From Desulfobulbus propionicus (GTDB taxonomy: Bacteria; Desulfobacterota; Desulfobulbia; Desulfobulbales; Desulfobulbaceae), in NCBI GenBank assembly GCA_002748755.1, contig PDTD01000013.1, forward strand, positions 62,001 to 126,000: a stretch of 64,000 nt of DNA, written 5' to 3'. Under the pieces are notes generated by a model that had not been told where the DNA came from, ran no database searches, and saw only the letters and a program-made list of their open reading frames with translations. Below, one piece after another: positions 1 to 64,000 of the stretch (the stretch's first letter is position 1; each line of letters begins with the position of its first letter). The position numbers and the translations under genes were made by a program.

Positions 1-231
1 TTTCAAGAGGCAGGCCAATGCGTCGACGCTGCAAGGTAGAGGGTGTGTCCTGGTTGGAGGGAAATACTGCCTTTTGACCTTTTTTTCTTTTATATACTTT
101 CCTCGGGCAGGTTGACCAGCAGGTTTGAGATTAAAACGGCAAAATTGGGTATGATATAAGCGGAGGCATACAGGAGTGGAAAAGAACATGCCTTACCCTC
201 CGCGCAGGGCCGTGGAGTTCGCCAAACGAAC

Positions 232-266
232 AAAGCGGGATTCTGCGCTATACAGAATCCCGCTTT
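232..266 (-). terminator. Stem-loop downstream of surface protein gene
   Basis: Perfect 14-bp inverted repeat (232-245 with 253-266, arm AAAGCGGGATTCTG) separated by 7 bases. It lies 45 bp past the stop of the minus-strand surface-protein gene. Only a short T-rich stretch follows on the minus strand, so it may be a terminator or an mRNA 3'-end stabiliser. Confidence 0.6.
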
Positions 267-277
267 CAAAAACACTG

Positions 278-301
278 ACTGCCAGGAATTACCCTGGCAG
301 T
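278..301 (-). terminator. Second stem-loop next to stop codon
   Basis: Inverted repeat with 9-bp arms (ACTGCCAGG at 278-286, CCTGGCAGT at 293-301) and a 6-base loop, starting about 10 bp after the stop codon at 311. With the 232-266 hairpin it makes a tandem stem-loop 3' end. Termination is inferred from position. Confidence 0.45.
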
Positions 302-310
302 AATGCAAGG

Positions 311-1771
311 TTATTGCAACTGATTCAAGCTTGTTCCATCAGTGCTGGCCACAACCGATTGGATGATTACGCCCGCTCCAAATGGATCTGTTACTTCACC
401 GTCTACTACTATCCGCAGTTTTTCGCTTTCTCCGGCAACCATAAAGGTTGCATCAGCAGCCTGGGCTGCAGCATAGAGGTCATCAACCAAAATGAGGTTT
501 GTAGATGCCTGGGCAGGCAACTTACCATCAGCATCCATTCCATCTACTGTGGTAACGGTCTTCAGGTCAAAGGATACCGACTTACCAGCATCGTTAATCA
601 GGGTTACATGGACAGCCCCAGCCATATTGGTCAGGTTGGTTACACGCACGTAGTTGGCAAAATAGCCATTTGGAGACAACAACATGGTGAGATAGCTCGA
701 TGAACCATTCGTCTTCAGCCTGGAAAGCTCACCCAGGTTGCTATCGCTCACTTGATAACCTGGCATAACGTCATATTTCATCATGGCCGTATAGGTCCCG
801 GCAGGAATCACAGTTGTTCCATCAGCCTCGACGCAAACATAGGAGGGGGTTCCCCCCACCACTTTAACAAGAGGGGCGGTAGCCTTCATCTGTCCGTTAT
901 CATCAGCAACCTTAAATTCTTCAAAGTCTCTCGTTGAGCAGTTCGTAAGGTTACTGAGGAATACGCCGGGCTTGGTATCTGAAGTTTTCTTTAAATAAGA
1001 AAAATCACCGGTCACCTCCACCACCGATCCAGGCGACGCAGTGTTGATTATATCGCCGACCGTAAGTGCAGTGCCTGTTTTACCGCAAACATTGGTTGCA
1101 TTCGTTAGATCCAAAGCGCCCAAATCGTTCATTGTTGCATTGTTCGTCGGAGCTTCCTTGACGAATTTTTTCTTTGCTTCCGCAACATCAATTCTCTGAG
1201 GATACCCTGTAACTAAACCAGGTACAAGCGCAGGCGCAAAGCTCAACAACTTGCCCTTTTGGGTTGCGAGGGCGCCCGTGCCGCTTACAGCGCTGCCTGC
1301 GGTCTCATAAAGGCTGTAGGTAATTTCAACAGCTGATTGAGATGTTACCGCGACGTCAAAGGCATCAAACGAGACAGCACCATTTACCGCAATGCTACCA
1401 CCAGCAGCGGTGGTCACAGAATAGACGACATAGGGCTGACCATCACCGCCTGCCGCTTGAGCCACAGTGACGTTAGTACCAGTCACATTGAGAGTGGCAC
1501 TGCCGATATCTGCAAACTTAGCCCCGTTGGAGAGCTCGTACCTGATATACTTTATCTGACTAGCCCCCTGAACGAACCCATATTGGCCGTCTGTTTTAAA
1601 ATCGGCATTTGTACCATCACTTAGCTGGGTCCCTGCTGACGAAACTGCAATCTCAGAAGCAAAGGTTGAGCTGGTAATTGTAAGATCCGCTGCCTGCACA
1701 TTCACCGCCATGCCTAGAGCAGCAGTGCCGACGAGCAGGGACAAAACATTTTTTTTCATACTTTTCTTCAT
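311..1771 (-). CDS. Secreted surface-type protein, unknown function
   Basis: 486 residues. The start at 1771 is chosen because AGGAG lies just upstream and a classical Sec signal peptide follows: basic MKKSMKKN, a hydrophobic core, then cleavage near VQA-A at about residue 27. A longer upstream reading frame lacks these features. The mature part is rich in Thr, Ala, Val, Gly and Asn and looks beta-rich, with only about three cysteines and no membrane segment or sorting motif that I recognise. It resembles secreted or S-layer-like proteins in style, but I cannot name a family. Its neighbour is the type II secretion operon on the same strand, which could export it; that is inference. The gene appears monocistronic, with two stem-loops after the stop. 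Confidence 0.8.
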   Translation of the reverse strand: MKKSMKKNVLSLLVGTAALGMAVNVQAADLTITSSTFASEIAVSSAGTQLSDGTNADFKTDGQYGFVQGASQIKYIRYELSNGAKFADIGSATLNVTGTNVTVAQAAGGDGQPYVVYSVTTAAGGSIAVNGAVSFDAFDVAVTSQSAVEITYSLYETAGSAVSGTGALATQKGKLLSFAPALVPGLVTGYPQRIDVAEAKKKFVKEAPTNNATMNDLGALDLTNATNVCGKTGTALTVGDIINTASPGSVVEVTGDFSYLKKTSDTKPGVFLSNLTNCSTRDFEEFKVADDNGQMKATAPLVKVVGGTPSYVCVEADGTTVIPAGTYTAMMKYDVMPGYQVSDSNLGELSRLKTNGSSSYLTMLLSPNGYFANYVRVTNLTNMAGAVHVTLINDAGKSVSFDLKTVTTVDGMDADGKLPAQASTNLILVDDLYAAAQAADATFMVAGESEKLRIVVDGEVTDPFGAGVIIQSVVASTDGTSLNQLQ

Positions 1772-2375
1772 TGGTTGTCTCCTCAAAAATTTCACTTCTT
1801 TTCTGTACGCTACAAGACACCTTGCATTTATTCCCGTCCAGATGGTCGAGAACAATGAAATACTATGGCGAACTGCCTCTGCTCGCTCTGGCAAGGCCCA
1901 CTGGCATTGCGAAGTCGATCAAGAGCACTGCCGAATGTTGAACGTAATGTAGCACAGCTGCACAACAAAAGGCAAGGTAAAAATACACAGGCAGGCTACA
2001 TAAGTTCAGCAAACCTGATTTTTTTACCTAACCAATTAAAATTACATATTAAAACAATAAAAAAGAGCAGTTTCAGGGCCAGTTTCAGGGCCAACAGACG
2101 CACCTGGTGCCCTTTGTCTTCTCATTTTTCTGTCCAGCGCAAGGAAAAAGAACCCAAAAGCCCACTGTCTGCCAGAAAAAATCCTCCGTCCTTGGTTGGG
2201 AGCCCGAAAGTGAGAAGCTGCCTGCTTTTGTCACTTCTTACCCGTATTCGAGGGGGGAAGATTTAGGTAAAATAACACTAACAAGTCAAAAGTCAAGTAA
2301 ACAGGCATTGGGAGCAAGGCGCGGCTGCGCGGCCGATGCCTGTAGGCTCCTGAAAGCAGCCCGATTTACCTCTGG
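1772..2375. other. Intergenic region, no gene seen
   Basis: About 600 bp between gspD and the surface-protein gene. It is A+T-rich near 2020-2065 and holds a 12-bp direct duplication (AGTTTCAGGGCC twice) near 2069-2092. The promoter of the surface gene should lie in 1780-2000 on the minus strand, but no box is convincing. Short open frames here show no family features. Confidence 0.5.
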
Positions 2376-4541
2376 TCAAAACCTGGTCTCCCAAGGCTCG
2401 GCCTGAGCGCCGCTGCTCTGGTCATCGTTCATGCCCAAGTGCTCCTGAAAGGCCTGGGTAACCGCCTCGGCCTCCTCACTGTTGTTGACAATATAGGGGA
2501 TAATCAACATAATGAGTTCCGTTTTGGTGACATTTTCTCCATCCACCCGAAAGAAAGAACCAATCAGGGGCAGGTCTTTCAAGAACGGTACCCCGGAACT
2601 CTTGGCTGTGGTGGTGGTTGATATCATGCCGCCAAGCATAACAGACCCGCCGTCTTTCAAGCCAAGGCTTGTTTCGATTCTTCTCGTGTAAATACTGGGG
2701 CTGGAAAGATCGCTGGTGGTATTCACCTGCGACTCGGACACTTCCTGGGTAATCTCAAGATCAATCTGGTTACCGGAATGAATGACCGGTTTAACCGAGA
2801 GCAGCACCCCAGTCTTACGGTATTGGATCTCCTGCACCAGGGAGCTGGTTCCCCCGGTGGCTATATCTGGCGCCGTACTCTGACTGGTGATAACCGGGAC
2901 TTCACTACCGACATCAATAGTGGCCTCGCTGCCACTTTTCACCATGATTCGAGGGGTGGACAACACACTTATTCTATCCTCGTAGGCAAAGGCATTCAGA
3001 GCGGCCACGGTCTGCCCTGCATGATCCAGGATATATTGCATCCCGGAAGCCCCCATTCCCAAGCCGCCCAGGGTGCGAAGCGAGCTGGTATAATCATCAT
3101 CGCCGGTATCTGGCATCCGAAGATCCTCTACAAGCCACTCAACGCCCATTTCAGCCTGATCATTGAGGGTGATCTCCGCCACAAGCACCTGAATAAGGAC
3201 CATACGGGGAGGGCGGTCCATCTGCCGGATGACAGGTAAGAGTTCTTCCCATGACTGGGATGACCCTTGGTAAATCAAAGCGTTGCGCATCTCGTCAACC
3301 ACCAGGTTGCGACCGTTGGCTGGCGCGGCAGCAGGGGCTTCTGCTTTCTCGCCAGCAGGCTGGGCTTTTCCAGCGATGCTCCCTGAAGAAAGGATGGTCC
3401 GTAACACCTTCGCCAACTCCTCTGCCCGGGTGTTGACGACCTGATAATAAAAAAACGACTGGTCGCTTTTTGTCTGTACCGGCCTGTCCAGGGAAAGAGC
3501 CCAGTCTTCCACATGCTGCAGGATGGCATCTGTGGCGGCAAAAACCAGGATCATGTTGAGGCTGTTCACCGGCAGGACAATAATACTGCCAATGGGGGGC
3601 CTGAGACTGGCCTCATACCCTTCCGAATTCAGCACATCAACCAGGGCCTTGGCCAGCTCTTGCGCGTCAACAAACAGTGGTTGTATTTTGAGGGCCAAGT
3701 GACCCCGCATGGAAGGCTGGTCCAAGATTCGGATGGATGCCAGAGCCTGGTCAACAATTCTGGCCGGTCCCCTGAGAAAGAGGGCGTTACGGGTGGGGTC
3801 CTCGTCAACGTTCAAGTCCTGCCCTGCAAAGGCCTTTCTCACCCAGCCGGCCACGTTGGCATTTCGCACTGCATGCAGGGGCACCAACTGAAAGATGGGC
3901 CTGTTGGCCACAGGCACATCGGGCAGAGTTCGCCCGCTGACCAGCAAGGGCGGTTCCCCCACCTTCTCCTTCCTGGCGATGACAAACCGGAGCAGCCTGC
4001 CGGCACGGACCATTCCCACGCCATACTCCTGCAGAACCTGAGCGGCTATCTCGCCCAACAGTTTCGGAGCTATGGGCTCTTCTATATGCAGGGTAACCAG
4101 ATCTTGCTTTGTCCGAAGCTGGGAATCAATCTCGAAATTCCGCTGCAAGATATCGCCATACACCTCCTTGATAAAGGCCGGAAGGGGTATACCGTCAAAA
4201 GAGACCTGGACAGGAGGAAGTGTTTCTCCTGGCTCCTCCGCCCCCGGGACTGGCGGGATATAGGCCTCCTGCAGGGGGACATGGGGGACGTCCTTTATAC
4301 GTTCAGACCGGGCGCCTTCAGTCGCCTCCCCTTCCTGCACCAACTGTAAGGGCTTAACTTTGACGGGTTGTGCGCGCTCCCTCTGGGCAATCCCATACTT
4401 TCGCTGGTCAAGATACTGGTTCATACTTTCCTCTTCAAGCTGAGTCATTTTATTGACACAACCTGTCAAAGAAAGAACAATCCAGACCGCAAGGCAGCAT
4501 GTATACCAGCGGCGGAAGGGTAGAGTGCATTTCATTGACAT
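2376..4541 (-). CDS. gspD: Type II secretion secretin GspD (lipoprotein)
   Basis: Outer-membrane secretin forming the exit channel of the type II secretion system. 721 residues, normal for the family. The N-terminus has a lipobox (LSLTGC, Cys28), so the protein may carry its own lipid anchor. Domains in order: linker to about 110; N0 about 112-180; N1 about 214-272; N2 about 283-346; N3 about 363-445 with an Ala/Pro-rich insert (390-410); secretin core about 446-685, including VLSTPRIMVKSGSEATIDVG and TGVLLSVKPVIHSGNQIDLE. It is the last gene of the minus-strand gsp operon, but about 250 bp containing a dispersed element separate it from gspC. Confidence 0.95.
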   Translation of the reverse strand: MSMKCTLPFRRWYTCCLAVWIVLSLTGCVNKMTQLEEESMNQYLDQRKYGIAQRERAQPVKVKPLQLVQEGEATEGARSERIKDVPHVPLQEAYIPPVPGAEEPGETLPPVQVSFDGIPLPAFIKEVYGDILQRNFEIDSQLRTKQDLVTLHIEEPIAPKLLGEIAAQVLQEYGVGMVRAGRLLRFVIARKEKVGEPPLLVSGRTLPDVPVANRPIFQLVPLHAVRNANVAGWVRKAFAGQDLNVDEDPTRNALFLRGPARIVDQALASIRILDQPSMRGHLALKIQPLFVDAQELAKALVDVLNSEGYEASLRPPIGSIIVLPVNSLNMILVFAATDAILQHVEDWALSLDRPVQTKSDQSFFYYQVVNTRAEELAKVLRTILSSGSIAGKAQPAGEKAEAPAAAPANGRNLVVDEMRNALIYQGSSQSWEELLPVIRQMDRPPRMVLIQVLVAEITLNDQAEMGVEWLVEDLRMPDTGDDDYTSSLRTLGGLGMGASGMQYILDHAGQTVAALNAFAYEDRISVLSTPRIMVKSGSEATIDVGSEVPVITSQSTAPDIATGGTSSLVQEIQYRKTGVLLSVKPVIHSGNQIDLEITQEVSESQVNTTSDLSSPSIYTRRIETSLGLKDGGSVMLGGMISTTTTAKSSGVPFLKDLPLIGSFFRVDGENVTKTELIMLIIPYIVNNSEEAEAVTQAFQEHLGMNDDQSSGAQAEPWETRF

Positions 4542-4558
4542 TCCTCAAACATAACGGC

Positions 4559-4790
4559 TAGCCTGAATTTCTCATCAGCTCAAGTGGCGCCAGGTTCAGC
4601 AGTTTTTGGTACCGCAGTATACTTGGGTACATGGATTACCAAAAGACGGCCGAAGATGACACCGCCTAAGCTGACCTGGGATGAACAGTTTGTAGATATG
4701 TACGTACGTCTGCTCAACGGATATCACATCCATCTGTTTTCGTTTTCTTGGCTCGCACCTGAGCCCCTAGGTTCCTGAGCAAGCCGGGCT
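4559..4790 (+). repeat. MITE-like element copy 1 (between gspC and gspD)
   Basis: Copy of the dispersed noncoding element. The left end is TAGCCTGAATTTCTCATCAG. The right end is AAGCCGGGCTA, so TA sits at both borders. The first-half hairpin is present: CTCAAGTGGCGCCAGG against ACCGCCTAAGCTGA, with TTTTTGGTACC against GGATTACCAAAA. The right inverted repeat overlaps the gspC stop codon. The element interrupts the type II secretion operon. Confidence 0.8.
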
Positions 4791-5271
4791 AGTCCCCGGC
4801 AGGCCAATACAGACGCACCGACCGCCGGCCTTCTGCCGCCGTGATCTCGACCTGATCATCCAGGATTTCCTCAATAACCCAACCGTCAGACAAACGGTCT
4901 CCCCGCTCATGACGGCGTATCACCCCTTTTGTTTGAATAAGGGCTGTTTTCCGATCCCCAAAGGTGGTTATCCCAACCAGAGACCATGGGGCAGCCGCCA
5001 CGACCTGCTCCTCTTTGACCTTGCCGGCCCTTTTTTTGCCCCACAGCTCCTCCTTGAGCAGAATCTTGTAGGCGGTGCGATTCGGTTCGCTCATATCCTT
5101 CACAATTGGAAAATCGTCTTGTTCAACCACTGCTACCGCCTCTGGCTCCAGTATTTCGGGAACCGGAGCAAGCAGCAAGGCGGCGAGGATCACACCAGCG
5201 ACCAGGCCTAAAACCACAAGCGCTTTTTTTGCTCCCCAGGAGGGGCCTGCTCCAGATGACTCAGGTCTCAT
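4789..5271 (-). CDS. gspC: Type II secretion GspC-like inner-membrane protein
   Basis: 160 residues. A short cytoplasmic N-terminus precedes one membrane segment (about 17-35, ALVVLGLVAGVILAALLLA). A Pro/Glu-rich linker follows, then a small beta domain (about 93-157, WSLVGITTFGDRKTALIQ) that matches the homology region by which GspC contacts secretin N0. There is no PDZ domain, so it is shorter than enterobacterial GspC. It overlaps the upstream gspM by 11 bp. The TAG stop lies in the inverted repeat of the adjacent mobile element, so the natural C-terminus may have been altered. The call rests on topology and operon place more than on strong motifs. Confidence 0.7.
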   Translation of the reverse strand: MRPESSGAGPSWGAKKALVVLGLVAGVILAALLLAPVPEILEPEAVAVVEQDDFPIVKDMSEPNRTAYKILLKEELWGKKRAGKVKEEQVVAAAPWSLVGITTFGDRKTALIQTKGVIRRHERGDRLSDGWVIEEILDDQVEITAAEGRRSVRLYWPAGD

Positions 5272-5839
5272 TGGATCGAAAATAAATGGAGAGGGTCATG
5301 GTGAAACTCGTTTGTGCCCTGGCTGTAATTTTGAGCGTCTCAATGCCAACACATGTCGCATTGTTTTCAATTTTCAACAACAGATCTGGAATCTTGTACG
5401 CCTCTATCGCCCCAATTATCCGGGCGCGGACAAGCCATACCCCCTTATAGCCCCGAACATCCAAGGCTTTTTCCACTTCCGTCCTGACCTGTTGTATGGC
5501 CAAGTCAGCCAATATTTTATCAAGCCATACCTGTACTTTGGCCTGGGCTAGACCTCGGGTTTCAGCGACCCAGAGTTTATCCACCAGCTCTTCGTACACG
5601 CCTTTTAAGGCTGTCACCTGGGCAGGCCAGCTTTTTTTGCTCCCCACCTTTTTGAGATGGGTATATCGTTCCTGCTCGCTATAAAAGGCAGCTCTGGCGG
5701 CATCCCGCCTATGGCGCAGCTCTGTCACCAGAGAAACAGCGATAATCAGCGCGATCAACCAAACCCCGATGCGCAACCTGCTGTTTTGGACATACTCGGA
5801 GTGGGCGGACGCCAGGAAGGATTGACTTGTTTTCAGCAT
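5261..5839 (-). CDS. gspM: GspM-like type II secretion platform protein
   Basis: 192 residues. One membrane helix (about 25-42) follows a short cytoplasmic segment, then an Arg-rich coiled-coil-like stretch (RHRRDAARAAFYSEQERY) and a periplasmic alpha/beta domain. This is the GspM/PilO-type architecture that partners GspL in the inner-membrane platform. Sequence motifs are weak in this family. The assignment relies on size, topology and position between gspL and gspC. The gene starts about 90 bp after gspL. Confidence 0.65.
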   Translation of the reverse strand: MLKTSQSFLASAHSEYVQNSRLRIGVWLIALIIAVSLVTELRHRRDAARAAFYSEQERYTHLKKVGSKKSWPAQVTALKGVYEELVDKLWVAETRGLAQAKVQVWLDKILADLAIQQVRTEVEKALDVRGYKGVWLVRARIIGAIEAYKIPDLLLKIENNATCVGIETLKITARAQTSFTMTLSIYFRSNET

Positions 5840-5926
5840 TGCTTTGGGATACGACCATTTCTTTGAACAACGATAAAACCCCTACAAATTCCATACCAGA
5901 CCCCGGAAGGAGACATACCGGGAAGC

Positions 5927-6967
5927 TCACCTCGGCTGCAGGATCATTTTCAGGCGTAACTGCTCCGACCGCCTGTCCTTTTCAGAGGTCACATCCTTGA
6001 CCATGGGCAGTTGTCGAAAAAGGTTGACAGCGGTAATCGGATCCAACAAATCTCCTGCCATGCTGATCGTCAAGGTTTCGGTTTGATAATCCCATTCAGC
6101 CAGCCTCGCCCCCTGCTTTTGCATCCCCTCGGCAACGACAGCCATGAGTTGCAGCTGCGATACCGGGCTCAGAAGTCGGTTCAGATCCTCTGTCCGCTCA
6201 GCGAGGTAGAGCGCTTCTGTGCGCGCCTGGAGAAGCGGCTCTATCTTTTCGCTGTACGCCTCAATTTTTTGAGAGAGCGTTGCTGTTGCAGCCTGCCAAT
6301 GCCGGGTTGCACTGCCGGTATAGAAGGCCATGAAAAGAACACCCAGCCCGAACAGGGCAAAGGCCGCGCTCTCCAGTCGCAAGGAGGCCGCAGGATCTTT
6401 ACTGATATTTTTAGCCCAGGGACGCTCCAGATAAACCGGCTGCGCAAGCACCGGAGGCTCCTGAACCGGCTCCCGGTCCAAAGAGAGGAGAAACTGATTC
6501 CACTCGGACTCTTTTGGGGCCTCAGGCCACCAGCGGGATCCTGCTAAGGTCCCCTCTGACCATACCTGGCCTTCTATGCCCTGGACGCACGGCACCAGCA
6601 GCGAGGCATGCTCCCGCTTCTCAAAAAGCAGTGTTTCCGGGATAATGGGTACCCTGGAAAGATTACTGGCAGACGTTGCCTGACGGCGGAGGACATCGTC
6701 CCAGATCCAGACCAGTGCGTGCCCCTCGTGGAGGACTATGTAGCGGCCAGTCTGATCAAAAGGCGACCATTGGACAATTTTGAGATCAAGGAAATTCTTG
6801 ATCTCCGTCCGAGGAACATCAGCCACCGAAAAACGATTGAAGAAGCAGAGATCCCGTCCCATGACCCACTGCCTCTTCCAGGCAGCACCAGATGATTGCC
6901 TGTGCACCCCTTTTTCAGTCTGCACCCACCGTTGAGGTGAAGTAAGAAATTCCTGTATCTGCGGCAT
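5927..6967 (-). CDS. gspL: Type II secretion GspL-like protein
   Basis: 346 residues. The start at 6967 is preferred because GGAAGAGAGG directly precedes it; an upstream in-frame ATG at 7000 lies further inside gspK. A cytoplasmic actin-like domain (about 1-160) comes first, then a single membrane helix (about 196-216, ALFGLGVLFMAFYTGSATRHW), a coiled coil (LSQKIEAYSEKIEPLL) and a periplasmic ferredoxin-like domain with a TETLTISMAGDL core. GspL links the ATPase GspE to GspM and the pseudopilus. The 5' end overlaps the gspK 3' end, indicating translational coupling. Confidence 0.78.
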   Translation of the reverse strand: MPQIQEFLTSPQRWVQTEKGVHRQSSGAAWKRQWVMGRDLCFFNRFSVADVPRTEIKNFLDLKIVQWSPFDQTGRYIVLHEGHALVWIWDDVLRRQATSASNLSRVPIIPETLLFEKREHASLLVPCVQGIEGQVWSEGTLAGSRWWPEAPKESEWNQFLLSLDREPVQEPPVLAQPVYLERPWAKNISKDPAASLRLESAAFALFGLGVLFMAFYTGSATRHWQAATATLSQKIEAYSEKIEPLLQARTEALYLAERTEDLNRLLSPVSQLQLMAVVAEGMQKQGARLAEWDYQTETLTISMAGDLLDPITAVNLFRQLPMVKDVTSEKDRRSEQLRLKMILQPR

Positions 6968-7979
6968 CCTCTCTTCCTTTTTTTGCTTGCACCGGAACAT
7001 CGAACTCGTCGCTTATCAACCAGGGCCCTGTATTGGCTGACGCAGGGTTGAGTTCAAGTCGGATTTCACGCATATATCTACCGCCGTCACTCCATATCTG
7101 TATTCTTTGCCAGGGTGATGGCAGCCACTTGACACTCAACACCTCCACCTGAAAGGCCACTCCGCCTGCCAGGGCAACTGCTCGTATATTCCGGAACGGG
7201 CTGATACTGCGGGCTGCAATTATTTTCTTTGCAACCGACTCCGTGACCCCGGGGAATGTCTGCAATACCTGTTGGGGGGCAGTATTCAGGTTCGGCACGC
7301 CCCCGGAGGCCACGGTTACCATGCGGGGGAATGCGCCGTTCTCCCATAATTGCGGGTACATCTGCCAATCCATAACACGCCTGGCCTCCCAAACGCTGAG
7401 GAGCAGCCTGTTGGCCGGAGGAGGCAGCCCTTTTTTTTTGTAATCAGGGGCTTCCGCCCCGTTTAAACGGATCAGATCATCGGAATCCGTATAATCCAAC
7501 AGTTTGTCGACCAGCGGTCCCCGATCTTGCTGGGGTACACCGAACAAGCCAAGGCAATTCCTCAGGTTGACAGGAGAAACCCCATTGAGATTGAGCAATC
7601 CGCCTTCATCCTGGATCGCAAATACGGCCTTGCCCACCCCCTTGTAGGCATGATTATCCAGCAACAGTTCTGAACGTAGGGTGCCTGCCTCAGCATCCCG
7701 GAAAACGGTCCTCCCCTGTACATGGGCATCATTTTCCGGCACAGTCAAGCCGCCGAATGTCATCCGCTGGGTTGCCAGCAGATAGAGCAGCACGGCCCTG
7801 GTGTTTTCAATGGCCAACAGCTGCTCTCGCTCCTGGGTCTGGATCCAGGCATCTTCCAAGGCATTATGAACCCAGAGTGTAAAAAAACCCGCGACAATGC
7901 CCAGGATAGCTAAAACCCACAGGGTCGATGCAAGAACAAAGCCTTTTTGAGAACAAACAACCTGCCCGCTCCTTTTCAT
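6915..7979 (-). CDS. gspK: Type II secretion minor pseudopilin GspK
   Basis: 354 residues, the large minor pseudopilin that caps the pseudopilus tip. The start at 7979 is chosen because its ATG overlaps the gspJ stop (ATGA), and it gives a short prepilin leader (MKRSGQVVCSQKG) before the cleavage site and hydrophobic helix FVLASTLWVLAILGIVAGFF. As in GspK, the +5 Glu of other pilins is absent. The middle contains the Asp-rich stretch DKLLDYTDSDDLIRLNGAE typical of GspK, and helix-hairpin-helix-like features follow (LQTFPGVTESVAKKIIAARS). It overlaps gspL by about 50 bp. Confidence 0.9.
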   Translation of the reverse strand: MKRSGQVVCSQKGFVLASTLWVLAILGIVAGFFTLWVHNALEDAWIQTQEREQLLAIENTRAVLLYLLATQRMTFGGLTVPENDAHVQGRTVFRDAEAGTLRSELLLDNHAYKGVGKAVFAIQDEGGLLNLNGVSPVNLRNCLGLFGVPQQDRGPLVDKLLDYTDSDDLIRLNGAEAPDYKKKGLPPPANRLLLSVWEARRVMDWQMYPQLWENGAFPRMVTVASGGVPNLNTAPQQVLQTFPGVTESVAKKIIAARSISPFRNIRAVALAGGVAFQVEVLSVKWLPSPWQRIQIWSDGGRYMREIRLELNPASANTGPWLISDEFDVPVQAKKGREDAADTGISYFTSTVGAD

Positions 7980-8575
7980 CGCACCGCTTGCCCTGGTAGC
8001 ATTTTTGCATCCAGTCGTCCGGCAATAGCACAGACTATGGACAAGGGCTCGGGCCTGGTGTGTATGGTATAGACAATCGCAGGGGGCAGCTGCGTCACCC
8101 GCCTGTTCTTCGGCGGCCACTCGGCATACCGGATTCCATCTTGGTCCAGATAGCTGATCTGCGCCTGGTCCGCCTGCCAGCGGCCTATTGTCCAGTCCAG
8201 GTCCTGGTTCTCGCTATAGTGCAGGGTTGTGGTGTCCTTGTCTTGGGCCAGGCGGATGCGGACCAGGGTCGGCGTCCCGGTGGACCCGTTGAGCGGGAAA
8301 AACGTCAGCCCCTCAAAACTGCTCGCATCTCCAGAAAAAACGCCCCGCTCCGTTCCGTACCCGGGAGTGAGGGCGGCGGTGACACTTCGTATCCAATACA
8401 TTTTCAGGCTTGTACGCCCCAGGTTTTCAATGGCCTGCAGGTAACGCATCCTCATCTGCAGGACCTGGGACAACCCCTGCATGAGAATGGTACTGATGAG
8501 ACTGGCCAGCACCAGAACAACCAGGACCTCCAGCAGGGTAAATCCCTTGTCAGCGTACCCCTGGGGAGGAGTCAT
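7976..8575 (-). CDS. gspJ: Type II secretion minor pseudopilin GspJ
   Basis: 199 residues. The prepilin leader MTPPQGYADKG is followed by FTLLEVLVVLVLASLISTIL, with the conserved Glu at +5 and a long hydrophobic helix. The globular part fits GspJ in length. The start codon overlaps the gspI stop by four bases (ATGA), and the stop overlaps the gspK start in the same way, so gspI-J-K are tightly coupled. GspJ forms the tip complex with GspI and GspK. Confidence 0.88.
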   Translation of the reverse strand: MTPPQGYADKGFTLLEVLVVLVLASLISTILMQGLSQVLQMRMRYLQAIENLGRTSLKMYWIRSVTAALTPGYGTERGVFSGDASSFEGLTFFPLNGSTGTPTLVRIRLAQDKDTTTLHYSENQDLDWTIGRWQADQAQISYLDQDGIRYAEWPPKNRRVTQLPPAIVYTIHTRPEPLSIVCAIAGRLDAKMLPGQAVR

Positions 8576-9039
8576 TTTGGGTTGCGCCCCTTTGATGATG
8601 GTTTCCTAAATTCGTTGGTCGGCACCAGCTCGTTTTTCACCTCAAACCCGGCTGCCAGCACGGTAAATGCCGTCAACTGACGAGTATCTCTGGTCACCTC
8701 CACCTCCACCTGATACAGACCTGCTGCATACAGGCTTCCCCCCCCCAGCCGCCCGGCACCACTGGTCAAGGGGACAACAGCCTGGGCTGACCAGCGAATA
8801 TGCAGGCCGTCCAGCTCAACATCTCCCTTGGGCCGGGCCGTCATGTTGATATTTTTCAGATAGGCGACAGCGTTTAAAAAAGCCTGATTTTCCTGAGAAT
8901 GCGCTTCCAGTCTGCTCACAGTCTCCAGGGTGGAGTTGAGCAAGTTGAACAAGGCAAGCCCCATGGTGGATAGTAATAACAAAGCGACAATGGCCTCGAG
9001 CAGGGAAAACCCCTGGTTGTCAACGGGCGGCCATGCCAT
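8572..9039 (-). CDS. gspI: Type II secretion minor pseudopilin GspI
   Basis: 155 residues from the ATG at 9039, which gives a normal 10-residue leader (MAWPPVDNQG) before FSLLEAIVALLLLSTMGLAL. In-frame ATGs at 9057 and 9087 are possible alternatives. The conserved Glu at +5 and a soluble beta domain follow. GspI nucleates the pseudopilus tip with J and K. The gene overlaps the gspH 3' end and shares four bases with gspJ. Confidence 0.85.
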   Translation of the reverse strand: MAWPPVDNQGFSLLEAIVALLLLSTMGLALFNLLNSTLETVSRLEAHSQENQAFLNAVAYLKNINMTARPKGDVELDGLHIRWSAQAVVPLTSGAGRLGGGSLYAAGLYQVEVEVTRDTRQLTAFTVLAAGFEVKNELVPTNEFRKPSSKGRNPK

Positions 9040-9271
9040 TTTTCTGGAGCCTGCCATCGGGCGCATGTATCTGATACTCCACGGCATAGGCCTGGCTTGT
9101 TATGGTTATTCGTCCTCCGGAACAAACGCCTTTTGCATTATAGTGGATGGGTTGTTCTGTCTGCAGGGCGATGCCGGACAAAAGTGCCATCATCATCAGG
9201 ATCAGTAACACCTCCAGCAGGGTATATCCGCTGCCTGCGCTCTTATCTTGGCAGGTAACCAATGTCCGCAT
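9020..9271 (-). CDS. gspH: Short GspH-like minor pseudopilin
   Basis: 83 residues from the ATG at 9271. The leader MRTLVTCQDKSAGSG is followed by YTLLEVLLILMMMALLSGIA, a class III prepilin signature with Glu at +5. The soluble part is only about 45 residues, far shorter than the usual GspH (around 150), so it is either a reduced minor pseudopilin or degenerate. It overlaps gspG by about 29 bp and gspI by 20 bp. The H assignment follows from its place between G and I. Confidence 0.65.
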   Translation of the reverse strand: MRTLVTCQDKSAGSGYTLLEVLLILMMMALLSGIALQTEQPIHYNAKGVCSGGRITITSQAYAVEYQIHAPDGRLQKNGMAAR

Positions 9272-9716
9272 TTTCGCCTGAACCGCCTGTTTTTGCATCC
9301 GCGCCAAACGAATACAGGGCAAAGGGTTGGTTATCAGCACCTGGAACACTGTATTGATACGCCTTGCCCCAGGGGTCCAGGGGCAGATCATCATCCAGAT
9401 ACGGGCCCTTCCATAAGGTTTTCAGTCGTTCATCCTTGGGAGGTCTTACCAGCAATTCCAGCCCCTCCTCATCATTGGGTATCCGGCCTATATCCAGGCG
9501 CATGGTCTGTACGGCGTTTTTCAGCATTTTCACCTGAATCCCGGCTGTTTTGATTTTTGATTCATCAACGCGGCTGAAAAGACGCGGGCCAACCAGCCCT
9601 GCCATAAGTCCGATAATAACCAAGACCACCAGCACTTCCAGCAAAGTGAAGCCAGCAGCTCCACGGCCCAGCTTCCTGGAAGAACTCGTCACACCTGCCT
9701 TTTGATAACAACGCAT
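9243..9716 (-). CDS. gspG: Type II secretion major pseudopilin GspG
   Basis: 157 residues. After a 22-residue leader ending GRGAAG comes FTLLEVLVVLVIIGLMAGLV, then the GspG hallmarks GPRLFSRVDESKIKTA, a Gln/Lys-rich helix, YSVPGADNQPFALYSFGAD and a C-terminal GGSGENADIGY, the calcium-binding loop region of GspG. It forms the pseudopilus shaft. It lies 19 bp after the upstream methyltransferase and starts the run of overlapping gsp genes. Confidence 0.95.
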   Translation of the reverse strand: MRCYQKAGVTSSSRKLGRGAAGFTLLEVLVVLVIIGLMAGLVGPRLFSRVDESKIKTAGIQVKMLKNAVQTMRLDIGRIPNDEEGLELLVRPPKDERLKTLWKGPYLDDDLPLDPWGKAYQYSVPGADNQPFALYSFGADAKTGGSGENADIGYLPR

Positions 9717-9735
9717 GGCAATACCACCTATTGTT

Positions 9736-10488
9736 TTATTCTGTTTTCGAAAGGTAGAATGTTTCCCTCCACCTCCCCTTATAGTCAGTCATGTATTCTG
9801 CATGTTCAGGGTATGCATCGAAATGTTCCGGCCAGTCATACATGGTAACGCAATAGCCAAAATGTTCGGCTAAATAGAGCGTCGCCGCGCGCGATGGCCG
9901 GGCAACCAAGGTGTACCCGTCACGGGTCATGGCATCCTGACAGGCCATCTGCTGGTCACCGACCTCATCCTTCAACAACTGTACCACAAATGGGTTCTTA
10001 TATATCATCCTCGGGTGATTATTGGGGACAACCGGTATTTCGTCTTCGAGCGGGGTCACCTCTGTATCGATGATGACCAGGCGCGCTCCGGTCCGATCGA
10101 TCATCGCCAGCAACTCTGGATGACGAGTGGTATGATAAAAAAAACCCAAACAGAGAACCACATCAAATTGCTGATTTGTTATGGCAGTAAAGACATCGCC
10201 GCAGATAAAATCATACTGTTTTTTCTCCATCCCATAGTGGGCAAAGCTCTGGTGCGCGTTCTCTATAAGCTCCTGCCGTGGCTCTACGCCGGTAACGTGT
10301 CGGGCCCCGGCTTGCAGGGCGGCAAAACTCCATCGACCATCATGACTGGCAATGTCAAGTACCCGGCTGCCTGCAATACGGTCTGCATTTTTTTCAATAA
10401 TCGCACGATATCGGCCGTTCAACCTGTGGGGGAACGGGCTCGTTTCGCTGGTGACATAAAAGCGTTGATACTGATCAAAAAAATTCAT
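9736..10488 (-). CDS. Class I SAM-dependent methyltransferase
   Basis: 250 residues. The Rossmann motif I is VLDIASHDGRWSFAALQAGA (from about residue 43), followed by VTGVEPRQELIENA (motif II acidic region), DFICGDVF and DVVLCLGFFYHT. This is the pattern of small-molecule class I methyltransferases (Methyltransf_11/25-like). The substrate is unknown. It is the first gene of the apparent gsp transcript, 19 bp before gspG. Because the next region encodes polysaccharide enzymes it may act on a glycan or lipid, but nothing in the sequence shows that. Confidence 0.8.
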   Translation of the reverse strand: MNFFDQYQRFYVTSETSPFPHRLNGRYRAIIEKNADRIAGSRVLDIASHDGRWSFAALQAGARHVTGVEPRQELIENAHQSFAHYGMEKKQYDFICGDVFTAITNQQFDVVLCLGFFYHTTRHPELLAMIDRTGARLVIIDTEVTPLEDEIPVVPNNHPRMIYKNPFVVQLLKDEVGDQQMACQDAMTRDGYTLVARPSRAATLYLAEHFGYCVTMYDWPEHFDAYPEHAEYMTDYKGRWRETFYLSKTE

Positions 10489-10930
10489 TGATGCATCCTT
10501 CCAACACGTTCAAGGTCTGGGGCAAGCAGCCCCGGGGGATATACACACTACGATGATACCTCCCGGGTATCCCTGCTCTCAGTGTTCCAGGATCGGTGCG
10601 CCAAGGCGCGTTTCGACCCCATGATTCTCCAGGCTCTGCGCAGTCCACATTCGCTGGGACATGCTTTTGGCTCCCTAAAAGCCCCTGGTACACGCTGCTC
10701 ACAGCACCCACCGCATCCGCTGCCTTCTGCGCTGATGAACAATGGTTCCCCCCATCGCTCCGCCTCAATCCCGTTGCAAAACACCCCTTTTTCGAGTAGT
10801 GTTCGCCCGAACATACTCTTTTGGGAGTCTTTTTTGATTGACCCGTTTCCTGCGGTATGCGCACCCTGCGTGCAGGAACGTATCAGCTACCCCCTCTCAG
10901 GGGCCAGGGAGCATAACCGTACGAGTCTCA
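10489..10930. other. Divergent intergenic region, no gene seen
   Basis: About 440 bp between divergently transcribed methyltransferase and acyltransferase genes, so it should hold both promoters. Open frames on both strands here lack family features and overlap each other. No clear inverted-repeat operator was seen. Confidence 0.4.
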
Positions 10931-11950
10931 ATGGACGCCACCACTCACGTATCCTACTATCCCAACTTCGACTGGTTGCGGCTGATGCTGGCAACAGAAG
11001 TTGTCGCCATCCACTCCAATGCAGCGCCTTCGGTCTTCATCAACCCTGTACCGGGTTTTCTTGCCATCAGTGGATTTGTTGTCCTTGGCAGCATCGAGCG
11101 AAGAACACCAGGCGCCTTTTTTCTCAGTCGGGCTCTGCGGATTCTCCCCCTTCTCTTTGCATCCTTCCTTGCCGTGGGCATCCTCTACAGCCCAGCTGAG
11201 ATGCTCTACAATATCCGCTTCTGGATATGGCCCAAAGGCGCCCCGCCGCCCAACCCCGTTGTCTGGACCTTACTGTATGAAGAGGTTTTTTATGCCTTGC
11301 TGGTCATCTTGTTCGTATCCGGGCTCTACAAGAAAAAAATACTCCCCGTCCTTCTCTGCAGCATCGTCATAACACTGACGCTCAGCCGGAACTTTTTCCT
11401 CCTCCAGAAAACCTGGTACACCCTGGGCTCAGCCTTTTTTACTGGCAATGTCATCTATCTTTTTCGTGGACTCATCTCCAAATATATCAACAGCATCCTT
11501 GCTACAGCCTTGTTTGTTCTCGCCGTTGCCGCCGTGTACAGTAATCCATACACAGATATTACACCAAACTCCGAAGCCTACGTTGACCTCCTCTCCTATG
11601 CAGCCATGCTGATCTTTGCCATCTCAGGACCACAGTTGCCCAAGGTCCACCTGGATATCAGCTACTCAATATATCTCATCCACTGCTTGGTCTTGGCCCA
11701 GCTGGTGTACTTTATCAAACCCGGAACGCGGCTGTTCGTTTTCACCCTCCTTTCCACCATATCCATTTCCTTTGCTTCCTGGTACTTGATCGAAAGACCC
11801 ATGATAGGGCTGAAGACCAAAATACTGCAGATCAGAACGGCACCCAGTAAAAAAAGGCGGGCAATGCCAACCGGTATGCCCAAAGCTGAACCGCCACAGG
11901 CATTGCGTCTGCTGTTGTACAACAGCTGGTTGTCCAGGAAGAAAAAATAA
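10931..11950 (+). CDS. Acyltransferase 3 family membrane protein
   Basis: 339 residues from the ATG at 10931. An upstream TTG at 10838 is possible but has a poorly spaced GGGAG. The protein starts with NFDWLRLMLATEVVAIHSN, the family's first-helix Arg/His signature (FDxLR...H), then FLAISGFVVLGS and FFLSRALRILPLLF. About ten membrane segments follow, ending with DISYSIYLIHCLVLAQLVYF and SWYLIERPMIGL, both characteristic of acyltransferase 3/OafA-like O-acetylases. It likely acylates a surface glycan at the inner membrane. It faces the giant glycosyltransferase gene convergently. Confidence 0.85.
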   Translation: MDATTHVSYYPNFDWLRLMLATEVVAIHSNAAPSVFINPVPGFLAISGFVVLGSIERRTPGAFFLSRALRILPLLFASFLAVGILYSPAEMLYNIRFWIWPKGAPPPNPVVWTLLYEEVFYALLVILFVSGLYKKKILPVLLCSIVITLTLSRNFFLLQKTWYTLGSAFFTGNVIYLFRGLISKYINSILATALFVLAVAAVYSNPYTDITPNSEAYVDLLSYAAMLIFAISGPQLPKVHLDISYSIYLIHCLVLAQLVYFIKPGTRLFVFTLLSTISISFASWYLIERPMIGLKTKILQIRTAPSKKRRAMPTGMPKAEPPQALRLLLYNSWLSRKKK

Positions 11951-11954
11951 ACCT

Positions 11955-11981
11955 GACCCGGATTTCTCATCATCCGGGTTA
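11955..11981. terminator. Stem-loop between convergent genes, minimal element copy
   Basis: ACCCGGAT...ATCCGGGT forms an 8-bp stem around the loop TTCTCATC. It sits directly after the acyltransferase stop and about 10 bp before the end of the convergent giant gene. The sequence is exactly a left terminal repeat (CCCGGATTTCTCATCA) joined to a right one (TCCGGGTTA) of the dispersed element, so it looks like a collapsed copy now placed as a bidirectional terminator. Confidence 0.55.
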
Positions 11982-11990
11982 AGCCCTCTC

Positions 11991-14900
11991 TCAATCAAAC
12001 TTTTGCACCTTTTTCTGCAGCTCCTGTATCCTCTTTTGGCAAACAATATAATGAGGATCCTGGAGGACGGCATTGACTTCCTGCTCACTGGAGAGCGCTA
12101 AGGTATGCTTTCGGTCCACCCCCCTCATATAATCGCCAATATAGACATTCTGGCTGAGCCCTTCCCAGTCTGCATTGTCCCTGGTCACTATCTGCAAGAG
12201 CAAATAGTAATCCTCCATATATTTCTGATCATCATGATAGGTGACATCCTCCAGATTCACCCGTTCCAGGTCAATCATATAGGAATGCAATGGTGCGTGA
12301 TTGTCATTGAGAAAATCATCATAACAGTGACCAAACTGATACGCCTTGTGCCTTTGCAGAAACTGCCCCGTTTTGGATAGAAAATCGGTCTGGTACACAC
12401 GCCCGAAGGCCACGGCTTTGCCAGTTTTTCGCAATCTTTGCGACAACCAGTCATAGGCATGGGGCAGCAGGAGATCATCATAATCCAGAAATGCGGCATA
12501 CCGGGTGGACACCTCCTGCAAACACTCATTGAGCATTTTCGAGCGGAGATCCCCAGCTCCCCCAGCAGATGCATAATATTTGACACGTGGTCTGGTTCCC
12601 GGATACCAGCTGCCCTGTTCCAGCACCTCGCGCAAGGCCGTTTTCTGGGCTGCACTCAAATCCTGGGCAGCGATCATAGGCAGCACTTGACAATTCTGCA
12701 TGGCCTGCAGACTGCGTAAGGCTCGTTTCAGTTCATCCATTCTGGAAGATCTATGAAATCGAATGATGGTGGTGATCTGGACGACCTCCTCCGGGGACAC
12801 CGTGCCGGGGGCGGTGACAAAGGCACAGGCATCTACGCAAACAACCGTATTTTTAATCCCCTGGGGCCCGACAGATGCGGAAAATATGGTCAAGGGGGCA
12901 TCATACAAATACCCCTTATCAACCGTCATGATACCGCTCACCGCCGGAAAAACGATATCGTCCCCATACCTGTTGGCCACCACGGCGACTTCCTCCGGCT
13001 CTCCGGCCTTGGTCTCAATCAGTTTCTTGAGGATATCCGAATCAAAAAAAGCAACCCGGCGCACCATGACAATATATTCCGGAACGCCCTTTTCATAGCG
13101 ATTCTCCGGCAACAGCCTCGCCTGCATCTCGTCATGCAGTAGGTGAAAACGACAGGATGTATAAGAACAGGCGCGGATAAAAGTGTCGATAAACCGCTCC
13201 TTGAGAACCGGATCTTCCTGCAGCTGCGCAAGCACCGTGTCTGAGAAATGCACCTGAATCCGTACAGATTCAGGCCATTCTGCCGCCTTGACTGGCCCTG
13301 TTTTTGAGTAAGGGAAGCCGGAAAGGGCTCGGCCTACAGCATTTAAATAGGCATAGCCAAACAAGGTGTCCGGTTCCAGATGCGCCCCTTCCGCCCATTC
13401 ATTCCAGGCATTAATCAAGACAAACCGCCTATCTTCAGGCAGGTATTTCCGGCTGTATGCCATACTGCTTTCCAGCCAGGACTGAAATTTTTCTGGCGTA
13501 CTGGCGTGGAGCAAAATCGCCTGATCCCCATAGCGTGGCGTATTATCGAAGGTCGTCACCAGGGATCTGAAATACTCAAACCGCTTGGGCTTTGTTTGCT
13601 CCATGTACCAATCGGCAACCTCGTCATAGGACAAGACGCTGCCTTGCAGCCTGGTGTAGGCATGCAGTCTGGATTTTTTTTCCTTGACAGCCCCACCTGT
13701 CCAATCATGGAGGACCCGTTCAACGCCTGCATCCATGCCAAAATCCACAGGGCTGCAAGCCCCCCTGGTCAGAACGGCCACAACATACGGTTCCTGAACA
13801 CCGTTTTCCCGGCATTCTTCTTTCCAAATGGTGAGATACTCTCCCGGATCAGGAATCGATGCGGGCCGGTAGATAAACAACATCGGCCTGCCGTCCACAG
13901 TCACATAGCGACTGTCTTTAAAAAAAGGTATCAGGTAACGAATAAAGGCCCGGGCATCCTCTGCACTGTATTCCTGACCAAGTAGAATTTCGTCTTCATT
14001 GCCATCCCAGGCCTTGGTCCAATTCTCATTGGCCCAGCAAAAACAAAACGGCATGGCAATGTCCGGGTGATCCAACAACATTCTGGCCGGTGCTTCTAAA
14101 ATCATTTTCCCGGAAAACCAGTAATGATAAAAAACCTGGCCATACACCCCGGCTGTACGCATAAGCTCAGCCTGCTGCTTGAGCACTGCAGGGGAGTCCA
14201 GCAGGTAGTACCCGATGTCAGCGTGCGGGGTATGCTGCTGATAGTGCCCTTTAAACAATGGGTTGGCGCTGCGAACTTTTGTCCATTCCGTAAACCCCTT
14301 GCCATGCCAGGCATCATTTTCTGGAATAGGATGAAACTGGGGGAGATAATAGGACAATACTTTTATCTCGCTCTTGCCCGCAGTTGCCGAATAATCCCCC
14401 CTCTCTTCATAGAATCGGCAGTATTGCGTGGAGTGATCCAGCTCCAGGCGAACGATCTTCCCTGGGAAGGGCACGGTGGAGACCAGCAGCAGACGCTTCA
14501 GCACCCTTTCAAGAACGCCGCTGTCAAAATCCTGGTACGCAAGAGGTGCCCTAAGCATGGGCTCCAGGCACTGGGTGCGGGCCCAGAAAAGGGTGTCTGA
14601 GGGGAAATCAATGTGATCATACTCCTGCATCGAGGGCCAGCCGTACTGCGCTGTGATTGTTTGGGCAGCCGCATAATCTGCCCCCCAGCCAGTAGCGTTT
14701 TTTTCAAAATAATTATCACTCTTTGGAAAGATAATTTTGGTGTCTGCAAGCAGCATAGCAAAAAGATATGCCACCCTTTTGGTAGAGTTGGTCGCAAGCC
14801 CAAAAAAATCACCCAGCAAGGCACGGCTGCGTCCATTGGCTGTTCCTGAATCAAGGGTATTTCCAGCACTGAAATGACCGATAATCTCATACCCTGATAA

Positions 14901-17276
14901 CGCCTTGCCATGCAAAACGATCAGTGCGGCGAGATCATACAAGCCATCAGGAACAGGTTGTATAAAGATTGCCCCCAGGCTCCTGATGCTCTCTGTCATC
15001 CTCTGAACGAGTGCCTCTGGATCCATATCCTGCGGCACAGAAAGATACAGATCAAAGGCGCCAGGAACACACTGTAGCGCAGAGATGACCTCAGGCACGC
15101 TCTCATTGGTATGGATAAAGAAGTGAACAGCCACTTTCTTTGCATCCCCCAGGTCAACGGAGGTTTTTTCTTCGGCAATCGGATCTATACAGCGGGGTAT
15201 GACAGGGAGGCTCCCCTGCTCTGGAAAGGTTTCCTCTTGGATATCACGCCATATCAAGCGTCTGGACCGTAAAAAATGCGAAAGTGGTTCCTCGTCTCCT
15301 AGAGAAGCAGCATATTCTCTGGCATACCAGCCAAGATCAAAGTGCGGGCTTGGGGATTTCTTTTCCCTGCTGCCATGCAGGAGGTAATGCAAAAAGGGGT
15401 CGTCTTGCTGGCTTGCGCCATCTGCATTCGTGTATTGGGCAAGATACCAGCCAGCATCAAAATATGGATTGACGCTTCGTTGTTCCTGCATCCCATAGCC
15501 CAGATAATGATACAAAGGATTGAAACCGCTGGCCCGGACATCCGGGTATGCTTCGAGATACCAGGCAACATCAAAATACGGACCTGGGTTTCTCCCGGCA
15601 AAAGCACCATAGTGGATAAAGTCGGCCAGTGCCCCCTGCGTCGTATCAAGCCCATATTCCTGCGCATACCATACAGGAGAAAAATAAAAATTCGGCTGCC
15701 GCCCTTCCTGCTCACCAAAGCGCAGATAATGCAGCAGGGGATTCATCCCTGCCTGTACGACTTCAGGATAGGTGCCCAGGTACCATCTGGTACTGAAATA
15801 GGGACTGGGATTGTTCCCCTCATCCGCCCCGTAGTAATAATAGTGATCAATCGGATCCACTTGTACATGCGGATATTGCTCAAGATACCATTTCGTATCC
15901 AGGAAAGGGCTGTCCTGCAGCAGACGCTTATAGACCCGGTACTGATACAGTTTGCGCAGATTGCACCGTACCAGGAGGTCTCTCAAGAGCATGAAACCGC
16001 TGCTTTTGAGTATATTGTTCGTTTCATTACAAACAAGCGACTGTTCCTGCAGCCGATACTTGAGCTGCAACACGTTATTTTCCGTCTCTGCAAGCCTGTT
16101 CCTGATGCGCTCAAGCTCGGCGTCCCGAGCCCAAATCATTTCGTTAAGGGTGTTAATTGTTGTCTTCAGGTTTGTGATGGCAGATTTTTTTTCCCCAATC
16201 TCTGACCGCAAAAAGGACACTGTGTTTTCAGTCAGATGCAATTTTTCTTCTGCCAGATGAAGCTTTTCTTCTGCCAGGTGAAGCTTTTCTTCAACCCCCT
16301 CTTTCTGATGGATAACATTTTCCAGTCTTCTTGTTATAGTTTCATTTATACCGGATAACTCCTGGATATTTTGTTGCTCCTTCCCTCTCTCTATATTGCA
16401 TAATTCACAATCTTCATTTTTTTTATCAATGAGATTTAATAAAATTAAATAACGCTCAAACTCATCGCGCCATACTTCACTTTGATTTATCAAGTAATTA
16501 TCATCATGCCCTCCTAAATCTCTTGCCTCTTTGTATAAAAAGTTATAAATATCTAACGCTAAAGGAGGGCACGTTTTAGAAAGAGTCAAATCTTCTATAG
16601 AATATTTTTCATTTCTTAATTTATTATCTAAAAAAAATCCCTGATAATTTTTTAACTCATTAATATCTATTTTCAGCTTAAACTTTTCTGCAATACGCTT
16701 TATCTCTCTTTCAGGTGAAGATATTAGTTGATCGAATTCTACAATCACCCTTTTCTCGTATGAGGTATTACAAAGAGATTTTAAAACATGATCAATCCAC
16801 AAGAGGTAACATTTTTCTTCTTCAAAACCATCCCTTTTTACTAAAGAGCGAACAACACTTAGCGGGTTGCGAATTGCAATAACATAGTGCACATCTAACT
16901 GACAATATTCAAAAACCTCCTTCCAAAATTGGAAAAGTTTTGCCACTCTCGGATCCTTGAAAGCAAAAACATCTACCTTGTCAATTTTTCCCCTTAACAA
17001 TTCTATTGCCCGTAAAAAGAATCCATGCTTTTTCAACAAGGCAACATCAGATTGCTCGATGGGGGTCACAGTATGCCAACTGCTTGATAGAAAAGCTAAG
17101 ATTTCCTCGTTGAATTCTGTAATATGCCGATCTTCCCAAAACCCTTTTGGATTCATTGGCTCAGCAGCCAGCAATGTATCGCCAAGCTGTACCCCTAAAA
17201 CAAGCAATCCGCGAGTCAGTGCGCTCGTACCGCTTCTGTGCATCCCCAGCACGACAAGGAGTTTTCTCTTGTTCAT
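11991..17276 (-). CDS. Giant sulfotransferase/glycosyltransferase fusion protein
   Basis: 1,761 residues, apparently cytoplasmic. Domains in order: sulfotransferase-like, about 1-250, with PAPS-type P-loop GMHRSGTSAL (11-20) and second motif YVIAIRNPLSVVRSL (131-145); coiled coil about 300-415 with three EEKLHLA units; six tandem units of about 35-40 residues (458-670, WYLxxYPDV...NPLxHYLxxG...NPYF); an RgpF-like rhamnan-synthesis domain about 710-935; a WbsX-like domain about 970-1320 (SYYLPQFHPIPENDAWHGKG, NENWTKAWDG, INAWNEWAEGAHLEP); and a GT-A-like C-terminal domain about 1500-1720 with FLDYDDLLLPHAYDWL as the nucleotide/metal site. It probably builds and perhaps sulfates a surface polysaccharide exported by the adjacent Wzt-type transporter. 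The first ~290 codons are distinctly A+T-rich, suggesting a recombinant origin for the sulfotransferase part. Confidence 0.85.
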   Translation of the reverse strand: MNKRKLLVVLGMHRSGTSALTRGLLVLGVQLGDTLLAAEPMNPKGFWEDRHITEFNEEILAFLSSSWHTVTPIEQSDVALLKKHGFFLRAIELLRGKIDKVDVFAFKDPRVAKLFQFWKEVFEYCQLDVHYVIAIRNPLSVVRSLVKRDGFEEEKCYLLWIDHVLKSLCNTSYEKRVIVEFDQLISSPEREIKRIAEKFKLKIDINELKNYQGFFLDNKLRNEKYSIEDLTLSKTCPPLALDIYNFLYKEARDLGGHDDNYLINQSEVWRDEFERYLILLNLIDKKNEDCELCNIERGKEQQNIQELSGINETITRRLENVIHQKEGVEEKLHLAEEKLHLAEEKLHLTENTVSFLRSEIGEKKSAITNLKTTINTLNEMIWARDAELERIRNRLAETENNVLQLKYRLQEQSLVCNETNNILKSSGFMLLRDLLVRCNLRKLYQYRVYKRLLQDSPFLDTKWYLEQYPHVQVDPIDHYYYYGADEGNNPSPYFSTRWYLGTYPEVVQAGMNPLLHYLRFGEQEGRQPNFYFSPVWYAQEYGLDTTQGALADFIHYGAFAGRNPGPYFDVAWYLEAYPDVRASGFNPLYHYLGYGMQEQRSVNPYFDAGWYLAQYTNADGASQQDDPFLHYLLHGSREKKSPSPHFDLGWYAREYAASLGDEEPLSHFLRSRRLIWRDIQEETFPEQGSLPVIPRCIDPIAEEKTSVDLGDAKKVAVHFFIHTNESVPEVISALQCVPGAFDLYLSVPQDMDPEALVQRMTESIRSLGAIFIQPVPDGLYDLAALIVLHGKALSGYEIIGHFSAGNTLDSGTANGRSRALLGDFFGLATNSTKRVAYLFAMLLADTKIIFPKSDNYFEKNATGWGADYAAAQTITAQYGWPSMQEYDHIDFPSDTLFWARTQCLEPMLRAPLAYQDFDSGVLERVLKRLLLVSTVPFPGKIVRLELDHSTQYCRFYEERGDYSATAGKSEIKVLSYYLPQFHPIPENDAWHGKGFTEWTKVRSANPLFKGHYQQHTPHADIGYYLLDSPAVLKQQAELMRTAGVYGQVFYHYWFSGKMILEAPARMLLDHPDIAMPFCFCWANENWTKAWDGNEDEILLGQEYSAEDARAFIRYLIPFFKDSRYVTVDGRPMLFIYRPASIPDPGEYLTIWKEECRENGVQEPYVVAVLTRGACSPVDFGMDAGVERVLHDWTGGAVKEKKSRLHAYTRLQGSVLSYDEVADWYMEQTKPKRFEYFRSLVTTFDNTPRYGDQAILLHASTPEKFQSWLESSMAYSRKYLPEDRRFVLINAWNEWAEGAHLEPDTLFGYAYLNAVGRALSGFPYSKTGPVKAAEWPESVRIQVHFSDTVLAQLQEDPVLKERFIDTFIRACSYTSCRFHLLHDEMQARLLPENRYEKGVPEYIVMVRRVAFFDSDILKKLIETKAGEPEEVAVVANRYGDDIVFPAVSGIMTVDKGYLYDAPLTIFSASVGPQGIKNTVVCVDACAFVTAPGTVSPEEVVQITTIIRFHRSSRMDELKRALRSLQAMQNCQVLPMIAAQDLSAAQKTALREVLEQGSWYPGTRPRVKYYASAGGAGDLRSKMLNECLQEVSTRYAAFLDYDDLLLPHAYDWLSQRLRKTGKAVAFGRVYQTDFLSKTGQFLQRHKAYQFGHCYDDFLNDNHAPLHSYMIDLERVNLEDVTYHDDQKYMEDYYLLLQIVTRDNADWEGLSQNVYIGDYMRGVDRKHTLALSSEQEVNAVLQDPHYIVCQKRIQELQKKVQKFD
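15267..15905 (-). repeat. Six tandem WYL..YPDV protein repeats
   Basis: Internal repeats (residues 458-670) within the giant gene. Each unit carries WYLxxYPxV, an NPLxHYL-like stretch, a G...EGR turn and PYF. DNA copies have diverged. Such repeats are known in large polysaccharide-biosynthesis proteins, where they probably act as spacers or binding modules. Confidence 0.75.
16227..16292 (-). repeat. Three 21-bp tandem repeats coding EEKLHLA
   Basis: Near-identical 21-bp units encode three heptads in the coiled coil of the giant protein (residues 329-350). The low divergence suggests recent slippage, and the copy number may vary between strains. Confidence 0.75.
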
Positions 17277-17369
17277 TTTCCTCTCTATACAGTTGCCCCA
17301 ATAAAAAGGGGGGCTGCATCGGCTCCCTTACCCAGGCCCTCTGCGCCCCCGTTGAAGCTTTCATGACGG

Positions 17370-18740
17370 CTATAATTTTTCCAAGTGTAGCTTGCAGCCA
17401 AAATCAATCATACCGGTCGCCGCATTTTCTGTATCAAAATGCACCCTGAACATGGCAATATCAACCAATCGATGCAGGTATGTTTCTTTGCCGTCGACAT
17501 TCCCCATGACACCAGCATTAAGAAAGAACACCCCGGCTGTTAAACAACACTGAAACAAAAACTCGACAGTATACGTCTGCCCGGCAGCAACATAGGAGAG
17601 GGTATCTCCAGCTGACTTGGTTGCAGCTGTTCCCCCAAGCTCAATACCTGCTTTTGTTTTTATCAGCATCCCAAAACGCACATTGGAGGCACTCCGGGTA
17701 AACGTAACCGTATAGCTGAACGTATATTGTCTGCCGGAGACGATGTTGTTCACCTGTACACCCCGCACGGTACGAATGGCTGGAGCATCAATCACCGCAG
17801 CAAACTGCTCGTACTCTATGGTGCTGCTCGGAATCAAATGAGGATCATACACCTCCAGGGGATCCTCATTGAGGGGTTCGTCAGCCTGCGGGGCAATCTG
17901 GGGGGACGTATTAGCAGGGCCGTCCTTCTCTTGCTCGTCTTCTCCAGACACCTTCCCAGAGTTGGCGATGATCGTCTCTCGTATGCCAGCAACTTTCTCC
18001 TGGGGTGCATACAGTAACTTCTGATACGCGCCCACAATATCCTTGGGATGACCGACTGCTAATTTCTCACCAGCATCAAGGAGCAGAGCCCGGTCGCACA
18101 GCTCAACAATAGAGCCTCCAGAATGAGAAACAAAAAGGATGGTTGCCCCACCTCTTCGAATCTCCTCAATTCGGGCAAAGCATTTTCGCTGAAACAACTC
18201 ATCCCCCACAGAAAGGGCCTCGTCAACGACCAGGATCTCGGGGTCCACATTTATCGCTACGGCAAACGCCAGCCGGACCAACATCCCGCTGGAGTAGGTC
18301 TTCACGGATTGCTCAAGGAATGAACCAATTTCAGCAAAGGAGGCTATAGATTCAAATCTCGAATCGATTTCCTTTCTGGTTAATCCCAAAACAGAGGCAT
18401 TCATGTATACATTCTCCCGCCCCGTGAAATCAGGATTAAACCCTGAGCCAAGCTCTAATAAGGCCGCTATCCGCCCATTGGTGTACACATTGCCTGTGGT
18501 CCGATTCAGAGTACCACAAATCAACTGCAGTAGAGTTGATTTACCGGACCCGTTCCGACCGATTATTCCTACGGTCTCACCTTTTTCGATGATGATGGAG
18601 ACATCTCTGAGGGCCCAAAACTCATGGTAATATTGCCGCCGACCTCGCATCAGCATCTGCATGAGCCTGTCCCGAGGCTGGTCATAGATCTGATAACACT
18701 TTGACAGATGCTCTATACGTATTGCAACATTAGACGACAT
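17370..18740 (-). CDS. wzt: Wzt-type polysaccharide ABC exporter ATPase
   Basis: 456 residues. The N-terminal ATPase (1-250) has Walker A GRNGSGKST (61-69), signature YSSGMLVRLAF (about 149), Walker B ILVVDEALSVGD and the H-switch VSHSGG. GFNPDFTGRENVYMN is typical of the Wzt/TagH class. After an acidic linker, a C-terminal beta domain (about 310-456) matches the Wzt carbohydrate-binding domain, which recognises the modified chain end. It works with a Wzm permease to move lipid-linked glycan across the inner membrane, but no wzm is seen in this window. It lies about 90 bp upstream of the giant glycosyltransferase gene on the same strand. Confidence 0.92.
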   Translation of the reverse strand: MSSNVAIRIEHLSKCYQIYDQPRDRLMQMLMRGRRQYYHEFWALRDVSIIIEKGETVGIIGRNGSGKSTLLQLICGTLNRTTGNVYTNGRIAALLELGSGFNPDFTGRENVYMNASVLGLTRKEIDSRFESIASFAEIGSFLEQSVKTYSSGMLVRLAFAVAINVDPEILVVDEALSVGDELFQRKCFARIEEIRRGGATILFVSHSGGSIVELCDRALLLDAGEKLAVGHPKDIVGAYQKLLYAPQEKVAGIRETIIANSGKVSGEDEQEKDGPANTSPQIAPQADEPLNEDPLEVYDPHLIPSSTIEYEQFAAVIDAPAIRTVRGVQVNNIVSGRQYTFSYTVTFTRSASNVRFGMLIKTKAGIELGGTAATKSAGDTLSYVAAGQTYTVEFLFQCCLTAGVFFLNAGVMGNVDGKETYLHRLVDIAMFRVHFDTENAATGMIDFGCKLHLEKL

Positions 18741-19289
18741 CAGGACGCCCTTTTGGCTGCTGGCAGCATGAACGATTGCTCACAACTCCTGACTCGGCAC
18801 TTTGCGTACAAAGCTGTCCTTGAAGGTCAGCAGAACCCACCCTGTTTAATATCTCATAGAGGTTATGCATATTAAAGATATATCTGCGCTCCAAGTATTC
18901 ATATACTGCAAGGTCCCTGCATGCCTGAACCTGGATAAAGGATATGCTTTCCAGGTGACAGGCAGCAAACCCACTGTTCGCTTGTCCCTGTGAACGGTGA
19001 CCACGGTGATGACCTGACGACTTGTCCGGGCCGGACTGGCCGCTGATAAACACAGCTCAGACAGTCCAGGTAGACTCTGGACAGGGCCTGGAGCGGTTGA
19101 CCCAATAACCGCTGGTGTTGCAAGGGGCATAAAAGAAAAGAAAAAACAGGCATCGATTCAAGAAGGTATTGCCGAGCAATCTGTCACGCTCTCATTGCAC
19201 ACTAACAAATGCGCAGTATACCATGTCCCCCCAGACATGGCAATCTCGTTGTGGTTCCTCCAGCCTGACCTCTTCGCTTCGCAGGCTCT

Positions 19290-19460
19290 CGTTCAAAGGC
19301 CTGTTGAACAAAAAGCTCTCCTGATATCATATTAATGGAGCCCGGGTTGCTGATGAACATTGTACCGGAGTGGGCAATTGCTCCAGAAAACCACATCCAT
19401 CTGGTTTCCTCTCTTTTTCAAACAAGACAGAAGGTTCATCAGAAATCAGGGTAAACGGTG
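19290..19460 (-). repeat. Degenerate fragments of the dispersed element
   Basis: GGAGCCCGGGTTGCTGATGA at about 19335 resembles one terminal repeat. CACATCCATCTGG, CTCTCTTTTTC and AACAAGACA...GTTCATCAGAAAT at 19390-19450 match the second half of complete copies. The order is scrambled, so this is a decayed or rearranged copy. Confidence 0.4.
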
Positions 19461-19825
19461 CCAGGAGCTTGACATTCAAAACCCAATAGCCTAATTCTCA
19501 TTATCAACAACAATAGCCACACCTGCAGGCGTACCCACAAAGAAGATGACCAACAGCCCCTCAACACCATACCAACGCTGGACACGCCCCGCACCCGAAG
19601 GCTTCAGCAGGGCTGCTCCTGGTTCCTTCGCGAAGTCAGAACAGTGACTTTAAAAAAAACGCACCTCTTCACAGGACATGTCACTTGCTGGCTCAACACC
19701 AAACCCTGTTCACACCTCTCCCGCCATGGAGGAGGAGCAACCATGAGAGAACCAGGATGGCTGGGGGCAAAGACCTCAATCCCAATTCCTGATGAATCGC
19801 GGTGCTGATCGGCGCGCGGGGTCTG

Positions 19826-19872
19826 GTCAGGTACCTAGTTCAGGAGCGGAGCGCTGGGACAAGGTACCTGAC
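19826..19872. promoter_or_regulatory. Inverted repeat upstream of BASS permease
   Basis: Perfect 11-bp arms GTCAGGTACCT (19826-19836) and AGGTACCTGAC (19862-19872) lie around 25 bases, about 115 bp before the permease start. It could be an operator or a transcript hairpin. No regulator gene is adjacent. Confidence 0.35.
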
Positions 19873-19988
19873 GCAGTCAGCGCCGTGAATATGGAGTTGA
19901 AATGGAAAAGAGAAGGGACATACAATGTACAACGAGGTAATATAAAAGAAATTGCAATACGAAAGCTGAAAGAAAAAAGGATACCTTG

Positions 19989-20969
19989 ATGATTTGGACA
20001 GTTATGCAAAAAATGAGTCAAAAACTGACCCTGGCCATTCCTGCAATGATGCTGGCAGGCTTTCTTTTTGGTCTTGTCATGGAGGCCGCTTTTTTAAAAA
20101 ATCTTATCATTCCCTTCACCTTCTTAATGGTCTACCCCATGATGGTGACGCTGAATGTCCAGAAGGTCTTTGAAGGCGGAGATGTCAAGGCCCAGGTGCT
20201 TACCCAGTCCATCAACTTTGGCGTGGTCCCTTTTTTAGCCTATTTTATGGGCCTGCTCTTCTTTACAAACCAGCCCTATATGGCCTTAGGATTGCTTCTG
20301 GCAGGCCTTGTTCCGACCTCAGGCATGACCATTTCCTGGACCGGATTTGCAAAGGGTAACCTGGCCGCTGCTGTCAAAATGACGGTCATCGGCCTGACCA
20401 TGGGCTCTATCGCCACACCTTTTTATGTCCGCATGCTCATGGGCACAACCATTGCAATTGACATGGCTGCCATTTTTAAACAAATTGTGGTCATTGTCTT
20501 CTTACCCATGGCAGCCGGTTATCTGACCCAAAGAGTTCTGATAAAAAAATACGGCCAAAAAGGCTTTACGACATCGGTGAAACCCAAATTTCCCCCACTA
20601 TCCACCCTGGGGGTTTTGGGTATCGTGTTCATTGCCATGGCACTGAAGGCCCAGGCAATCGCGGCCGCCCCCGGCATGCTTGCGTACATCCTTCTTCCTT
20701 TGTGCATCATGTACGGATTCAACTTTCTTTTCAGCAGTTTTGTGGGCAAACGATTCCTGCCACGGGGGGATGCCATTGCCCTTGTGTACGGATCAGTGAT
20801 GCGCAACCTGTCCATTGCCCTTGCCATTGCCATGAACGCATTCGGTACACAAGGAGCCTCGGCGGCCCTGGTGGTGGCTGTGGCCTATATCATTCAGGTC
20901 CAATCGGCTGCCTGGTATGTCAAATTGACCGAGAGAATATTTGGCCCGCTCGCCCAAGACGGTGAATAA
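19989..20969 (+). CDS. BASS-family (bile acid/arsenite-type) permease
   Basis: 326 residues from the ATG at 19989; AAAAAGG lies about 9 bases upstream, and a TTG is directly in front of the ATG. About ten membrane helices. PxxMMVTLNVQKV and the helix break GLVPTSGMTISWTGFAKGN resemble the ion/substrate site of Acr3 and bile acid:sodium symporter proteins (the family usually has CPGG or CPSA-type motifs; here VPTSG). VYGSVMRNLSIALAIAMNAFG matches the second crossover region (RNLSIAL). The substrate is unclear: the Acr3 cysteine is absent, so arsenite is not assured. No ars genes are nearby. Confidence 0.8.
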   Translation: MIWTVMQKMSQKLTLAIPAMMLAGFLFGLVMEAAFLKNLIIPFTFLMVYPMMVTLNVQKVFEGGDVKAQVLTQSINFGVVPFLAYFMGLLFFTNQPYMALGLLLAGLVPTSGMTISWTGFAKGNLAAAVKMTVIGLTMGSIATPFYVRMLMGTTIAIDMAAIFKQIVVIVFLPMAAGYLTQRVLIKKYGQKGFTTSVKPKFPPLSTLGVLGIVFIAMALKAQAIAAAPGMLAYILLPLCIMYGFNFLFSSFVGKRFLPRGDAIALVYGSVMRNLSIALAIAMNAFGTQGASAALVVAVAYIIQVQSAAWYVKLTERIFGPLAQDGE

Positions 20970-21159
20970 CGGCCACCACCGGCCGCCAAGCCGGGGTAGA
21001 GTCCAATGATGCCATGGATGCTGCCTTACATCTGCTGTTTTTTCAGGTTGTTGATCCTGCTATAAATAATGGCCACCTGGTTAAGCCGCCATGATGAAAC
21101 CATGGGTGCTCAAGGAGAAAAAGACGATTCTGATTTCCAACAACAGGCTGATGAGATAT

Positions 21160-21510
21160 CTAGTTACTCCTCTTATCTTGCACCAGACTCAGGAGCATAT
21201 TAATTTTAAGAGATATTTTCTCTGCCGATACTTCCGGGGAGCGGACAACTCCAAGATAATATCCTTGTATCGGGAAAACGTGAAACCCCTGATCATTTCC
21301 ATGGGTAAAGCTGAAAGCTTTACAATACGCAGATCCTAATATTTTCATTATACTCAGAGCATAATTATTGCAAATAACTAACAAAGATGAGTACTTTTCC
21401 GGATTTTTTATGCGATGGGCCACAAGGCGGCCATCCTTTTTGACAATCATACTCCCCTTGATTCCCTCTATTGTGTTGATACGCCGCAAAAAATCATTGA
21501 CTCTCGCCAT
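21160..21510 (-). CDS. Roadblock/LC7-like small protein
   Basis: 116 residues. The fold pattern INTIEGIKGSMIVKKDGRLV, then a helix with EKYSSLLVICNNYALSIMKI, then strands ending GYYLGVVRSPEVSAEKI, is that of Roadblock/LC7 (MglB-like) domains. These usually bind small Ras-like GTPases or dimerise with each other. A GGTGATGGG stretch precedes the ATG. It starts about 4 bp after the upstream Roadblock gene, so the two are co-transcribed. Downstream is about 190 bp without a gene before the convergent permease. The assignment comes from fold-pattern reading, not strong motifs. Confidence 0.6.
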   Translation of the reverse strand: MARVNDFLRRINTIEGIKGSMIVKKDGRLVAHRIKNPEKYSSLLVICNNYALSIMKILGSAYCKAFSFTHGNDQGFHVFPIQGYYLGVVRSPEVSAEKISLKINMLLSLVQDKRSN

Positions 21511-21514
21511 CCCA

Positions 21515-22150
21515 TCACCCTCTTACATATTTTGATATAATAGGTGCCATCAAAGCGTTGAAGCGTTTCGTCTGTTCAGGAGTACTGAGTTCCTGTTTCA
21601 GTAACTCAACAAGGGCGAGTATATCTCTCACCGTGGAATGCCCTTGCTCCCTCCAAATCGCAACCGAATCATCAAAAACAATATCCGCCATAGGGCCTAC
21701 AATGCTCGGGAGTTGTTCCTTGATCTGGTTTAAAACCCGAACAACATTGCTGTCAGGCTGCGGGACTTCATTCTTGGGAGCAACCTTTTCAGAAGCGGCG
21801 ATTGCCCCCTCTATATCAACGCCTTGTATTTCCTGATGAAAAAGATTTAACGACATCGTGACCAGATTTTGATTAAAATCTGGGTCACAGACGAGCAACA
21901 CTATGATATTATCTTCCAGTTCTCGAACAACAAAGACTGACTCGTCATACTGGAGGACAACATCGGTAAGATCTTGAAAAGTCATCTTGCCAGCATTGAC
22001 AATCTTGACCAGCAGCTTGCCCATTTCCAAAAGCTTTTCCTGATTAAAAACGCCAGGCATTTTTGAAATCAAGGGACCTTTCTTCTTATGGTATATACAG
22101 ACGCCAAAAACTCCTGATAAATCTGTTAGGTCGTCAAGCAAATCTTTCAT
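21515..22150 (-). CDS. Roadblock-like domain protein with helical C-terminus
   Basis: 211 residues with a strong ribosome site (GGAGG, 9 bases before the ATG). The N-terminal ~110 residues (LSGVFGVCIYHKKKGPLISK ... ESVFVVRELEDNIIVLLVCD) fit a Roadblock/LC7 fold. The C-terminal part (about 145-211) is helical and contains QLPSIVGPMADIVFDDSVAI, a pattern seen in C-terminal domains of bacterial signalling proteins that carry PATAN or Roadblock modules. It lies 40 bp after the REC-PATAN regulator and directly before a second Roadblock gene. A role in a GTPase-type or scaffold signalling unit is inferred. Confidence 0.6.
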   Translation of the reverse strand: MKDLLDDLTDLSGVFGVCIYHKKKGPLISKMPGVFNQEKLLEMGKLLVKIVNAGKMTFQDLTDVVLQYDESVFVVRELEDNIIVLLVCDPDFNQNLVTMSLNLFHQEIQGVDIEGAIAASEKVAPKNEVPQPDSNVVRVLNQIKEQLPSIVGPMADIVFDDSVAIWREQGHSTVRDILALVELLKQELSTPEQTKRFNALMAPIISKYVRG

Positions 22151-22189
22151 CTATATCGACCTCCTATAATAGGATTTATTGAATATATT

Positions 22190-23290
22190 TTACCCATATG
22201 ATAACAAAGGACTAATTATAGTTTTTATATAAGGCTCTACAAATTGGAAGGACTTTCCCTTCTTAAGGATTACTACTATGGTGTAATTGTTAACAACATA
22301 TAGTAAATAAGTAATCCTTCTGGATGTAGTAAAGCGTATTTCCCTGCACCTTCCAAGATCACATCTTTCCTGCAAAAGGACCAAAAAATGCAGAAATATT
22401 GCAGGGTCGAATTCATCTACGTCCATATTGTCGGCACCAGGAAGGTCCACCTTACCGCGTTGATCAAACAGGAGGAAATCGGCAACGGCCGTATGGGCCC
22501 GCATCTTTTTGCTAAACAGTTCCCAATCAATACCATCGTCATCCGTGCTGCTCTTTTCCTGACGGCTGTCAGGAAGGGAACCGTCGGCCTCACCCAATCG
22601 GGTCGTGTTGTCCCGGCCTTGCGCGCCTTCGTCTTTTTGGTAGTGCGCACGTAACAGGAGAGCCTCCAAGGTGATATCGATAGGACCATCTTTCTTATAG
22701 TTGGTGGTGTCGAGTTCTATGCCTGCATTTTCCCAACACACTATATGACTGGCAGCGACTTCCCCTGTATAGTTCTCATATTCAGCGTCGATCAAATTCC
22801 CTTCTAAGAAAAAAATATAGCCAACCCTATCATCTGCATTGACTTTCAAGGTACAGCTTTTCTTTTCAATTTGCAGCAATTGTAAAAAAGCAGCCAAGGG
22901 TATTCCCTGAATATAGCTCTTCGATTCTTTCTCAAGGCCATCTGTCAGGGCCTTCTCAATCGTTGCCAAGTCCAGAGGTTTTTCCAGATATCGTATCGCT
23001 CCGTATTGAGCCACCTGAGATTCTATCTCCGATGTGCCAAAAGCAGTCATGATAACCACCGGTAAACTTGGCCGATTGCGGCTGACCCAAGCGATAAGTT
23101 CAAAGCCGTTCATCTCCGGCATTTCCAGGTCGGTAACAAGCAGATCAATTTCTTCTTCCTGTAAATACCGGGTCGCTTCAATCCCATTGGTGGCCGTTAT
23201 AATCCTGTATGTATTTTCATGCACACTCAATCCATCCTGCAGGGAGAGCAGAAAGGATTGGTCATCATCGACTATCAGTACCTTTTTCAT
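22190..23290 (-). CDS. Response regulator with REC and PATAN (DUF4388) domains
   Basis: 366 residues from the ATG at 23290. The REC domain (1-120) has acidic residues D8, D9 and D10, phospho-acceptor Asp54 in LLVTDLEMPEMNG, Thr in VIMTAFG and Lys in YLEKPL, so it should be phosphorylatable. Residues about 125-230 (YIQGIPLAAFLQLLQIEKKS, GYIFFLEGNLIDAEYENYTG) are a PATAN/DUF4388 domain. The C-terminal third (about 260-366) again resembles a Roadblock-type fold (FLLFDQRGKVDLPG ... YLLYVVNNYTIVVILKKG). It probably passes kinase signals to the two Roadblock proteins encoded downstream. There is no DNA-binding domain. Confidence 0.85.
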   Translation of the reverse strand: MKKVLIVDDDQSFLLSLQDGLSVHENTYRIITATNGIEATRYLQEEEIDLLVTDLEMPEMNGFELIAWVSRNRPSLPVVIMTAFGTSEIESQVAQYGAIRYLEKPLDLATIEKALTDGLEKESKSYIQGIPLAAFLQLLQIEKKSCTLKVNADDRVGYIFFLEGNLIDAEYENYTGEVAASHIVCWENAGIELDTTNYKKDGPIDITLEALLLRAHYQKDEGAQGRDNTTRLGEADGSLPDSRQEKSSTDDDGIDWELFSKKMRAHTAVADFLLFDQRGKVDLPGADNMDVDEFDPAIFLHFLVLLQERCDLGRCREIRFTTSRRITYLLYVVNNYTIVVILKKGKSFQFVEPYIKTIISPLLSYG

Positions 23291-23510
23291 AGCCAAAAAG
23301 ACTGTTCCTTAAAAGTATTGGATCATTGTTTTTGTTGTGCAGCTCCATCTTCACCTCTCAAACGTTCAAACACTGTGCAGACGAAAAATGGCGCCCAATT
23401 AGATGGTAGACCAACGGTTGAGCAATGGTGTACCAACACCACAACTCAGCAAACGAAATATGAACCGGGCTGTGGTACTGTGGGATATCCCCCTGGAGGC
23501 GGATCATTCG

Positions 23511-23705
23511 CGGATTGCTCATCAGCGCAGGCAGCGCCAGCTTCGAGCGCTTCTGGCACCTCCCTCTACCTGGACACAGGTGTTGCCATAACCCTGCCCA
23601 AGATAATACCGCCCGGGCTGAGCTTTGGTGCCCATTGTGTCACAATTTGAGCCTGCTCACGATCATCACACCCCTTTATTTTTCCTCAAAGAAAGATGGG
23701 ACAAC
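23511..23705 (+). repeat. MITE-like element copy 2
   Basis: Copy upstream of the REC-PATAN gene, reading plus. It has CTCATCAGCGCAGGCAGCGCCA, with partner TACCGCCCGGGCTGAG, and the conserved stretch GAGCTTTGGTGCCCATTGTG. The 3' half is degenerate and the right terminal repeat is not clear. Confidence 0.65.
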
Positions 23706-23888
23706 ACCTGCAAGCATACATAACGCCCGCAAGCTGCCTGCATGAAAGACTCTGCGGAAAAACCTCTTGAGCCAAGGGTGTTCGTATCCGCTTTCTAAGG
23801 TAGAATATTTCTCTCTGCTTCCTGAGACAGGCGCCTCGCCTACACACAGGCTCAGTCAAAAAGCAAACAGTATATTGGCAATGGGAGT

Positions 23889-24905
23889 TCAGGCCATGGC
23901 TAGACCTATGGTGACACAGGTACCTGTACCCACTTGACTCTCAATTTCAATATCACAGCCCATAAGAGTCAACAGTCTCTTGGTGATAACAAGGCCGAGT
24001 CCACTGCCGCCTGGTTTGCTGGAAGAAAAAGGTTGAAAGAGCCTCTTTATTTGATCAGGAGGTATACCGCATCCGTTATCGCGCACGAACAAGCAAGGGC
24101 GTTCTTCTTTCAGCATCATCCGTATCAATATCTGGGGCACCTCCACACCGGCAAGGGCATCGGCAGCATTGGACACTATATTAAGCAGCACCTGATTCAT
24201 GCTGCGAGGATCTATTCGTACGTACATATCCTCTCCCGGGGCTTCAACGCCCAGTACAATACCGCGGTTCTCCAGATCCATATATACCAGCGACTGAAAC
24301 GCCTTTATAAAGTTGAACAGGGAAACCTTGGTGAGATGCACCACCTCAAACATGCTGAAATTTTTTAGCGATTGAAGAAGATACTCCATCCGTCCAATAT
24401 CCGCTAAACTGCGATCTATGTATTTGAGTACTGTTTGCTCAGGAAATCTATTCAAATTTTGTTTGAGCACGCTCAACGTCATTTTAAGACTGTTTAATGG
24501 GTTGCCTAGTTCATGACGTATGCCTGAAAAAACAAATCCCAGATTATCAACACTGTTCGCTGCCTGGGCAACACCTTCCAAGCGCCTTCTTTCGGTAATA
24601 TCACGTATAAATACACAACAATATTTCTTATCTATCTGGTATATGGAAAAACCAAGATATTTGTTTTCCAGCTCCACAGAGCCCGTTATAGTACCTGTCA
24701 GCATGGAGCTGAGCGTTTGCCCATCGCTACGAAGAAAAGTATTATACAGCGCTTCAAAATCGTCACATATTGATTGATCCCCTACCACATGATAAAAAGC
24801 AGGGTTACTATACTCTATGTTTGCATGTTGCAAATCCAAAACGACAATGCCAACATCTATTCTATCGAGGATCTGATTTAATCCCCAGCTCGTCTCACTA
24901 TGCAT
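23889..24905 (-). CDS. PAS-domain sensor histidine kinase
   Basis: 338 residues from the ATG at 24905; a GTG at 24929 is an alternative, with neither having an ideal ribosome site. There is no membrane segment, so it is cytoplasmic. A PAS domain spans about 7-110 (ILDRIDVGIVVLDLQHANIE, ending DITERRRLEGV). The HisKA-like H box is FSGIRHELGNPLNSLKM (His about 131). HATPase boxes are VLLNIVSNAADAL (N), LFVRDNGCGIPP (G1) and GGSGLGLVITKRL (G2). The neighbouring REC-PATAN protein, 600 bp downstream on the same strand, is the obvious partner, although an element copy lies between them. Confidence 0.9.
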   Translation of the reverse strand: MHSETSWGLNQILDRIDVGIVVLDLQHANIEYSNPAFYHVVGDQSICDDFEALYNTFLRSDGQTLSSMLTGTITGSVELENKYLGFSIYQIDKKYCCVFIRDITERRRLEGVAQAANSVDNLGFVFSGIRHELGNPLNSLKMTLSVLKQNLNRFPEQTVLKYIDRSLADIGRMEYLLQSLKNFSMFEVVHLTKVSLFNFIKAFQSLVYMDLENRGIVLGVEAPGEDMYVRIDPRSMNQVLLNIVSNAADALAGVEVPQILIRMMLKEERPCLFVRDNGCGIPPDQIKRLFQPFSSSKPGGSGLGLVITKRLLTLMGCDIEIESQVGTGTCVTIGLAMA

Positions 24906-24974
24906 TGTAAATGTCACAGCAGTATGCACCTCAAAAGCACTGGTGCCCTCTGCTTCAGTAGTATGATCTATCCT

Positions 24975-25197
24975 AACCCAGAGTTTTCATCAGCTCAGGC
25001 GACGCCAGGTTCGGGAGTTTTTGACACCTCGTTCTACCTGGGTATATGGGTTGCCAAAACACTGCCCAAGGCGGCACCGCCTGGGTTGAGCTTTGGCAAA
25101 CATTGTATCGCGATGGTCCTCTGTTCAGGAACAACGCATCCATCTCTTTTGTCTTTTTTTCTTAAATGCAACAAAATAGTCATGAGATATCTGGGCT
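24975..25197 (+). repeat. MITE-like element copy 3 (complete, archetype)
   Basis: 223 bp. The left end TAACCCAGAGTTTTCATCAG and right end CATGAGATATCTGGGCTA are inverted repeats with TA at both edges. Hairpin 1 pairs CAGCTCAGGCGACGCCAGG with GGCACCGCCTGGGTTGA, with inner arms around a TTCTACCTGGGT-like tip. Hairpin 2 region: TTTTGTC...GCAACAAAA. It lies upstream of the PAS kinase. Confidence 0.85.
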
Positions 25198-25359
25198 ACG
25201 ATTTCTTCTCACGACCGTATGGAAGCGACAAGAAAAATGTCTGTCCATATGAATAGCTTGCCCCAGATGACTAGGAAAATCAAGGAGAAAAGTCTGTTGG
25301 GAAAAAGATGTACAAGGCATTCAGGAATCGGACCGGTCTCCATGGTTCAGGGTGGGTTG

Positions 25360-25545
25360 ACCCAAATTTCTCCTCAGCTCAGGCGATGCCAGATGCACAG
25401 TTTCTGGCAGTATATGAGAGGGCCCTCTCTGGGCTGCCCGTTGGGGAACAGTTTATCGAAATGCATGACGCTTAGGGATATCACATCCATCTGTTTTTGT
25501 CTCTTTTTTCTTAAACGAGACAAAATGTTCATGAAGTATCCGGCC
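25360..25545 (+). repeat. MITE-like element copy 4
   Basis: The left end is CCCAAATTTCTCCTCAGCTC and the right end is TTCATGAAGTATCCGGCC. Hairpin 2 is perfect here: TTTTTGTCTC and GAGACAAAA around TTTTTTCTTAAAC. The first-half hairpin is shortened by an internal deletion, giving about 186 bp. It is only about 160 bp from copy 3. Confidence 0.75.
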
Positions 25546-25909
25546 GATAGACTACAAGTGCTATCCCGCCTGCGGACAAATTGGAACCTCCCCGCCATCC
25601 AGAATCAGGACCGTGGCCAGCACCTTGGAGGATAAACAGAATAAGGTTGTGCTTCTATGATAATTTTAGTTGCTATTTTTGGTTTGCTCATCTTTAATGA
25701 GAGTTGCTCTCGGCGGGGGAGGGATACCATATTGGTCATGTACCACCGGGCGGGCCAAGAAGTTGGCTAACTTGAGCGATGTACTCACACCCAATGCCTC
25801 GTCAAAGGCGAAAACAGGGCTGTGTCCATGGCTTTGAGCCACACTATGAAAAGCACGCTCTCTTATCGCCTCACCTATACAACCGTACTTATCATCTGCA
25901 GGTTACAAT
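25546..25909. other. Upstream region of transferase, no gene seen
   Basis: About 360 bp with no supported open frame. It includes the presumed promoter of the hexapeptide-repeat gene starting at 25910. Confidence 0.4.
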
Positions 25910-27322
25910 ATGAGCCAATTACAACGACTCAGCGACCGGATTATCAGCCGCGTCAACGTTAATCTAGAGGAGTTCGCCTTCGACACAGAACCCTTTGTCA
26001 AAAATGCGCTTGATCACGAAAAAATGGTCGATTTCTATGCATTTTACGGCATTACTTCTCTTCATCCTCTCTATTTTAATTTTAAAAATTCCAATATCGC
26101 AGGCAGTTATTTTTTAGGAAAATGCTACGTGGGACGATCCGCGATTTACAAGAGCGATATCAGGGGAGATGAACTGAAAAGAAAAGGCGACTGCATACGA
26201 ACGGCAAAAAATATCCCTCTTGTTGAAGATGAAATGATTTCCATTCTGGACAGTCTGTTGTATAAAACCCTCGTCCACAGTAATTCCCACAACCCAGAAA
26301 GCCCGGAACTCTTTAGTATCCGCAACACCATTTCCGCCCACTACGCCAACATACACGGCTCTACTCTGGAGGGCTGCTTTTTAGGACCCTTTTCCACTGT
26401 GGATCTCATGAACCTGCATTCGTGTATTATTGGAGAATTTTCCTATATTCAGGTGGGCGAACTTTTTCATCGTAAAATTGACCCCGGTACAGTCTGGATC
26501 AAGAATCCTTATTTTGAATTTAAGTATAAATTTCAAAAAGGTATTCTTGATAACTTTGTGGGGATAGACGAGGCTCATCAACCCCGGGGGGTGATGTATG
26601 ATTTTGTCAAGTCACGGGATCAGGATTTTGAAAAATTATTCGAGGTCATGCATTTAGAGCCCTTTGATGTGCCTAATACCTCGGCTGTCAACCGATATGC
26701 ACGCATCAAGGGAAAAACCATCATTGGCGAAAACGTTTTGGTGGCCCAGAGATCCTTTCTCCAGAATGCAACCATGGGTAACGGTTCCAATGCCCAGGAA
26801 AACTCCTATATTATCGATTCCGTTCTCGAAGACAATTGCATTACCGCCCATGGGGGCAAAATTATCAATGCCGATGTCGGTCAGGAATGCTTTGTAGGAT
26901 TCAACTCCTTCTTGAACGGTCGACCAGGGGCCCGGATTCGCATCGGCGAAGGCTGCATTATCATGCCCCACACCATTATTAATCCAGATATAGAGATACA
27001 CATTCCCTGTGAACATTTAGTTTGGGGATACATACAAACACCCGAAGACCTGGCCACAAACATCATTCCGCTGGATGCTCTAGCAGATGTCAGAGAGAGT
27101 ATTACCATTGGGAAAATGACCTTTTCAGGGAAAGGATCTGTGTTTATTGGATCGTTCAAGGATCGGCTCCAACATATCCTTTTGGACAATGGCGCCTTGT
27201 TTAAGGATGGACAAAACAGGGGCCATGCCCAGGATGACCAAAATATCTCCTACAATATTATTCAGCCTTATCGAACAGGGGAGCGAAAGGGTCTGTATCC
27301 ATCCATACGGATAAAGCCATAG
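25910..27322 (+). CDS. Left-handed beta-helix (hexapeptide) protein
   Basis: 470 residues. Imperfect hexapeptide repeats of the [LIV]GxxxX type occur in two blocks: about 140-200 (IHGSTLEGCFLGPFSTVDLM, HSCIIGEFSYIQ) and about 262-375 (RIKGKTIIGENVLVAQRSFL, GKIINADVGQECFVGFNSFL, IRIGEGCIIMPHTII). This is the fold of many acyl- and nucleotidyltransferases. N- and C-terminal extensions show no nucleotidyltransferase motif. The catalytic His of classical LbH acyltransferases is not obvious (a candidate lies in ITAHGGKI). The substrate is unknown. No sugar or lipid genes are adjacent, so the role cannot be inferred from neighbours. An AGG lies about 8 bases before the ATG. Confidence 0.75.
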   Translation: MSQLQRLSDRIISRVNVNLEEFAFDTEPFVKNALDHEKMVDFYAFYGITSLHPLYFNFKNSNIAGSYFLGKCYVGRSAIYKSDIRGDELKRKGDCIRTAKNIPLVEDEMISILDSLLYKTLVHSNSHNPESPELFSIRNTISAHYANIHGSTLEGCFLGPFSTVDLMNLHSCIIGEFSYIQVGELFHRKIDPGTVWIKNPYFEFKYKFQKGILDNFVGIDEAHQPRGVMYDFVKSRDQDFEKLFEVMHLEPFDVPNTSAVNRYARIKGKTIIGENVLVAQRSFLQNATMGNGSNAQENSYIIDSVLEDNCITAHGGKIINADVGQECFVGFNSFLNGRPGARIRIGEGCIIMPHTIINPDIEIHIPCEHLVWGYIQTPEDLATNIIPLDALADVRESITIGKMTFSGKGSVFIGSFKDRLQHILLDNGALFKDGQNRGHAQDDQNISYNIIQPYRTGERKGLYPSIRIKP

Positions 27323-27479
27323 AAGTGCCAGGACATCATTTCTCTCCCTCGGCAATGAATGCCAGGAAGAGATGCAGATACCAGCAATACCTGGAGGACA
27401 GAACCAGTCGAAAAAGTTGGCCTGCTTTTTGCTTGATAAAAAAGAACTGCACTATTTTTTTATCAACTCAAGAGGATAT

Positions 27480-28184
27480 ATGAAAAAAATCACCTTATTT
27501 GCCGGCTGTCTCCTGGTCTTGTGTCACCCCCCTCTCATCATGGCTGAACAGGGCTCCATTACCACTGGCGCCAAAATAGGCACCCTGGGTGTAGGGGGAG
27601 AAATGCATGTAGGATGGAACGAATATATACACCTCCGCAGTGGAGTCAATTTTTTGAATTTTTCTTTTGACTCCACTATCTCCAACATCGATTACGAAAT
27701 GGAACCGGAGTTTAAAAACGGTTCTGTTGTTCTGGACTGGTATCCCTTTGGAGGGGCTTTCCGTCTATCCGGCGGTCTGTTCATCAATGACAATACCATA
27801 ACCCTGACAGGCAAGCCCCGCAGCGATTCGGAGTATTGGGCTCTTATCCCGGAAGAATACAACTCGCTTGTTCCCCTTGTATCGTCTACACGTATCCATG
27901 GTTCGGTTGACTTTAACACCCTGAGCCCATATATCGGTATCGGCTGGAACAGCAACACCAAAAAAACCAAAGGGTGGGGCGTGGCTTTTGAGCTTGGCGT
28001 GCTCTACCAGGGCGCCCCGGAAGTCTCCCCCTTAACCGCCAGCGCCAATGAGCCGCTGAACGTTCTGGCATCGCATCCGACTGTCACCTATTATCTAGAG
28101 TCAGAGCGCCAGCAGATTGAAGATGATCTGGAAGATTTTGAATATTATCCCGTTGCCACTCTGACCCTGAGCTACACGTTTTAG
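27480..28184 (+). CDS. Outer-membrane beta-barrel protein
   Basis: 234 residues. The start at 27480 has AGAGGA 6 bases upstream and gives a signal peptide (MKKITLFAGCLLVLCHPPLI, cleavage after IMA near residue 21). The mature chain consists of alternating strands (GGEMHVGWNEYIHLRSGVNF, NGSVVLDWYPF, FRLSGGLFIND, LSPYIGIGWNS) and ends in an aromatic-rich strand with terminal Phe (ATLTLSYTF), the barrel-assembly signal. Size and style are close to OmpW-like small barrels or to hypothetical outer-membrane proteins of this group. The function is unknown. The TAG stop sits at the border of a dispersed-element copy. Confidence 0.8.
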   Translation: MKKITLFAGCLLVLCHPPLIMAEQGSITTGAKIGTLGVGGEMHVGWNEYIHLRSGVNFLNFSFDSTISNIDYEMEPEFKNGSVVLDWYPFGGAFRLSGGLFINDNTITLTGKPRSDSEYWALIPEEYNSLVPLVSSTRIHGSVDFNTLSPYIGIGWNSNTKKTKGWGVAFELGVLYQGAPEVSPLTASANEPLNVLASHPTVTYYLESERQQIEDDLEDFEYYPVATLTLSYTF

Positions 28185-28404
28185 TCCGGGTTGCTCATCA
28201 GCTCAGGTGGTGCCAGGTAGGGGAATTTTGTACCTCATTCCCCTTGGGTATAGGTATTGCCAAAAGACTGCCGGGGATGGTACGGCCTGGGCTGAGCAAG
28301 GGTAAACAGTTGGTCGAAATGTGAGCCTGCGCACGGGCATTCCATCCATATGTTCGTCTCTCTTTTTTCTCAGATCAGACCCAATGTTCAGGAGATATCC
28401 GGAT
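28184..28404 (+). repeat. MITE-like element copy 5 (abuts barrel gene stop)
   Basis: About 221 bp. The left end TAGTCCGGGTTGCTCATCAG begins with the stop codon of the barrel gene. Hairpin 1 (GCTCAGGTGGTGCCAGG with GGTACGGCCTGGGCTGAG) and the GTAAACAGTTGGTCGAAATG core are present. The right end is CAGGAGATATCCGGAT. The second hairpin is degenerate. Confidence 0.8.
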
Positions 28405-28920
28405 TCGTCGGCATTTCTTGGGTGAACACTTTCTTCTGTTGACAACAGAGAGCCCAACATACAGCCATCGTACCATTCCAGCGTGATCACATCACGCACC
28501 TCAACAACAGAACAGAATACATCCTCTCTATGATCAGGACCTACTTTGGTGGACACCCTGGCGGTATCGTGTCACCATGAGCACCTTTACATTTGCCGAC
28601 AAAAGATTACTGTTTGTCCACCTTGGAAGAAAAACGTGTATGCGCCAAAAGGATGACCGTGCGAAAAGAGGCTTTGTTTTCCGGTCCCCGAAGAGGAGAC
28701 CAATACATGGCCAACAAATCTGATAACGAAACAAAGCGAGACTTCGACTGTACTGGTTTGTGGACCCACGACGCGGTGGCTGGAAGAGTCCGATTCTTTG
28801 CCATTGACTATGCGCACCTGCATGGGCAATGGGACAGCAACCGTCAGCCTCTCAACCGTCATGGAGCCGGGCTCTCATAGTTCTTCCCCCAAAACGTACA
28901 TTTTTTATTGTGAGGCACGG
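28405..28920. other. Intergenic region, no gene seen
   Basis: About 500 bp before the CcdA-like gene. Overlapping short frames on both strands have no recognisable features. Confidence 0.4.
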
Positions 28921-29619
28921 ATGGAGCACCTTCTCGGTCAACTGGAGACAACATTGCAGACATCTCTTCTCCTCTCCTTGGGCATTGCCTATCTTGGAGG
29001 ACTGCTGGCCAGCCTGACCCCCTGTATTTATCCCATGATACCAATCACAGCCGGCGTCATCAGTCACTCCAATCTGGGCGGCTCGCGAACAAGGGGATGC
29101 CTCCTTTCTCTAGGCTACGTACTGGGCATGGCCGTAACCTATGCCGCACTGGGTGTTTTTGCCGCTGCCACTGGTCATCTTTTTGGCTCAGTACACGCAA
29201 ATCCCTGGACCCTGCTCCTGGTTGGCAGCCTTATCCTGGCCTTTGCCCTCAGTATGCTTGATGTCTTTAGCGTACCAACTTTTTCGACCTCCTTGAGCAG
29301 CAGATTGCGAGGCATACCCGGCGTATTCATCGCCGGTATATCTTCCGCGCTTGTGGCCGGACCATGCACGGCGCCTGTTCTCGGAGTCTTGTTAACCTAT
29401 GTTGCCTCTACCCGGAATCTCTTGACTGGCGGGCTCCTGTTGTTTGCCTTCAGTGTGGGCATGGGAACCTTGCTTTTGGCCGTTGGTACCTTCTCCAGCT
29501 TCCTGGCTGCCATTCCCAAGTCAGGAGTCTGGATGATCAGGATTAAAAAATCCATGGGCGTACTGATGCTGATTTTGGCCGAGTACTTCTTTGTGAAAGC
29601 AGGTACTTTCCTTATTTAA
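28921..29619 (+). CDS. CcdA/DsbD-type transmembrane thiol-electron carrier
   Basis: 232 residues from the ATG at 28921 (GAGG about 8 bases upstream). About six membrane helices. The two redox cysteines lie in ASLTPCIYPMIPITAG (Cys35) and VAGPCTAPVLG, the paired motifs of the DsbD beta domain/CcdA family, which moves reducing power from cytoplasmic thioredoxin to the periplasm. No DsbD alpha or gamma domains are fused. The next gene, 138 bp downstream, encodes a secreted TlpA-type thioredoxin, the likely partner, for example in cytochrome c maturation or disulfide reduction. Confidence 0.92.
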   Translation: MEHLLGQLETTLQTSLLLSLGIAYLGGLLASLTPCIYPMIPITAGVISHSNLGGSRTRGCLLSLGYVLGMAVTYAALGVFAAATGHLFGSVHANPWTLLLVGSLILAFALSMLDVFSVPTFSTSLSSRLRGIPGVFIAGISSALVAGPCTAPVLGVLLTYVASTRNLLTGGLLLFAFSVGMGTLLLAVGTFSSFLAAIPKSGVWMIRIKKSMGVLMLILAEYFFVKAGTFLI

Positions 29620-29757
29620 CCCGAACTTCTCACGATTTTCCTGACCGTTGACAGCAGCGGTTTGAAACAAAACATGCATGGGCAATGCGGGCACCTCTTT
29701 ACCCGCAATACCATGCTCTATCTAGAAACCCCAGTTAAGATAACAAAAGGCTAGTCA

Positions 29758-30258
29758 ATGAAATCGCGTTTCTTTTCAGTATTTCTCTTTGTTGCATGTC
29801 TCGCACTTGCTGCCCCCTCGACCGGATTATCCGCCGAGGTCGGCCGCCAGTTGCCCTCATTCCAGGCAAAAACCATGGCTGGTACAACCTTTGATATGGA
29901 CGCCATCATCGGCAAGAAAACTGTTATGCTGGTTTTCTGGGCCTCCTGGTGTCCAAGCTGTAAAAGCGAAGTTCCCCGCATTAACGCCCTGGTAAAAAAA
30001 TACAAACCACAGGGTATGGAATTCATTGGTATCAATATCGGCTCCAATGATTCCCCCAAACGGGCCAGGGCATTTATGAAAAAATATAAAATGGCCTATC
30101 CTGTTATCTTTGATAGGTCTGGAACCATCAGTCAACAATACCGAGTGCTTGGAGTTCCGACAATCATTGTTGCCGACAAAAGCGGCACCATACAATTTAA
30201 AAATTACGGGGTCCCCAAGATAACGGACAATGTGTTCAAGATACTGCAGTCGAAATAG
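29758..30258 (+). CDS. Periplasmic TlpA/ResA-like thioredoxin
   Basis: 166 residues. The signal peptide (about 1-26, hydrophobic FFSVFLFVACLALAAP) is followed by an AhpC/TSA-type redoxin fold. The active site is WASWCPSCK (Cys65, Cys68) and the cis-Pro loop is VLGVPTIIVADKSG. This is the ResA/TlpA class of membrane-associated or soluble periplasmic reductants. It follows the CcdA-like gene and probably receives electrons from it. Confidence 0.92.
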   Translation: MKSRFFSVFLFVACLALAAPSTGLSAEVGRQLPSFQAKTMAGTTFDMDAIIGKKTVMLVFWASWCPSCKSEVPRINALVKKYKPQGMEFIGINIGSNDSPKRARAFMKKYKMAYPVIFDRSGTISQQYRVLGVPTIIVADKSGTIQFKNYGVPKITDNVFKILQSK

Positions 30259-30404
30259 CACCAAGGGCAGGATGACGGTGCAGCTGCTCCCCTGGAAGAC
30301 AGCCGCCAAGGAGCACCTTCAACGGAAATGGCTGCTCCCGAATTTCACTTCCAATGGGTTCGTCAAAAATGATGGAGCAGCAACTTCTCCACAATGGGCA
30401 CCAA

Positions 30405-30438
30405 TCATCAGCTCAGGCGGTGCCACCTGAGCTGATGA
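30405..30438. repeat. Collapsed palindromic copy of the dispersed element
   Basis: Perfect 13-bp arms TCATCAGCTCAGG (30405-30417) and CCTGAGCTGATGA (30426-30438) with loop CGGTGCCA, followed by ACAATTCGGGTT like a right end. The whole centre of the element is missing. It lies between the convergent thioredoxin and thioesterase genes. Confidence 0.7.
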
Positions 30439-30512
30439 ACAATTCGGGTTCAGCCTAAGGGGAGTGAGCCCAACAAGATGCCCTCTGAAAGACTCAGAAA
30501 GAGGAACTTGGC

Positions 30513-30938
30513 TCAGGGCTCTTCTTCAGAGGTGACAACCGGATACGCCTCTTGCACCATTTCAGGAATGGTCTGGGGACGTCCGGTTGCAATATTACAA
30601 AAAATAAAAAGGGTTGCCGCCCTGGCAATAACGGTATCATCAGCAGGGCGGTAAAACTTGAATTTACGCAACGTCCGAACTTTTTTGAACTCAGAGACCC
30701 ATGTGTACACCTGCAACAGGTCACCGGCATAGCTTGAGTGGCAATATTCTATGGTATGGCTGCGAATAATCCAGGCAGCCCCCAACTCCATATATCGCTC
30801 ATAAGGCCAGCCAAGTTGTGCAGAATGGTGGAGGGCAGCTTCCTGCATCCACTGCACATACTGCACGTTCCCAGTATGGCCGTTGACATCTATGGCGGAC
30901 CGGGGAACTTCTATTTCAAGGGTACCAACGGGAATCAT
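30513..30938 (-). CDS. Acyl-CoA thioesterase, 4HBT hot-dog family
   Basis: 141 residues. Early motif SAIDVNGHTGNVQYVQWMQE is the catalytic region of YbgC/FcbC-type hot-dog thioesterases: the usual Asp is followed by HxGNxxYxxWM, here with Asn before Gly-His. EYCHSSYAGDLLQVYTWV and RTLRKFKFYR form the core strands. It likely hydrolyses acyl-CoA or acyl-ACP in the cytoplasm. The start overlaps the stop of the TolC-type gene (ATGA), so they are co-translated, an unusual pairing. Confidence 0.85.
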   Translation of the reverse strand: MIPVGTLEIEVPRSAIDVNGHTGNVQYVQWMQEAALHHSAQLGWPYERYMELGAAWIIRSHTIEYCHSSYAGDLLQVYTWVSEFKKVRTLRKFKFYRPADDTVIARAATLFIFCNIATGRPQTIPEMVQEAYPVVTSEEEP

Positions 30939-32332
30939 TCAGGCAACCATGCTCGAGTTGTCATACTATCAAGATTGTGTCCGGTTGCCGCCTGCAGTCT
31001 TTGCCTGGCCAGATGGTAGGAAGCCACGGACTGGGCCAGACGACCATAGGTGGCGGTCAAATCCCGCTGGGCCTCATTGAGGCGGACAAGAGAAGTTTCA
31101 CCAGCTTCGTACTCATTCTTTGCAAGGTCTCGGTTTTCTTCCACCAGTTTAACACTCTCACGCTGCAACCTGACCTGCTCCTTAGCAGCCTCCAGCAGGG
31201 CGATATTCTGACGAACCTCTGATGCCACCAAAGTACGCACATGAGCCAGGGTATATTCGGCCTCGCGTTGTGCCTGTCTGGCTTCCAGGAGCCTGGCCTT
31301 GTCTGCGCCGCCAGCAAACAGGTTCCATTGCAGTTTGAGGGCTATGGAACTCCCGAAATCATCGTCGGTAAAGCCCACATCTTCAGTCCGATCCCCGCTG
31401 ACACTTCCTGCCAGGACAACAGTGGGATACAGGGGGGCCTTGGCCATCCCTGCGCCAGCCTCTGCCTGCTGAACGAGTTGTTCCAGCTGGCGAACATCCG
31501 ACCGTCTGGCAAGGGCATCTCTGATGAGCCCGTCCACATCAGCAACAGATTCTTCCAGGGTGCAATCTTTCTCCAGAGACGCCAGCCGGATATGGGCAGG
31601 CAAGAGAGCATCGGGCAGCCCCATCAGGGCAGCAAGTCCATAGCTCGCCGCCTCATGCTCACGCCTGCTGCGCATCAGGCTGGTACGCGCGGAGTTAAGC
31701 TGCACCTTGATATTCAGGACATCTCCCCATGGGCCAGCCCCTACATCGTACCTGTTTTGCGCATCTTCCAGCTGGCGCAGATAAAAGGCCTCGTCCGCCT
31801 GGGCAATATCCACATTGGTCTGCGAGAGCTGGGCATTATAAAAAGCTTCCGCCACCGAGGTGACGAGCAGCCGCTGGCTATTCACCCATGCAGCCTGCGC
31901 GCTCTTCTCGCCATATTCAGCCATCTGCTTGTTGAATTTTCTATAAAAACCGTCAAACAGAATCCAGGTCGCCTGCAGCCCAGCTCCAAAAACCTCCTTG
32001 TCCTTATCAGCCGTGCCTCCCGCAAGCGAGGCCATCAGCTCCATGCTCTCATAAGTGATGCCAGCCAGCCGTTGGTGCTGCGCAAAGCCTGTGGCATCAA
32101 GGGTCGGCCACCAGGCTGCGACAGCCTGACTGACCCGGGCTCGGGCCTGTTCAACCCGGGCCTGCGCGGCCCTCAGATCCGGGTTGGCCGCAAGCGCCAA
32201 ACTCTGGGCAGTCTGCAGAGCGAGCACCTCTATAGAATCCAATACGGCCTCCGGTTTTTCTTCCGCCTGCGGAGAGACCGCAAACAACAAAATGATAACG
32301 GCACTCACCGCAACGCTATGTAGTCTCTTCAT
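30935..32332 (-). CDS. TolC-family outer-membrane efflux protein
   Basis: 465 residues. The start at 32332 has GGAG 5 bases upstream and yields a signal peptide (MKRLHSVAVSAVIILLFAVS, cut near PQA). Two outer-membrane-efflux repeats with long amphipathic coiled coils follow: LALAANPDLRAAQARVEQAR at the start of the first, and DALARRSDVRQLEQLVQQAE at the start of the second. It should form the trimeric outer-membrane duct of a type I secretion or efflux pump. No membrane-fusion or inner-membrane pump gene lies beside it. A MATE exporter is nearby but does not normally use TolC. Confidence 0.92.
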   Translation of the reverse strand: MKRLHSVAVSAVIILLFAVSPQAEEKPEAVLDSIEVLALQTAQSLALAANPDLRAAQARVEQARARVSQAVAAWWPTLDATGFAQHQRLAGITYESMELMASLAGGTADKDKEVFGAGLQATWILFDGFYRKFNKQMAEYGEKSAQAAWVNSQRLLVTSVAEAFYNAQLSQTNVDIAQADEAFYLRQLEDAQNRYDVGAGPWGDVLNIKVQLNSARTSLMRSRREHEAASYGLAALMGLPDALLPAHIRLASLEKDCTLEESVADVDGLIRDALARRSDVRQLEQLVQQAEAGAGMAKAPLYPTVVLAGSVSGDRTEDVGFTDDDFGSSIALKLQWNLFAGGADKARLLEARQAQREAEYTLAHVRTLVASEVRQNIALLEAAKEQVRLQRESVKLVEENRDLAKNEYEAGETSLVRLNEAQRDLTATYGRLAQSVASYHLARQRLQAATGHNLDSMTTRAWLPE

Positions 32333-33121
32333 GAGTACTCCAGTAACTTTGATTATGGTATTGCCAGCCCGCATTGCTCATCTGATACCTTTTTCACAGA
32401 CCAAAGCGTAGGACATACTCCTGTACCAGGCTGCCGTAAACGGTCTGCATCGCGGAGTCTGCGAACTCTTTTCGTATTCCGAAAAGGGTTTTCTCTGAGT
32501 TGTTTCAAAAATAATCCATCTTTTGAGTCTTGACAAATTGTATCTCGTATTCAAACAGGTTCTGTCAAAAACGAGAAAAGTCATCCATCCTCATGGAATC
32601 TGTCCCCTGTGTATTGCCCTTGTTGTCCACCTGTAAACGCTTTCAGGCTACCCAGATTTGGGAGATGCGCTCTTGGCAGCCCCCAGGGCTTTCTCCTCAG
32701 CTCAGGCGGTGTCGGGCTCGGTAATTTGTTGTAACGCATTATGCTTGGCTTGGATATCGGTGCTGCCAAAAGACTACCGAAGATGGGCTCGGATGGGCTG
32801 GCCTTTGGTGGACATTTGGGCAAAATGCGACACAATGTTCATGGGAAATCCGAACTCAACCTGCATACTCGATTTTTACCACGAGAGCCGGGCGCTATAA
32901 ACCTCTTTTTTCAGACTCCCTGCGTTGTTGAGCACTCACCGCTGGCAGGGTACCTGTCTGCAGGTGCATCACAGGAAAAGAGTATGCCTGCCGTCTTCCT
33001 TCTTTTCTTTCGCGTGCAAACACCGTACACTGCTTTCTCAGGCCTGCCCGAGTAAAAAAGAGACAGCAGGACATCTTTGCCTTTTGATCCGTTTTTTCCT
33101 GAGGATATCAGCAATCCACCC
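32333..33121. other. Divergent intergenic region with element copy
   Basis: About 790 bp between the divergent TolC-type and MATE genes. Apart from the element copy at 32680-32856, no gene is supported. Promoters for both neighbours must lie here. Confidence 0.4.
32680..32856 (+). repeat. MITE-like element copy 6
   Basis: The left end region is AGGGCTTTCTCCTCAGCTCA. Hairpin 1 is partly degenerate (CTCAGGCGGTGTCGG, AGATGGGCTCGGATGGGCTG). GCCTTTGGTGGACATTTGGG, then GACACAATGTTCATGGGAAATCCGAAC, mark the right end. The segment with hairpin 2 is missing, giving about 177 bp. Confidence 0.7.
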
Positions 33122-34510
33122 ATGAACACCAGAAGCCGTTCCCTCTGCCTGGCGGAAGCAGGCTCCCTGCTCACGTTGACAGGCCCAATCATTATTGCCC
33201 AAGTATCCCAGACAGCCATGGGTGTGGTGGACACTATCATGGCCGGTTGGGCCGGTAAAAATGACCTGGCAGCGGTGGCCGTCGGTTCGAGTATCTTTAC
33301 CCCGCTTTTTCTCTTTCAAGTCGGCTTGCTTTCAGCCGTTGTACCGCTTGTCGCCCAGGCCCACGGTGCAGGCGATACGAAGACCATGCACCGGGCCATG
33401 CAGCAGGGCTGCATAATCGGGCTGTTTTCAGGGGTACTGCTTATGCTCTTAATCAACCACCTGCCGCTGGTCATGGCATGGATGGATGTCAGCTCTGAGT
33501 GTATTCCGCGTACCAGGCAATACCTGTTCGCCATCTCTTGGGGATTTCCGGCATCAGGTCTGTTCTTTGCTCTCAGAAACGGAGGTGACGGGGCAGCCCT
33601 GCCACGGCTGTCGATGATCGCCGGTTTCGTCGGTCTCTCGGTCAACATCCTGACCAACTACCTGCTTATTTTTGGGAAAATGGGTTTTCCACGGCTGGGC
33701 GGGGTGGGCTGTGGCTGGGCCTCAGCGCTTGCCATCCTGGCCATGTGCCTAACCATGTTTGGCCTTTTGCAAAGCCACCCAAGAACAGCCTTCAAAGGCA
33801 GCGACATCCGCACAAGCAGACTGTTCGACCGAAGCCTGCTGAGACAATGCAAGCTCGGTCTGCCTCTGGGCCTCTCCCTTTTTATCGAATGTTCCATGTT
33901 CGCGGTTATAGCCCTGCTGGTTTCCCGGTTCGGAGCAGCTGTGGTCGCCTCCCACCAGGTTGCCCTAAACTGCACTGCCTTGCTTTTCATGATACCATAC
34001 AGCCTCTCCTCTGCTCTGGCCGTACGTGTTGGCTTTGTCATCGGCAAAAAAAGAGCGGCCAGGTTACAACGCACTGTCCTGTCGGGAGTTGTTCTGGCCC
34101 TGTGCGGGGCGCTGCTGACCGCCTTGTGCATTGTGACGGGTAAGGACGCCATAGCATCTCTATACACCCAAGACCCCGATGTTCGTTCACTTGCCGCCAC
34201 CCTGCTCCTGTATGCAGCGGCCTTTCAAATACCGGATGCGCTGCAGGTCAACTTCGCTGGCGCTCTGCGCGGCTGTAAAGACACCAAAGTGCCCATGCTG
34301 CTGACCATACTAGCCTACTGGGGTGTGGGCCTGCCTGTGGGATGGTTCCTCGGTCTGAACGGCTTTGCCGGGTTCCCGCCAGGTCCCAGGGGATTCTGGA
34401 TAGGACTGATCTGCGGGCTCTGCACGGCCTCGGTACTGCTTGGCACAAGACTCTTCCTTCTGCTACTCAAGCAGAAAGAACGACTCATGCAGCCCAAAGC
34501 ATTCCCTTGA
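33122..34510 (+). CDS. MATE-family multidrug/Na+ antiporter
   Basis: 462 residues with twelve predicted membrane helices in two homologous halves. LAEAGSLLTLTGPIIIAQVS and MGVVDTIMAGWAGKNDLAAV match the N-lobe start (the Asp region of NorM-type proteins), with VGLLSAVVPLVAQAHGAGD after it. The second half has the corresponding GAAVVASHQVALNCTALLF and AVRVGFVIGKK. It is NorM-like and exports cationic or other small compounds using an ion gradient. The start at 33122 was preferred over a frame extension that lacks a hydrophobic start. It is transcribed divergently from the TolC-type gene. Confidence 0.93.
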   Translation: MNTRSRSLCLAEAGSLLTLTGPIIIAQVSQTAMGVVDTIMAGWAGKNDLAAVAVGSSIFTPLFLFQVGLLSAVVPLVAQAHGAGDTKTMHRAMQQGCIIGLFSGVLLMLLINHLPLVMAWMDVSSECIPRTRQYLFAISWGFPASGLFFALRNGGDGAALPRLSMIAGFVGLSVNILTNYLLIFGKMGFPRLGGVGCGWASALAILAMCLTMFGLLQSHPRTAFKGSDIRTSRLFDRSLLRQCKLGLPLGLSLFIECSMFAVIALLVSRFGAAVVASHQVALNCTALLFMIPYSLSSALAVRVGFVIGKKRAARLQRTVLSGVVLALCGALLTALCIVTGKDAIASLYTQDPDVRSLAATLLLYAAAFQIPDALQVNFAGALRGCKDTKVPMLLTILAYWGVGLPVGWFLGLNGFAGFPPGPRGFWIGLICGLCTASVLLGTRLFLLLLKQKERLMQPKAFP

Positions 34511-34517
34511 GCCCCAA

Positions 34518-34739
34518 AGCCCGACCATCTCATCAGCTCAGGCGGCGCCAGGTTCGGGAATTTTTGGTCCCTCATTCTACCTGGGTCTAGGTGTTGCCAA
34601 GAGACTGCCCAAAATGGCACCGTCCAGGCTGAGCGTTGGTGCCCATTTTGTCGCAATGCGAGTCGGCTCACGGACAGCAGCTCCCTCTGTTGTTGTCTAT
34701 TTTTCTCAAATAAGACAAAATGTTGATGAAAAATCCAGG
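34518..34739 (+). repeat. MITE-like element copy 7 (complete)
   Basis: 222 bp directly after the MATE gene. The left end is AGCCCGACCATCTCATCAGC. Hairpin 1: CAGCTCAGGCGGCGCCAGG with TGGCACCGTCCAGGCTGAG, inner arms AATTTTTGGTCC and GTGTTGCCAAGA. Hairpin 2: TTGTCTATTTTTCTCAAATAAGACAA. The right end is GTTGATGAAAAATCCAGG. Confidence 0.85.
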
Positions 34740-34803
34740 AAAGCGGTACAACAGAGATTGGAGATGTTCACCCATGGGAGTCTCTTGGCCCCCAGGTTGG
34801 GAG

Positions 34804-35676
34804 TCAACACAGACCTTCCATGACCTCCAGACACATATCCGCCTTGTTCAGGGTGTACAGATGCACGCCAGGAGCACCATTCTCAACAAGATCCCGAACC
34901 TGCTGCCGGGCATAGGCCACCCCGATCTCGTAGACAGCCTGACTGCCACCGTCTGCATCAGCCTGCATGAGTGCATTGATCAACTTTCCTGGCACCTTGG
35001 CATTGCAGAGATCCAGGATGAACCGCAGGGACGCCAAGGTACGAATGGGCAAAACACCCGGAACAACGGGGATGGAGACGCCCATTTCCCGTAAGCGCTG
35101 CACATAGTCAAAGTAGACGCGATTGTCGAAGTAAAGCTGAGTAATGGCAAAATCAGCCCCTGCCTCCATCTTTTGCCGCATGACCTGCAGATCACCCTCA
35201 ATTGAGGAGGCTTCGGCATGAGCTTCAGGGAAAGCGGCAACACCGATTCCCATTTCTGGATACTCCCGGCGCACATATCGTACCAAATCGGAGGCATAGG
35301 GAAAGGCGGCAAAGAGTTCTTCATCCGAACTGGACACCCCAGCAGGACGATCCCCCCGCAAAGCCAGCACATTTTCTATCCCCATACTCTGGAGAGCCTG
35401 TAAAAAAGTATCTACTCTAGCCTGGCCTGCGGCAACTCCGGTCAGGTGGGGCATAACTTCAAAAGCACAATCTTTGACCAGCCGTTCACAGATATCCAGG
35501 GTATTGTCCTGGGTCGACCCTCCCGCGCCATAGGTGACAGAGACAAATAAAGGATTAAGTTTCTTGAGCTGGGTGACTGTATCCAAAAAGGTCGGCCAGT
35601 CATCTTTTTTTTTGGGTGGGAAAAACTCCAAAGAGACAAAGGGAGCTGCTGTTTGTATTTTTTTCTGAATTTGCAT
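34804..35676 (-). CDS. metF: Methylenetetrahydrofolate reductase
   Basis: 290 residues from the ATG at 35676, which has AGGAG at 5-base spacing. FVSLEFFPPKKKDDW carries the catalytic Glu of MetF. FVSVTYGAGGSTQDNTLDIC, MPHLTGVAAG, NVLALRGDRPAG and DFAITQLYFDNRVYFDYV are standard FAD/folate-site motifs. It reduces 5,10-methylene-THF to 5-methyl-THF for methionine synthesis and, in anaerobes, can serve the Wood-Ljungdahl methyl branch. The length is normal. No metV or other pathway genes are adjacent. The upstream ~330 bp shows no obvious riboswitch to my reading. Confidence 0.97.
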   Translation of the reverse strand: MQIQKKIQTAAPFVSLEFFPPKKKDDWPTFLDTVTQLKKLNPLFVSVTYGAGGSTQDNTLDICERLVKDCAFEVMPHLTGVAAGQARVDTFLQALQSMGIENVLALRGDRPAGVSSSDEELFAAFPYASDLVRYVRREYPEMGIGVAAFPEAHAEASSIEGDLQVMRQKMEAGADFAITQLYFDNRVYFDYVQRLREMGVSIPVVPGVLPIRTLASLRFILDLCNAKVPGKLINALMQADADGGSQAVYEIGVAYARQQVRDLVENGAPGVHLYTLNKADMCLEVMEGLC

Positions 35677-36012
35677 CAAATCTCCTGGTGCTTTTAAAAA
35701 ATTTATAACGTGTTCCATACAAGGGCTCTTCCGCACCCCCCCCGCCCGGAATTCTCCTATGCATTTTGTCTTCATTTGAGACTACGCAAGAAAAGAACAT
35801 CCCTCTTTCTTTTCTCTTTTTACAAATGAGAAAAAAATGGTTATGAGCATCCCGGGCGGAGGTGTCTAAGGACCTGTTTTTTTCTTGCTCGTGACAAGAT
35901 GCAAAACGAACAACCCTTTGCGCCCTACAACTTAAAAAGCATTTTACAAAAACATCAAAATTTCTTATAGGTAATCCGATACAAGGGGTATATACCACGA
36001 AAGGTAGGCACG

Positions 36013-36177
36013 ATGACACCCAGGGAAGCCGTTAAAATACTCATGCTCAGCCCCTGCTATTGGTTGATGGATTTGCATGCCCGCAAAAAGCTTATCCTCG
36101 ATTTTTGCGCCACATACAACGCCGTTGCAATAGACAGGCAACAAAAAGAGATATCCAAAGTGAAAAACACCGGGTAA
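36013..36177 (+). CDS. Small 54-residue protein, unknown
   Basis: A short open frame with an AAAGG/TAGG ribosome-site-like stretch 6-11 bases before ATG. The product is MTPREAVKILMLSPCYWLMD then LHARKKLILDFCATYNAVAI and a basic tail ending KNTG. It is amphipathic and helical with two Cys and has no signal peptide. The ordered hydrophobic/charged pattern (LSPxYW...RKxLIxxFC) looks like a genuine small protein rather than random frame. It converges on the J-domain gene, 33 bp away. The function is unknown. Confidence 0.5.
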   Translation: MTPREAVKILMLSPCYWLMDLHARKKLILDFCATYNAVAIDRQQKEISKVKNTG

Positions 36178-36210
36178 TTGCTCTCAGCAACTGCTGCCCC
36201 GTCTTTCTCG

Positions 36211-36537
36211 TCAACGTTTTCTCCCCCAAAGCCGATCCTCACCAAAACGTTCCATCCACCACTGTTCTGGATCATGCACATCGGCTGGGTCTGCCTTTGC
36301 CCGGGTAAGAGGAAACCGGTATTCCGAACAATATCTCATCAACCGCTCGTAAGCGGCGCTCAGGCGATGCATCTGTTCATTACACTCCGCTTCAGCGCCA
36401 CTGCCACCGTTACAGTCAGGGTGGTACTGTTTACTGAGCCGGTGATATGCCCGTTTTATCTCCCCCAGGGTGGCCCGTTCACCAAGCTGAAAAATTTTTC
36501 CGGCCTCCTCAATGGCCTGCCATTCTTTTGTATTCAT
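36211..36537 (-). CDS. Small J-domain (DnaJ-like) protein
   Basis: 108 residues. Residues 1-70 form a J domain with helix II basic patch IKRAYHRLSKQ and the invariant HPD loop at 39-41 (YHPDCNGG), so it should stimulate an Hsp70 ATPase. There is no Gly/Phe region or zinc finger, making it a type C J protein. The C-terminal ~35 residues (DPEQWWMERFGEDRLWG) are probably a client- or partner-binding tail. It is separated from plsY by 80 bp on the same strand. Confidence 0.88.
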   Translation of the reverse strand: MNTKEWQAIEEAGKIFQLGERATLGEIKRAYHRLSKQYHPDCNGGSGAEAECNEQMHRLSAAYERLMRYCSEYRFPLTRAKADPADVHDPEQWWMERFGEDRLWGRKR

Positions 36538-36617
36538 TCCAGGAGCCTCGCTGCTGCAAAAAATGTCTTTCGTGCCTCATTCAAAGGACTCTGGGAGATG
36601 CCTGAAGACAGCTGCTG

Positions 36618-37220
36618 TTATTGTTTGTGCCAGCTCTGTTCAGTTCCCTTGATCAGACGACCGATATTTTGATGATGTTTACCCCAAATCAGCCCCACCA
36701 CAAAGAGGGCAAGCCATAGTTCCCAGGCCGAAGCACCCTGAATAACGAGGCTGACAGGGATCGAGGTTGAACCCAGCAGTGATCCCAGAGAGACATAACC
36801 CGAAAAATACACAGCAACAACAAACAGGGCAAGGGCAAGTACGACAGACAAAGGAGAAAGAAAAAGAAAGACCCCCAGCGCTGTCGCTACACCCTTGCCA
36901 CCTTTCCAACCCAGATAAACGGGAAACATATGACCAACAACAGCAGCCCCCCCGCACAGACCCGTTACCAGGTCAGCCCGGGGGTCTTCTCCCCCCAGCA
37001 GTGACACCAAAAAAACAGGCAGGAATCCTTTGCAGATATCAAGGAAGAGCGTCAGCGCACCTAATCTCTTGCCCAGCAGTCTTGCGACATTTGTCGCTCC
37101 TATATTGCAGCTTCCCTGCGTACGAATATCTATCCCGCTGCTCCTGGCAACCACCAGACCAAAAGGAATGGCGCCGATCATATAGGAGGCCGCGATGGAG
37201 AGGAGTTGAAGCGGTTCCAT
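36618..37220 (-). CDS. plsY: Acyl-phosphate:glycerol-3-phosphate acyltransferase
   Basis: 200 residues with about five membrane helices. The three PlsY motifs are present: SYMIGAIPFG with GSCNIGATNVAR (motif 1), GHMFPVYLGWKGGKGVAT (motif 2, glycine-rich) and GKHHQNIGRLIKGTE (motif 3). It makes lysophosphatidic acid from acyl-phosphate, the first committed step of phospholipid synthesis. PlsX is not in the window. Confidence 0.96.
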   Translation of the reverse strand: MEPLQLLSIAASYMIGAIPFGLVVARSSGIDIRTQGSCNIGATNVARLLGKRLGALTLFLDICKGFLPVFLVSLLGGEDPRADLVTGLCGGAAVVGHMFPVYLGWKGGKGVATALGVFLFLSPLSVVLALALFVVAVYFSGYVSLGSLLGSTSIPVSLVIQGASAWELWLALFVVGLIWGKHHQNIGRLIKGTEQSWHKQ

Positions 37221-37500
37221 TGTATATACACTCCTAAAAGGCTATGGGATGACCGTTTTCTGATCCCGTGACGGCAGTGAAGCTTACTCCAGCCAGTCAC
37301 TGTTTTGTACCATAAAAAAGTACCCTCTACCTATCAGTCCCGCCCTACCTGGTGTCTAAAAAAAGCACAGCCCAAGGGGCACGACCACGGTTCATGTCCC
37401 ACCTCGGTCATACATGGCACACCTTTCTCTCTCATCAACGACGCTACCGCCTTTGCTCTGCACTGGTACGAAACATTCCCCTTTTGGGACCTTACATCTA

Positions 37501-38391
37501 TTATCCCTTGTTATATGAAAACAGCACCTCCAGTTCACAGGCTGCCGCATAGGCTGCGATCTCTTCCTGCAAAAGCTGCACATAGGGACAATCCATGACA
37601 GCCAGGATGGTCGATCGCTGCCTATAGACAGGCCGCGCCTCGTGGGGTGCCCTGACCGGTTCAAGAATGTAGGGAAAAATCTGCGGTCTGCGGCAGACCA
37701 GAGGTCTTTTTTCATAGACATCACACCGCCCCGTCTCCGCCTCCTGTTGCGGGCAGCTACTTCCTTTGGGCAGAATCATGCTCCAGCCATCTCTCCAGCG
37801 AATCACCACCGGTGTAGGACGCTGGTAAAAAGGTCCCTGATCCGTATACAGGCAGGAGGCATCCATGGCGGCATGCTGCCGGGATTGCACCGTGTCTATT
37901 TGCTCCACAGGAAAGAGTGCAACCTCATCAGGCCGCAGGGGAATTTCAAAAAAATCCTGCTCCATTGTCTCATCAGGGCCTATGCAGCACAGCGTACAGC
38001 GGCAGGGTCCACACAGCAGGCTGTTTATCTTCTCCAGTTCGGCTGTCAGGATTTCCTGCCGAATCCACAGACCTGCCGCAGTGTGGCGATCCAGGCCCTT
38101 TCCCTCAACATCCGTCACCCTGCAGGGCAGATCTTGACCAGAAAAATAGCCGGGTAGTTGGTTCAATAAAGCCCTGTAAGGCGCCAAGGATTCTTTAGGC
38201 TGCTCATAGTCAGCGTATTCGGTTGCGATAGGGGCCGGCAACTGGTCTATAACCTCTGAGGCAGTGGTAAATCCACCTGTCAGCAAAAAGAACTCCACCA
38301 TAGAAACAAGGGGGAGCACCGGCCTGCCCAGCAGCGCTGCCCCAGAACGCAACAACTTTTTTTGCACTTGCCATTCCTCCGGGTAAAACAT
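37501..38391 (-). CDS. Cysteine-cluster protein, YkgJ-like
   Basis: 296 residues from the ATG at 38391 (GGTGG upstream). The C-terminal half carries a zinc/iron-sulfur type cluster pattern: CGPCRCTLCC, then far downstream CPQQEAETGRCDVYEKRP and LVCRRPQIFP, as in YkgJ/UPF0153 proteins (CxxCxCC ... C...C.xYxxRPxxCR). Here about 85 residues separate the two halves, longer than in minimal members. The N-terminal ~130 residues are helical with no known motif. The biochemical role is unknown and the metal ligand set is inferred. Confidence 0.75.
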   Translation of the reverse strand: MFYPEEWQVQKKLLRSGAALLGRPVLPLVSMVEFFLLTGGFTTASEVIDQLPAPIATEYADYEQPKESLAPYRALLNQLPGYFSGQDLPCRVTDVEGKGLDRHTAAGLWIRQEILTAELEKINSLLCGPCRCTLCCIGPDETMEQDFFEIPLRPDEVALFPVEQIDTVQSRQHAAMDASCLYTDQGPFYQRPTPVVIRWRDGWSMILPKGSSCPQQEAETGRCDVYEKRPLVCRRPQIFPYILEPVRAPHEARPVYRQRSTILAVMDCPYVQLLQEEIAAYAAACELEVLFSYNKG

Positions 38392-38512
38392 AGTATCCAC
38401 CCTACACAAAAAAAAACTGGAACACAAGAACACCGATGTACAGGTCCCGTCAATGACTCATTTTCTTTACAGTAGCCTCAAGAATGGTTACATTTGCCAA
38501 ACAAACAGTCAG

Positions 38513-38610
38513 ACCGGATCGGATTTCTCGTCAGCTCATGCGGTTCCAGATGCACATTTGTTGGCATGCAGGGATGAGGATTACTCCTGGAGATCAAGGC
38601 AGGTGAACAC
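38513..38610 (+). repeat. Partial MITE-like element copy 8
   Basis: CCGGATCGGATTTCTCGTCA and CAGCTCATGCGGTTCCAGATGC match the left end and hairpin arm. TCAAGGCAGGTGAACACTG follows, and no right end is seen. It lies upstream of def. Confidence 0.55.
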
Positions 38611-38676
38611 TGTATACCGGCCCAGGAACCGGGCAAAAAAATGTTCTGAGGGAACACGACAGCACGACCTAAGACA

Positions 38677-39189
38677 ATGGCTATTCTAGAGATCATCACC
38701 TATCCCCATCCCATACTCAGACAACGGGCTGAGGAAATCACCACTTTTGACGATAAGCTGAAAATTCTGGCCCAGAATATGGGTGAAACCATGTATCACG
38801 CCCCGGGTATAGGGCTGGCAGCAAACCAGGTTGCCTTGGCCAAACGAATCGTTGTGGTTGATATTTCGCAGCCTGAGCAAGAAAAAAACTATTTACCCCT
38901 GATCAACCCTGTCATCAGCGACGGCGAAGGCAAGGTCATTGATGAAGAGGGTTGCCTGAGCATACGAGACTATCAGGCCAAGGTACCACGTTTTCGCAAG
39001 ATTCACGTGACGGCGCAAAACCTTGACGGCTCCCCCCTGGAATTTGACGCTGAAGATCGTTTTGCCCGGGTTATCCAGCATGAGGTCGATCACCTCAACG
39101 GCAAGCTGTATATAGACCGTATCAGTTCACTCAAGCGAACATTGTACAAGAAAAAGCTGAAAAAAATTCTGCAGCAGGACGGCAGGTAA
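38677..39189 (+). CDS. def: Peptide deformylase
   Basis: 170 residues. All three motifs of the metalloenzyme are present: GIGLAANQV (44-52), EGCLS (Cys93) and QHEVDHLNG (His135, Glu136, His139). It removes the formyl group from nascent proteins. It is followed by fmt, which adds that group to initiator tRNA, a classical def-fmt pair. The C-terminal Lys-rich helix is normal for type 1 enzymes. Confidence 0.97.
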   Translation: MAILEIITYPHPILRQRAEEITTFDDKLKILAQNMGETMYHAPGIGLAANQVALAKRIVVVDISQPEQEKNYLPLINPVISDGEGKVIDEEGCLSIRDYQAKVPRFRKIHVTAQNLDGSPLEFDAEDRFARVIQHEVDHLNGKLYIDRISSLKRTLYKKKLKKILQQDGR

Positions 39190-39277
39190 ACCGTTCACCA
39201 GCGGCTGCCCGCTGCCTGTCTATGACATCCCTTTGGTGCAATGACACCTGTCCCCTATTCTTTTTGAATATAGCCTG

Positions 39278-40219
39278 ATGCACACTCCCCTGCGTATACT
39301 CTTCATGGGAACCCCGGACTTTGCGGTTCCCTCTCTTCAGGCCCTGCTCGATGGCCCTGATACCGTCCTTGGTGTGGTCTGTCAACCTGACCGCAAAAAA
39401 GGACGGGGCCGAAAGCTCATGCCCCCCCCTGTCAAACAGCTTGCAGAACACACCGGCCTCTCCATATTCCAACCCGAATCCATCAGGACAGATACCTTTT
39501 TCCATACCATCCGAAAACTGCATCCTGATCTCATTGTGGTGGTTGCTTACGGTAAAATCCTGCCTGGGCGTTTACTCAGGCTGCCCAGACTGGGAACGAT
39601 CAACGTCCATGCCTCACTCCTGCCCAAATATAGAGGTGCCGCCCCCATCCAATGGGCGGTTATAAACGGCGACCAGGAGACCGGCGTCACGATCATGCAA
39701 ATGGACGAAGGCATGGACACCGGCGACATCCTCTACCCTGTTACCATGCCCATCAGCAAAGAGGATACCGCTGGCTCCATGTTTGACAAGCTTGCCCGGC
39801 TTGGCGGCACAGCCCTGGCAACAGCCGTTGAAAAGCTGAAGCAGGGGACGCTGTCCCCAACGCCTCAGAATGAAGAGCAGGCCACCCACGCTCCCATGCT
39901 GAATAAACAACAGGGCCATCTGGACTGGTCCCTGTCCGCAGAAAAACTCCATGCCCTCATTCGCGGACTGGACCCGTGGCCTTCGGCCTATGGCTTTATC
40001 AACAACAGACGGTTTCGTTTTTTCGCTCCTCATCTGATTCTCAGACCTGTTGCAGAGCCACCCGGAACCATTGTGCAGGCGAACGCCCAAGGCTTACTCA
40101 TCGCCACAGGAAAACATTACCTGCGCCTTAGGGAAATGCAACCGGAGGGGAAAAAACGTATGACGGTGCAAGCCTGCCTCAACGGGACCTTTATCGAGCC
40201 AGGAGATCGTATTGTATGA
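39278..40219 (+). CDS. fmt: Methionyl-tRNA formyltransferase
   Basis: 313 residues. FMGTPDFAVPSLQAL and the Rossmann start are followed by the catalytic loop NVHASLLPKYRGAAPIQWA (Asn, His) and TGVTIMQMDEGMDTGDIL (Asp). A C-terminal OB-like tRNA-binding domain runs from about 205. It formylates Met-tRNAi using 10-formyl-THF. It starts 88 bp after def and shares four bases with larC (ATGA), forming a tight operon def-fmt-larC-pgpA. Confidence 0.97.
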   Translation: MHTPLRILFMGTPDFAVPSLQALLDGPDTVLGVVCQPDRKKGRGRKLMPPPVKQLAEHTGLSIFQPESIRTDTFFHTIRKLHPDLIVVVAYGKILPGRLLRLPRLGTINVHASLLPKYRGAAPIQWAVINGDQETGVTIMQMDEGMDTGDILYPVTMPISKEDTAGSMFDKLARLGGTALATAVEKLKQGTLSPTPQNEEQATHAPMLNKQQGHLDWSLSAEKLHALIRGLDPWPSAYGFINNRRFRFFAPHLILRPVAEPPGTIVQANAQGLLIATGKHYLRLREMQPEGKKRMTVQACLNGTFIEPGDRIV

Positions 40220-41409
40220 ACAGTTCCAGATGCCTGTATCTCGACTGCTTTTCAGGTATAAGCGGCAACATGCTGCTCGGTGCGCTCATCGACGCCGGAG
40301 TCCCGGCCGAGCATATTGTCAACACGGTGCAACAACTTGCCATACAGGGGTACCGGATCGACATACGCAAGGCAACAGTACACGGATTTGCCGCCCACCA
40401 GGTACAGATACAGGCCGAGACAGGCCACGACCATCGACATCTTGCCGAGATACAAACCCTGGTGGGACAGGCTGCAATCCGGCAGGAAATCAGGGACACA
40501 GCCATCCGTGTCTTTGAGCGGCTGGCCCAAGCCGAAGCCGAAGTGCATGGCACCACGCCGGAACAGATTCATTTTCACGAAGTGGGTGCCGTGGATGCCC
40601 TGGTGGACGTTGTCGGCTGCGTGGCTGGACTCCACTACCTGGACATTGCGCATGTTACCTGCTCCCCTCTTCCCATGGCCAGGGGATGGGTGCGTTGTGC
40701 CCACGGAGAAATCCCTCTCCCAGCCCCGGCTGTGTGCAGACTTCTCCAAGGTGCTCCCGTGTACGGTGTTCCCCTGCAGCAGGAGCTGGTCACCCCAACC
40801 GGCGCCGCCCTGGCCATGGAACTCGCCCACAGGTTTGACCATCTGCCGACCATGAACATGACCGCAATAGGGTACGGAGCTGGCACCATGACCCGAGACG
40901 ACGGCCGTCCTAACCTGCTGCGTATCATTATCGGTACACAAAAAAAAACTCCCGAAACCGGACAGGTTACAGTCATCGAAACCCACATTGACGACTGGAA
41001 CCCTGAATTCTGGCCCCATGTCAGCGAGTTGCTCATGCACCATGGAGCCTTGGATGTCAGCCTAACACCCATGCAGATGAAAAAGGGCAGGCCGGGATTT
41101 TTAGTACGCGTCATCTGCAGCGCCGAACAAACCCAGCCCCTGCGCGACATCCTCTTTGCGGAAACAAGCGCCATCGGCCTGCGGCAGCGTCTTGAAGACA
41201 GGGTGATCCTGCCCAGAAAACAGATCACCCTCCAGACACCCTGGGGTCCTGTCAAGGCCAAGGAGATCCAGACCGATCAGGGTTCGGTCACAACACCTGA
41301 ATACGAAGCCTGCAGAGCCATAGCCCACAAGCACGGTATACCACTGCAAAAGGTCTATCACAGCATCCGATCCTATGACATGGCAGGAAACAACGGGGAG
41401 AAAGAATAA
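40216..41409 (+). CDS. larC: Nickel-pincer cofactor insertion protein LarC
   Basis: 397 residues, the DUF111/LarC family, a CTP-dependent cyclometallase that inserts nickel into the pyridinium-3,5-bisthiocarboxylate cofactor of lactate racemase. LDCFSGISGNMLLGALIDAG is the family's N-terminal signature. HFHEVGAVDALVDVVG and ETHIDDWNPEFW (metal-binding His/Asp regions) follow. The chain is continuous, with no frameshift between LarC1 and LarC2 parts. No larA, larB or larE is present here. It is translationally coupled to fmt and pgpA. Confidence 0.93.
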   Translation: MNSSRCLYLDCFSGISGNMLLGALIDAGVPAEHIVNTVQQLAIQGYRIDIRKATVHGFAAHQVQIQAETGHDHRHLAEIQTLVGQAAIRQEIRDTAIRVFERLAQAEAEVHGTTPEQIHFHEVGAVDALVDVVGCVAGLHYLDIAHVTCSPLPMARGWVRCAHGEIPLPAPAVCRLLQGAPVYGVPLQQELVTPTGAALAMELAHRFDHLPTMNMTAIGYGAGTMTRDDGRPNLLRIIIGTQKKTPETGQVTVIETHIDDWNPEFWPHVSELLMHHGALDVSLTPMQMKKGRPGFLVRVICSAEQTQPLRDILFAETSAIGLRQRLEDRVILPRKQITLQTPWGPVKAKEIQTDQGSVTTPEYEACRAIAHKHGIPLQKVYHSIRSYDMAGNNGEKE

Positions 41410-41862
41410 GTGGACAGGCTTCATATCTTTCTGGCAACCGGCTGCTACAGCGGCTACCTGCCCAAGGCTCCCGGAACTTGGGGATCACTGGTGGGTATTG
41501 TGCTCTGGGTTTTCCTGTGCCAGCTTCCCCTGCTTGTCTACCTGTGCGTGGTGACCGTACTCTTTTTTGTCGGCGCGGCCAGTGCCCATGCCATGGAAAA
41601 GATCACCAACAGCAGTGACCCCGGCCTGGTGGTCATCGATGAAATTGTGGGGCAGCTCATAACGTTGAGTGCCGCTCCCTGCGCCCCTCTCCCAGCACTG
41701 GCGGGCTTTGTACTTTTTCGTTTTTTTGATATACTGAAACCAGCTCCGGTCAACTGGATCGATGCCCGCATACATGGCGGTCTGGGTATCATGCTGGATG
41801 ATGTTGTCGCCGGACTCTATGGTTTGCTCGGTCTGAACATCGGGCTGTGGCTGTTAGGCTGA
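41410..41862 (+). CDS. pgpA: Phosphatidylglycerophosphatase A
   Basis: 150 residues. The GTG start directly follows the larC TAA. Motifs PKAPGTWGSLVG, VIDEIVGQLIT, RFFDILKPAPVNW and GGLGIMLDDVVAGLYG are those of PgpA, which dephosphorylates PGP to phosphatidylglycerol at the inner membrane. About four membrane helices. With plsY and the PlsC fusion it is one of three phospholipid genes in the window. Confidence 0.95.
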   Translation: MDRLHIFLATGCYSGYLPKAPGTWGSLVGIVLWVFLCQLPLLVYLCVVTVLFFVGAASAHAMEKITNSSDPGLVVIDEIVGQLITLSAAPCAPLPALAGFVLFRFFDILKPAPVNWIDARIHGGLGIMLDDVVAGLYGLLGLNIGLWLLG

Positions 41863-41969
41863 TCTCCACACAGGCTGCAGGTGCAACCAAGAAGGTGTTG
41901 CAATAATCAGGCTGCCTTTGCCACGGATATAGGTGCTTCCTCACCTTGCCCATTCCTTTGCAGTTTTTT

Positions 41970-42086
41970 TGCCCAACAGCACTCACCCCTCTTTGATCCC
42001 ATTGCGGCAGTACATAGCCTCAGGCCGCAGGCGTTTCCTGAAACGCCTGGAACTGGAGCCGCCTGGGCTGATGAGAAATCCGGGTG
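41970..42086 (-). repeat. Partial MITE-like element copy 9
   Basis: On the minus strand it ends with CCCGGATTTCTCATCAGCCC and AGGCGGCTCC. Inside is a perfect hairpin AGGCGTTTC/GAAACGCCT (42029-42048, 2-base tip). The other end is degenerate. It lies between pgpA and the amidohydrolase. Confidence 0.55.
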
Positions 42087-42151
42087 AGATCAAACATCAA
42101 AAAAAGATGAAAAGGCAGGAGAGTACCCCGCCTGTTCTCTTGAGGTACCCC

Positions 42152-42961
42152 ATGCCACGATATATTGACATCCATACCCACGCCTTCCCAGATACCGTTG
42201 CTGCAACCGCGATTCCTGCCCTGGAAAAAAGCGGCAATATCAAGGCATATCTTGACGGTACTGTTGCAGGGCTCCTCAAATCCATGGATAAAGCCGATAT
42301 ACAGACATCCGTTGTCTGCCTGATTGCAACTCGTCCACTGCAATTCCGACCAATTCTTGAGTGGGCGGAATCCATACGCTCCCCACGCATTATCCCCTTT
42401 CCCTCTGTCCACCCCAGGGATCCTGATATTCTTGAGCATCTGCATGAAATCCATCAAAAAGGATTCAAAGGCATTAAAATGCATCCCTATTATCAGGATT
42501 TCTTTCTTGATGAACCGGCGCTGGCTGATTTTTACCAGCAGGTTGAACAACTTGGCCTCCTGCTGACCGTCCACTGCGGCTATGATATCGCCTATCCCCG
42601 GGTCCGCCGCTCGGATCCCTGTCGGATTCTCAAGCTCCTTGAACACTTTCCCGGTCTCAAACTGCTGACCACCCATTTTGGTGGCTGGGACGAATGGGAT
42701 GACGTGCAGGCCATGCTCATCGGCAATCCCATCTATATGGAAATCTCCTTTGCCCTGGATTTTCTTGATCAGATACGTCTGCGGGACATGCTCCTCTCCC
42801 ATCCCAGGGACTATATTCTCTTTGGCACGGACTCCCCCTGGACAGATCAGAAGACCACCCTGAAGATGCTGGGCAAGCTCGGGCTGCCCGATGACCTGTT
42901 TCAGGCCATAACCTTTGAGAACAGTGCCAGACTTCTTGCGTTAACTCCGGGGACAAAATGA
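42152..42961 (+). CDS. Amidohydrolase-family TIM-barrel protein
   Basis: 269 residues. The start at 42152 is chosen for TGAGG at 6-base spacing and because homologous sequence begins with YIDIHTHAFPD, the first metal motif (HxH). GIKMHPYYQDF, LTVHCGYD (His), LLTTHFGGWDEW and LFGTDSPW (Asp) complete the Amidohydro_2 metal site. It likely hydrolyses or decarboxylates a small substrate in the cytoplasm; the substrate is unknown. The stop overlaps the start of the membrane protein gene (ATGA). Confidence 0.88.
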   Translation: MPRYIDIHTHAFPDTVAATAIPALEKSGNIKAYLDGTVAGLLKSMDKADIQTSVVCLIATRPLQFRPILEWAESIRSPRIIPFPSVHPRDPDILEHLHEIHQKGFKGIKMHPYYQDFFLDEPALADFYQQVEQLGLLLTVHCGYDIAYPRVRRSDPCRILKLLEHFPGLKLLTTHFGGWDEWDDVQAMLIGNPIYMEISFALDFLDQIRLRDMLLSHPRDYILFGTDSPWTDQKTTLKMLGKLGLPDDLFQAITFENSARLLALTPGTK

Positions 42962-43866
42962 TGTCAAGGGGAAAGATACCGCCCAAGCTCTCTGCAACGA
43001 GTATCCTCCACATTTCTACCTTTTATAGCAGCTGGGTGCTCTCCTCTCTCCTTCTGCACCAAGTCGGCCGCTGGCTCCCTGCTGTTATAGCCCCGGCCAT
43101 GGCCTATCTTTTTCTCCTGGTCCTCCTGCTCAACCTGTCGTACCTCTCCCGCTTGTATCAGGTGCGCCTGGAACCATTATTCCAACAGCACCTCCCACTG
43201 CGTCTGCTCTGCCTGGCCTCCTGCACGCTGCTTTTTATCGGCGGATACGTAGTCGCAGCAGGCCTTGGGGCGCAGAGTGCCCCGCTCACCGCACTCCATA
43301 CCGCCAATCTGCTCTTTTTTGCCTGCGTATTAGGACATTGGCTCACAACGCCGCTGAAGCGGCCTGCAGAACTCGTCCCCTTGTGTCTTATCATGACCCT
43401 GGTCGATGCCTATAGCGTCTTTCAGGGCCCCACCCGCCAATTGACCAGCACCTTGACCGCCCACTACACCAGCGGCCAACCGGGTCCCCCACCGCTGGTC
43501 GACTTCATTCTGGTCAAATTGCCTTTCCCTGCTCAGATATCCCTGATGCCGGCCTTCGGTATCTCGGACTGGATTGTCATTGCCATGTTCTCAGGAGCAG
43601 CAGCCAAGTTTGGTCTGCACGACAACCTCCTGCACCGATATGGAGGCCTGTATTTTCCTGTAAGCGCAGTAGGCCTGGTCGCAGCAATCATTGCTGCCAG
43701 GGAGTTCAACCTATACCTGCCGGCCTTGCCGCTGATTGCGGCGTGCTTCCTGGCGATACCAGCCTATACCTCTCCAAGAGCCCTGCGTCCGACGTTCCAT
43801 GAACTTCCGGCACTGGCTCTCTGCGCGACTCTTGCCGTCATCCTGGTTGTCCTGGTCCTTTTCTGA
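42958..43866 (+). CDS. Multi-pass membrane protein, presenilin-like protease candidate
   Basis: 302 residues, about nine membrane segments. Three features line up with GxGD-type intramembrane aspartyl proteases in the right order: LVDAYSVF with Asp150 (compare YDAxSV in archaeal presenilin homologues), GISDWIVIAMFSGAAAKFGL with Asp204 (GxSD in place of GxGD), and LPALPLIA (255-258, the PAL motif). The loop between the two Asp segments is polar and variable as in presenilins. The catalytic call is inference; the general membrane topology is plain. It is translationally coupled to the amidohydrolase. An alternative is an unrelated membrane protein with chance motifs. Confidence 0.6.
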   Translation: MMSRGKIPPKLSATSILHISTFYSSWVLSSLLLHQVGRWLPAVIAPAMAYLFLLVLLLNLSYLSRLYQVRLEPLFQQHLPLRLLCLASCTLLFIGGYVVAAGLGAQSAPLTALHTANLLFFACVLGHWLTTPLKRPAELVPLCLIMTLVDAYSVFQGPTRQLTSTLTAHYTSGQPGPPPLVDFILVKLPFPAQISLMPAFGISDWIVIAMFSGAAAKFGLHDNLLHRYGGLYFPVSAVGLVAAIIAAREFNLYLPALPLIAACFLAIPAYTSPRALRPTFHELPALALCATLAVILVVLVLF

Positions 43867-43959
43867 CCCTTCAGCCTTGTTCCCCACCAGGCAAGACGAA
43901 GGCTGTCTTCCTGCTACCGGCCTTATACGGTTGTGCGGCACCACCTTTTTTGCCAAATT

Positions 43960-45642
43960 TCAGGCATAGGCCGTGGAGAGCACCTTAAGATGCATCTCTA
44001 ATGCTTTGGCCACAACCTCTTGCAGATGGAGGCGAGTATCCGTATCAGTATGGACCAAGGCTCCCCCATAGCGTATAAAGCGGCTGCTTTCCATTTCCTG
44101 CATCCAGCGAATTTCCACCATGACGCCGGTGAGTATATTCAGTTCCGGGAAACCTTCAGCCAGAGAACATATTGTTATGGTCTCACCTACGCGCACAGGC
44201 CTGTGACCATAGCGGTCTTTCAGACCTGCAAATCCCACCCCGGATTCAGACAAATCCAAGAGTTGCGCCTGCAAAACAGGCACATCCTCTCCTGAAAAGC
44301 GACAATTGCACTGGGGACCTGTCTGCAGGGTAAAAAATATCCGTTGGTGACGCCTTTTTTGGGCACAATCCAGGACAGTCTTTTTCCCATTGAGATCAGG
44401 TACTGCCGTGCACTCCAATTGCAGATGCTCAATAATCGTTTCAACAAGGACATCCGGGAGGACCTCCGCGTCGGCCAGCCCCGCTTTTACTATTGTTTCC
44501 AGGCTGTCGCGTACCACGCAGGTTTCGGGCTGTTTCACGATGATGGTACCGGATTTGGATTGCAGATAGCGAAGGGTCTGCAAAGAGCAAGTCGATCCTG
44601 ATAACAGGGTCAGAGACACAGGACCGACAAAGGTCTCTGCTGCTGAGCACAGCAAGGAGTCTATATCGTATTGTTCGTCACCAAAGGATGATGGCAACTC
44701 CAGACGAGTCAAGAAAAACTGACCTTTTCTCTCGCAAAGCTGGTTGGCTGTTTTGGGTGTTCCTATATAGCCTTGCCCCACGAGCAGTGGCATTCCTTCA
44801 GACATTGGCAACACCGGGATCCTGCTGATCTGATTTATATATTCGACCAGAGAAGAAATAAACGCCTCAGGCATGCGCTGGACCACCATAACAGTGCCAT
44901 CAAATCCACTGGGAAACCTGCCAAAAAGGTGCAACAGTTCTGCAATACCGCCGGCGCCTGAGACCACAACAGCCAACTGCCGAGAGGGAATACTGTGCCC
45001 TGTCGGCTTGACCTGGGTTGAGATGGCGCCGGGGAGAGTGAAGCTTGTGAACTCGTCAACCTTTGCCTTTGCCGCATTGTGGACAGCTGTAACAAACCTG
45101 TGCTGTATCTCTTCTCTATCGTCTTCCCCTTTTGGCTTGATGAGAAAATCCACCGCCCCCAGACGTAAAAAATCTATAATCGTGTCCTGAGAACGATTGC
45201 TCAGATTGCTCACAATGACCACGGGACAGGGATGGAACAGCATCAGATATTGCGAGGTGGACGCTCCTCCCATACCGGGTATATTGACATCCAGGGTAAT
45301 GACATCAGGTGCCAACTCCTGATTGAGTCGCACGGCCTCATCACCATCAGCCGCTTCCCCCACCACCTCCAAAGTGCCGTCGAACTCCAAAATTTCTTTA
45401 ATAATTCCCCGAAACAGTTTGGAATCATCGACAACCAGTACGCGTTTTTTCACACCCGCCACGGGATGCTCTTCTGATTGCTTTTGCAAAACCACATCAG
45501 CACTGATGAGTTCTGTTGGATTCTCTTTGGAAAGAGTTATCATAAACCCGCATTCTCGGCAGTGAAAACTGTGCCAACAGCCTTGTATAGCATCAAGATT
45601 CACACTGTAACGGGTGCCACAATCTTCACAAAAAATGATCAT
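43960..45642 (-). CDS. CheB-like regulator with zinc ribbon, REC, PilZ; catalytic residues lost
   Basis: 560 residues from the ATG at 45642 (AGGGGG upstream). Order: N-terminal zinc ribbon (FCEDCG ... FHCRECGF, four Cys); REC about 67-185 with Asp118 in VITLDVNIPGMGG and Lys in FLIKPKG; CheB methylesterase-like domain about 222-400; PilZ about 430-555 with RRHQR (RxxxR) and DLSESGVG (DxSxxG), the c-di-GMP site. In CheB the catalytic Ser lies in GASTGG, His in QHMP and Asp in GMGxDG. Here they read VSGAGG, QRMP and LLSGSTC, so all three look replaced. It is therefore probably a c-di-GMP and phosphorylation-responsive adaptor rather than an esterase. Confidence 0.85.
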   Translation of the reverse strand: MIIFCEDCGTRYSVNLDAIQGCWHSFHCRECGFMITLSKENPTELISADVVLQKQSEEHPVAGVKKRVLVVDDSKLFRGIIKEILEFDGTLEVVGEAADGDEAVRLNQELAPDVITLDVNIPGMGGASTSQYLMLFHPCPVVIVSNLSNRSQDTIIDFLRLGAVDFLIKPKGEDDREEIQHRFVTAVHNAAKAKVDEFTSFTLPGAISTQVKPTGHSIPSRQLAVVVSGAGGIAELLHLFGRFPSGFDGTVMVVQRMPEAFISSLVEYINQISRIPVLPMSEGMPLLVGQGYIGTPKTANQLCERKGQFFLTRLELPSSFGDEQYDIDSLLCSAAETFVGPVSLTLLSGSTCSLQTLRYLQSKSGTIIVKQPETCVVRDSLETIVKAGLADAEVLPDVLVETIIEHLQLECTAVPDLNGKKTVLDCAQKRRHQRIFFTLQTGPQCNCRFSGEDVPVLQAQLLDLSESGVGFAGLKDRYGHRPVRVGETITICSLAEGFPELNILTGVMVEIRWMQEMESSRFIRYGGALVHTDTDTRLHLQEVVAKALEMHLKVLSTAYA

Positions 45643-46271
45643 ATTCAAAGACCCCCTGGCCAAATGCCAATGCACCCCTTTTTTGCCCATTGCTCAAAGC
45701 AATACATATACTCTCAAAAGAATGGCGTACTGAGGATGGAAGATAGTGATGGCATGGTAGAGCCTTACCCGAATGAAAGAGGCACACAGATGCATGTGCT
45801 TTTTCTAAATAGTCTCAAATTTCGACCAAATGTGCACCAAGGCTCAGCCCAACCGATACCATCTTCGGTCGCATTTTGGCAGCACATATACTCAAGTATC
45901 ATAGGTTGCCAAAAAGTATCCCATAGTAAAGTGGTCCCTTGGTCAAGACAAAAATAACATTTCGGTTCTTCTGGAAAATCTGTGAATAAAAGAGTTTTTT
46001 TTAACAAGCACTCAGCAAGCCTCAAGAAAAAAATGAGCATCTGTTGAAAGCTTAGGAAGTCTGCCACGACTTTCATTTGTACCGACTCTGGCAGAAGCAT
46101 TTTTTTCATGAGGCTTACTTCTCTTTTCGCTGGGCCTATGGGCGAGCGAAGGACGCCCTCGCTGGGCAGGCGTCTCCAACGGGAGCTCTGCTGCAAAGGA
46201 GGTAACGGGAAAAGAAAGGTGCATTCAATCCGACCAAGATCCTGTGAAGGAGGACTCAATGCAAAAAAACA
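45643..46271. other. Region with element copy, no intact gene
   Basis: About 630 bp between the CheB-like gene and the transposase remnant. A 230-codon open frame on the minus strand runs through the element and has no recognisable features, so I do not call it. Confidence 0.45.
45766..45925 (-). repeat. Partial MITE-like element copy 10
   Basis: Minus-strand copy with GGTTGGGCTGAGCCTTGGTG and GCACATTTGGTCGAAAT core and the inner hairpin TTTTGGCA...TTGCCAAAA (near 45878-45918). CCCGAATGAAAGAGGC marks the right end. The left terminal repeat is missing. Confidence 0.6.
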
Positions 46272-46511
46272 TTGCTCAATTATAAGCTTACCTGCAAGGG
46301 ATCTGTTTACCAAAGCCCTCAATGGGACAAAAAGCCTGAAGCCCTGTTGGTACCGATTAAGGCCCGTGCAAACAGCAAGGCCAAATCTCTGGAGGGTATA
46401 ACTGCCATAGCCGTTGATCAGATTCAATACCGGAAGGGGCATAACTATCTGACTCTGTTGTATCAAATCAATAAAGAGAACAGAAGATTACTTTGGATAG
46501 GTAAAGAGTGA
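46272..46511 (+). pseudogene. ISL3-family transposase remnant
   Basis: 79-codon fragment. Its second half, ITAIAVDQIQYRKGHNYLTL then LYQINKENRRLLWIGKE, matches the pattern around the first catalytic Asp of ISL3 transposases (GIDEIxxxKGHxYLTLVYQID...RLLWxGK). Both the N-terminal zinc-finger region and the C-terminal two thirds are absent, so it cannot be active. It sits about 80 bp past the chemoreceptor 3' end. Confidence 0.7.
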
Positions 46512-46589
46512 TCAGCGACACTTCACTTTTTTTGCGTTTATGTTTCTGAGCAATCCGGGTTACAAAGCTACGCCTCAAAACAGGTAAAA

Positions 46590-48029
46590 CTACTGGACAT
46601 ACAATTTGTCAAGTCCTTGAAATAAATCCATTCTCGCCTCTTCAAAATCAGCAAGATTCTTTTTTGCTCCTTCTATATTACCGTTATTATAACACCTAAC
46701 TGCTTCAATAACAGTTGTATGCACACATTTATGATACGCTTCAATATCTTTAAATACCTGAGAATGAGAGAATTTTTTTCGGGAATCATTATACCACTTA
46801 CCAAAATCACAGGCGTGATGATCGGGTATTTCTTCTGGTTGTAGTTGGGTCCGACCATTAAGGACTGCCTCTAACTGTATTTTCCATTTCAGGTGAGCTA
46901 TTTTCACTGCTCCAAGATCAAACGGAGGCGTCCCTATATCCAGTTTACTACCCAAATTTGTCATTGTCTCGGTTAGATTTCTTAGTTCATGGCTATATGC
47001 TTTCACCTCTAAAGAATGATTGCTGATCTGGTCTGCCGCAAATCTTGTTTTTCCTGTGTTCCTGGAAATCTCTTCCGTAACAGATGAGGCTTGAGCCAGA
47101 TTATGACTCACCTCTTGAACACCGTTTGATACCTCTGAGATATTGGTTGATATCTCAGAGCTGGCTATCACTTGTTGCTCAATGCCTGTAGAAATAGTGG
47201 ATACCGAATCATTGACCGTCTCGATTGATTGTAAGATATGCTCAATAACATCAATTGTTTTTTGGGTTGATTGTTGCACATCTACGATGCGTTGACGAAT
47301 TTTATGAGTGGATTCATTTGTTTGCTTTGCCAACTCCTTGATTTCATTTGCGACTACCGCAAATCCTTTCCCTGCTTCTCCTGCTCTAGCAGCTTCGATG
47401 GTGGCGTTCAGGGCAAGAAGATTTGTTTGATCAGATATCTCTGTAATGGTATCTGTTACTACAGTAATATCTTGAGTCATTTTTCCTAAATCATGTATCA
47501 CTGTAGATGCTTTTTCAGCCTCATTTACAGCATCTTTCGTTGATGTTCTCGCATGTTCGGCGTACTTGGAAATTTCTCCGATGGTAGCACTCATCTCTTC
47601 GGTAGCTGTCGCAATAACTGAAAAGTTCACATTTGACTCTTCCATTTTTCCTGCAACAGAGTTTATATTTGAATGCATTTTATCTACTGATTCAGCAACA
47701 TTATCTGCAAGAACATAAAGTTGATCTGCTTCTTGATATAAGTCTATGGAGGATTCATCAAGCATTGCTACTGTTGCTTTTAATACTGAATTGTCACCTT
47801 TTATATTACGGAATAAAAAATAAAATTTATCTTTGAAAGATTGTAAAACTCCATTGATCATCTCATTTGATGAATTCTCATTGTTAAATTTTCCCTCTTT
47901 TAGCTTTTCTATTTCTTGTAAGTATAAGTTATATCTATATATATATTTTTTTCTACAAAAAACATATACGCTCAATCCTCCAAACAAAAAACCTATCACC
48001 AACAATCCAATCATTGAAGAGAAGGCCAT
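46590..48029 (-). CDS. Methyl-accepting chemotaxis protein with CZB domain
   Basis: 479 residues. One N-terminal membrane helix (about 5-25) and almost no periplasmic part, so it senses internal cues. The signalling hairpin tip is [20 protein letters not shown] with [20 protein letters not shown], the universal MCP contact region. The C-terminal domain (about 370-479) has [28 protein letters not shown] and AYHKCVHT, the chemoreceptor zinc-binding (CZB) His3/Cys pattern. The coding sequence is markedly A+T-rich compared with neighbours and is flanked by an ISL3 remnant on one side and an element copy plus IS1595 remnant on the other, suggesting acquisition. Confidence 0.93.
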
Positions 48030-48066
48030 GCCACCCCCCTTTTTTATAAAAGTTTCATCAAGGCGC

Positions 48067-48165
48067 CAGCCCGGATTTTTCCTTAGCTCTGGCGGTGCCA
48101 GATTCGAGAGTTTTTGGTAGCAGATGATACGTGGGTATATGCGTTGTCAAAACACTACCAAATAG
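48067..48165 (+). repeat. Truncated MITE-like element copy 11
   Basis: The left end is AGCCCGGATTTTTCCTTAGC. The hairpin arm TCTGGCGGTGCCAGATTCGA and inner arms TTTTTGGTAGC and GCGTTGTCAAAA are present. The copy then breaks off into the transposase remnant. It lies just upstream of the chemoreceptor start on the opposite strand. Confidence 0.65.
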
Positions 48166-48660
48166 ACGACACCTATCGGGGCGGCAAGAAAAGCGATGGA
48201 GTTCAAGGAGGTGGGGCAACAGACAAGACACCCTGTGTGGTATCACTTTTATGAACCGAAAAAGGACACCCGGTCAAAATGCCTTTGGGTGCGGTTAATC
48301 GGGTTCACAAAGGACGAACGGACAGAGTGGGCCCAAAAAACACCTCCGCCCCAATGCACTGGTGGTATCAGGCGGCCTCAGTTGCTTCCCCGATGCTGGG
48401 AAGGCCGCCGAGCCAATTCTTTCCCTACAGACAAGGGATATGATGAATTTGGTGGGTTATACAGGGGTCCAATCATGACGAATACCGTTCAGTATTCGTT
48501 GCATGGAACCCACCAGCACCTGAGTCCAAGCCACCTATCACGGTATTGCCCAAAATTGTACGACCGAGTAAACCGAAAGATTGCCTTGCAGACCATGGTT
48601 CATCAGGTGACATATGGAGCAATGCGGACACCATCAAGGCGCGTGCAACTATTCAATTAT
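48150..48660 (+). pseudogene. IS1595-family (ISXO2-like) transposase remnant
   Basis: Reading across frames gives, in order: DDTYRGGKKSDG near 48165 (the DxAYxGGxRxxG region of IS1595 transposases), VRLIGFTKDERTEWAQK near 48285, GYDEFGGLYRGP, NTVQYSLHGTHQHLSPSHLS, then RYCPKLYDRVNRKIALQTMV near 48550. These match the catalytic core and the family's C-terminal GTYHxxSxKHLxRYxxEFxxRxN pattern. At least two frameshifts separate the pieces and the N-terminal zinc finger is absent, so the gene is dead. Confidence 0.65.
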
Positions 48661-48865
48661 TCAAGTGAGCTGAAGTTGGTTGTTCATCACAAAAACAAGG
48701 CGACCGCCCATCACCAGCTCAGCGGTATTTTTCATGGTTTTTCTGATTATTAACGCTCAGCAGCCTCTCATTTTTACACGTATCATATTGTATCGTCTTT
48801 TCAAGCAGGGTGCAAAAAAAATATGCGAGGTATGGCCGTCGTCTTGGTGGTGCGTCCGGCAGGAT

Positions 48866-50089
48866 TCAACCGAGCGCGCTGCGAATCCGTTCCATGGCTG
48901 TTTCCACATTTTCTCTTGAATTAAAAGCGGAAAAACGGACATAGCCCTGGCCGCATGCACCAAAACCAGCACCAGGGGTACAGACCACGCCGGCCTTCTC
49001 CAGGAGAAGATCAAAAAACTCCCAGGAATCCCTGTCACACCATACCCAGATGTATGGTGCGTTGTCGCCGCCAACATAGGAAAACCCTAGCTCGTCCATG
49101 GCCGCGCCTATGAGCTTGGCATTCTCCAGGTAGCCGTCAATCAGTGTCCTGCACTGGGCCTTTCCTCTCTCCGAATAGACGGCCTCCGCAGCTTTCTGCA
49201 CCGGGTAGCTCACGCCGTTGAACTTGGTGCAGTGTCTCCGGTGCCACAGAGCATGCAGATTGTGGGCCGTACCGCTGCCATCATAGGCGACGCATTCTCT
49301 CGGCACCACGGTATAGGCACAACGCGTACCGGTAAAACCAGCGCTTTTTGAGAAGCTTCTGAACTCGATAGCGACTTCCCTGGCCCCTGAAATCTCATAA
49401 ATGGAATGCGGAAGGTGTTCGTCCCGAATAAAGGCTTCATAAGCAGCGTCAAACAGGATCAATGCCTTGTTTTCTCGGGCATAATCAACCCACACCTGCA
49501 GCTGCTCCCTGGTTGCGGTGGAACCCGTAGGATTGTTGGGAAAGCAGAGATAAATCAGATCCACCGGCTCACCAGGTGGTTCCGGGACATAGTCATTCTC
49601 TCTGGTGGAATCCAGGTAGACAATCCCCTGATAACGACCATCACCATATTCTCCCGTACGACCGGCCATGACATTGGTGTCCAGATACACCGGATAGACG
49701 GGGTCAGGGATGGCTACCCGGCAATCCGAGGAAAAAAGTTCCTGGAAATTGCCCGTGTCGCACTTGGCACCATCAGACACAAAGATTTCATCTGCCGACA
49801 CCTCTGCACCTCGGGACTGAAAATCTTGCACAGCGATGACTTCGCGCAGAAAAGCATAGCCCTGCTCAGGCCCATACCCGTGAAAACCGGCTGTGGTGCC
49901 CATCGCTTCGACCGCAGCATGCAAAGCCTTGATGCAGGCTTCCGGCAGAGGATTGGTCACATCACCGATGCCCAGTTTGAGCACTTCTCTTTGAGGATTG
50001 TTTTCTTGAAAAAGGGCGACTCTGTGAGCAATATCAGAAAAAAGGTAGAATGCCTGCAGTTTCAAATAATGTTCATTGATCTGAATCAT
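48866..50089 (-). CDS. dapL: LL-diaminopimelate aminotransferase
   Basis: 407 residues, full length for Dap[68 protein letters not shown] and the PLP lysine in [18 protein letters not shown] are all present. It converts tetrahydrodipicolinate directly to LL-diaminopimelate using glutamate, the short lysine/peptidoglycan route common in Desulfobacterota. It is the last gene of the pyrG-kdsA-kdsC-lptC-dapL run, 29 bp after lptC. Confidence 0.96.
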
Positions 50090-50118
50090 GGGATAGCCTT
50101 GTTCATCGTCTTGTTTTC

Positions 50119-50691
50119 TTATGGTGACAGGTGCACCTGCACGCCTCCACTGAAATCATAGCCATCTGTGGTGAGGTCGTAATCCATCCGTCCCGCTTCC
50201 AGGGAAAAATTTGGACCTTTCAGTTCCACCTGCCCTGGACTGACAGCCATTTTATCAGCATCATAATAATGTAGTAATTCCGTATACATGAACTCTCCAG
50301 CCATGGGCCTGCTGATAACCACATCTTCGGCCAAAACCAGATGACGGTCGTTGATGAAGTAATGCCCTTTTTGACTGTCTACCAAGGTGGGCGGTCTCTC
50401 TGCACCAATATAGCGCGCCCGCACCTTTTCCATGATAATGTCACGATCTGAATCGCCTGTACTGGCACGATCGGCTTTAATCAGCCATTCATTGGTACCC
50501 TGACTGGATAGGGTGATACTCACCCTATCCATCACAAAATGATTCGCCGTAGGGACCGGAGCAACAGTCTGTTTTTTTTTGTAATCACCCCGTGCAGTGA
50601 GGAAAGAAGAAACTGCCGGTTGCCAGGCAGGGCTGGTGACAAAGAGGCACACGGGTATGAACCAAAGAAGATTACGCGGTTTTATGATCAC
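50119..50691 (-). CDS. lptC: LPS export protein LptC
   Basis: 190 residues. The N-terminal membrane anchor (about 8-30) is followed by a periplasmic beta-jellyroll: [58 protein letters not shown], then [20 protein letters not shown]. LptC links the LptBFG transporter to LptA in the periplasmic LPS bridge. The start overlaps the kdsC stop (ATGA). lptA and lptB, usual neighbours, are not here. Confidence 0.88.
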
Positions 50692-51248
50692 GTATCAAAC
50701 CTAGCCAGCATAGAGGCATAGGTCCCCCGGGCTTCCATTATCAGGTCACATATTTCCCGAACCGCTCCGTCTCCGCCCGAATTTTGGGTCCTGTAGTGCA
50801 CCCTGCTGTGGATTTCAACCGCGCCATTCGCTGGTGCGACCGCAAGGCCGACCCGGTTAAGTAAAGGCAGGTCTATCCAGTCATCGCCTATATAGGCGGT
50901 CTGCGGGGGACGCAGGCCGGTCTTTTGGAGGATTTCCTCATAGGCGGAGAGTTTATCAAACCTGCCCTGGTACAGGTGGGTCATTTTCAGTTCCTCGGCT
51001 CTGCGCCTAACAATCTGCGAAGTCCTGGCAGTTATCACCCCAACCTGGACACCGCTTTCCTGTAGCAGACGGATTCCCAGACCGTCCCGGGTGCTGAACC
51101 GTTTGCATTCATCACCCCTGTCGGTGTACTGCAGGCTGCCGTCGGTGAGCACCCCGTCCACATCCAGGAGCAGCAGCTCCACCTTTCGCGCCCGGCTCAG
51201 GACTGCTTTCCAGGCCTCACTTCGTTTTACAGGTTTATTTCTCTGCAT
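50688..51248 (-). CDS. kdsC: 3-deoxy-manno-octulosonate-8-phosphatase
   Basis: 186 residues from the ATG at 51248. It is a HAD phosphatase of the C0 (capless) type: LLLLDVDGVLTDGSLQY (motif I, two Asp), VGVITARTSQIVRRRAEEL (motif II), Lys in GRFDKLSAYEEI and TAYIGDDWIDLPLLNRVGLA (motif IV). It makes Kdo from Kdo-8-phosphate. Order kdsA-kdsC-lptC fits LPS core synthesis and export. It overlaps lptC by four bases. Confidence 0.95.
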   Translation of the reverse strand: MQRNKPVKRSEAWKAVLSRARKVELLLLDVDGVLTDGSLQYTDRGDECKRFSTRDGLGIRLLQESGVQVGVITARTSQIVRRRAEELKMTHLYQGRFDKLSAYEEILQKTGLRPPQTAYIGDDWIDLPLLNRVGLAVAPANGAVEIHSRVHYRTQNSGGDGAVREICDLIMEARGTYASMLARFDT

Positions 51249-51318
51249 GGCCCGTTCCCGTAAAGCCTCTGTCAGTTGACAGTCAGACGGATAACCGCCG
51301 GGCCCCTTTCCGCAATGA

Positions 51319-52164
51319 TCATTTTGCACAAAACCCTCCTGCGGCCCTGCGTATGGCCAGAATTTCTGTAAGGAGTTGCTCGACCTGATAAAGCGGCAGC
51401 GAGTTGGGTCCATCGCAAAGCGCCTTGTCCGGCTCGGGATGGACCTCCATGAACAAACCGTCCACACCAGCGGCCATGGCCGCCCGGGTCAGGGGAGCAA
51501 TGAACTCACGCTGGCCTCCTGAAGATCCGTCGGCGCCGCCCGGCAGTTGCACAGAATGGGTTGCATCAAAAACGACCGGACACCCCAGGGAGCGCAGGAC
51601 TGGCAAGGAGCGCATATCCACCACCAGGTTGTTATAGCCGAAACAGGAACCGCGTTCAGTGAGCAGGATGCTCTCACATCCACTGCCCCGCAGTTTATTG
51701 ACCACATGCTGCATATCCCAGGGACTGACAAACTGCCCTTTTTTAACGTTCACCACCTTGCCAGTCCCGGCTGCGGCCGCCAGGAGATCCGTCTGACGAC
51801 ACAGGAAGGCCGGTATCTGTATAATGTCTAGGACCTCAGCCGCCAGTGCAGCCTGCTGTGGTTCGTGAATATCGGAAACCACCGGTATGCCGTACTCTGC
51901 ACGCAGTTCTCCCAAGATACGCAACCCGGCTTCCACCCCTGGCCCTCTGAACGACCCTAGGGAGGTTCTATTGGCCTTGTCAAAGGAAGCTTTCAACACA
52001 TAATTAATGCCCAGCCGCTGCGCTATAGCCTGTATTTCCGCAGCTATCTCCCCAGCAAGCGCCTTGGATTCCAGAACGCACGGTCCCGCCATGAACAGCA
52101 ACGGCGCCTTAGGGCCAACCTGGATTGGCTTGCCGGGACAGCCCGGTATGGTCACATTCTGCAT
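51319..52164 (-). CDS. kdsA: Kdo-8-phosphate synthase
   Basis: 281 residues. [81 protein letters not shown] and [14 protein letters not shown] are standard KdsA motifs. Cys26 next to the GPC motif suggests the metal-dependent class. It condenses arabinose-5-phosphate and PEP. It starts about 40 bp after pyrG and precedes kdsC by 70 bp. Confidence 0.97.
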
Positions 52165-52203
52165 AATTCCTTGCTCCCCACAAAATTTCTCCCTGTTACG
52201 CTG

Positions 52204-53856
52204 TCACCTGTTGTTCTTCTCCAGCGCAGCCCGGATAAAGGCACTGAACAAGGGATGCGGCCGCATGGGTTTGGACTGAAATTCCGGGTGGAACTGGCAG
52301 CCCAGGAACCAGGGGTGATCACCCAGTTCCACGATCTCAACCAGCGAACCGTCAGGGCTCGTACCACTGACGATCATTCCTGCTTTCTCCAATACATCAC
52401 GATAGGCGTTGTTGAACTCATAGCGGTGGCGATGCCGCTCACTGATCTCTACCTGGTTATAGGCCCTCATGGCTTGCGTGCCTTCCGTCAGTACACAGGG
52501 GCACGCCCCCAGACGCAAGGTGCCACCCATATCCGAATGTTCGTCTCTGGTCTCCACCTTGCCGGTACGAAAATCCAGCCACTCGGTCATCAGGTAGATC
52601 ACCGGGTCCGCTGTGTCCGGGTTAAACTCCACGGAATGGGCCTTTTTGAGGCCGGCAATATCCCGGGCAAATTCCACCACCGCCAACTGCATCCCCAGAC
52701 AGATTCCAAAAAAGGGAACCCTGTTTTCCCGGGCATACCTGATGGCCCGTATTTTACCTTCCATACCTCGGCTGCCAAAACCTCCGGGTACCAGAATACC
52801 GTCGCATGCTGCCAGACGGTCGATCTCGACTGCGCTTTCCAGGTTATCGGCGCTGATATATTCCAGGTGCACCTTGGCGTTGTTGTCAATACCGCCATGA
52901 ACCAAGGCTTCATGAAGGCTCTTATAGGACTCAATAAGATCGACATATTTGCCAGTAATACCAATGGTCACGTCGTGCTCAGGATGCTTTATCTTGTGTA
53001 CCAGTTCTTCCCAGGGCTGCATGTGCGGCGCACCGGTCCAAATGCCCAGTTTTTCTAAGATGCGATCATCCACCCCTTCGCTGCGAAGACATAAAGGCAC
53101 CTCGTAGATGTTATCCACGTCAATGGAGGAAATAACTGATTCCGGCTCCACGTTGCAAAACAGGGCGATCTTTTTCTTCAGGTCTTCGGGCAACGGCTCT
53201 TCGGTCCTGCACATGAGAATATCAGGCTGAATACCGGAGGCCAGCAGCTCTTTCACAGAATGCTGGGTGGGTTTGGTTTTGATCTCTCCCGCAGTCTTGA
53301 TATACGGCACCAGGGTGAGGTGAATGAACAGGGAATACGCCCGGGTCAAATCCGTCCGCAGCTGTCTGATCGCTTCAATAAACGGCAACCCCTCGATATC
53401 ACCAACCGTACCGCCAATCTCGATGATAGCTATATCAGCCATGCCATCCAACTGCAGAATCGCAGTTTTGATTTCATCGGTGATATGGGGTATGACCTGT
53501 ACGGTCCCGCCGAGATACTCACCGCGTCGTTCTTTCATGATCACAGAATAATAAATCCGACCAGACGTATAGTTGTTAATCTGCGCCATGACCGCATTGG
53601 TATAGCGCTCATAATGCCCCATATCCAGATCAGTTTCGGCCCCGTCATTGGTGACATAGACCTCTCCATGCTGAAAGGGGTTCATGGTGCCGGGATCGAC
53701 GTTGATATAAGGATCGAGTTTCTGGAAGGTGACCGTCATACCGCGCGACTCAAGCAAAGACCCAATGGCTGCAGCAGCAAGGCCTTTGCCCAGGGAGGAT
53801 AGCACGCCGCCTGTAATGAATATAAACTTGGTCTTCTTACTGAACTCAGTTTTCAT
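52204..53856 (-). CDS. pyrG: CTP synthase
   Basis: 550 residues, full length. The N-terminal amidoligase domain carries [20 protein letters not shown] (P-loop) and [20 protein letters not shown]. The C-terminal glutaminase domain (from about 290) carries [11 protein letters not shown], the nucleophile in [17 protein letters not shown] and the His/Glu pair in [13 protein letters not shown]. It supplies CTP, needed among other things for CMP-Kdo, which matches its position before kdsA. Confidence 0.98.
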
Positions 53857-54597
53857 ATCGTCACCTCATTGTACGGTCATCTTGCATACTTCTCGCAGGG
53901 TTCAAGTCTGCTCTTAGGCGCACACAAATATCCCCGAACATACAAAATCGGATGTGTGCCATGGGCTTCAAGTATTGTTTTCGCCTGCCTTGGAATGTTC
54001 GCTTACCTGGTTCTGAATGAGGTACAGGTCCACTTACAACGTCTTATCGTTCAGGCTGCCCTTCCCTCGGGGAAAAGAAACGGGCCCAGCCCGGAGCTGT
54101 CCTTGTCTGTACTTTGGATGGGATGCCACTATACACGATCCCAAGGCGTAAAACAACAGCGGAGGGTAAGATAAAAAGACAGCCCCACAGACTTCCAAGC
54201 GATGGTGCTGGCTGCCCCCGGGATACGTGCCCCCCATTGCTTCTAACCAATTTGTTTTAAAGCCCCGATTTCTCATCAGCTCAGATGATGCCAGATGTTT
54301 GTTTGGGCAGTGCATCAGCGGCCCCGCTCTCTGCTGGCAAAACACAGCAAAGATGGTGCCACCCAAGCTGATAAAACCACTGGGCAAGAATCTGGCATGG
54401 CGCTTTTGCCACCCTGTCTCTTGCCGGAAAGAGGGCATTATAAAAAACCAGTCTCTCAACGATCACTGGTGCAGGCAATACCTCCATTGTAGGCCTGTTA
54501 GCAACATGCTATACTCCCGGCAACAAGCATCCACAGCCGGTGCCTGCTTATGGAGTCTCCTGAAAGCAGACACCACGACCATCCAGAACAACCTGCC
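53857..54597. other. Intergenic region with element copy, no gene
   Basis: About 740 bp between pyrG and the tex remnant. Beyond the element at 54261-54380, no coding region is supported. A run near 53898-53915 looks slightly like a tRNA T-arm but no tRNA fold follows. Confidence 0.4.
54261..54380 (+). repeat. Partial MITE-like element copy 12
   Basis: The left end is AGCCCCGATTTCTCATCAGC. Hairpin arm CAGCTCAGATGATGCCAGAT pairs with GATGGTGCCACCCAAGCTGA near 54352-54371. The tip region is divergent. The right part is not recognised. Confidence 0.65.
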
Positions 54598-55118
54598 ATG
54601 CCTGACGCCGCCGCCACTATAGCCCGGGAACTCCACCTGCATCCCCGGCAGGTCAACGCCGTTGATGCCCTGTTGCAGCAGGGCGCCACCATACCCCTTC
54701 TTTCCCGGTATCGAAAAGAAGCAACCGGCGGCCTGGACGAAGTTCTCATCACCTCCATTCGTGACCGGCTCGAACAACGGGCCGAGCTTGAAAAACGACG
54801 GCAAGCTTAGCGGAGCTGGAAAAACCCGGTCGTGATCCACGCACCAGCTTTCCCCCTTTTCGCTTTTCCGAAGATATCACCGCACTCACCGACCTGCAAC
54901 CCGGCATGCTTCTCCCCGGCATCGTCACCAATGTAACCACCTTCGGAGCCTTGGTTGACCTTGCTATCCATCAGGACGGTTTGGTCCACATCAGTCAGCT
55001 TGCAGACACCTTGATTACGGACCCCAACACCTGCATCAAGGTGCGGCAAAAGGTCAAGGTCCGGGTCCTGGAGGTGGACATGGAGCGAAAACGAATCGCG
55101 CTGACCATGAAGAGCTGA
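54598..55118 (+). pseudogene. tex: Internally deleted tex (S1 RNA-binding) gene
   Basis: The first ~70 codons (MPDAAATIARELHLHPRQVN ... RYRKEATGGLDEVLITSIRD) match the N-terminus of the transcription accessory protein Tex. A stop follows at 54808-54810. After a frame change, [46 protein letters not shown] and [20 protein letters not shown] match the C-terminal end with its S1 domain. The roughly 550 central residues (HhH, YqgF-like) are gone, so a single deletion of about 1.6 kb fused the ends out of frame. Because both remaining pieces are well conserved, the loss looks recent. Confidence 0.85.
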
Positions 55119-55148
55119 AGACGAACAGATGCAAGAATGCCGCTCCTG

Positions 55149-55272
55149 AGCCCGGACCTCTCATACCCATCTTGTCTCATTAAAAAAAGACACCAACAGG
55201 GGCAAGGGATTTCCTTGAAAAAACATACATTTCGACAAACTGTTCACCTAAGCTGATGAATAATCCGGGTAA
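55149..55272 (-). repeat. MITE-like element copy 13 (124 bp, internal deletion)
   Basis: Both termini are intact: AGCCCGGACCTCTCATACCC at one edge and, on the minus strand, TTACCCGGATTATTCATCAG at the other. Hairpin 2 is present (TTGTCTCATTAAAAAAAGACA) and TTCGACAAACTGTTCACC core remains, but hairpin 1 is deleted. It begins 31 bp after the tex remnant. Confidence 0.8.
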
Positions 55273-55477
55273 GCCAACTCTCCCTTGCTCTCCCTGACAG
55301 GTTCGGCTATTATGTCATTTCGTTCTTTTTCTAGAACACTGTAAGCAGGTACATGGAGGGAGTGATACCCAAGGATACCATTCCATTCCCCCTACGTGCT
55401 GCCTTTTTCCTCCTGTCTTGCCGGGCTCGTCACAGGACAGCTTTCTGGTATTGGCAGGTCATTTCTTCACCCAGAGT

Positions 55478-57958
55478 ATGAATGCCTCCATGCTGCTCAA
55501 GAACCATAACAAAACCGCAGTTATTGTAGAACACACCTCGCTCACCTATGCCCAGTTGCTGACTGCGGCCCGAGAAATGGCTGACCTGATCCCGGCCAGC
55601 CGGGAGCGGGTCATGATTTATTCTGAAAACCGGCCTAAATGGATTTCGGCATGCTATGCTTGCTGGATAAAGGACTGTACGGTGGTACCGGTTGATTATA
55701 TGGCAGCCTGGGAAGAAGTACTCCACATCGCCACAGACTGCACCCCTGCAGTAATCCTCTGCTCAGCCCAATGCAGGCCGACGCTTGATCCTGTTCTGGA
55801 GCAGCTGGATTATCAGCCCAATGTATTAATTTTCGAGGAACTGGTGGTACCGGGAACAGCCGATCCCGAACCCATAGAATACAAAGATGGCGAGCAGACC
55901 GCCCTGCTCATTTATACCTCCGGGACGACGGGGCCCCCCAAAGGCGTCATGCTGTCGTTTACCAATATCCTGGCAAATATCGATGCGGTTTCCCATGGCG
56001 TGCCGATTTATACCCCCAATGAGCGGGTACTGATGTTGCTGCCGCTGCATCACATCTTTCCCCTGCTCGGAACCATGGTCACCCCCCTGTATGTGGGCGC
56101 CACCATAGCCATGTCGCCCTCCCTGCAGTCCGAGGATGTCATCAGGACCCTGCAAAAGAACAAAGTCACCATCTTAATCGGGGTGCCGAGATTGTACAAA
56201 CTGATCATCTCTGCGGTCCTCTTAAAAATACGCGCCAACAAGGCCGCATCGCTCCTCTTCAAAGCGGCTGAAAAAATACAGAACAGGGCTTTTTCCAAAC
56301 TGCTTTTTACCTCTGTGCATAAAAAATTCGGGGGCCACCTGACATATCTGGTCAGCGGCGGAGCCGCCCTGGACCCAGCCGTCGGCCAGGCATTCACCAC
56401 CCTGGGCTTTGAAGTGTTGGAAGGATACGGCATGACCGAGGCAGCTCCCATGATTACCTTTACCAGACCAGGCGAGGTACATATTGGCTCAGTAGGAGCC
56501 GCTCTTCCGGGAACAGCAATACAAATCCGCAAGGGCGAAATCCTGGCAAAGGGAAAAAATATCATGCAGGGCTACTGGAACAACCCCGCTGCCACCAAGG
56601 AGGCCTTCAGCGACGGCTGGCTTTTGACTGGCGATATCGGGTACCTTGACGAACAGGCCAGGTTGTTTATCACTGGCAGGAAAAAAGAGATCCTGGTGAC
56701 CTCCAGCGGTAAAAACATCAACCCCCTCATCCTGGAGCAGCAACTTGAGGCAAGCAGCCCGCTCATCCGCGAGGCAGGAATTTTTCTCAAGGATGATCTC
56801 ATCCAAGCCCTTATCCGGCCCGATCTGGTCGCCGCCAGGGAACAAGGCGTCTCAGATCTGGATGCCTTTTTTCGCGCCCAGGTCATCGCCCCGTTCAATC
56901 AAAGCGTCTCCTCCTATCAGCGAATAATGCAGTATACCCTGGTGGATGAAGAGCTGCCAAAAACCCGGCTTTCCAAACTGAAGCGTTTTCAACTCCCGGA
57001 TATGGCGGCCAACAGATCTGTTCAAAAAAAGACAGCCCATCATCCAGACTGGCAGGAGTATTCCCTCATAAGGGAGTACATTGAATCCATCTGCGCGACC
57101 TCTCTTCACCCGGACGACCACCTGGAAATTGACCTTGCCATGGACTCGCTGGACAAGGTGGGCCTGCTAGTTTTTCTCAAAAACACCTTTGGCGTCGATA
57201 TCGACGAAACTCGGCTGATGACGCTGCAGACCCCGAAAAAAATCAGCGCCTTTGTCAGGGACAAGAAAGCCAGAGTGCGGGTTGAAACCATCAACTGGCA
57301 AAAGATACTCAAAGAGCAGAAAAACCTCATGCTCCCAAGCACCTGGCCGACCACAGTTGTCTTAAAAAATCTCTCCAAGGTGCTTTTCAAATGCTATTTT
57401 TCCCTCAAGGGAGAAGGCAGGGAAAATATTCCAGAGACCCCCTGCATCCTGGCGCCAAATCATCAGAGTTACTTTGACGGCCTTTTTATCGCCTCGCAGT
57501 TGAGTAACCGCTTTATCAGAAAAACCTTTTTTTATGCCAAGGAAAAACATCTTAAAAACAAATGGATCAGAAGTTTTGCCGACCACCACAATGTCATTGT
57601 CCTGGATATTCACTCTGATGTTAAAAGCTCACTCCAGAAAGCAGCGACGCTCCTGAGAAACGGCAACAACCTGATGATTTTTCCGGAAGGGACACGGACC
57701 CTGGACGGTACCATGGGGGAATTCAAGAAGACCTTTGCGATCCTGAGCAAGGAGCTGAACATTCCGGTGGTACCCGTAACCATCAACGGCGCTTTTGAAG
57801 CGCTGCCAAGCGGATCCCTCTTTCCCAAGCCCTTCAAAAGGATCTCGGTTACTTTTCAAAAGCCCGTTTTTCCCACCGAGAGCCACACCTACGAGTCGAT
57901 CAAGGCCCAGGTGATGGATACCATTAATGCCTGCCTGGTCCCCAAAAAGCCTTGCTGA
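55478..57958 (+). CDS. Acyl-activating enzyme/carrier/PlsC acyltransferase fusion
   Basis: 826 residues from the ATG at 55478; an upstream TTG at 55418 and an ATG at 55490 are alternatives. Three parts: AMP-forming synthetase (about 1-500) with LLIYTSGTTGPPKGVMLSF (P-loop), GYGMTEAAP and GWLLTGDIGYLDE; acyl-carrier domain (about 535-610) with the pantetheine Ser in DLAMDSLDKVGLLVFL; PlsC/AGPAT acyltransferase (about 630-810) with NHQSYFDG (HxxxxD) and FPEGTRT. It can activate a free fatty acid, hold it on its own carrier and transfer it to a lysophospholipid or similar acceptor, like Aas with an added ACP. It has no strong membrane helices in my reading. Confidence 0.92.
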   Translation: MNASMLLKNHNKTAVIVEHTSLTYAQLLTAAREMADLIPASRERVMIYSENRPKWISACYACWIKDCTVVPVDYMAAWEEVLHIATDCTPAVILCSAQCRPTLDPVLEQLDYQPNVLIFEELVVPGTADPEPIEYKDGEQTALLIYTSGTTGPPKGVMLSFTNILANIDAVSHGVPIYTPNERVLMLLPLHHIFPLLGTMVTPLYVGATIAMSPSLQSEDVIRTLQKNKVTILIGVPRLYKLIISAVLLKIRANKAASLLFKAAEKIQNRAFSKLLFTSVHKKFGGHLTYLVSGGAALDPAVGQAFTTLGFEVLEGYGMTEAAPMITFTRPGEVHIGSVGAALPGTAIQIRKGEILAKGKNIMQGYWNNPAATKEAFSDGWLLTGDIGYLDEQARLFITGRKKEILVTSSGKNINPLILEQQLEASSPLIREAGIFLKDDLIQALIRPDLVAAREQGVSDLDAFFRAQVIAPFNQSVSSYQRIMQYTLVDEELPKTRLSKLKRFQLPDMAANRSVQKKTAHHPDWQEYSLIREYIESICATSLHPDDHLEIDLAMDSLDKVGLLVFLKNTFGVDIDETRLMTLQTPKKISAFVRDKKARVRVETINWQKILKEQKNLMLPSTWPTTVVLKNLSKVLFKCYFSLKGEGRENIPETPCILAPNHQSYFDGLFIASQLSNRFIRKTFFYAKEKHLKNKWIRSFADHHNVIVLDIHSDVKSSLQKAATLLRNGNNLMIFPEGTRTLDGTMGEFKKTFAILSKELNIPVVPVTINGAFEALPSGSLFPKPFKRISVTFQKPVFPTESHTYESIKAQVMDTINACLVPKKPC

Positions 57959-57984
57959 GATCTCTGCCCAAACAGGCGCAATAC

Positions 57985-58180
57985 ACAAGGGAAAAAAGAG
58001 ACAAAAGCAGATGGATGTGGTCTCCTTGAACAGGTGCAGATTTGGCCAAACTGTTCCCCTAAAGGTCAGCCCAGGCGGTACCATCTTTGGCCTTTTTTTG
58101 GCAACACATATACCCAAATAGCATGGGGTACCCAAAACCACCGAACCTGGCGCCGCCTGAGCTGATGAGAAATCCGGGCT
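57985..58180 (-). repeat. MITE-like element copy 14
   Basis: Minus-strand copy about 30 bp after the acyltransferase fusion. On the minus strand: AGCCCGGATTTCTCATCAGC, arm CTCAGGCGGCGCCAGGTTCG, inner arms GTTTTGGGTACC and TGTTGCCAAAAAA, partner GGTACCGCCTGGGCTGACC, then TTTTGTCTCTTTTTTCCC. The far terminal repeat is missing. Its left end lies 8 bp after the SRPBCC gene stop. Confidence 0.8.
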
Positions 58181-58187
58181 CCTTGCC

Positions 58188-58670
58188 TTAGCTGGTGGGG
58201 GGCTCTGACGAATGCAGCTCTTGGGTGAGTATTTTTTCGACCATCACCTGCCTGTAATCAAAGATGCGCTGCAGTGTCTTTTGTATGTAGACCGTATGGG
58301 CTATCTTTCCCAGCAACCCCAGCGGCGGTTGATAGTCCACCTGATCAAGAAGCAGCACCCCAGAACTGTCTGGCTGGATCTCATGGTAATGATACCAGAA
58401 TCGGTACGGACCCAGCCGCTGTTCATCGACAAAGGAAAGACCTTGCCGGATATGTTTGATTTCCGTTACCCAGGTATGGGTTCCCAGCATGGGAATGGTA
58501 ATACGGTACTCGACAATCAAGCCGTTGTACATGATCTCAGGCAGCTCGCTGATGATGCGAAAGCGTAAATCCGGGGGGGTGATCCTGTCAAGGTTGGCCG
58601 GATGCTGCAAAAAATTCCAGGCACGCTCAACACTTGTCTGTACCCGCTGCCGTCGTTTCAGTCTATACAT
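58188..58670 (-). CDS. SRPBCC-fold ligand-binding protein
   Basis: 160 residues from the ATG at 58670, which has GGGGGAG at 3-base spacing. The pattern VERAWNFLQHPANLDRITPP, LIVEYRITIPMLGTHTWVTE, FVDEQRLGPYRFWYHYHEIQ, LLDQVDYQPPLGLLGKIAHT is that of the SRPBCC/START-like family often annotated as cell-division-inhibitor-like or polyketide-cyclase-like. The ligand is unknown. It stands alone, convergent with the acyltransferase fusion. Confidence 0.85.
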   Translation of the reverse strand: MYRLKRRQRVQTSVERAWNFLQHPANLDRITPPDLRFRIISELPEIMYNGLIVEYRITIPMLGTHTWVTEIKHIRQGLSFVDEQRLGPYRFWYHYHEIQPDSSGVLLLDQVDYQPPLGLLGKIAHTVYIQKTLQRIFDYRQVMVEKILTQELHSSEPPTS

Positions 58671-58864
58671 AGCTCCCCCTTTTTGCATTGCACCGAAATC
58701 CCGCCGTCTCTTACCAGCCGCCGGAATCTCATTCTCCAGGAAACAGAAGAGAACACCTCTGCTTCGAATATCGGATAACCATTGTTCACAATTAAAAAAA
58801 TACAAGAGAAAAACAATCAGTCAAAAACAATTGGGAGACAATGTCTTGAGATTGTTCAGCAGAA

Positions 58865-59090
58865 ATTCGGACCTGGGCCATAAAAAACAGGTTGTCTCTT
58901 GAACAAAAATAGAGAACAAGTTGCATGACAGGCCCATGCGCAGAATCGCCTGTCCACACAGTATTTACCCCAGATTAGCGCAGGGGGCACCACCTTTGGC
59001 GGTCTTTGGGGCAACACTTGTACGCAGATCTGATGTGGTAGCAAAGACCATCGAATCTGGCCCCGCCTGCGCTGATGAGACATCCAGACC
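58865..59090 (-). repeat. MITE-like element copy 15 (complete)
   Basis: Minus-strand copy in the promoter region of glpX. On the minus strand: GGTCTGGATGTCTCATCAGC, arm GCGCAGGCGGGGCCAGATTC, inner arm TGTTGCCCCAAAGA, partner GGTGGTGCCCCCTGCGCTAA. Hairpin 2 is TTGTCTC...GAGAACAA near 58892-58920. The right end reads GACCTGGGCC. It ends about 80 bp before the glpX start. Confidence 0.75.
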
Positions 59091-59167
59091 ATGGCATCTG
59101 AACCCGTGACGGCCAGGGTGTAGCTTCGCGAATTCAGCATACAATACATACCCACAACGAGTGCAAC

Positions 59168-60157
59168 ATGGACAGAGCACACCACAGAAACCTTGGCATG
59201 GAACTGGTGCGGGTGACTGAGGCTGCAGCGCTTTCAGCAGCCGCTTTTATGGGAACAGGAGACAAAAACGGAGGTGATGCCGCTGCCGTACAGGCTATGC
59301 GGACGGTTTTGCGTACTGTTCAAATGCAGGGCATCGTTCTTATCGGTGAGGGCGAAAAAGACGAAGCCCCCATGCTTTATAACGGTGAGCCGGTGGGCAG
59401 CGGGGATGGGCCAGAGCTAGACATAGCAGTGGACCCGGTGGAAGGTACCAGGCTGCTGGCCGATGGCCGTCCCAATGCCATCTCCGTGATTGCAGCCGCA
59501 CCCAAAGGGGCTATGTGGGACCCGGGACCCTCGTTGTACATGAAAAAAATCGTGGTTGAACAAGCTGCCCGTGCAGCCATAGACATTACACAATCGCCGA
59601 CAGAAAATCTTCGTACTATTGCCGCAGCACTGAACAGACAGATCTATAATCTCACGGTTTTTGTGCTGGACAAGCCCCGGCACAAAAACCTCATTGATGA
59701 AATACGCCGCACCGGAGCACGTATCACTCTGCGCTCAGATGGTGATGTCATGGGAGGCCTCATGGCCGCCGTACCAGGTACAGGCATTGATGTACTCATG
59801 GGGACCGGAGGCACACCGGAGGGCATCATAACCGCTGCGGCGGTGAAAGCTCTGGGAGGCGGCATGCAGGCCATGCCGGATCCCCAGCTGGAAAACGAAC
59901 AACAAGCCCTCCGCAGGCAACAATCTGGGTACCTGGATCAGGTTCTTGATCAAGACACACTCATTCGATCTGAGGATGCCTTCTTTGCCGCAACCGGTAT
60001 AACAGGCGGCCCGTTCCTGGAAGGAGTGCACTTTGACCAGGCGACGGGGGTCACCACCCACAGTATTGTTATCCGGGCGCTTTCAGGGTCCATTCGATAT
60101 ATACAGGGTATTCATCAGCGCAAACCAGAGCATGTATTCGGCGACCAAGCGGGCTGA
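59168..60157 (+). CDS. glpX: Class II fructose-1,6-bisphosphatase
   Basis: 329 residues. ELVRVTEAAALSAAAFMGTG, VLIGEGEKDEAPMLYNGEPV, LDIAVDPVEGTRLLADGRPN (metal site DPxEGT), RSDGDVMGGLMAAVPGTGID and GTGGTPEGIITAAAVKALGG are GlpX signatures. It is a Mn2+/Mg2+ enzyme for gluconeogenesis. Full length. It stands alone and is convergent with the hybrid kinase. Confidence 0.97.
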   Translation: MDRAHHRNLGMELVRVTEAAALSAAAFMGTGDKNGGDAAAVQAMRTVLRTVQMQGIVLIGEGEKDEAPMLYNGEPVGSGDGPELDIAVDPVEGTRLLADGRPNAISVIAAAPKGAMWDPGPSLYMKKIVVEQAARAAIDITQSPTENLRTIAAALNRQIYNLTVFVLDKPRHKNLIDEIRRTGARITLRSDGDVMGGLMAAVPGTGIDVLMGTGGTPEGIITAAAVKALGGGMQAMPDPQLENEQQALRRQQSGYLDQVLDQDTLIRSEDAFFAATGITGGPFLEGVHFDQATGVTTHSIVIRALSGSIRYIQGIHQRKPEHVFGDQAG

Positions 60158-60259
60158 GCCTTCTTTGCAAAAGAACATCTATGTAATGGCAAGGAGCAGT
60201 ATTGAGTCGCAGCACACTGCCCATGAGCAATGCAAAAAAAGGAAGACAAACACACAGAC

Positions 60260-62386
60260 TCAAGCCCCATCCAAAAGGCTCCTGATCTTGCCTGCAAGCT
60301 CCCCAAAAGCCACTGGTTTGAGGATCAGCGCGCCGATTTGTAAAGCCCTGCATCTTTGCTCTGTAATCCTGCCACTTAAACCAGTACACATCAACACCGG
60401 AACATCCAAAGAGATTTCGCGTATGGCTGCAACCAACTGCTCTCCTGAGAATTGGGGCATAGCTAAATCCGTGATGATCAAATCATACTGTTGCGGATTT
60501 TCCCGAAAGGCCTCAAGTGCACGGGTGCTGTCCTGGTGCCCACTTACCTTATAGCCCAGTTCTTGTAGCTGATGAATTCTCATCTCAACGATTTGCAGCT
60601 CATCATCGACCAGGAGTATGTGTTCCCCTCCCCCGACTATATTGTCAGGCCGTTCCAAGGACTGTGCTCTCTTCGTTTTGCTGACCGGTATGTAAACACG
60701 AAAGGTGCTTCCCTGGCCAGGAATCGTGTCTACATCAATGGCGCCACCCATTTGTTGGATGATACCGTGCACCTGTGACAAGCCCATTCCTGTCCCCTTG
60801 TCCTTTTCCTTGGTGGTAAAAAAAGGATTAAAAATTTTATTGAGCACCTCTGGGGGAATTCCGGTTCCGGTATCGGCAACCGACAAAACCACATACTCTC
60901 CCGGGGCAACATCTGCGGTCATCGGGTCACTCTCCATCACTCTATGCCCCCTAAGACTGATGGACATCTTCCCGCCCCGATCTTCCATGGCATGCCAAGC
61001 ATTGGTGGCCAGGTTCATGACAACTTGATGTACCTGGGTAGGATCTGCATCAATAATGCCGCAGTTTCCTTCGATATCCTGTTTGATTTCAATGGTAGCC
61101 GGGATAGTGGCGCGCAGCAGACACAGTGCCTCCTTGACGATCAGCTCCACCTCAACAGGCCTGGTCTCCACCTTGTCCTGACGTGAGAAAGAAAGGATCT
61201 GCTGAACCAGAGCCTTCGCCCGCACTGCAGCGGAATAAATCTGGTTGAGATGCTCTCGATTAAAAGTCTGGTCAGGCCCCTCATTGAGCAGTAACTCCGT
61301 ATAGCCCATGATGGGGGTCAAAATATTATTGAAATCATGGGCCACGCCACCGGCAAGGGTACCGATGGCTTCCATTTTCTCTGCGCTCTGCAGACGTTTT
61401 TCATAGGCTATTTGCTGATCTTCAAATTGTTTCAAAACAGTGATGTCTGCCATTGTCCCTATCAAGCGCAGCGGTCTCCCCTCAGCATCCCTTTCTACAA
61501 CCTTGCCACGACCAAGGACCCATTTATAGGAACCGTTATGGCAACGAATGCGATACCGTTGCTTAAAAGAGTCCTTTTCACCTGATAAACATGACTCTAT
61601 GGATCGGGTTACCACATCCTTTTCTTCAGGATGAATACGCGCCATGACTTCATCTATATGTTCAGATACAGGCCCCTCCGCACCGTATCCCAGCATACGC
61701 AACCACCCCGGAGAATAATACAGCTCTTCCCGAACAAGGTCCCAATCCCAGACGCCGTCCCCGGCTCCTTCCAGCGCAAAATGCCACCGTTGCTCGTTTT
61801 CCCGTGACCGTTTCAGGGCACCTTCCAGGCCGTGGATCAAAATAGCCATGGCGATAACGGCAATTAAACTGAGAAACAGAAATGTAACCGAAGTCGTCCA
61901 CCATATATCCATGGATAATGTAAACTGGAGCCAAGCTGCAGAAGAGTCACTAATACATATCCCTTCGATAATCAAAATAACGAGCTGCGCCGCCACCACC
62001 ATAACTCCTGAGCCGATGCCAAGCGTCAAGGTAGCAATCATAGAGCTGATCAGCATCCAGAGACGCCCGCTTCCCAAGAAACCGAGGTGAAAAAAGGACA
62101 ATACCCCCAAACCGAAGCAAAGGCAGACAATTATTGAGGCCCGGATCTTTACAGGAATGGATCTTGTCAAAGTCAAAAAGAGCGTACACAGGTAGGCGGC
62201 GATGTAGACGATGAAATGTATCCACTGCCCATCGTGGGATGCCTTGAACAGCGTTCTTATCAAGGGCGGCAGGGCCAAAATACAGACGGAACAGCAAATG
62301 AAAACCAAGGTTTTATGTCTCCATTCCTGCAGCGTCTTGGACTGTTCAGTGAGAAGCAATTGCTTCACGTACCCAAGTCGTGACAA
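60260..62386 (-). CDS. Hybrid sensor histidine kinase with PAS and REC
   Basis: 708 residues. It starts with TTG at 62386, supported by GGGGGAG eight bases upstream; no ATG fits as well. Six or so N-terminal membrane helices (about 25-190) form an unknown sensor. PAS spans about 205-330 (ALEGAGDGVWDWDLVREELY). HisKA H box: LAGGVAHDFNNILTPIMGY. HATPase: MNLATNAWHAM, DTGTGIPPEVLNKIF, GTGMGLSQVHGII. A C-terminal REC (about 590-705) has Asp in LIITDLAMPQFSG and Lys in LILKPVAFGE. It probably relays phosphate internally to a separate Hpt/REC partner not seen here. Confidence 0.94.
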   Translation of the reverse strand: MSRLGYVKQLLLTEQSKTLQEWRHKTLVFICCSVCILALPPLIRTLFKASHDGQWIHFIVYIAAYLCTLFLTLTRSIPVKIRASIIVCLCFGLGVLSFFHLGFLGSGRLWMLISSMIATLTLGIGSGVMVVAAQLVILIIEGICISDSSAAWLQFTLSMDIWWTTSVTFLFLSLIAVIAMAILIHGLEGALKRSRENEQRWHFALEGAGDGVWDWDLVREELYYSPGWLRMLGYGAEGPVSEHIDEVMARIHPEEKDVVTRSIESCLSGEKDSFKQRYRIRCHNGSYKWVLGRGKVVERDAEGRPLRLIGTMADITVLKQFEDQQIAYEKRLQSAEKMEAIGTLAGGVAHDFNNILTPIMGYTELLLNEGPDQTFNREHLNQIYSAAVRAKALVQQILSFSRQDKVETRPVEVELIVKEALCLLRATIPATIEIKQDIEGNCGIIDADPTQVHQVVMNLATNAWHAMEDRGGKMSISLRGHRVMESDPMTADVAPGEYVVLSVADTGTGIPPEVLNKIFNPFFTTKEKDKGTGMGLSQVHGIIQQMGGAIDVDTIPGQGSTFRVYIPVSKTKRAQSLERPDNIVGGGEHILLVDDELQIVEMRIHQLQELGYKVSGHQDSTRALEAFRENPQQYDLIITDLAMPQFSGEQLVAAIREISLDVPVLMCTGLSGRITEQRCRALQIGALILKPVAFGELAGKIRSLLDGA

Positions 62387-62497
62387 AATCGTATCTCCCC
62401 CCTTGCTCGCACTCTGTACATGGTACAGATGCCTGCGGTACCTTAGCTCTTAGAGCATACAAACCTGCCCCGAATTTGGGTAAACGCAATTGGCAGC

Positions 62498-62614
62498 TAG
62501 CCTGAATTTCTCATGAACATGCGTTGAAATTACAATAAACTATAAGAACAATCAGTTAGAAAACAAATAGTTTGTAGCTCATTTCTCCAAAATGTTTACG
62601 AGAAATCCGAGCTA
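62498..62614. repeat. Element with dispersed-family ends and unrelated A+T-rich centre
   Basis: The left end is TAGCCTGAATTTCTCATGAA. The right end, on the minus strand, is TAGCTCGGATTTCTCGTAAA. TA lies at both borders. The 117-bp element keeps the terminal repeats and the AAAATGTTTA stretch of the family but the centre is a different A+T-rich sequence without hairpin 1. Confidence 0.65.
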
Positions 62615-62930
62615 ACAGTTACCTGGTTACCTGTATAGGCAAGCCTGGTTTTACCTATGCACGGGTACAGCCAGCTGCCTAAAAAATCAACGTGCTGACC
62701 AGGCATACTTCGTCCTGTACATGTCAAATTGGAACCCTACTCTCCTTTCATCGTGTCACAACTCTTTATCGGAAGTCAAGACGAACATCCTGATACTTCG
62801 TTTTTTCCTTGTAGCGTTCAAGGCACGGCTGAGGCCTCTTTTTCTGCAGTGGCAGTCGTGGCTCAGAGACAACCAGATACGCCAATTCCATGCTGCATTA
62901 CCCTCTCGCTCCCACTCATCGTACGCAACC

Positions 62931-63088
62931 TGATTGCTCATCAGCATGGCGGCTTATTGGAAAAAACAATGCAAAATTCACTCCAGACGGCTCCATCCTC
63001 GCCAGTATTTGAACTGCAAAGCCCCCCTGGAATGCATCGCAAAAAACTTTGCCTCTGGCACCGCCTGAGCTGATGAGAAGTCCGGGCT
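62931..63088 (-). repeat. MITE-like element copy 16
   Basis: Minus-strand copy ending AGCCCGGACTTCTCATCAGC with arm CTCAGGCGGTGCCAGAGGCA. GAGGATGGAGCCGTCTGGAG is the degenerate partner. GATTGCTCATCAGCATGG at the other edge resembles a terminal repeat in the opposite sense. Its end is about 25 bp after the ilvD stop. Confidence 0.7.
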
Positions 63089-63113
63089 GCGCCGGAGACC
63101 GTGCCTGGTGTAC

Positions 63114-64000
63114 TCAGTCAATAAGGCGCACAGCACCCCTGTCAGCCGAGGCCGCAAAACGGGCATATGCCCGCAACGCCTTTGAGACCGTACGTTCGCG
63201 GTTCGGGGTAAAAGCTGCACGCCCTCTGGCCACTTCCGCTTTTCTGCGGGACGCCATCTCCGTGTCGTCTACCAGTAGATTGATGCTGCGGGCAGGAATA
63301 TTTATATCCACTTTATCCCCATCCTTGACCAGGCCAATAGCGCCACCGTCGGCCGCTTCTGGAGATACGTGCCCGATGGACAGCCCCGAGGTGCCGCCAG
63401 AAAACCGTCCGTCCGTGACCAGGGCACACTGCGCCCCCAGGTGCATGGATTTGAGATAGGAGGTCGGGTAAAGCATCTCCTGCATTCCTGGCCCGCCTCT
63501 GGGGCCTTCGTACAGGATAAAGACCACATCACCAGCTTGTACCCTACCACCCAATATATCCTCGCAAGCCGCCTCCTGCGAATGAAAAACCTTGGCAGTC
63601 CCCTTGAAATGCAGGATAGAATCATCAACCCCTGCTGTTTTCACAATGCAGCCATTGCTGGCAATATTGCCGAAAAGCACGGCCAGTCCGCCATCCCTGG
63701 AATAGGAATGCGCACAGCTGCGGATACAGCCCGCTGTCCGGTCCAGATCCAACCTATCGTACTGCCTGTCCTGGCTCCCCATGACAAGATTTATCCTGCC
63801 ACCCGGAGCGGCCATATACAGTGCCCGGGCCTCAGGGGTGGCCGTCTCCCGTTTGACATCATACTCATCCAGGGCTTGGGCCAAGGTCAGCCCGTCTACC
63901 CTTGAGACCGTGGTATCGAGCAACCCGGCACGATCCAGTTCGCCCAGGATCCCCATGATACCGCCGGCTCTGTTGACATCTTCGATATGATATTTCTGAG
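63114..64000 (-). CDS. ilvD: Dihydroxy-acid dehydratase, 3' part (runs off window)
   Basis: The reading frame is open to the window edge; the visible 295 codons are the C-terminal half of IlvD. It reads through [14 protein letters not shown] into [17 protein letters not shown], then [20 protein letters not shown] (Cys ligand region), [40 protein letters not shown] (catalytic Ser) and [17 protein letters not shown]. The enzyme, an Fe-S dehydratase of valine/isoleucine synthesis, is cytoplasmic. The 5' half lies beyond position 64000. Confidence 0.96.

Follow-up and report, generated by a model that had tools for sequence, protein, structure and literature searches.

The window, that is the whole 64,000-nucleotide stretch of DNA analysed here, contains a short dispersed repeat in both orientations, as the first-pass annotation had described, and its copies are listed in Table 1. 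A profile HMM search (nhmmer, E < 1e-3, overlaps removed) found 21 non-redundant copies or fragments, which account for 4.7% of the bases. The 45 rows underlying the profile were collected by their paired ends from 442 kb of the home genome; because three of these rows come from the window and two are nested duplicates, the matching profile hits are not independent. All 17 copy positions given by the first-pass annotation were matched by the profile, with starts displaced by 0-41 nt, two of them only weakly (38520 and 62499 in Table 1). Of the two further copies called collapsed, the one at 30405 was recovered by the profile, whereas that at 11955 had no profile match and is a single end with two mismatches. 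Three fragments had been missed, one of them weak. Matches to the inverted end in the window numbered 12, against 0.05 expected (18-mer, at most 3 mismatches), and the short form at 62499 carries an inverted end on both sides (62499, +; 62613, -). The right end of the copy at 4560 lies on the stop codon of ORF 4789-5271 (-), and the left end of the copy at 28184 on that of ORF 27372-28184 (+).

Table 1 Copies and fragments of the repeat in the window
Feature	Position	Strand	Evidence
Full-length MITE, model 1-224	4560..4790	+	nhmmer E 1e-52
Weak fragment, model 8-156	10594..10743	-	nhmmer E 9e-4; absent from first-pass list
Collapsed copy, one inverted end	11955..11972	+	end pattern
Fragment, model 114-222 (second arm)	19345..19451	+	nhmmer E 5e-12; absent from first-pass list
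MITE, model 5-194	23511..23691	+	nhmmer E 3e-38
Full-length MITE, model 2-224	24976..25197	+	nhmmer E 4e-56
MITE with internal deletion, model 3-221	25361..25543	+	nhmmer E 5e-33
Full-length MITE, model 2-222	28184..28403	+	nhmmer E 3e-57
Collapsed copy, model 95-140	30383..30428	-	nhmmer E 1.5e-4
MITE, model 6-144	32687..32830	+	nhmmer E 9e-28
Full-length MITE, model 1-222	34518..34739	+	nhmmer E 3e-60
Fragment, model 125-223	35760..35857	+	nhmmer E 3e-9; absent from first-pass list
Weak fragment, model 5-39	38520..38554	+	nhmmer E 3.8e-4
Fragment, model 3-98	41989..42084	-	nhmmer E 8e-11
Fragment, model 42-187	45774..45917	-	nhmmer E 1e-28
Fragment, model 1-95	48068..48162	+	nhmmer E 1.5e-21
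Fragment, model 1-115	54261..54371	+	nhmmer E 6e-12
Fragment, model 115-224	55149..55254	-	nhmmer E 2.5e-13
MITE, model 1-188	57991..58180	-	nhmmer E 2e-52
MITE, model 4-207	58886..59087	-	nhmmer E 5e-30
Short form, second arm only	62499..62613	-	nhmmer 62499-62607, E 9.4e-4
Fragment, model 1-121	62972..63088	-	nhmmer E 8.5e-16

The repeat is not confined to the window. The profile search found 85 copies or fragments in 398 kb of the 2.0-Mb home MAG outside it, many home-genome copies being truncated, and no match in the 442 kb and 398 kb when these were read backwards. On average a copy occurs every 3.0 kb within the window and every 4.7 kb across the 398-kb sample, in keeping with the first-pass figure of about one per 4 kb. 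The load in the 398-kb sample, about 21 per 100 kb with fragments included, corresponds to roughly 430 per home genome. Sample A (29.9 per 100 kb) was left out of the genome estimate because it was mostly picked around strong matches; sample B was not picked in this way, but the end motif had been located on its contigs beforehand. Across the whole home genome the end pattern matched 313 times, and its reversed form not once.

The consensus is 224 nt long and is bounded by 14-nt inverted ends, CCCGGATTTCTCAT, which match each other at 14 of 14 positions. An alignment of 55 of the 58 full home copies (alignment A1; three of deviant length were left out) underlies the stop-free-stretch, home-identity, RNAalifold and coupling figures reported here. 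The 55 copies share no common reading frame, and their stop-free stretches reach at most 76 aa and lie in differing frames, so that none encodes a transposase, as had been proposed. Since there is no room for such a gene, the copies are a derivative or passenger rather than an IS1380 insertion sequence proper.

Insertion duplicates a 4-bp target, YTAR. In Desulfogranum marinum (D. marinum), which belongs to the same genus as the home genome, the duplication was exact in 17 of 23 copies (17 of 26 before three nested false pairs of ends were removed), compared with a mean of 6.4 and a maximum of 14 in 2000 shuffles, most of these copies having been selected with YTAR required at one end. In the home genome, the flanking 4-mers were identical in 14 of 57 full copies against 3.6 expected, a count reached in 0 of 5000 shuffles; YTAR stands on both sides in only 12 of the 57, and 11 of these 12 have identical flanks. 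The inverted ends, the 4-bp duplication, the fixed length of about 224 nt, the lack of a common ORF and the genome-wide occurrence of the ends all agree with the dispersed non-coding MITE that the first-pass annotation had proposed. Insertions at gene stop codons are over-represented: 19 of 168 elements lie there, as against 70 of the 1632 remaining YTAR sites in non-coding DNA (p 1.2e-4; simple custom gene caller). As YTAR reads TAA or TAG, insertion at a stop codon keeps the stop intact.

Full-length insertion sequences with the same ends were found outside the genus. Four IS1380-family elements, each 1564-1575 bp long, carry the identical 14-nt core at either end; three come from Marinobacter (L082, L122 and L134) and one from Vreelandella (L085). 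PF13701 spans almost its entire model in L082 (E 1e-156) and L085 (E 7e-160) and is partly covered in L122 and L134, while NF033539 matched five proteins (E 5.7e-90 to 2e-120). Among 110 stretches with the exact end pattern, an IS1380-type transposase lies right inside the end in 15, and a second end lies 90-420 bp off in 52. The IS1380 family duplicates 4-5 bp of target. Seven of the eight flanks of the four full-span elements read YTAR, one per element having been preselected by the search pattern, and only L134 has identical 4-mers on both sides (CTAG). The repeat shares with IS1380 insertion sequences its 14-nt ends, mostly adjoining YTAR, and differs from them in its length and in lacking a transposase.

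In the home genome, four PF13701 fragments were found, together with one IS left end, CCCGCATTTCTCAT, in three copies near contig ends. This end differs from the MITE end at one base of 14, and one of its copies continues into the start of an IS1380 transposase (58% identity over 31 aa; PF13701 E 1.4e-8); comparison by eye found no inner sequence common to the IS end and the MITE. A complete IS with exactly the MITE end was not found in the assembled home genome or in D. marinum. Within the genus, PF13701 gave partial matches only (home genome, G001, G003, G005 and G006) and none in G002 and G004, and the end motif lies near two of the ten PF13701 loci, both in the home genome. Two candidate partners were rejected. 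Repeated 184-nt contig ends of D. marinum carry the MITE end, but the remainder resembles another element that has inserted into the MITE. A 688-bp home locus (C20:130517-131204) with an end on each side and an IS1380 remnant was weighed as a possible missing link and set aside, because a partial MITE match makes up its right part and its flanking 4-mers differ (CTAG and TTAA); two insertions side by side may account for it.

Judged by sequence, the repeat is a MITE of IS1380 type, which gives a name to a family that the first-pass annotation did not recognise. Its ends equal those of IS1380 insertion sequences and the home genome holds IS1380 fragments, which indirectly supports the first-pass proposal that it is moved in trans; such mobilisation is probable. 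We put the probability that the copies form one family of non-autonomous fold-back MITEs with IS1380-type ends at about 0.87. A transposase supplied in trans, most plausibly of the IS1380 family, would take the CCCGGATTTCTCAT ends as its recognition sites, cut out or copy the element of about 224 nt and insert it at YTAR (CTAG, CTAA, TTAG or TTAA), duplicating those four bases.

Most home copies are old and decaying. Mean pairwise identity was 0.67 among the 55 home copies, compared with 0.78 for type 1 (10 copies) and 0.83 for type 2 (13 copies) in D. marinum, where one of 24 rows was left out as nested; the D. marinum copies, being more alike, are probably younger. Four places were aligned to relatives in search of empty sites, and none was clean, because the relatives are only 64-79% identical at the nucleotide level over matched stretches. 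No polymorphic empty site or transposition event was seen in the genomes compared.

The consensus folds back into two arms (MFE -109.8 kcal/mol, z -11.9), and several elements of other species have the same two-armed fold. Compensating arm changes between species were observed in alignment A2, which comprises 21 hand-picked elements (10 of D. marinum type 1, six from the home genome, three from G005 and one each from G004 and G078); D. marinum type 2 was left out because its arms differ. Within the home genome the coupling was weak. RNAalifold found no shared structure in the 55 copies, whose pairing was only 1.3 points above shuffles yet higher than in any of the 500; two-sided changes numbered 201 against 158 expected, and kept pairs 105 against 78.0 in shuffles. 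Compensation between species, set against this weak coupling, suggests that the fold serves the spread of the element more than the host, and structure would then be needed for spread.

A repeat selected by the host, such as a regulatory RNA, a transcription terminator or a REP/ERIC-like element kept for a cellular function, could explain the very strong consensus fold, the compensating changes between species and the pairing that beats all shuffles, and it would agree with the intergenic position of 189 of 197 strong matches (simple custom gene caller). We nevertheless consider it improbable, as many copies are truncated and the resident copies show no shared structure and pair only slightly more than shuffles do. 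Rfam gave no match above the gathering threshold in the window, and none up to E 1 in 23400-34800, so the repeat does not belong to an Rfam family. The orientation of flanking genes also tracks the available intergenic DNA (-- 45, +- 40, -+ 37 and ++ 37 elements vs 68.7, 47.3, 49.1 and 53.8 kb; chi-square 1.56, p 0.67). Established copies probably lack a host function. Even less probable is a MITE moved by a transposase of a different, TA-targeting family (IS630/Tc1-mariner type) or of the IS5 group, which targets YTAR too. The target centre is indeed TA and TA-repeat MITEs are common, but agreement extends to the two outer bases of the duplication (the 17 of 23 and 11 of 12 above), and IS1380 is the only transposase type found inside these ends (18 single ends left out). 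Ten proteins beside unpaired ends, taken from the host's taxonomic order, also failed to point to another transposase: eight belong to non-transposase families and two match nothing.

The arm compensation itself might reflect mutational correction between palindrome arms by template switching instead of selection, an account limited to the fold and consistent with an IS1380-type MITE. Arm-to-arm correction is an established mutational process in palindromes, the arms here are long near-palindromes, and the small within-genome excess fits; that excess is nevertheless small for a process that should affect resident copies, and we regard this account as rather unlikely. A further reading, tentative and less likely than not, is that IS1380-type MITEs are an overlooked class in which selection on spread keeps a two-armed (three-way-junction) plan, the fold being part of recognition or amplification. 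Arms of different elements, though unrelated in sequence, would then fill one and the same position between shared ends, and from species to species the arms would coevolve, with decay in the resident copies.

Several known systems resemble the IS1380-type MITE by description. The eukaryotic piggyBac superfamily, whose tree has used IS1380 transposases as outgroup, also has a 4-bp target, mostly TTAA with variants such as CTAA and TTAG, and its ends often begin with CCC (PMC10813416); the MITE here is bacterial and targets YTAR, not mostly TTAA. The Chunjie MITE of Geobacter uraniireducens (235 bp, with 37 further copies of 178-235 bp and 57 partial ones) has conserved ends and direct repeats and lies in intergenic regions (PMC10969869); it is likened by description, not by ends or target, and its copy number is far lower. 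The ERIC, Correia and QMITE2 elements are likewise short, mostly intergenic repeats, as far as their descriptions go. ERIC reaches 711 copies in Photorhabdus luminescens, the highest count in the copy-number section of the review (PMC10969869), and QMITE2, which serves another IS as an insertion site, differs in that its direct repeats are longer and variable (PMC5896051). No description of an IS1380-type MITE was found among the matches listed in the mostly open-access literature.

The family is new and unusually dense, and the kind of genomic parasite is already known. Its load per 100 kb is among the higher MITE loads compared here, and IS1380 gains a MITE partner present in hundreds of copies. 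Several species contribute natural variants of the ends and arms, and the family opens a direct way to ask whether transposition or the host is what maintains a MITE's fold; here, compensation at the species level against weak coupling within the genome points to a fold kept for transposition.

The dispersed family in the window was seen in three ways, by repeat finding, by an end-motif scan and by a profile HMM. Because the element is nearly palindromic and matches itself on both strands, overlapping profile matches were removed before counting, and the results showed 21 copies or fragments occupying 4.7% of bases, with no profile HMM match in the reversed sequence used as a control. The 17 copies named in the first-pass annotation were all among the profile matches, together with three fragments beyond its list; of the two copies it had called collapsed, the one at 30405 was matched by the profile, while the one at 11955 carried the end motif only. 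Across the home genome, the 18-nt end was found at 313 sites with up to 3 mismatches (reversed control, 0). A 398-kb sample of this genome, not chosen around matches, yielded 85 copies or fragments, covering 2.9% of bases at a density of 21.4 per 100 kb; this count scales to about 430 genome-wide.

The MITE consensus is 224 nt long, with perfect 14-nt inverted ends (CCCGGATTTCTCAT...ATGAGAAATCCGGG) flanked by YTAR (CTAG, CTAA, TTAG or TTAA), and no reading frame was shared among the copies. Most stretches from Desulfogranum marinum, which belongs to the same genus as the home genome, were retrieved with a pattern demanding YTAR at one end, and therefore agreement between the flanks was tested rather than YTAR itself. 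The same YTAR stood on both flanks in 17 of 23 end pairs (17/26 raw, three nested false pairs being set aside), against a shuffle mean of 6.4. In the home genome, flanking 4-mers were identical in 14 of 57 full copies versus 3.6 expected, and in 11 of the 12 full copies with YTAR on both flanks. Mean pairwise identity was 0.78 for D. marinum type 1 (n = 10) and 0.83 for type 2 (n = 13), two forms differing in their arms, compared with 0.67 for home copies (n = 55). A 17-nt segment near the first-arm tip, GGTAAGCGTAGACTCCG or its reverse complement, was present in some D. marinum MITEs and absent from others in both types, and occurred in both orientations in type 1.

The exact ends with YTAR were searched across 84,980 species genomes, giving at least 110 stretches. 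Among the matches listed, the same ends bound insertion sequences (IS) of 1564-1575 bp in Marinobacter (L082, L122, L134) and Vreelandella (L085). PF13701 covered nearly the whole model in the L082 and L085 proteins and part of it in those of L122 and L134, and five proteins matched the NCBIfam IS1380 transposase model. YTAR was found at 7 of the 8 flanks of these four IS; contrary to expectation, the 4-mers on both sides were identical in just one of them (L134). Among the 110 matches listed, an IS1380-type transposase lay directly inside the end in 15 and a second end 90-420 bp away in 52; 25 ran into the stretch edge and 18 were single ends. Short same-ended elements with YTAR duplications also occurred elsewhere, in Anabaena (124 bp), Sedimenticola (176 bp), the Omnitrophica MAG RIFCSPLOWO2_12_FULL_44_17, with MITEs of its own at 187 and 283 bp, and others; flanks were identical in 22 of 50 end pairs among the matches listed, nested pairs included. 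The repeat is a real, dense and new MITE family of IS1380 type. We give a probability of about 0.87 that its copies are non-autonomous fold-back MITEs of this type, served in trans by an IS1380 transposase; confidence here and in the two-armed reading below is slightly reduced because exact duplication was confined to one IS and several same-ended elements depart from the two-armed plan.

As to the transposase source, four IS1380 transposase fragments were found in the home genome, one above the curated cut-off. One IS left end stood at three home places, both ends of contig C9 and the start of contig C26, as would be expected if an IS present in several copies had interrupted the assembly. 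At C26 it continues into an IS1380 transposase start (PF13701, E 1.4e-8, just below cut-off), and this end, CCCGCATTTCTCAT, differs from the MITE end by one base. Given these fragments and the repeated near-matching end, mobilisation of the MITEs in trans by an IS1380 transposase appears likely on sequence grounds. Four contig ends in D. marinum show a further repeated element joined to the type-2 MITE, with an identical junction base each time. The counterpart of this element in G005, a same-genus genome, sits elsewhere within a MITE copy and carries an ORF that resembles IS110 in one motif; a Pfam search of this ORF gave no match.

Genes were called by a simple method based on codon usage. 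Of 197 strong matches, 189 overlapped these genes by less than 30%, and flanking-gene orientation tracked the available space (p 0.67). Among 168 elements with an intact end, that end coincided with a called gene's stop codon in 19 (19/223 ends); among non-coding YTAR sites elsewhere, 70 of 1632 were stop codons (p = 1.2e-4 for the comparison). Since TAA and TAG form part of the duplicated target, insertion at a stop codon spares the gene, and we read this excess as survival of harmless insertions. The window also holds a secretin gene (PF00263) whose neighbouring small ORFs share a repeated motif, D7; together these may form a gene cluster for type II secretion or for a pilus.

In the consensus fold, the inverted ends form a stem and there are two main arms (MFE -109.8, z -11.9). 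Sixteen single elements were folded with 60 shuffles each. The two-armed plan appeared in seven elements from other species (D. marinum types 1 and 2, D. japonicum, and genomes G004, G078, G120 and G132; z -5.3 to -9.4), and in some of these a hairpin of 3-4 bp separates the two arms. L097, L141 and L151 formed a single long hairpin instead, two Omnitrophica elements formed several small hairpins without two arms, and the Anabaena element folded weakly (z -2.0). Home copies gave z of -5.6 and -6.3, and the window copy at 34518 gave -1.6, individual folds deviating from the two-armed plan. For comparison, the 224 nt at the start of an IS1380 IS gave -0.6.

In a between-species alignment of 21 type-1 elements from five genomes, paired cells reached 82.5%, versus 77.5% shuffled and 36-43% slid. 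Two-sided changes occurred in 32 of 84 pairs, versus 22.6 shuffled and at most 21 slid, a measure inflated by relatedness and split mainly between two lineages. Nineteen of these pairs fell in six helices about 90% paired (ends, first arm and second-arm base); the other 13 lay in the outer second arm, which at 46-50% paired is unsupported. Within the home genome the pairing excess was small (78.0% vs 76.7% shuffled), yet above 500/500 shuffles, as was the covariation score (0.168 vs 0.150), and two-sided changes numbered 201 versus 158 expected; RNAalifold predicted no structure for the home-genome copies. Setting the between-species changes against the small home excess, the fold therefore appears to persist in lineages that spread and to be largely lost from resident copies. 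That the two-armed plan is upheld by selection on spread in IS1380-type MITEs is a tentative and rather doubtful proposal; a rival account attributes the compensating changes to correction between palindrome arms.

Within the genus Desulfogranum, one 19-nt end pattern with up to 2 mismatches gave 248 sites in the home genome, 226 in D. marinum DSM 2058, 98 in G005 (68% complete), 67 in G004, 33 in D. japonicum DSM 18378, 2 in G002 and 0 in G006. At up to 1 mismatch, 49 of 257 genomes of the order had at least one end site, the richest being D. marinum (149), the home genome (108) and G126 from another family (83). In a phylum sample of 394 genomes, which omits D. marinum and G126, nine had an end site, with 84 in the home genome and at most 7 in every other. 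The window occupies positions 62001-126000 of contig C3 in the home MAG. This MAG, 90.7% complete, totals 2.0 Mb with a coding fraction of 67% by the simple gene caller, and near-complete genomes of the genus are larger (D. marinum 5.4, D. japonicum 5.8 and one other 4.8 Mb); the MITE swarm may accompany genome reduction.

Coordinates of MITEs and associated features
Feature	Source	Coordinates
MITEs compared with and without the 17-nt segment	D. marinum	L032:1493-1728, L076:4097-4330, L137:462-708, L140:1850-2079
Omnitrophica MITEs	Omnitrophica MAG	L071:6418-6700, L081:742-1024, L099:5964-6150, L170:1760-1946
Repeated element joined to type-2 MITE	D. marinum (G003)	L193:1-184, L194:1-184 (C168, C172 ends), C33:118267-118450, C185:1-184
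Counterpart of repeated element, with ORF	G005	L226:1250-1582
Secretin gene	Window	2376-4541
Secretin gene and small ORFs with motif D7	Window	2376-9716

The copy-number section of a 2024 review of prokaryotic MITEs has 711 ERIC copies as its top count, and the term IS1380 is absent from its main text (PMC10969869). The closest published MITE found in size and habit is Chunjie of Geobacter uraniireducens (235 bp), likened by description alone (PMC10969869), and no IS1380-type MITE is described in the accessible portions of PMC3542288, PMC4133298, PMC11578231, PMC9330008, PMC4549789 and PMC10926707. A piggyBac study, in its accessible portion, takes IS1380 as outgroup and gives targets of TTAA plus variants such as CTAA and TTAG (PMC10813416). 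Elements of this kind are already known; the present family is of interest for how dense it is, for the IS family it is partnered with and for a two-armed plan that recurs.
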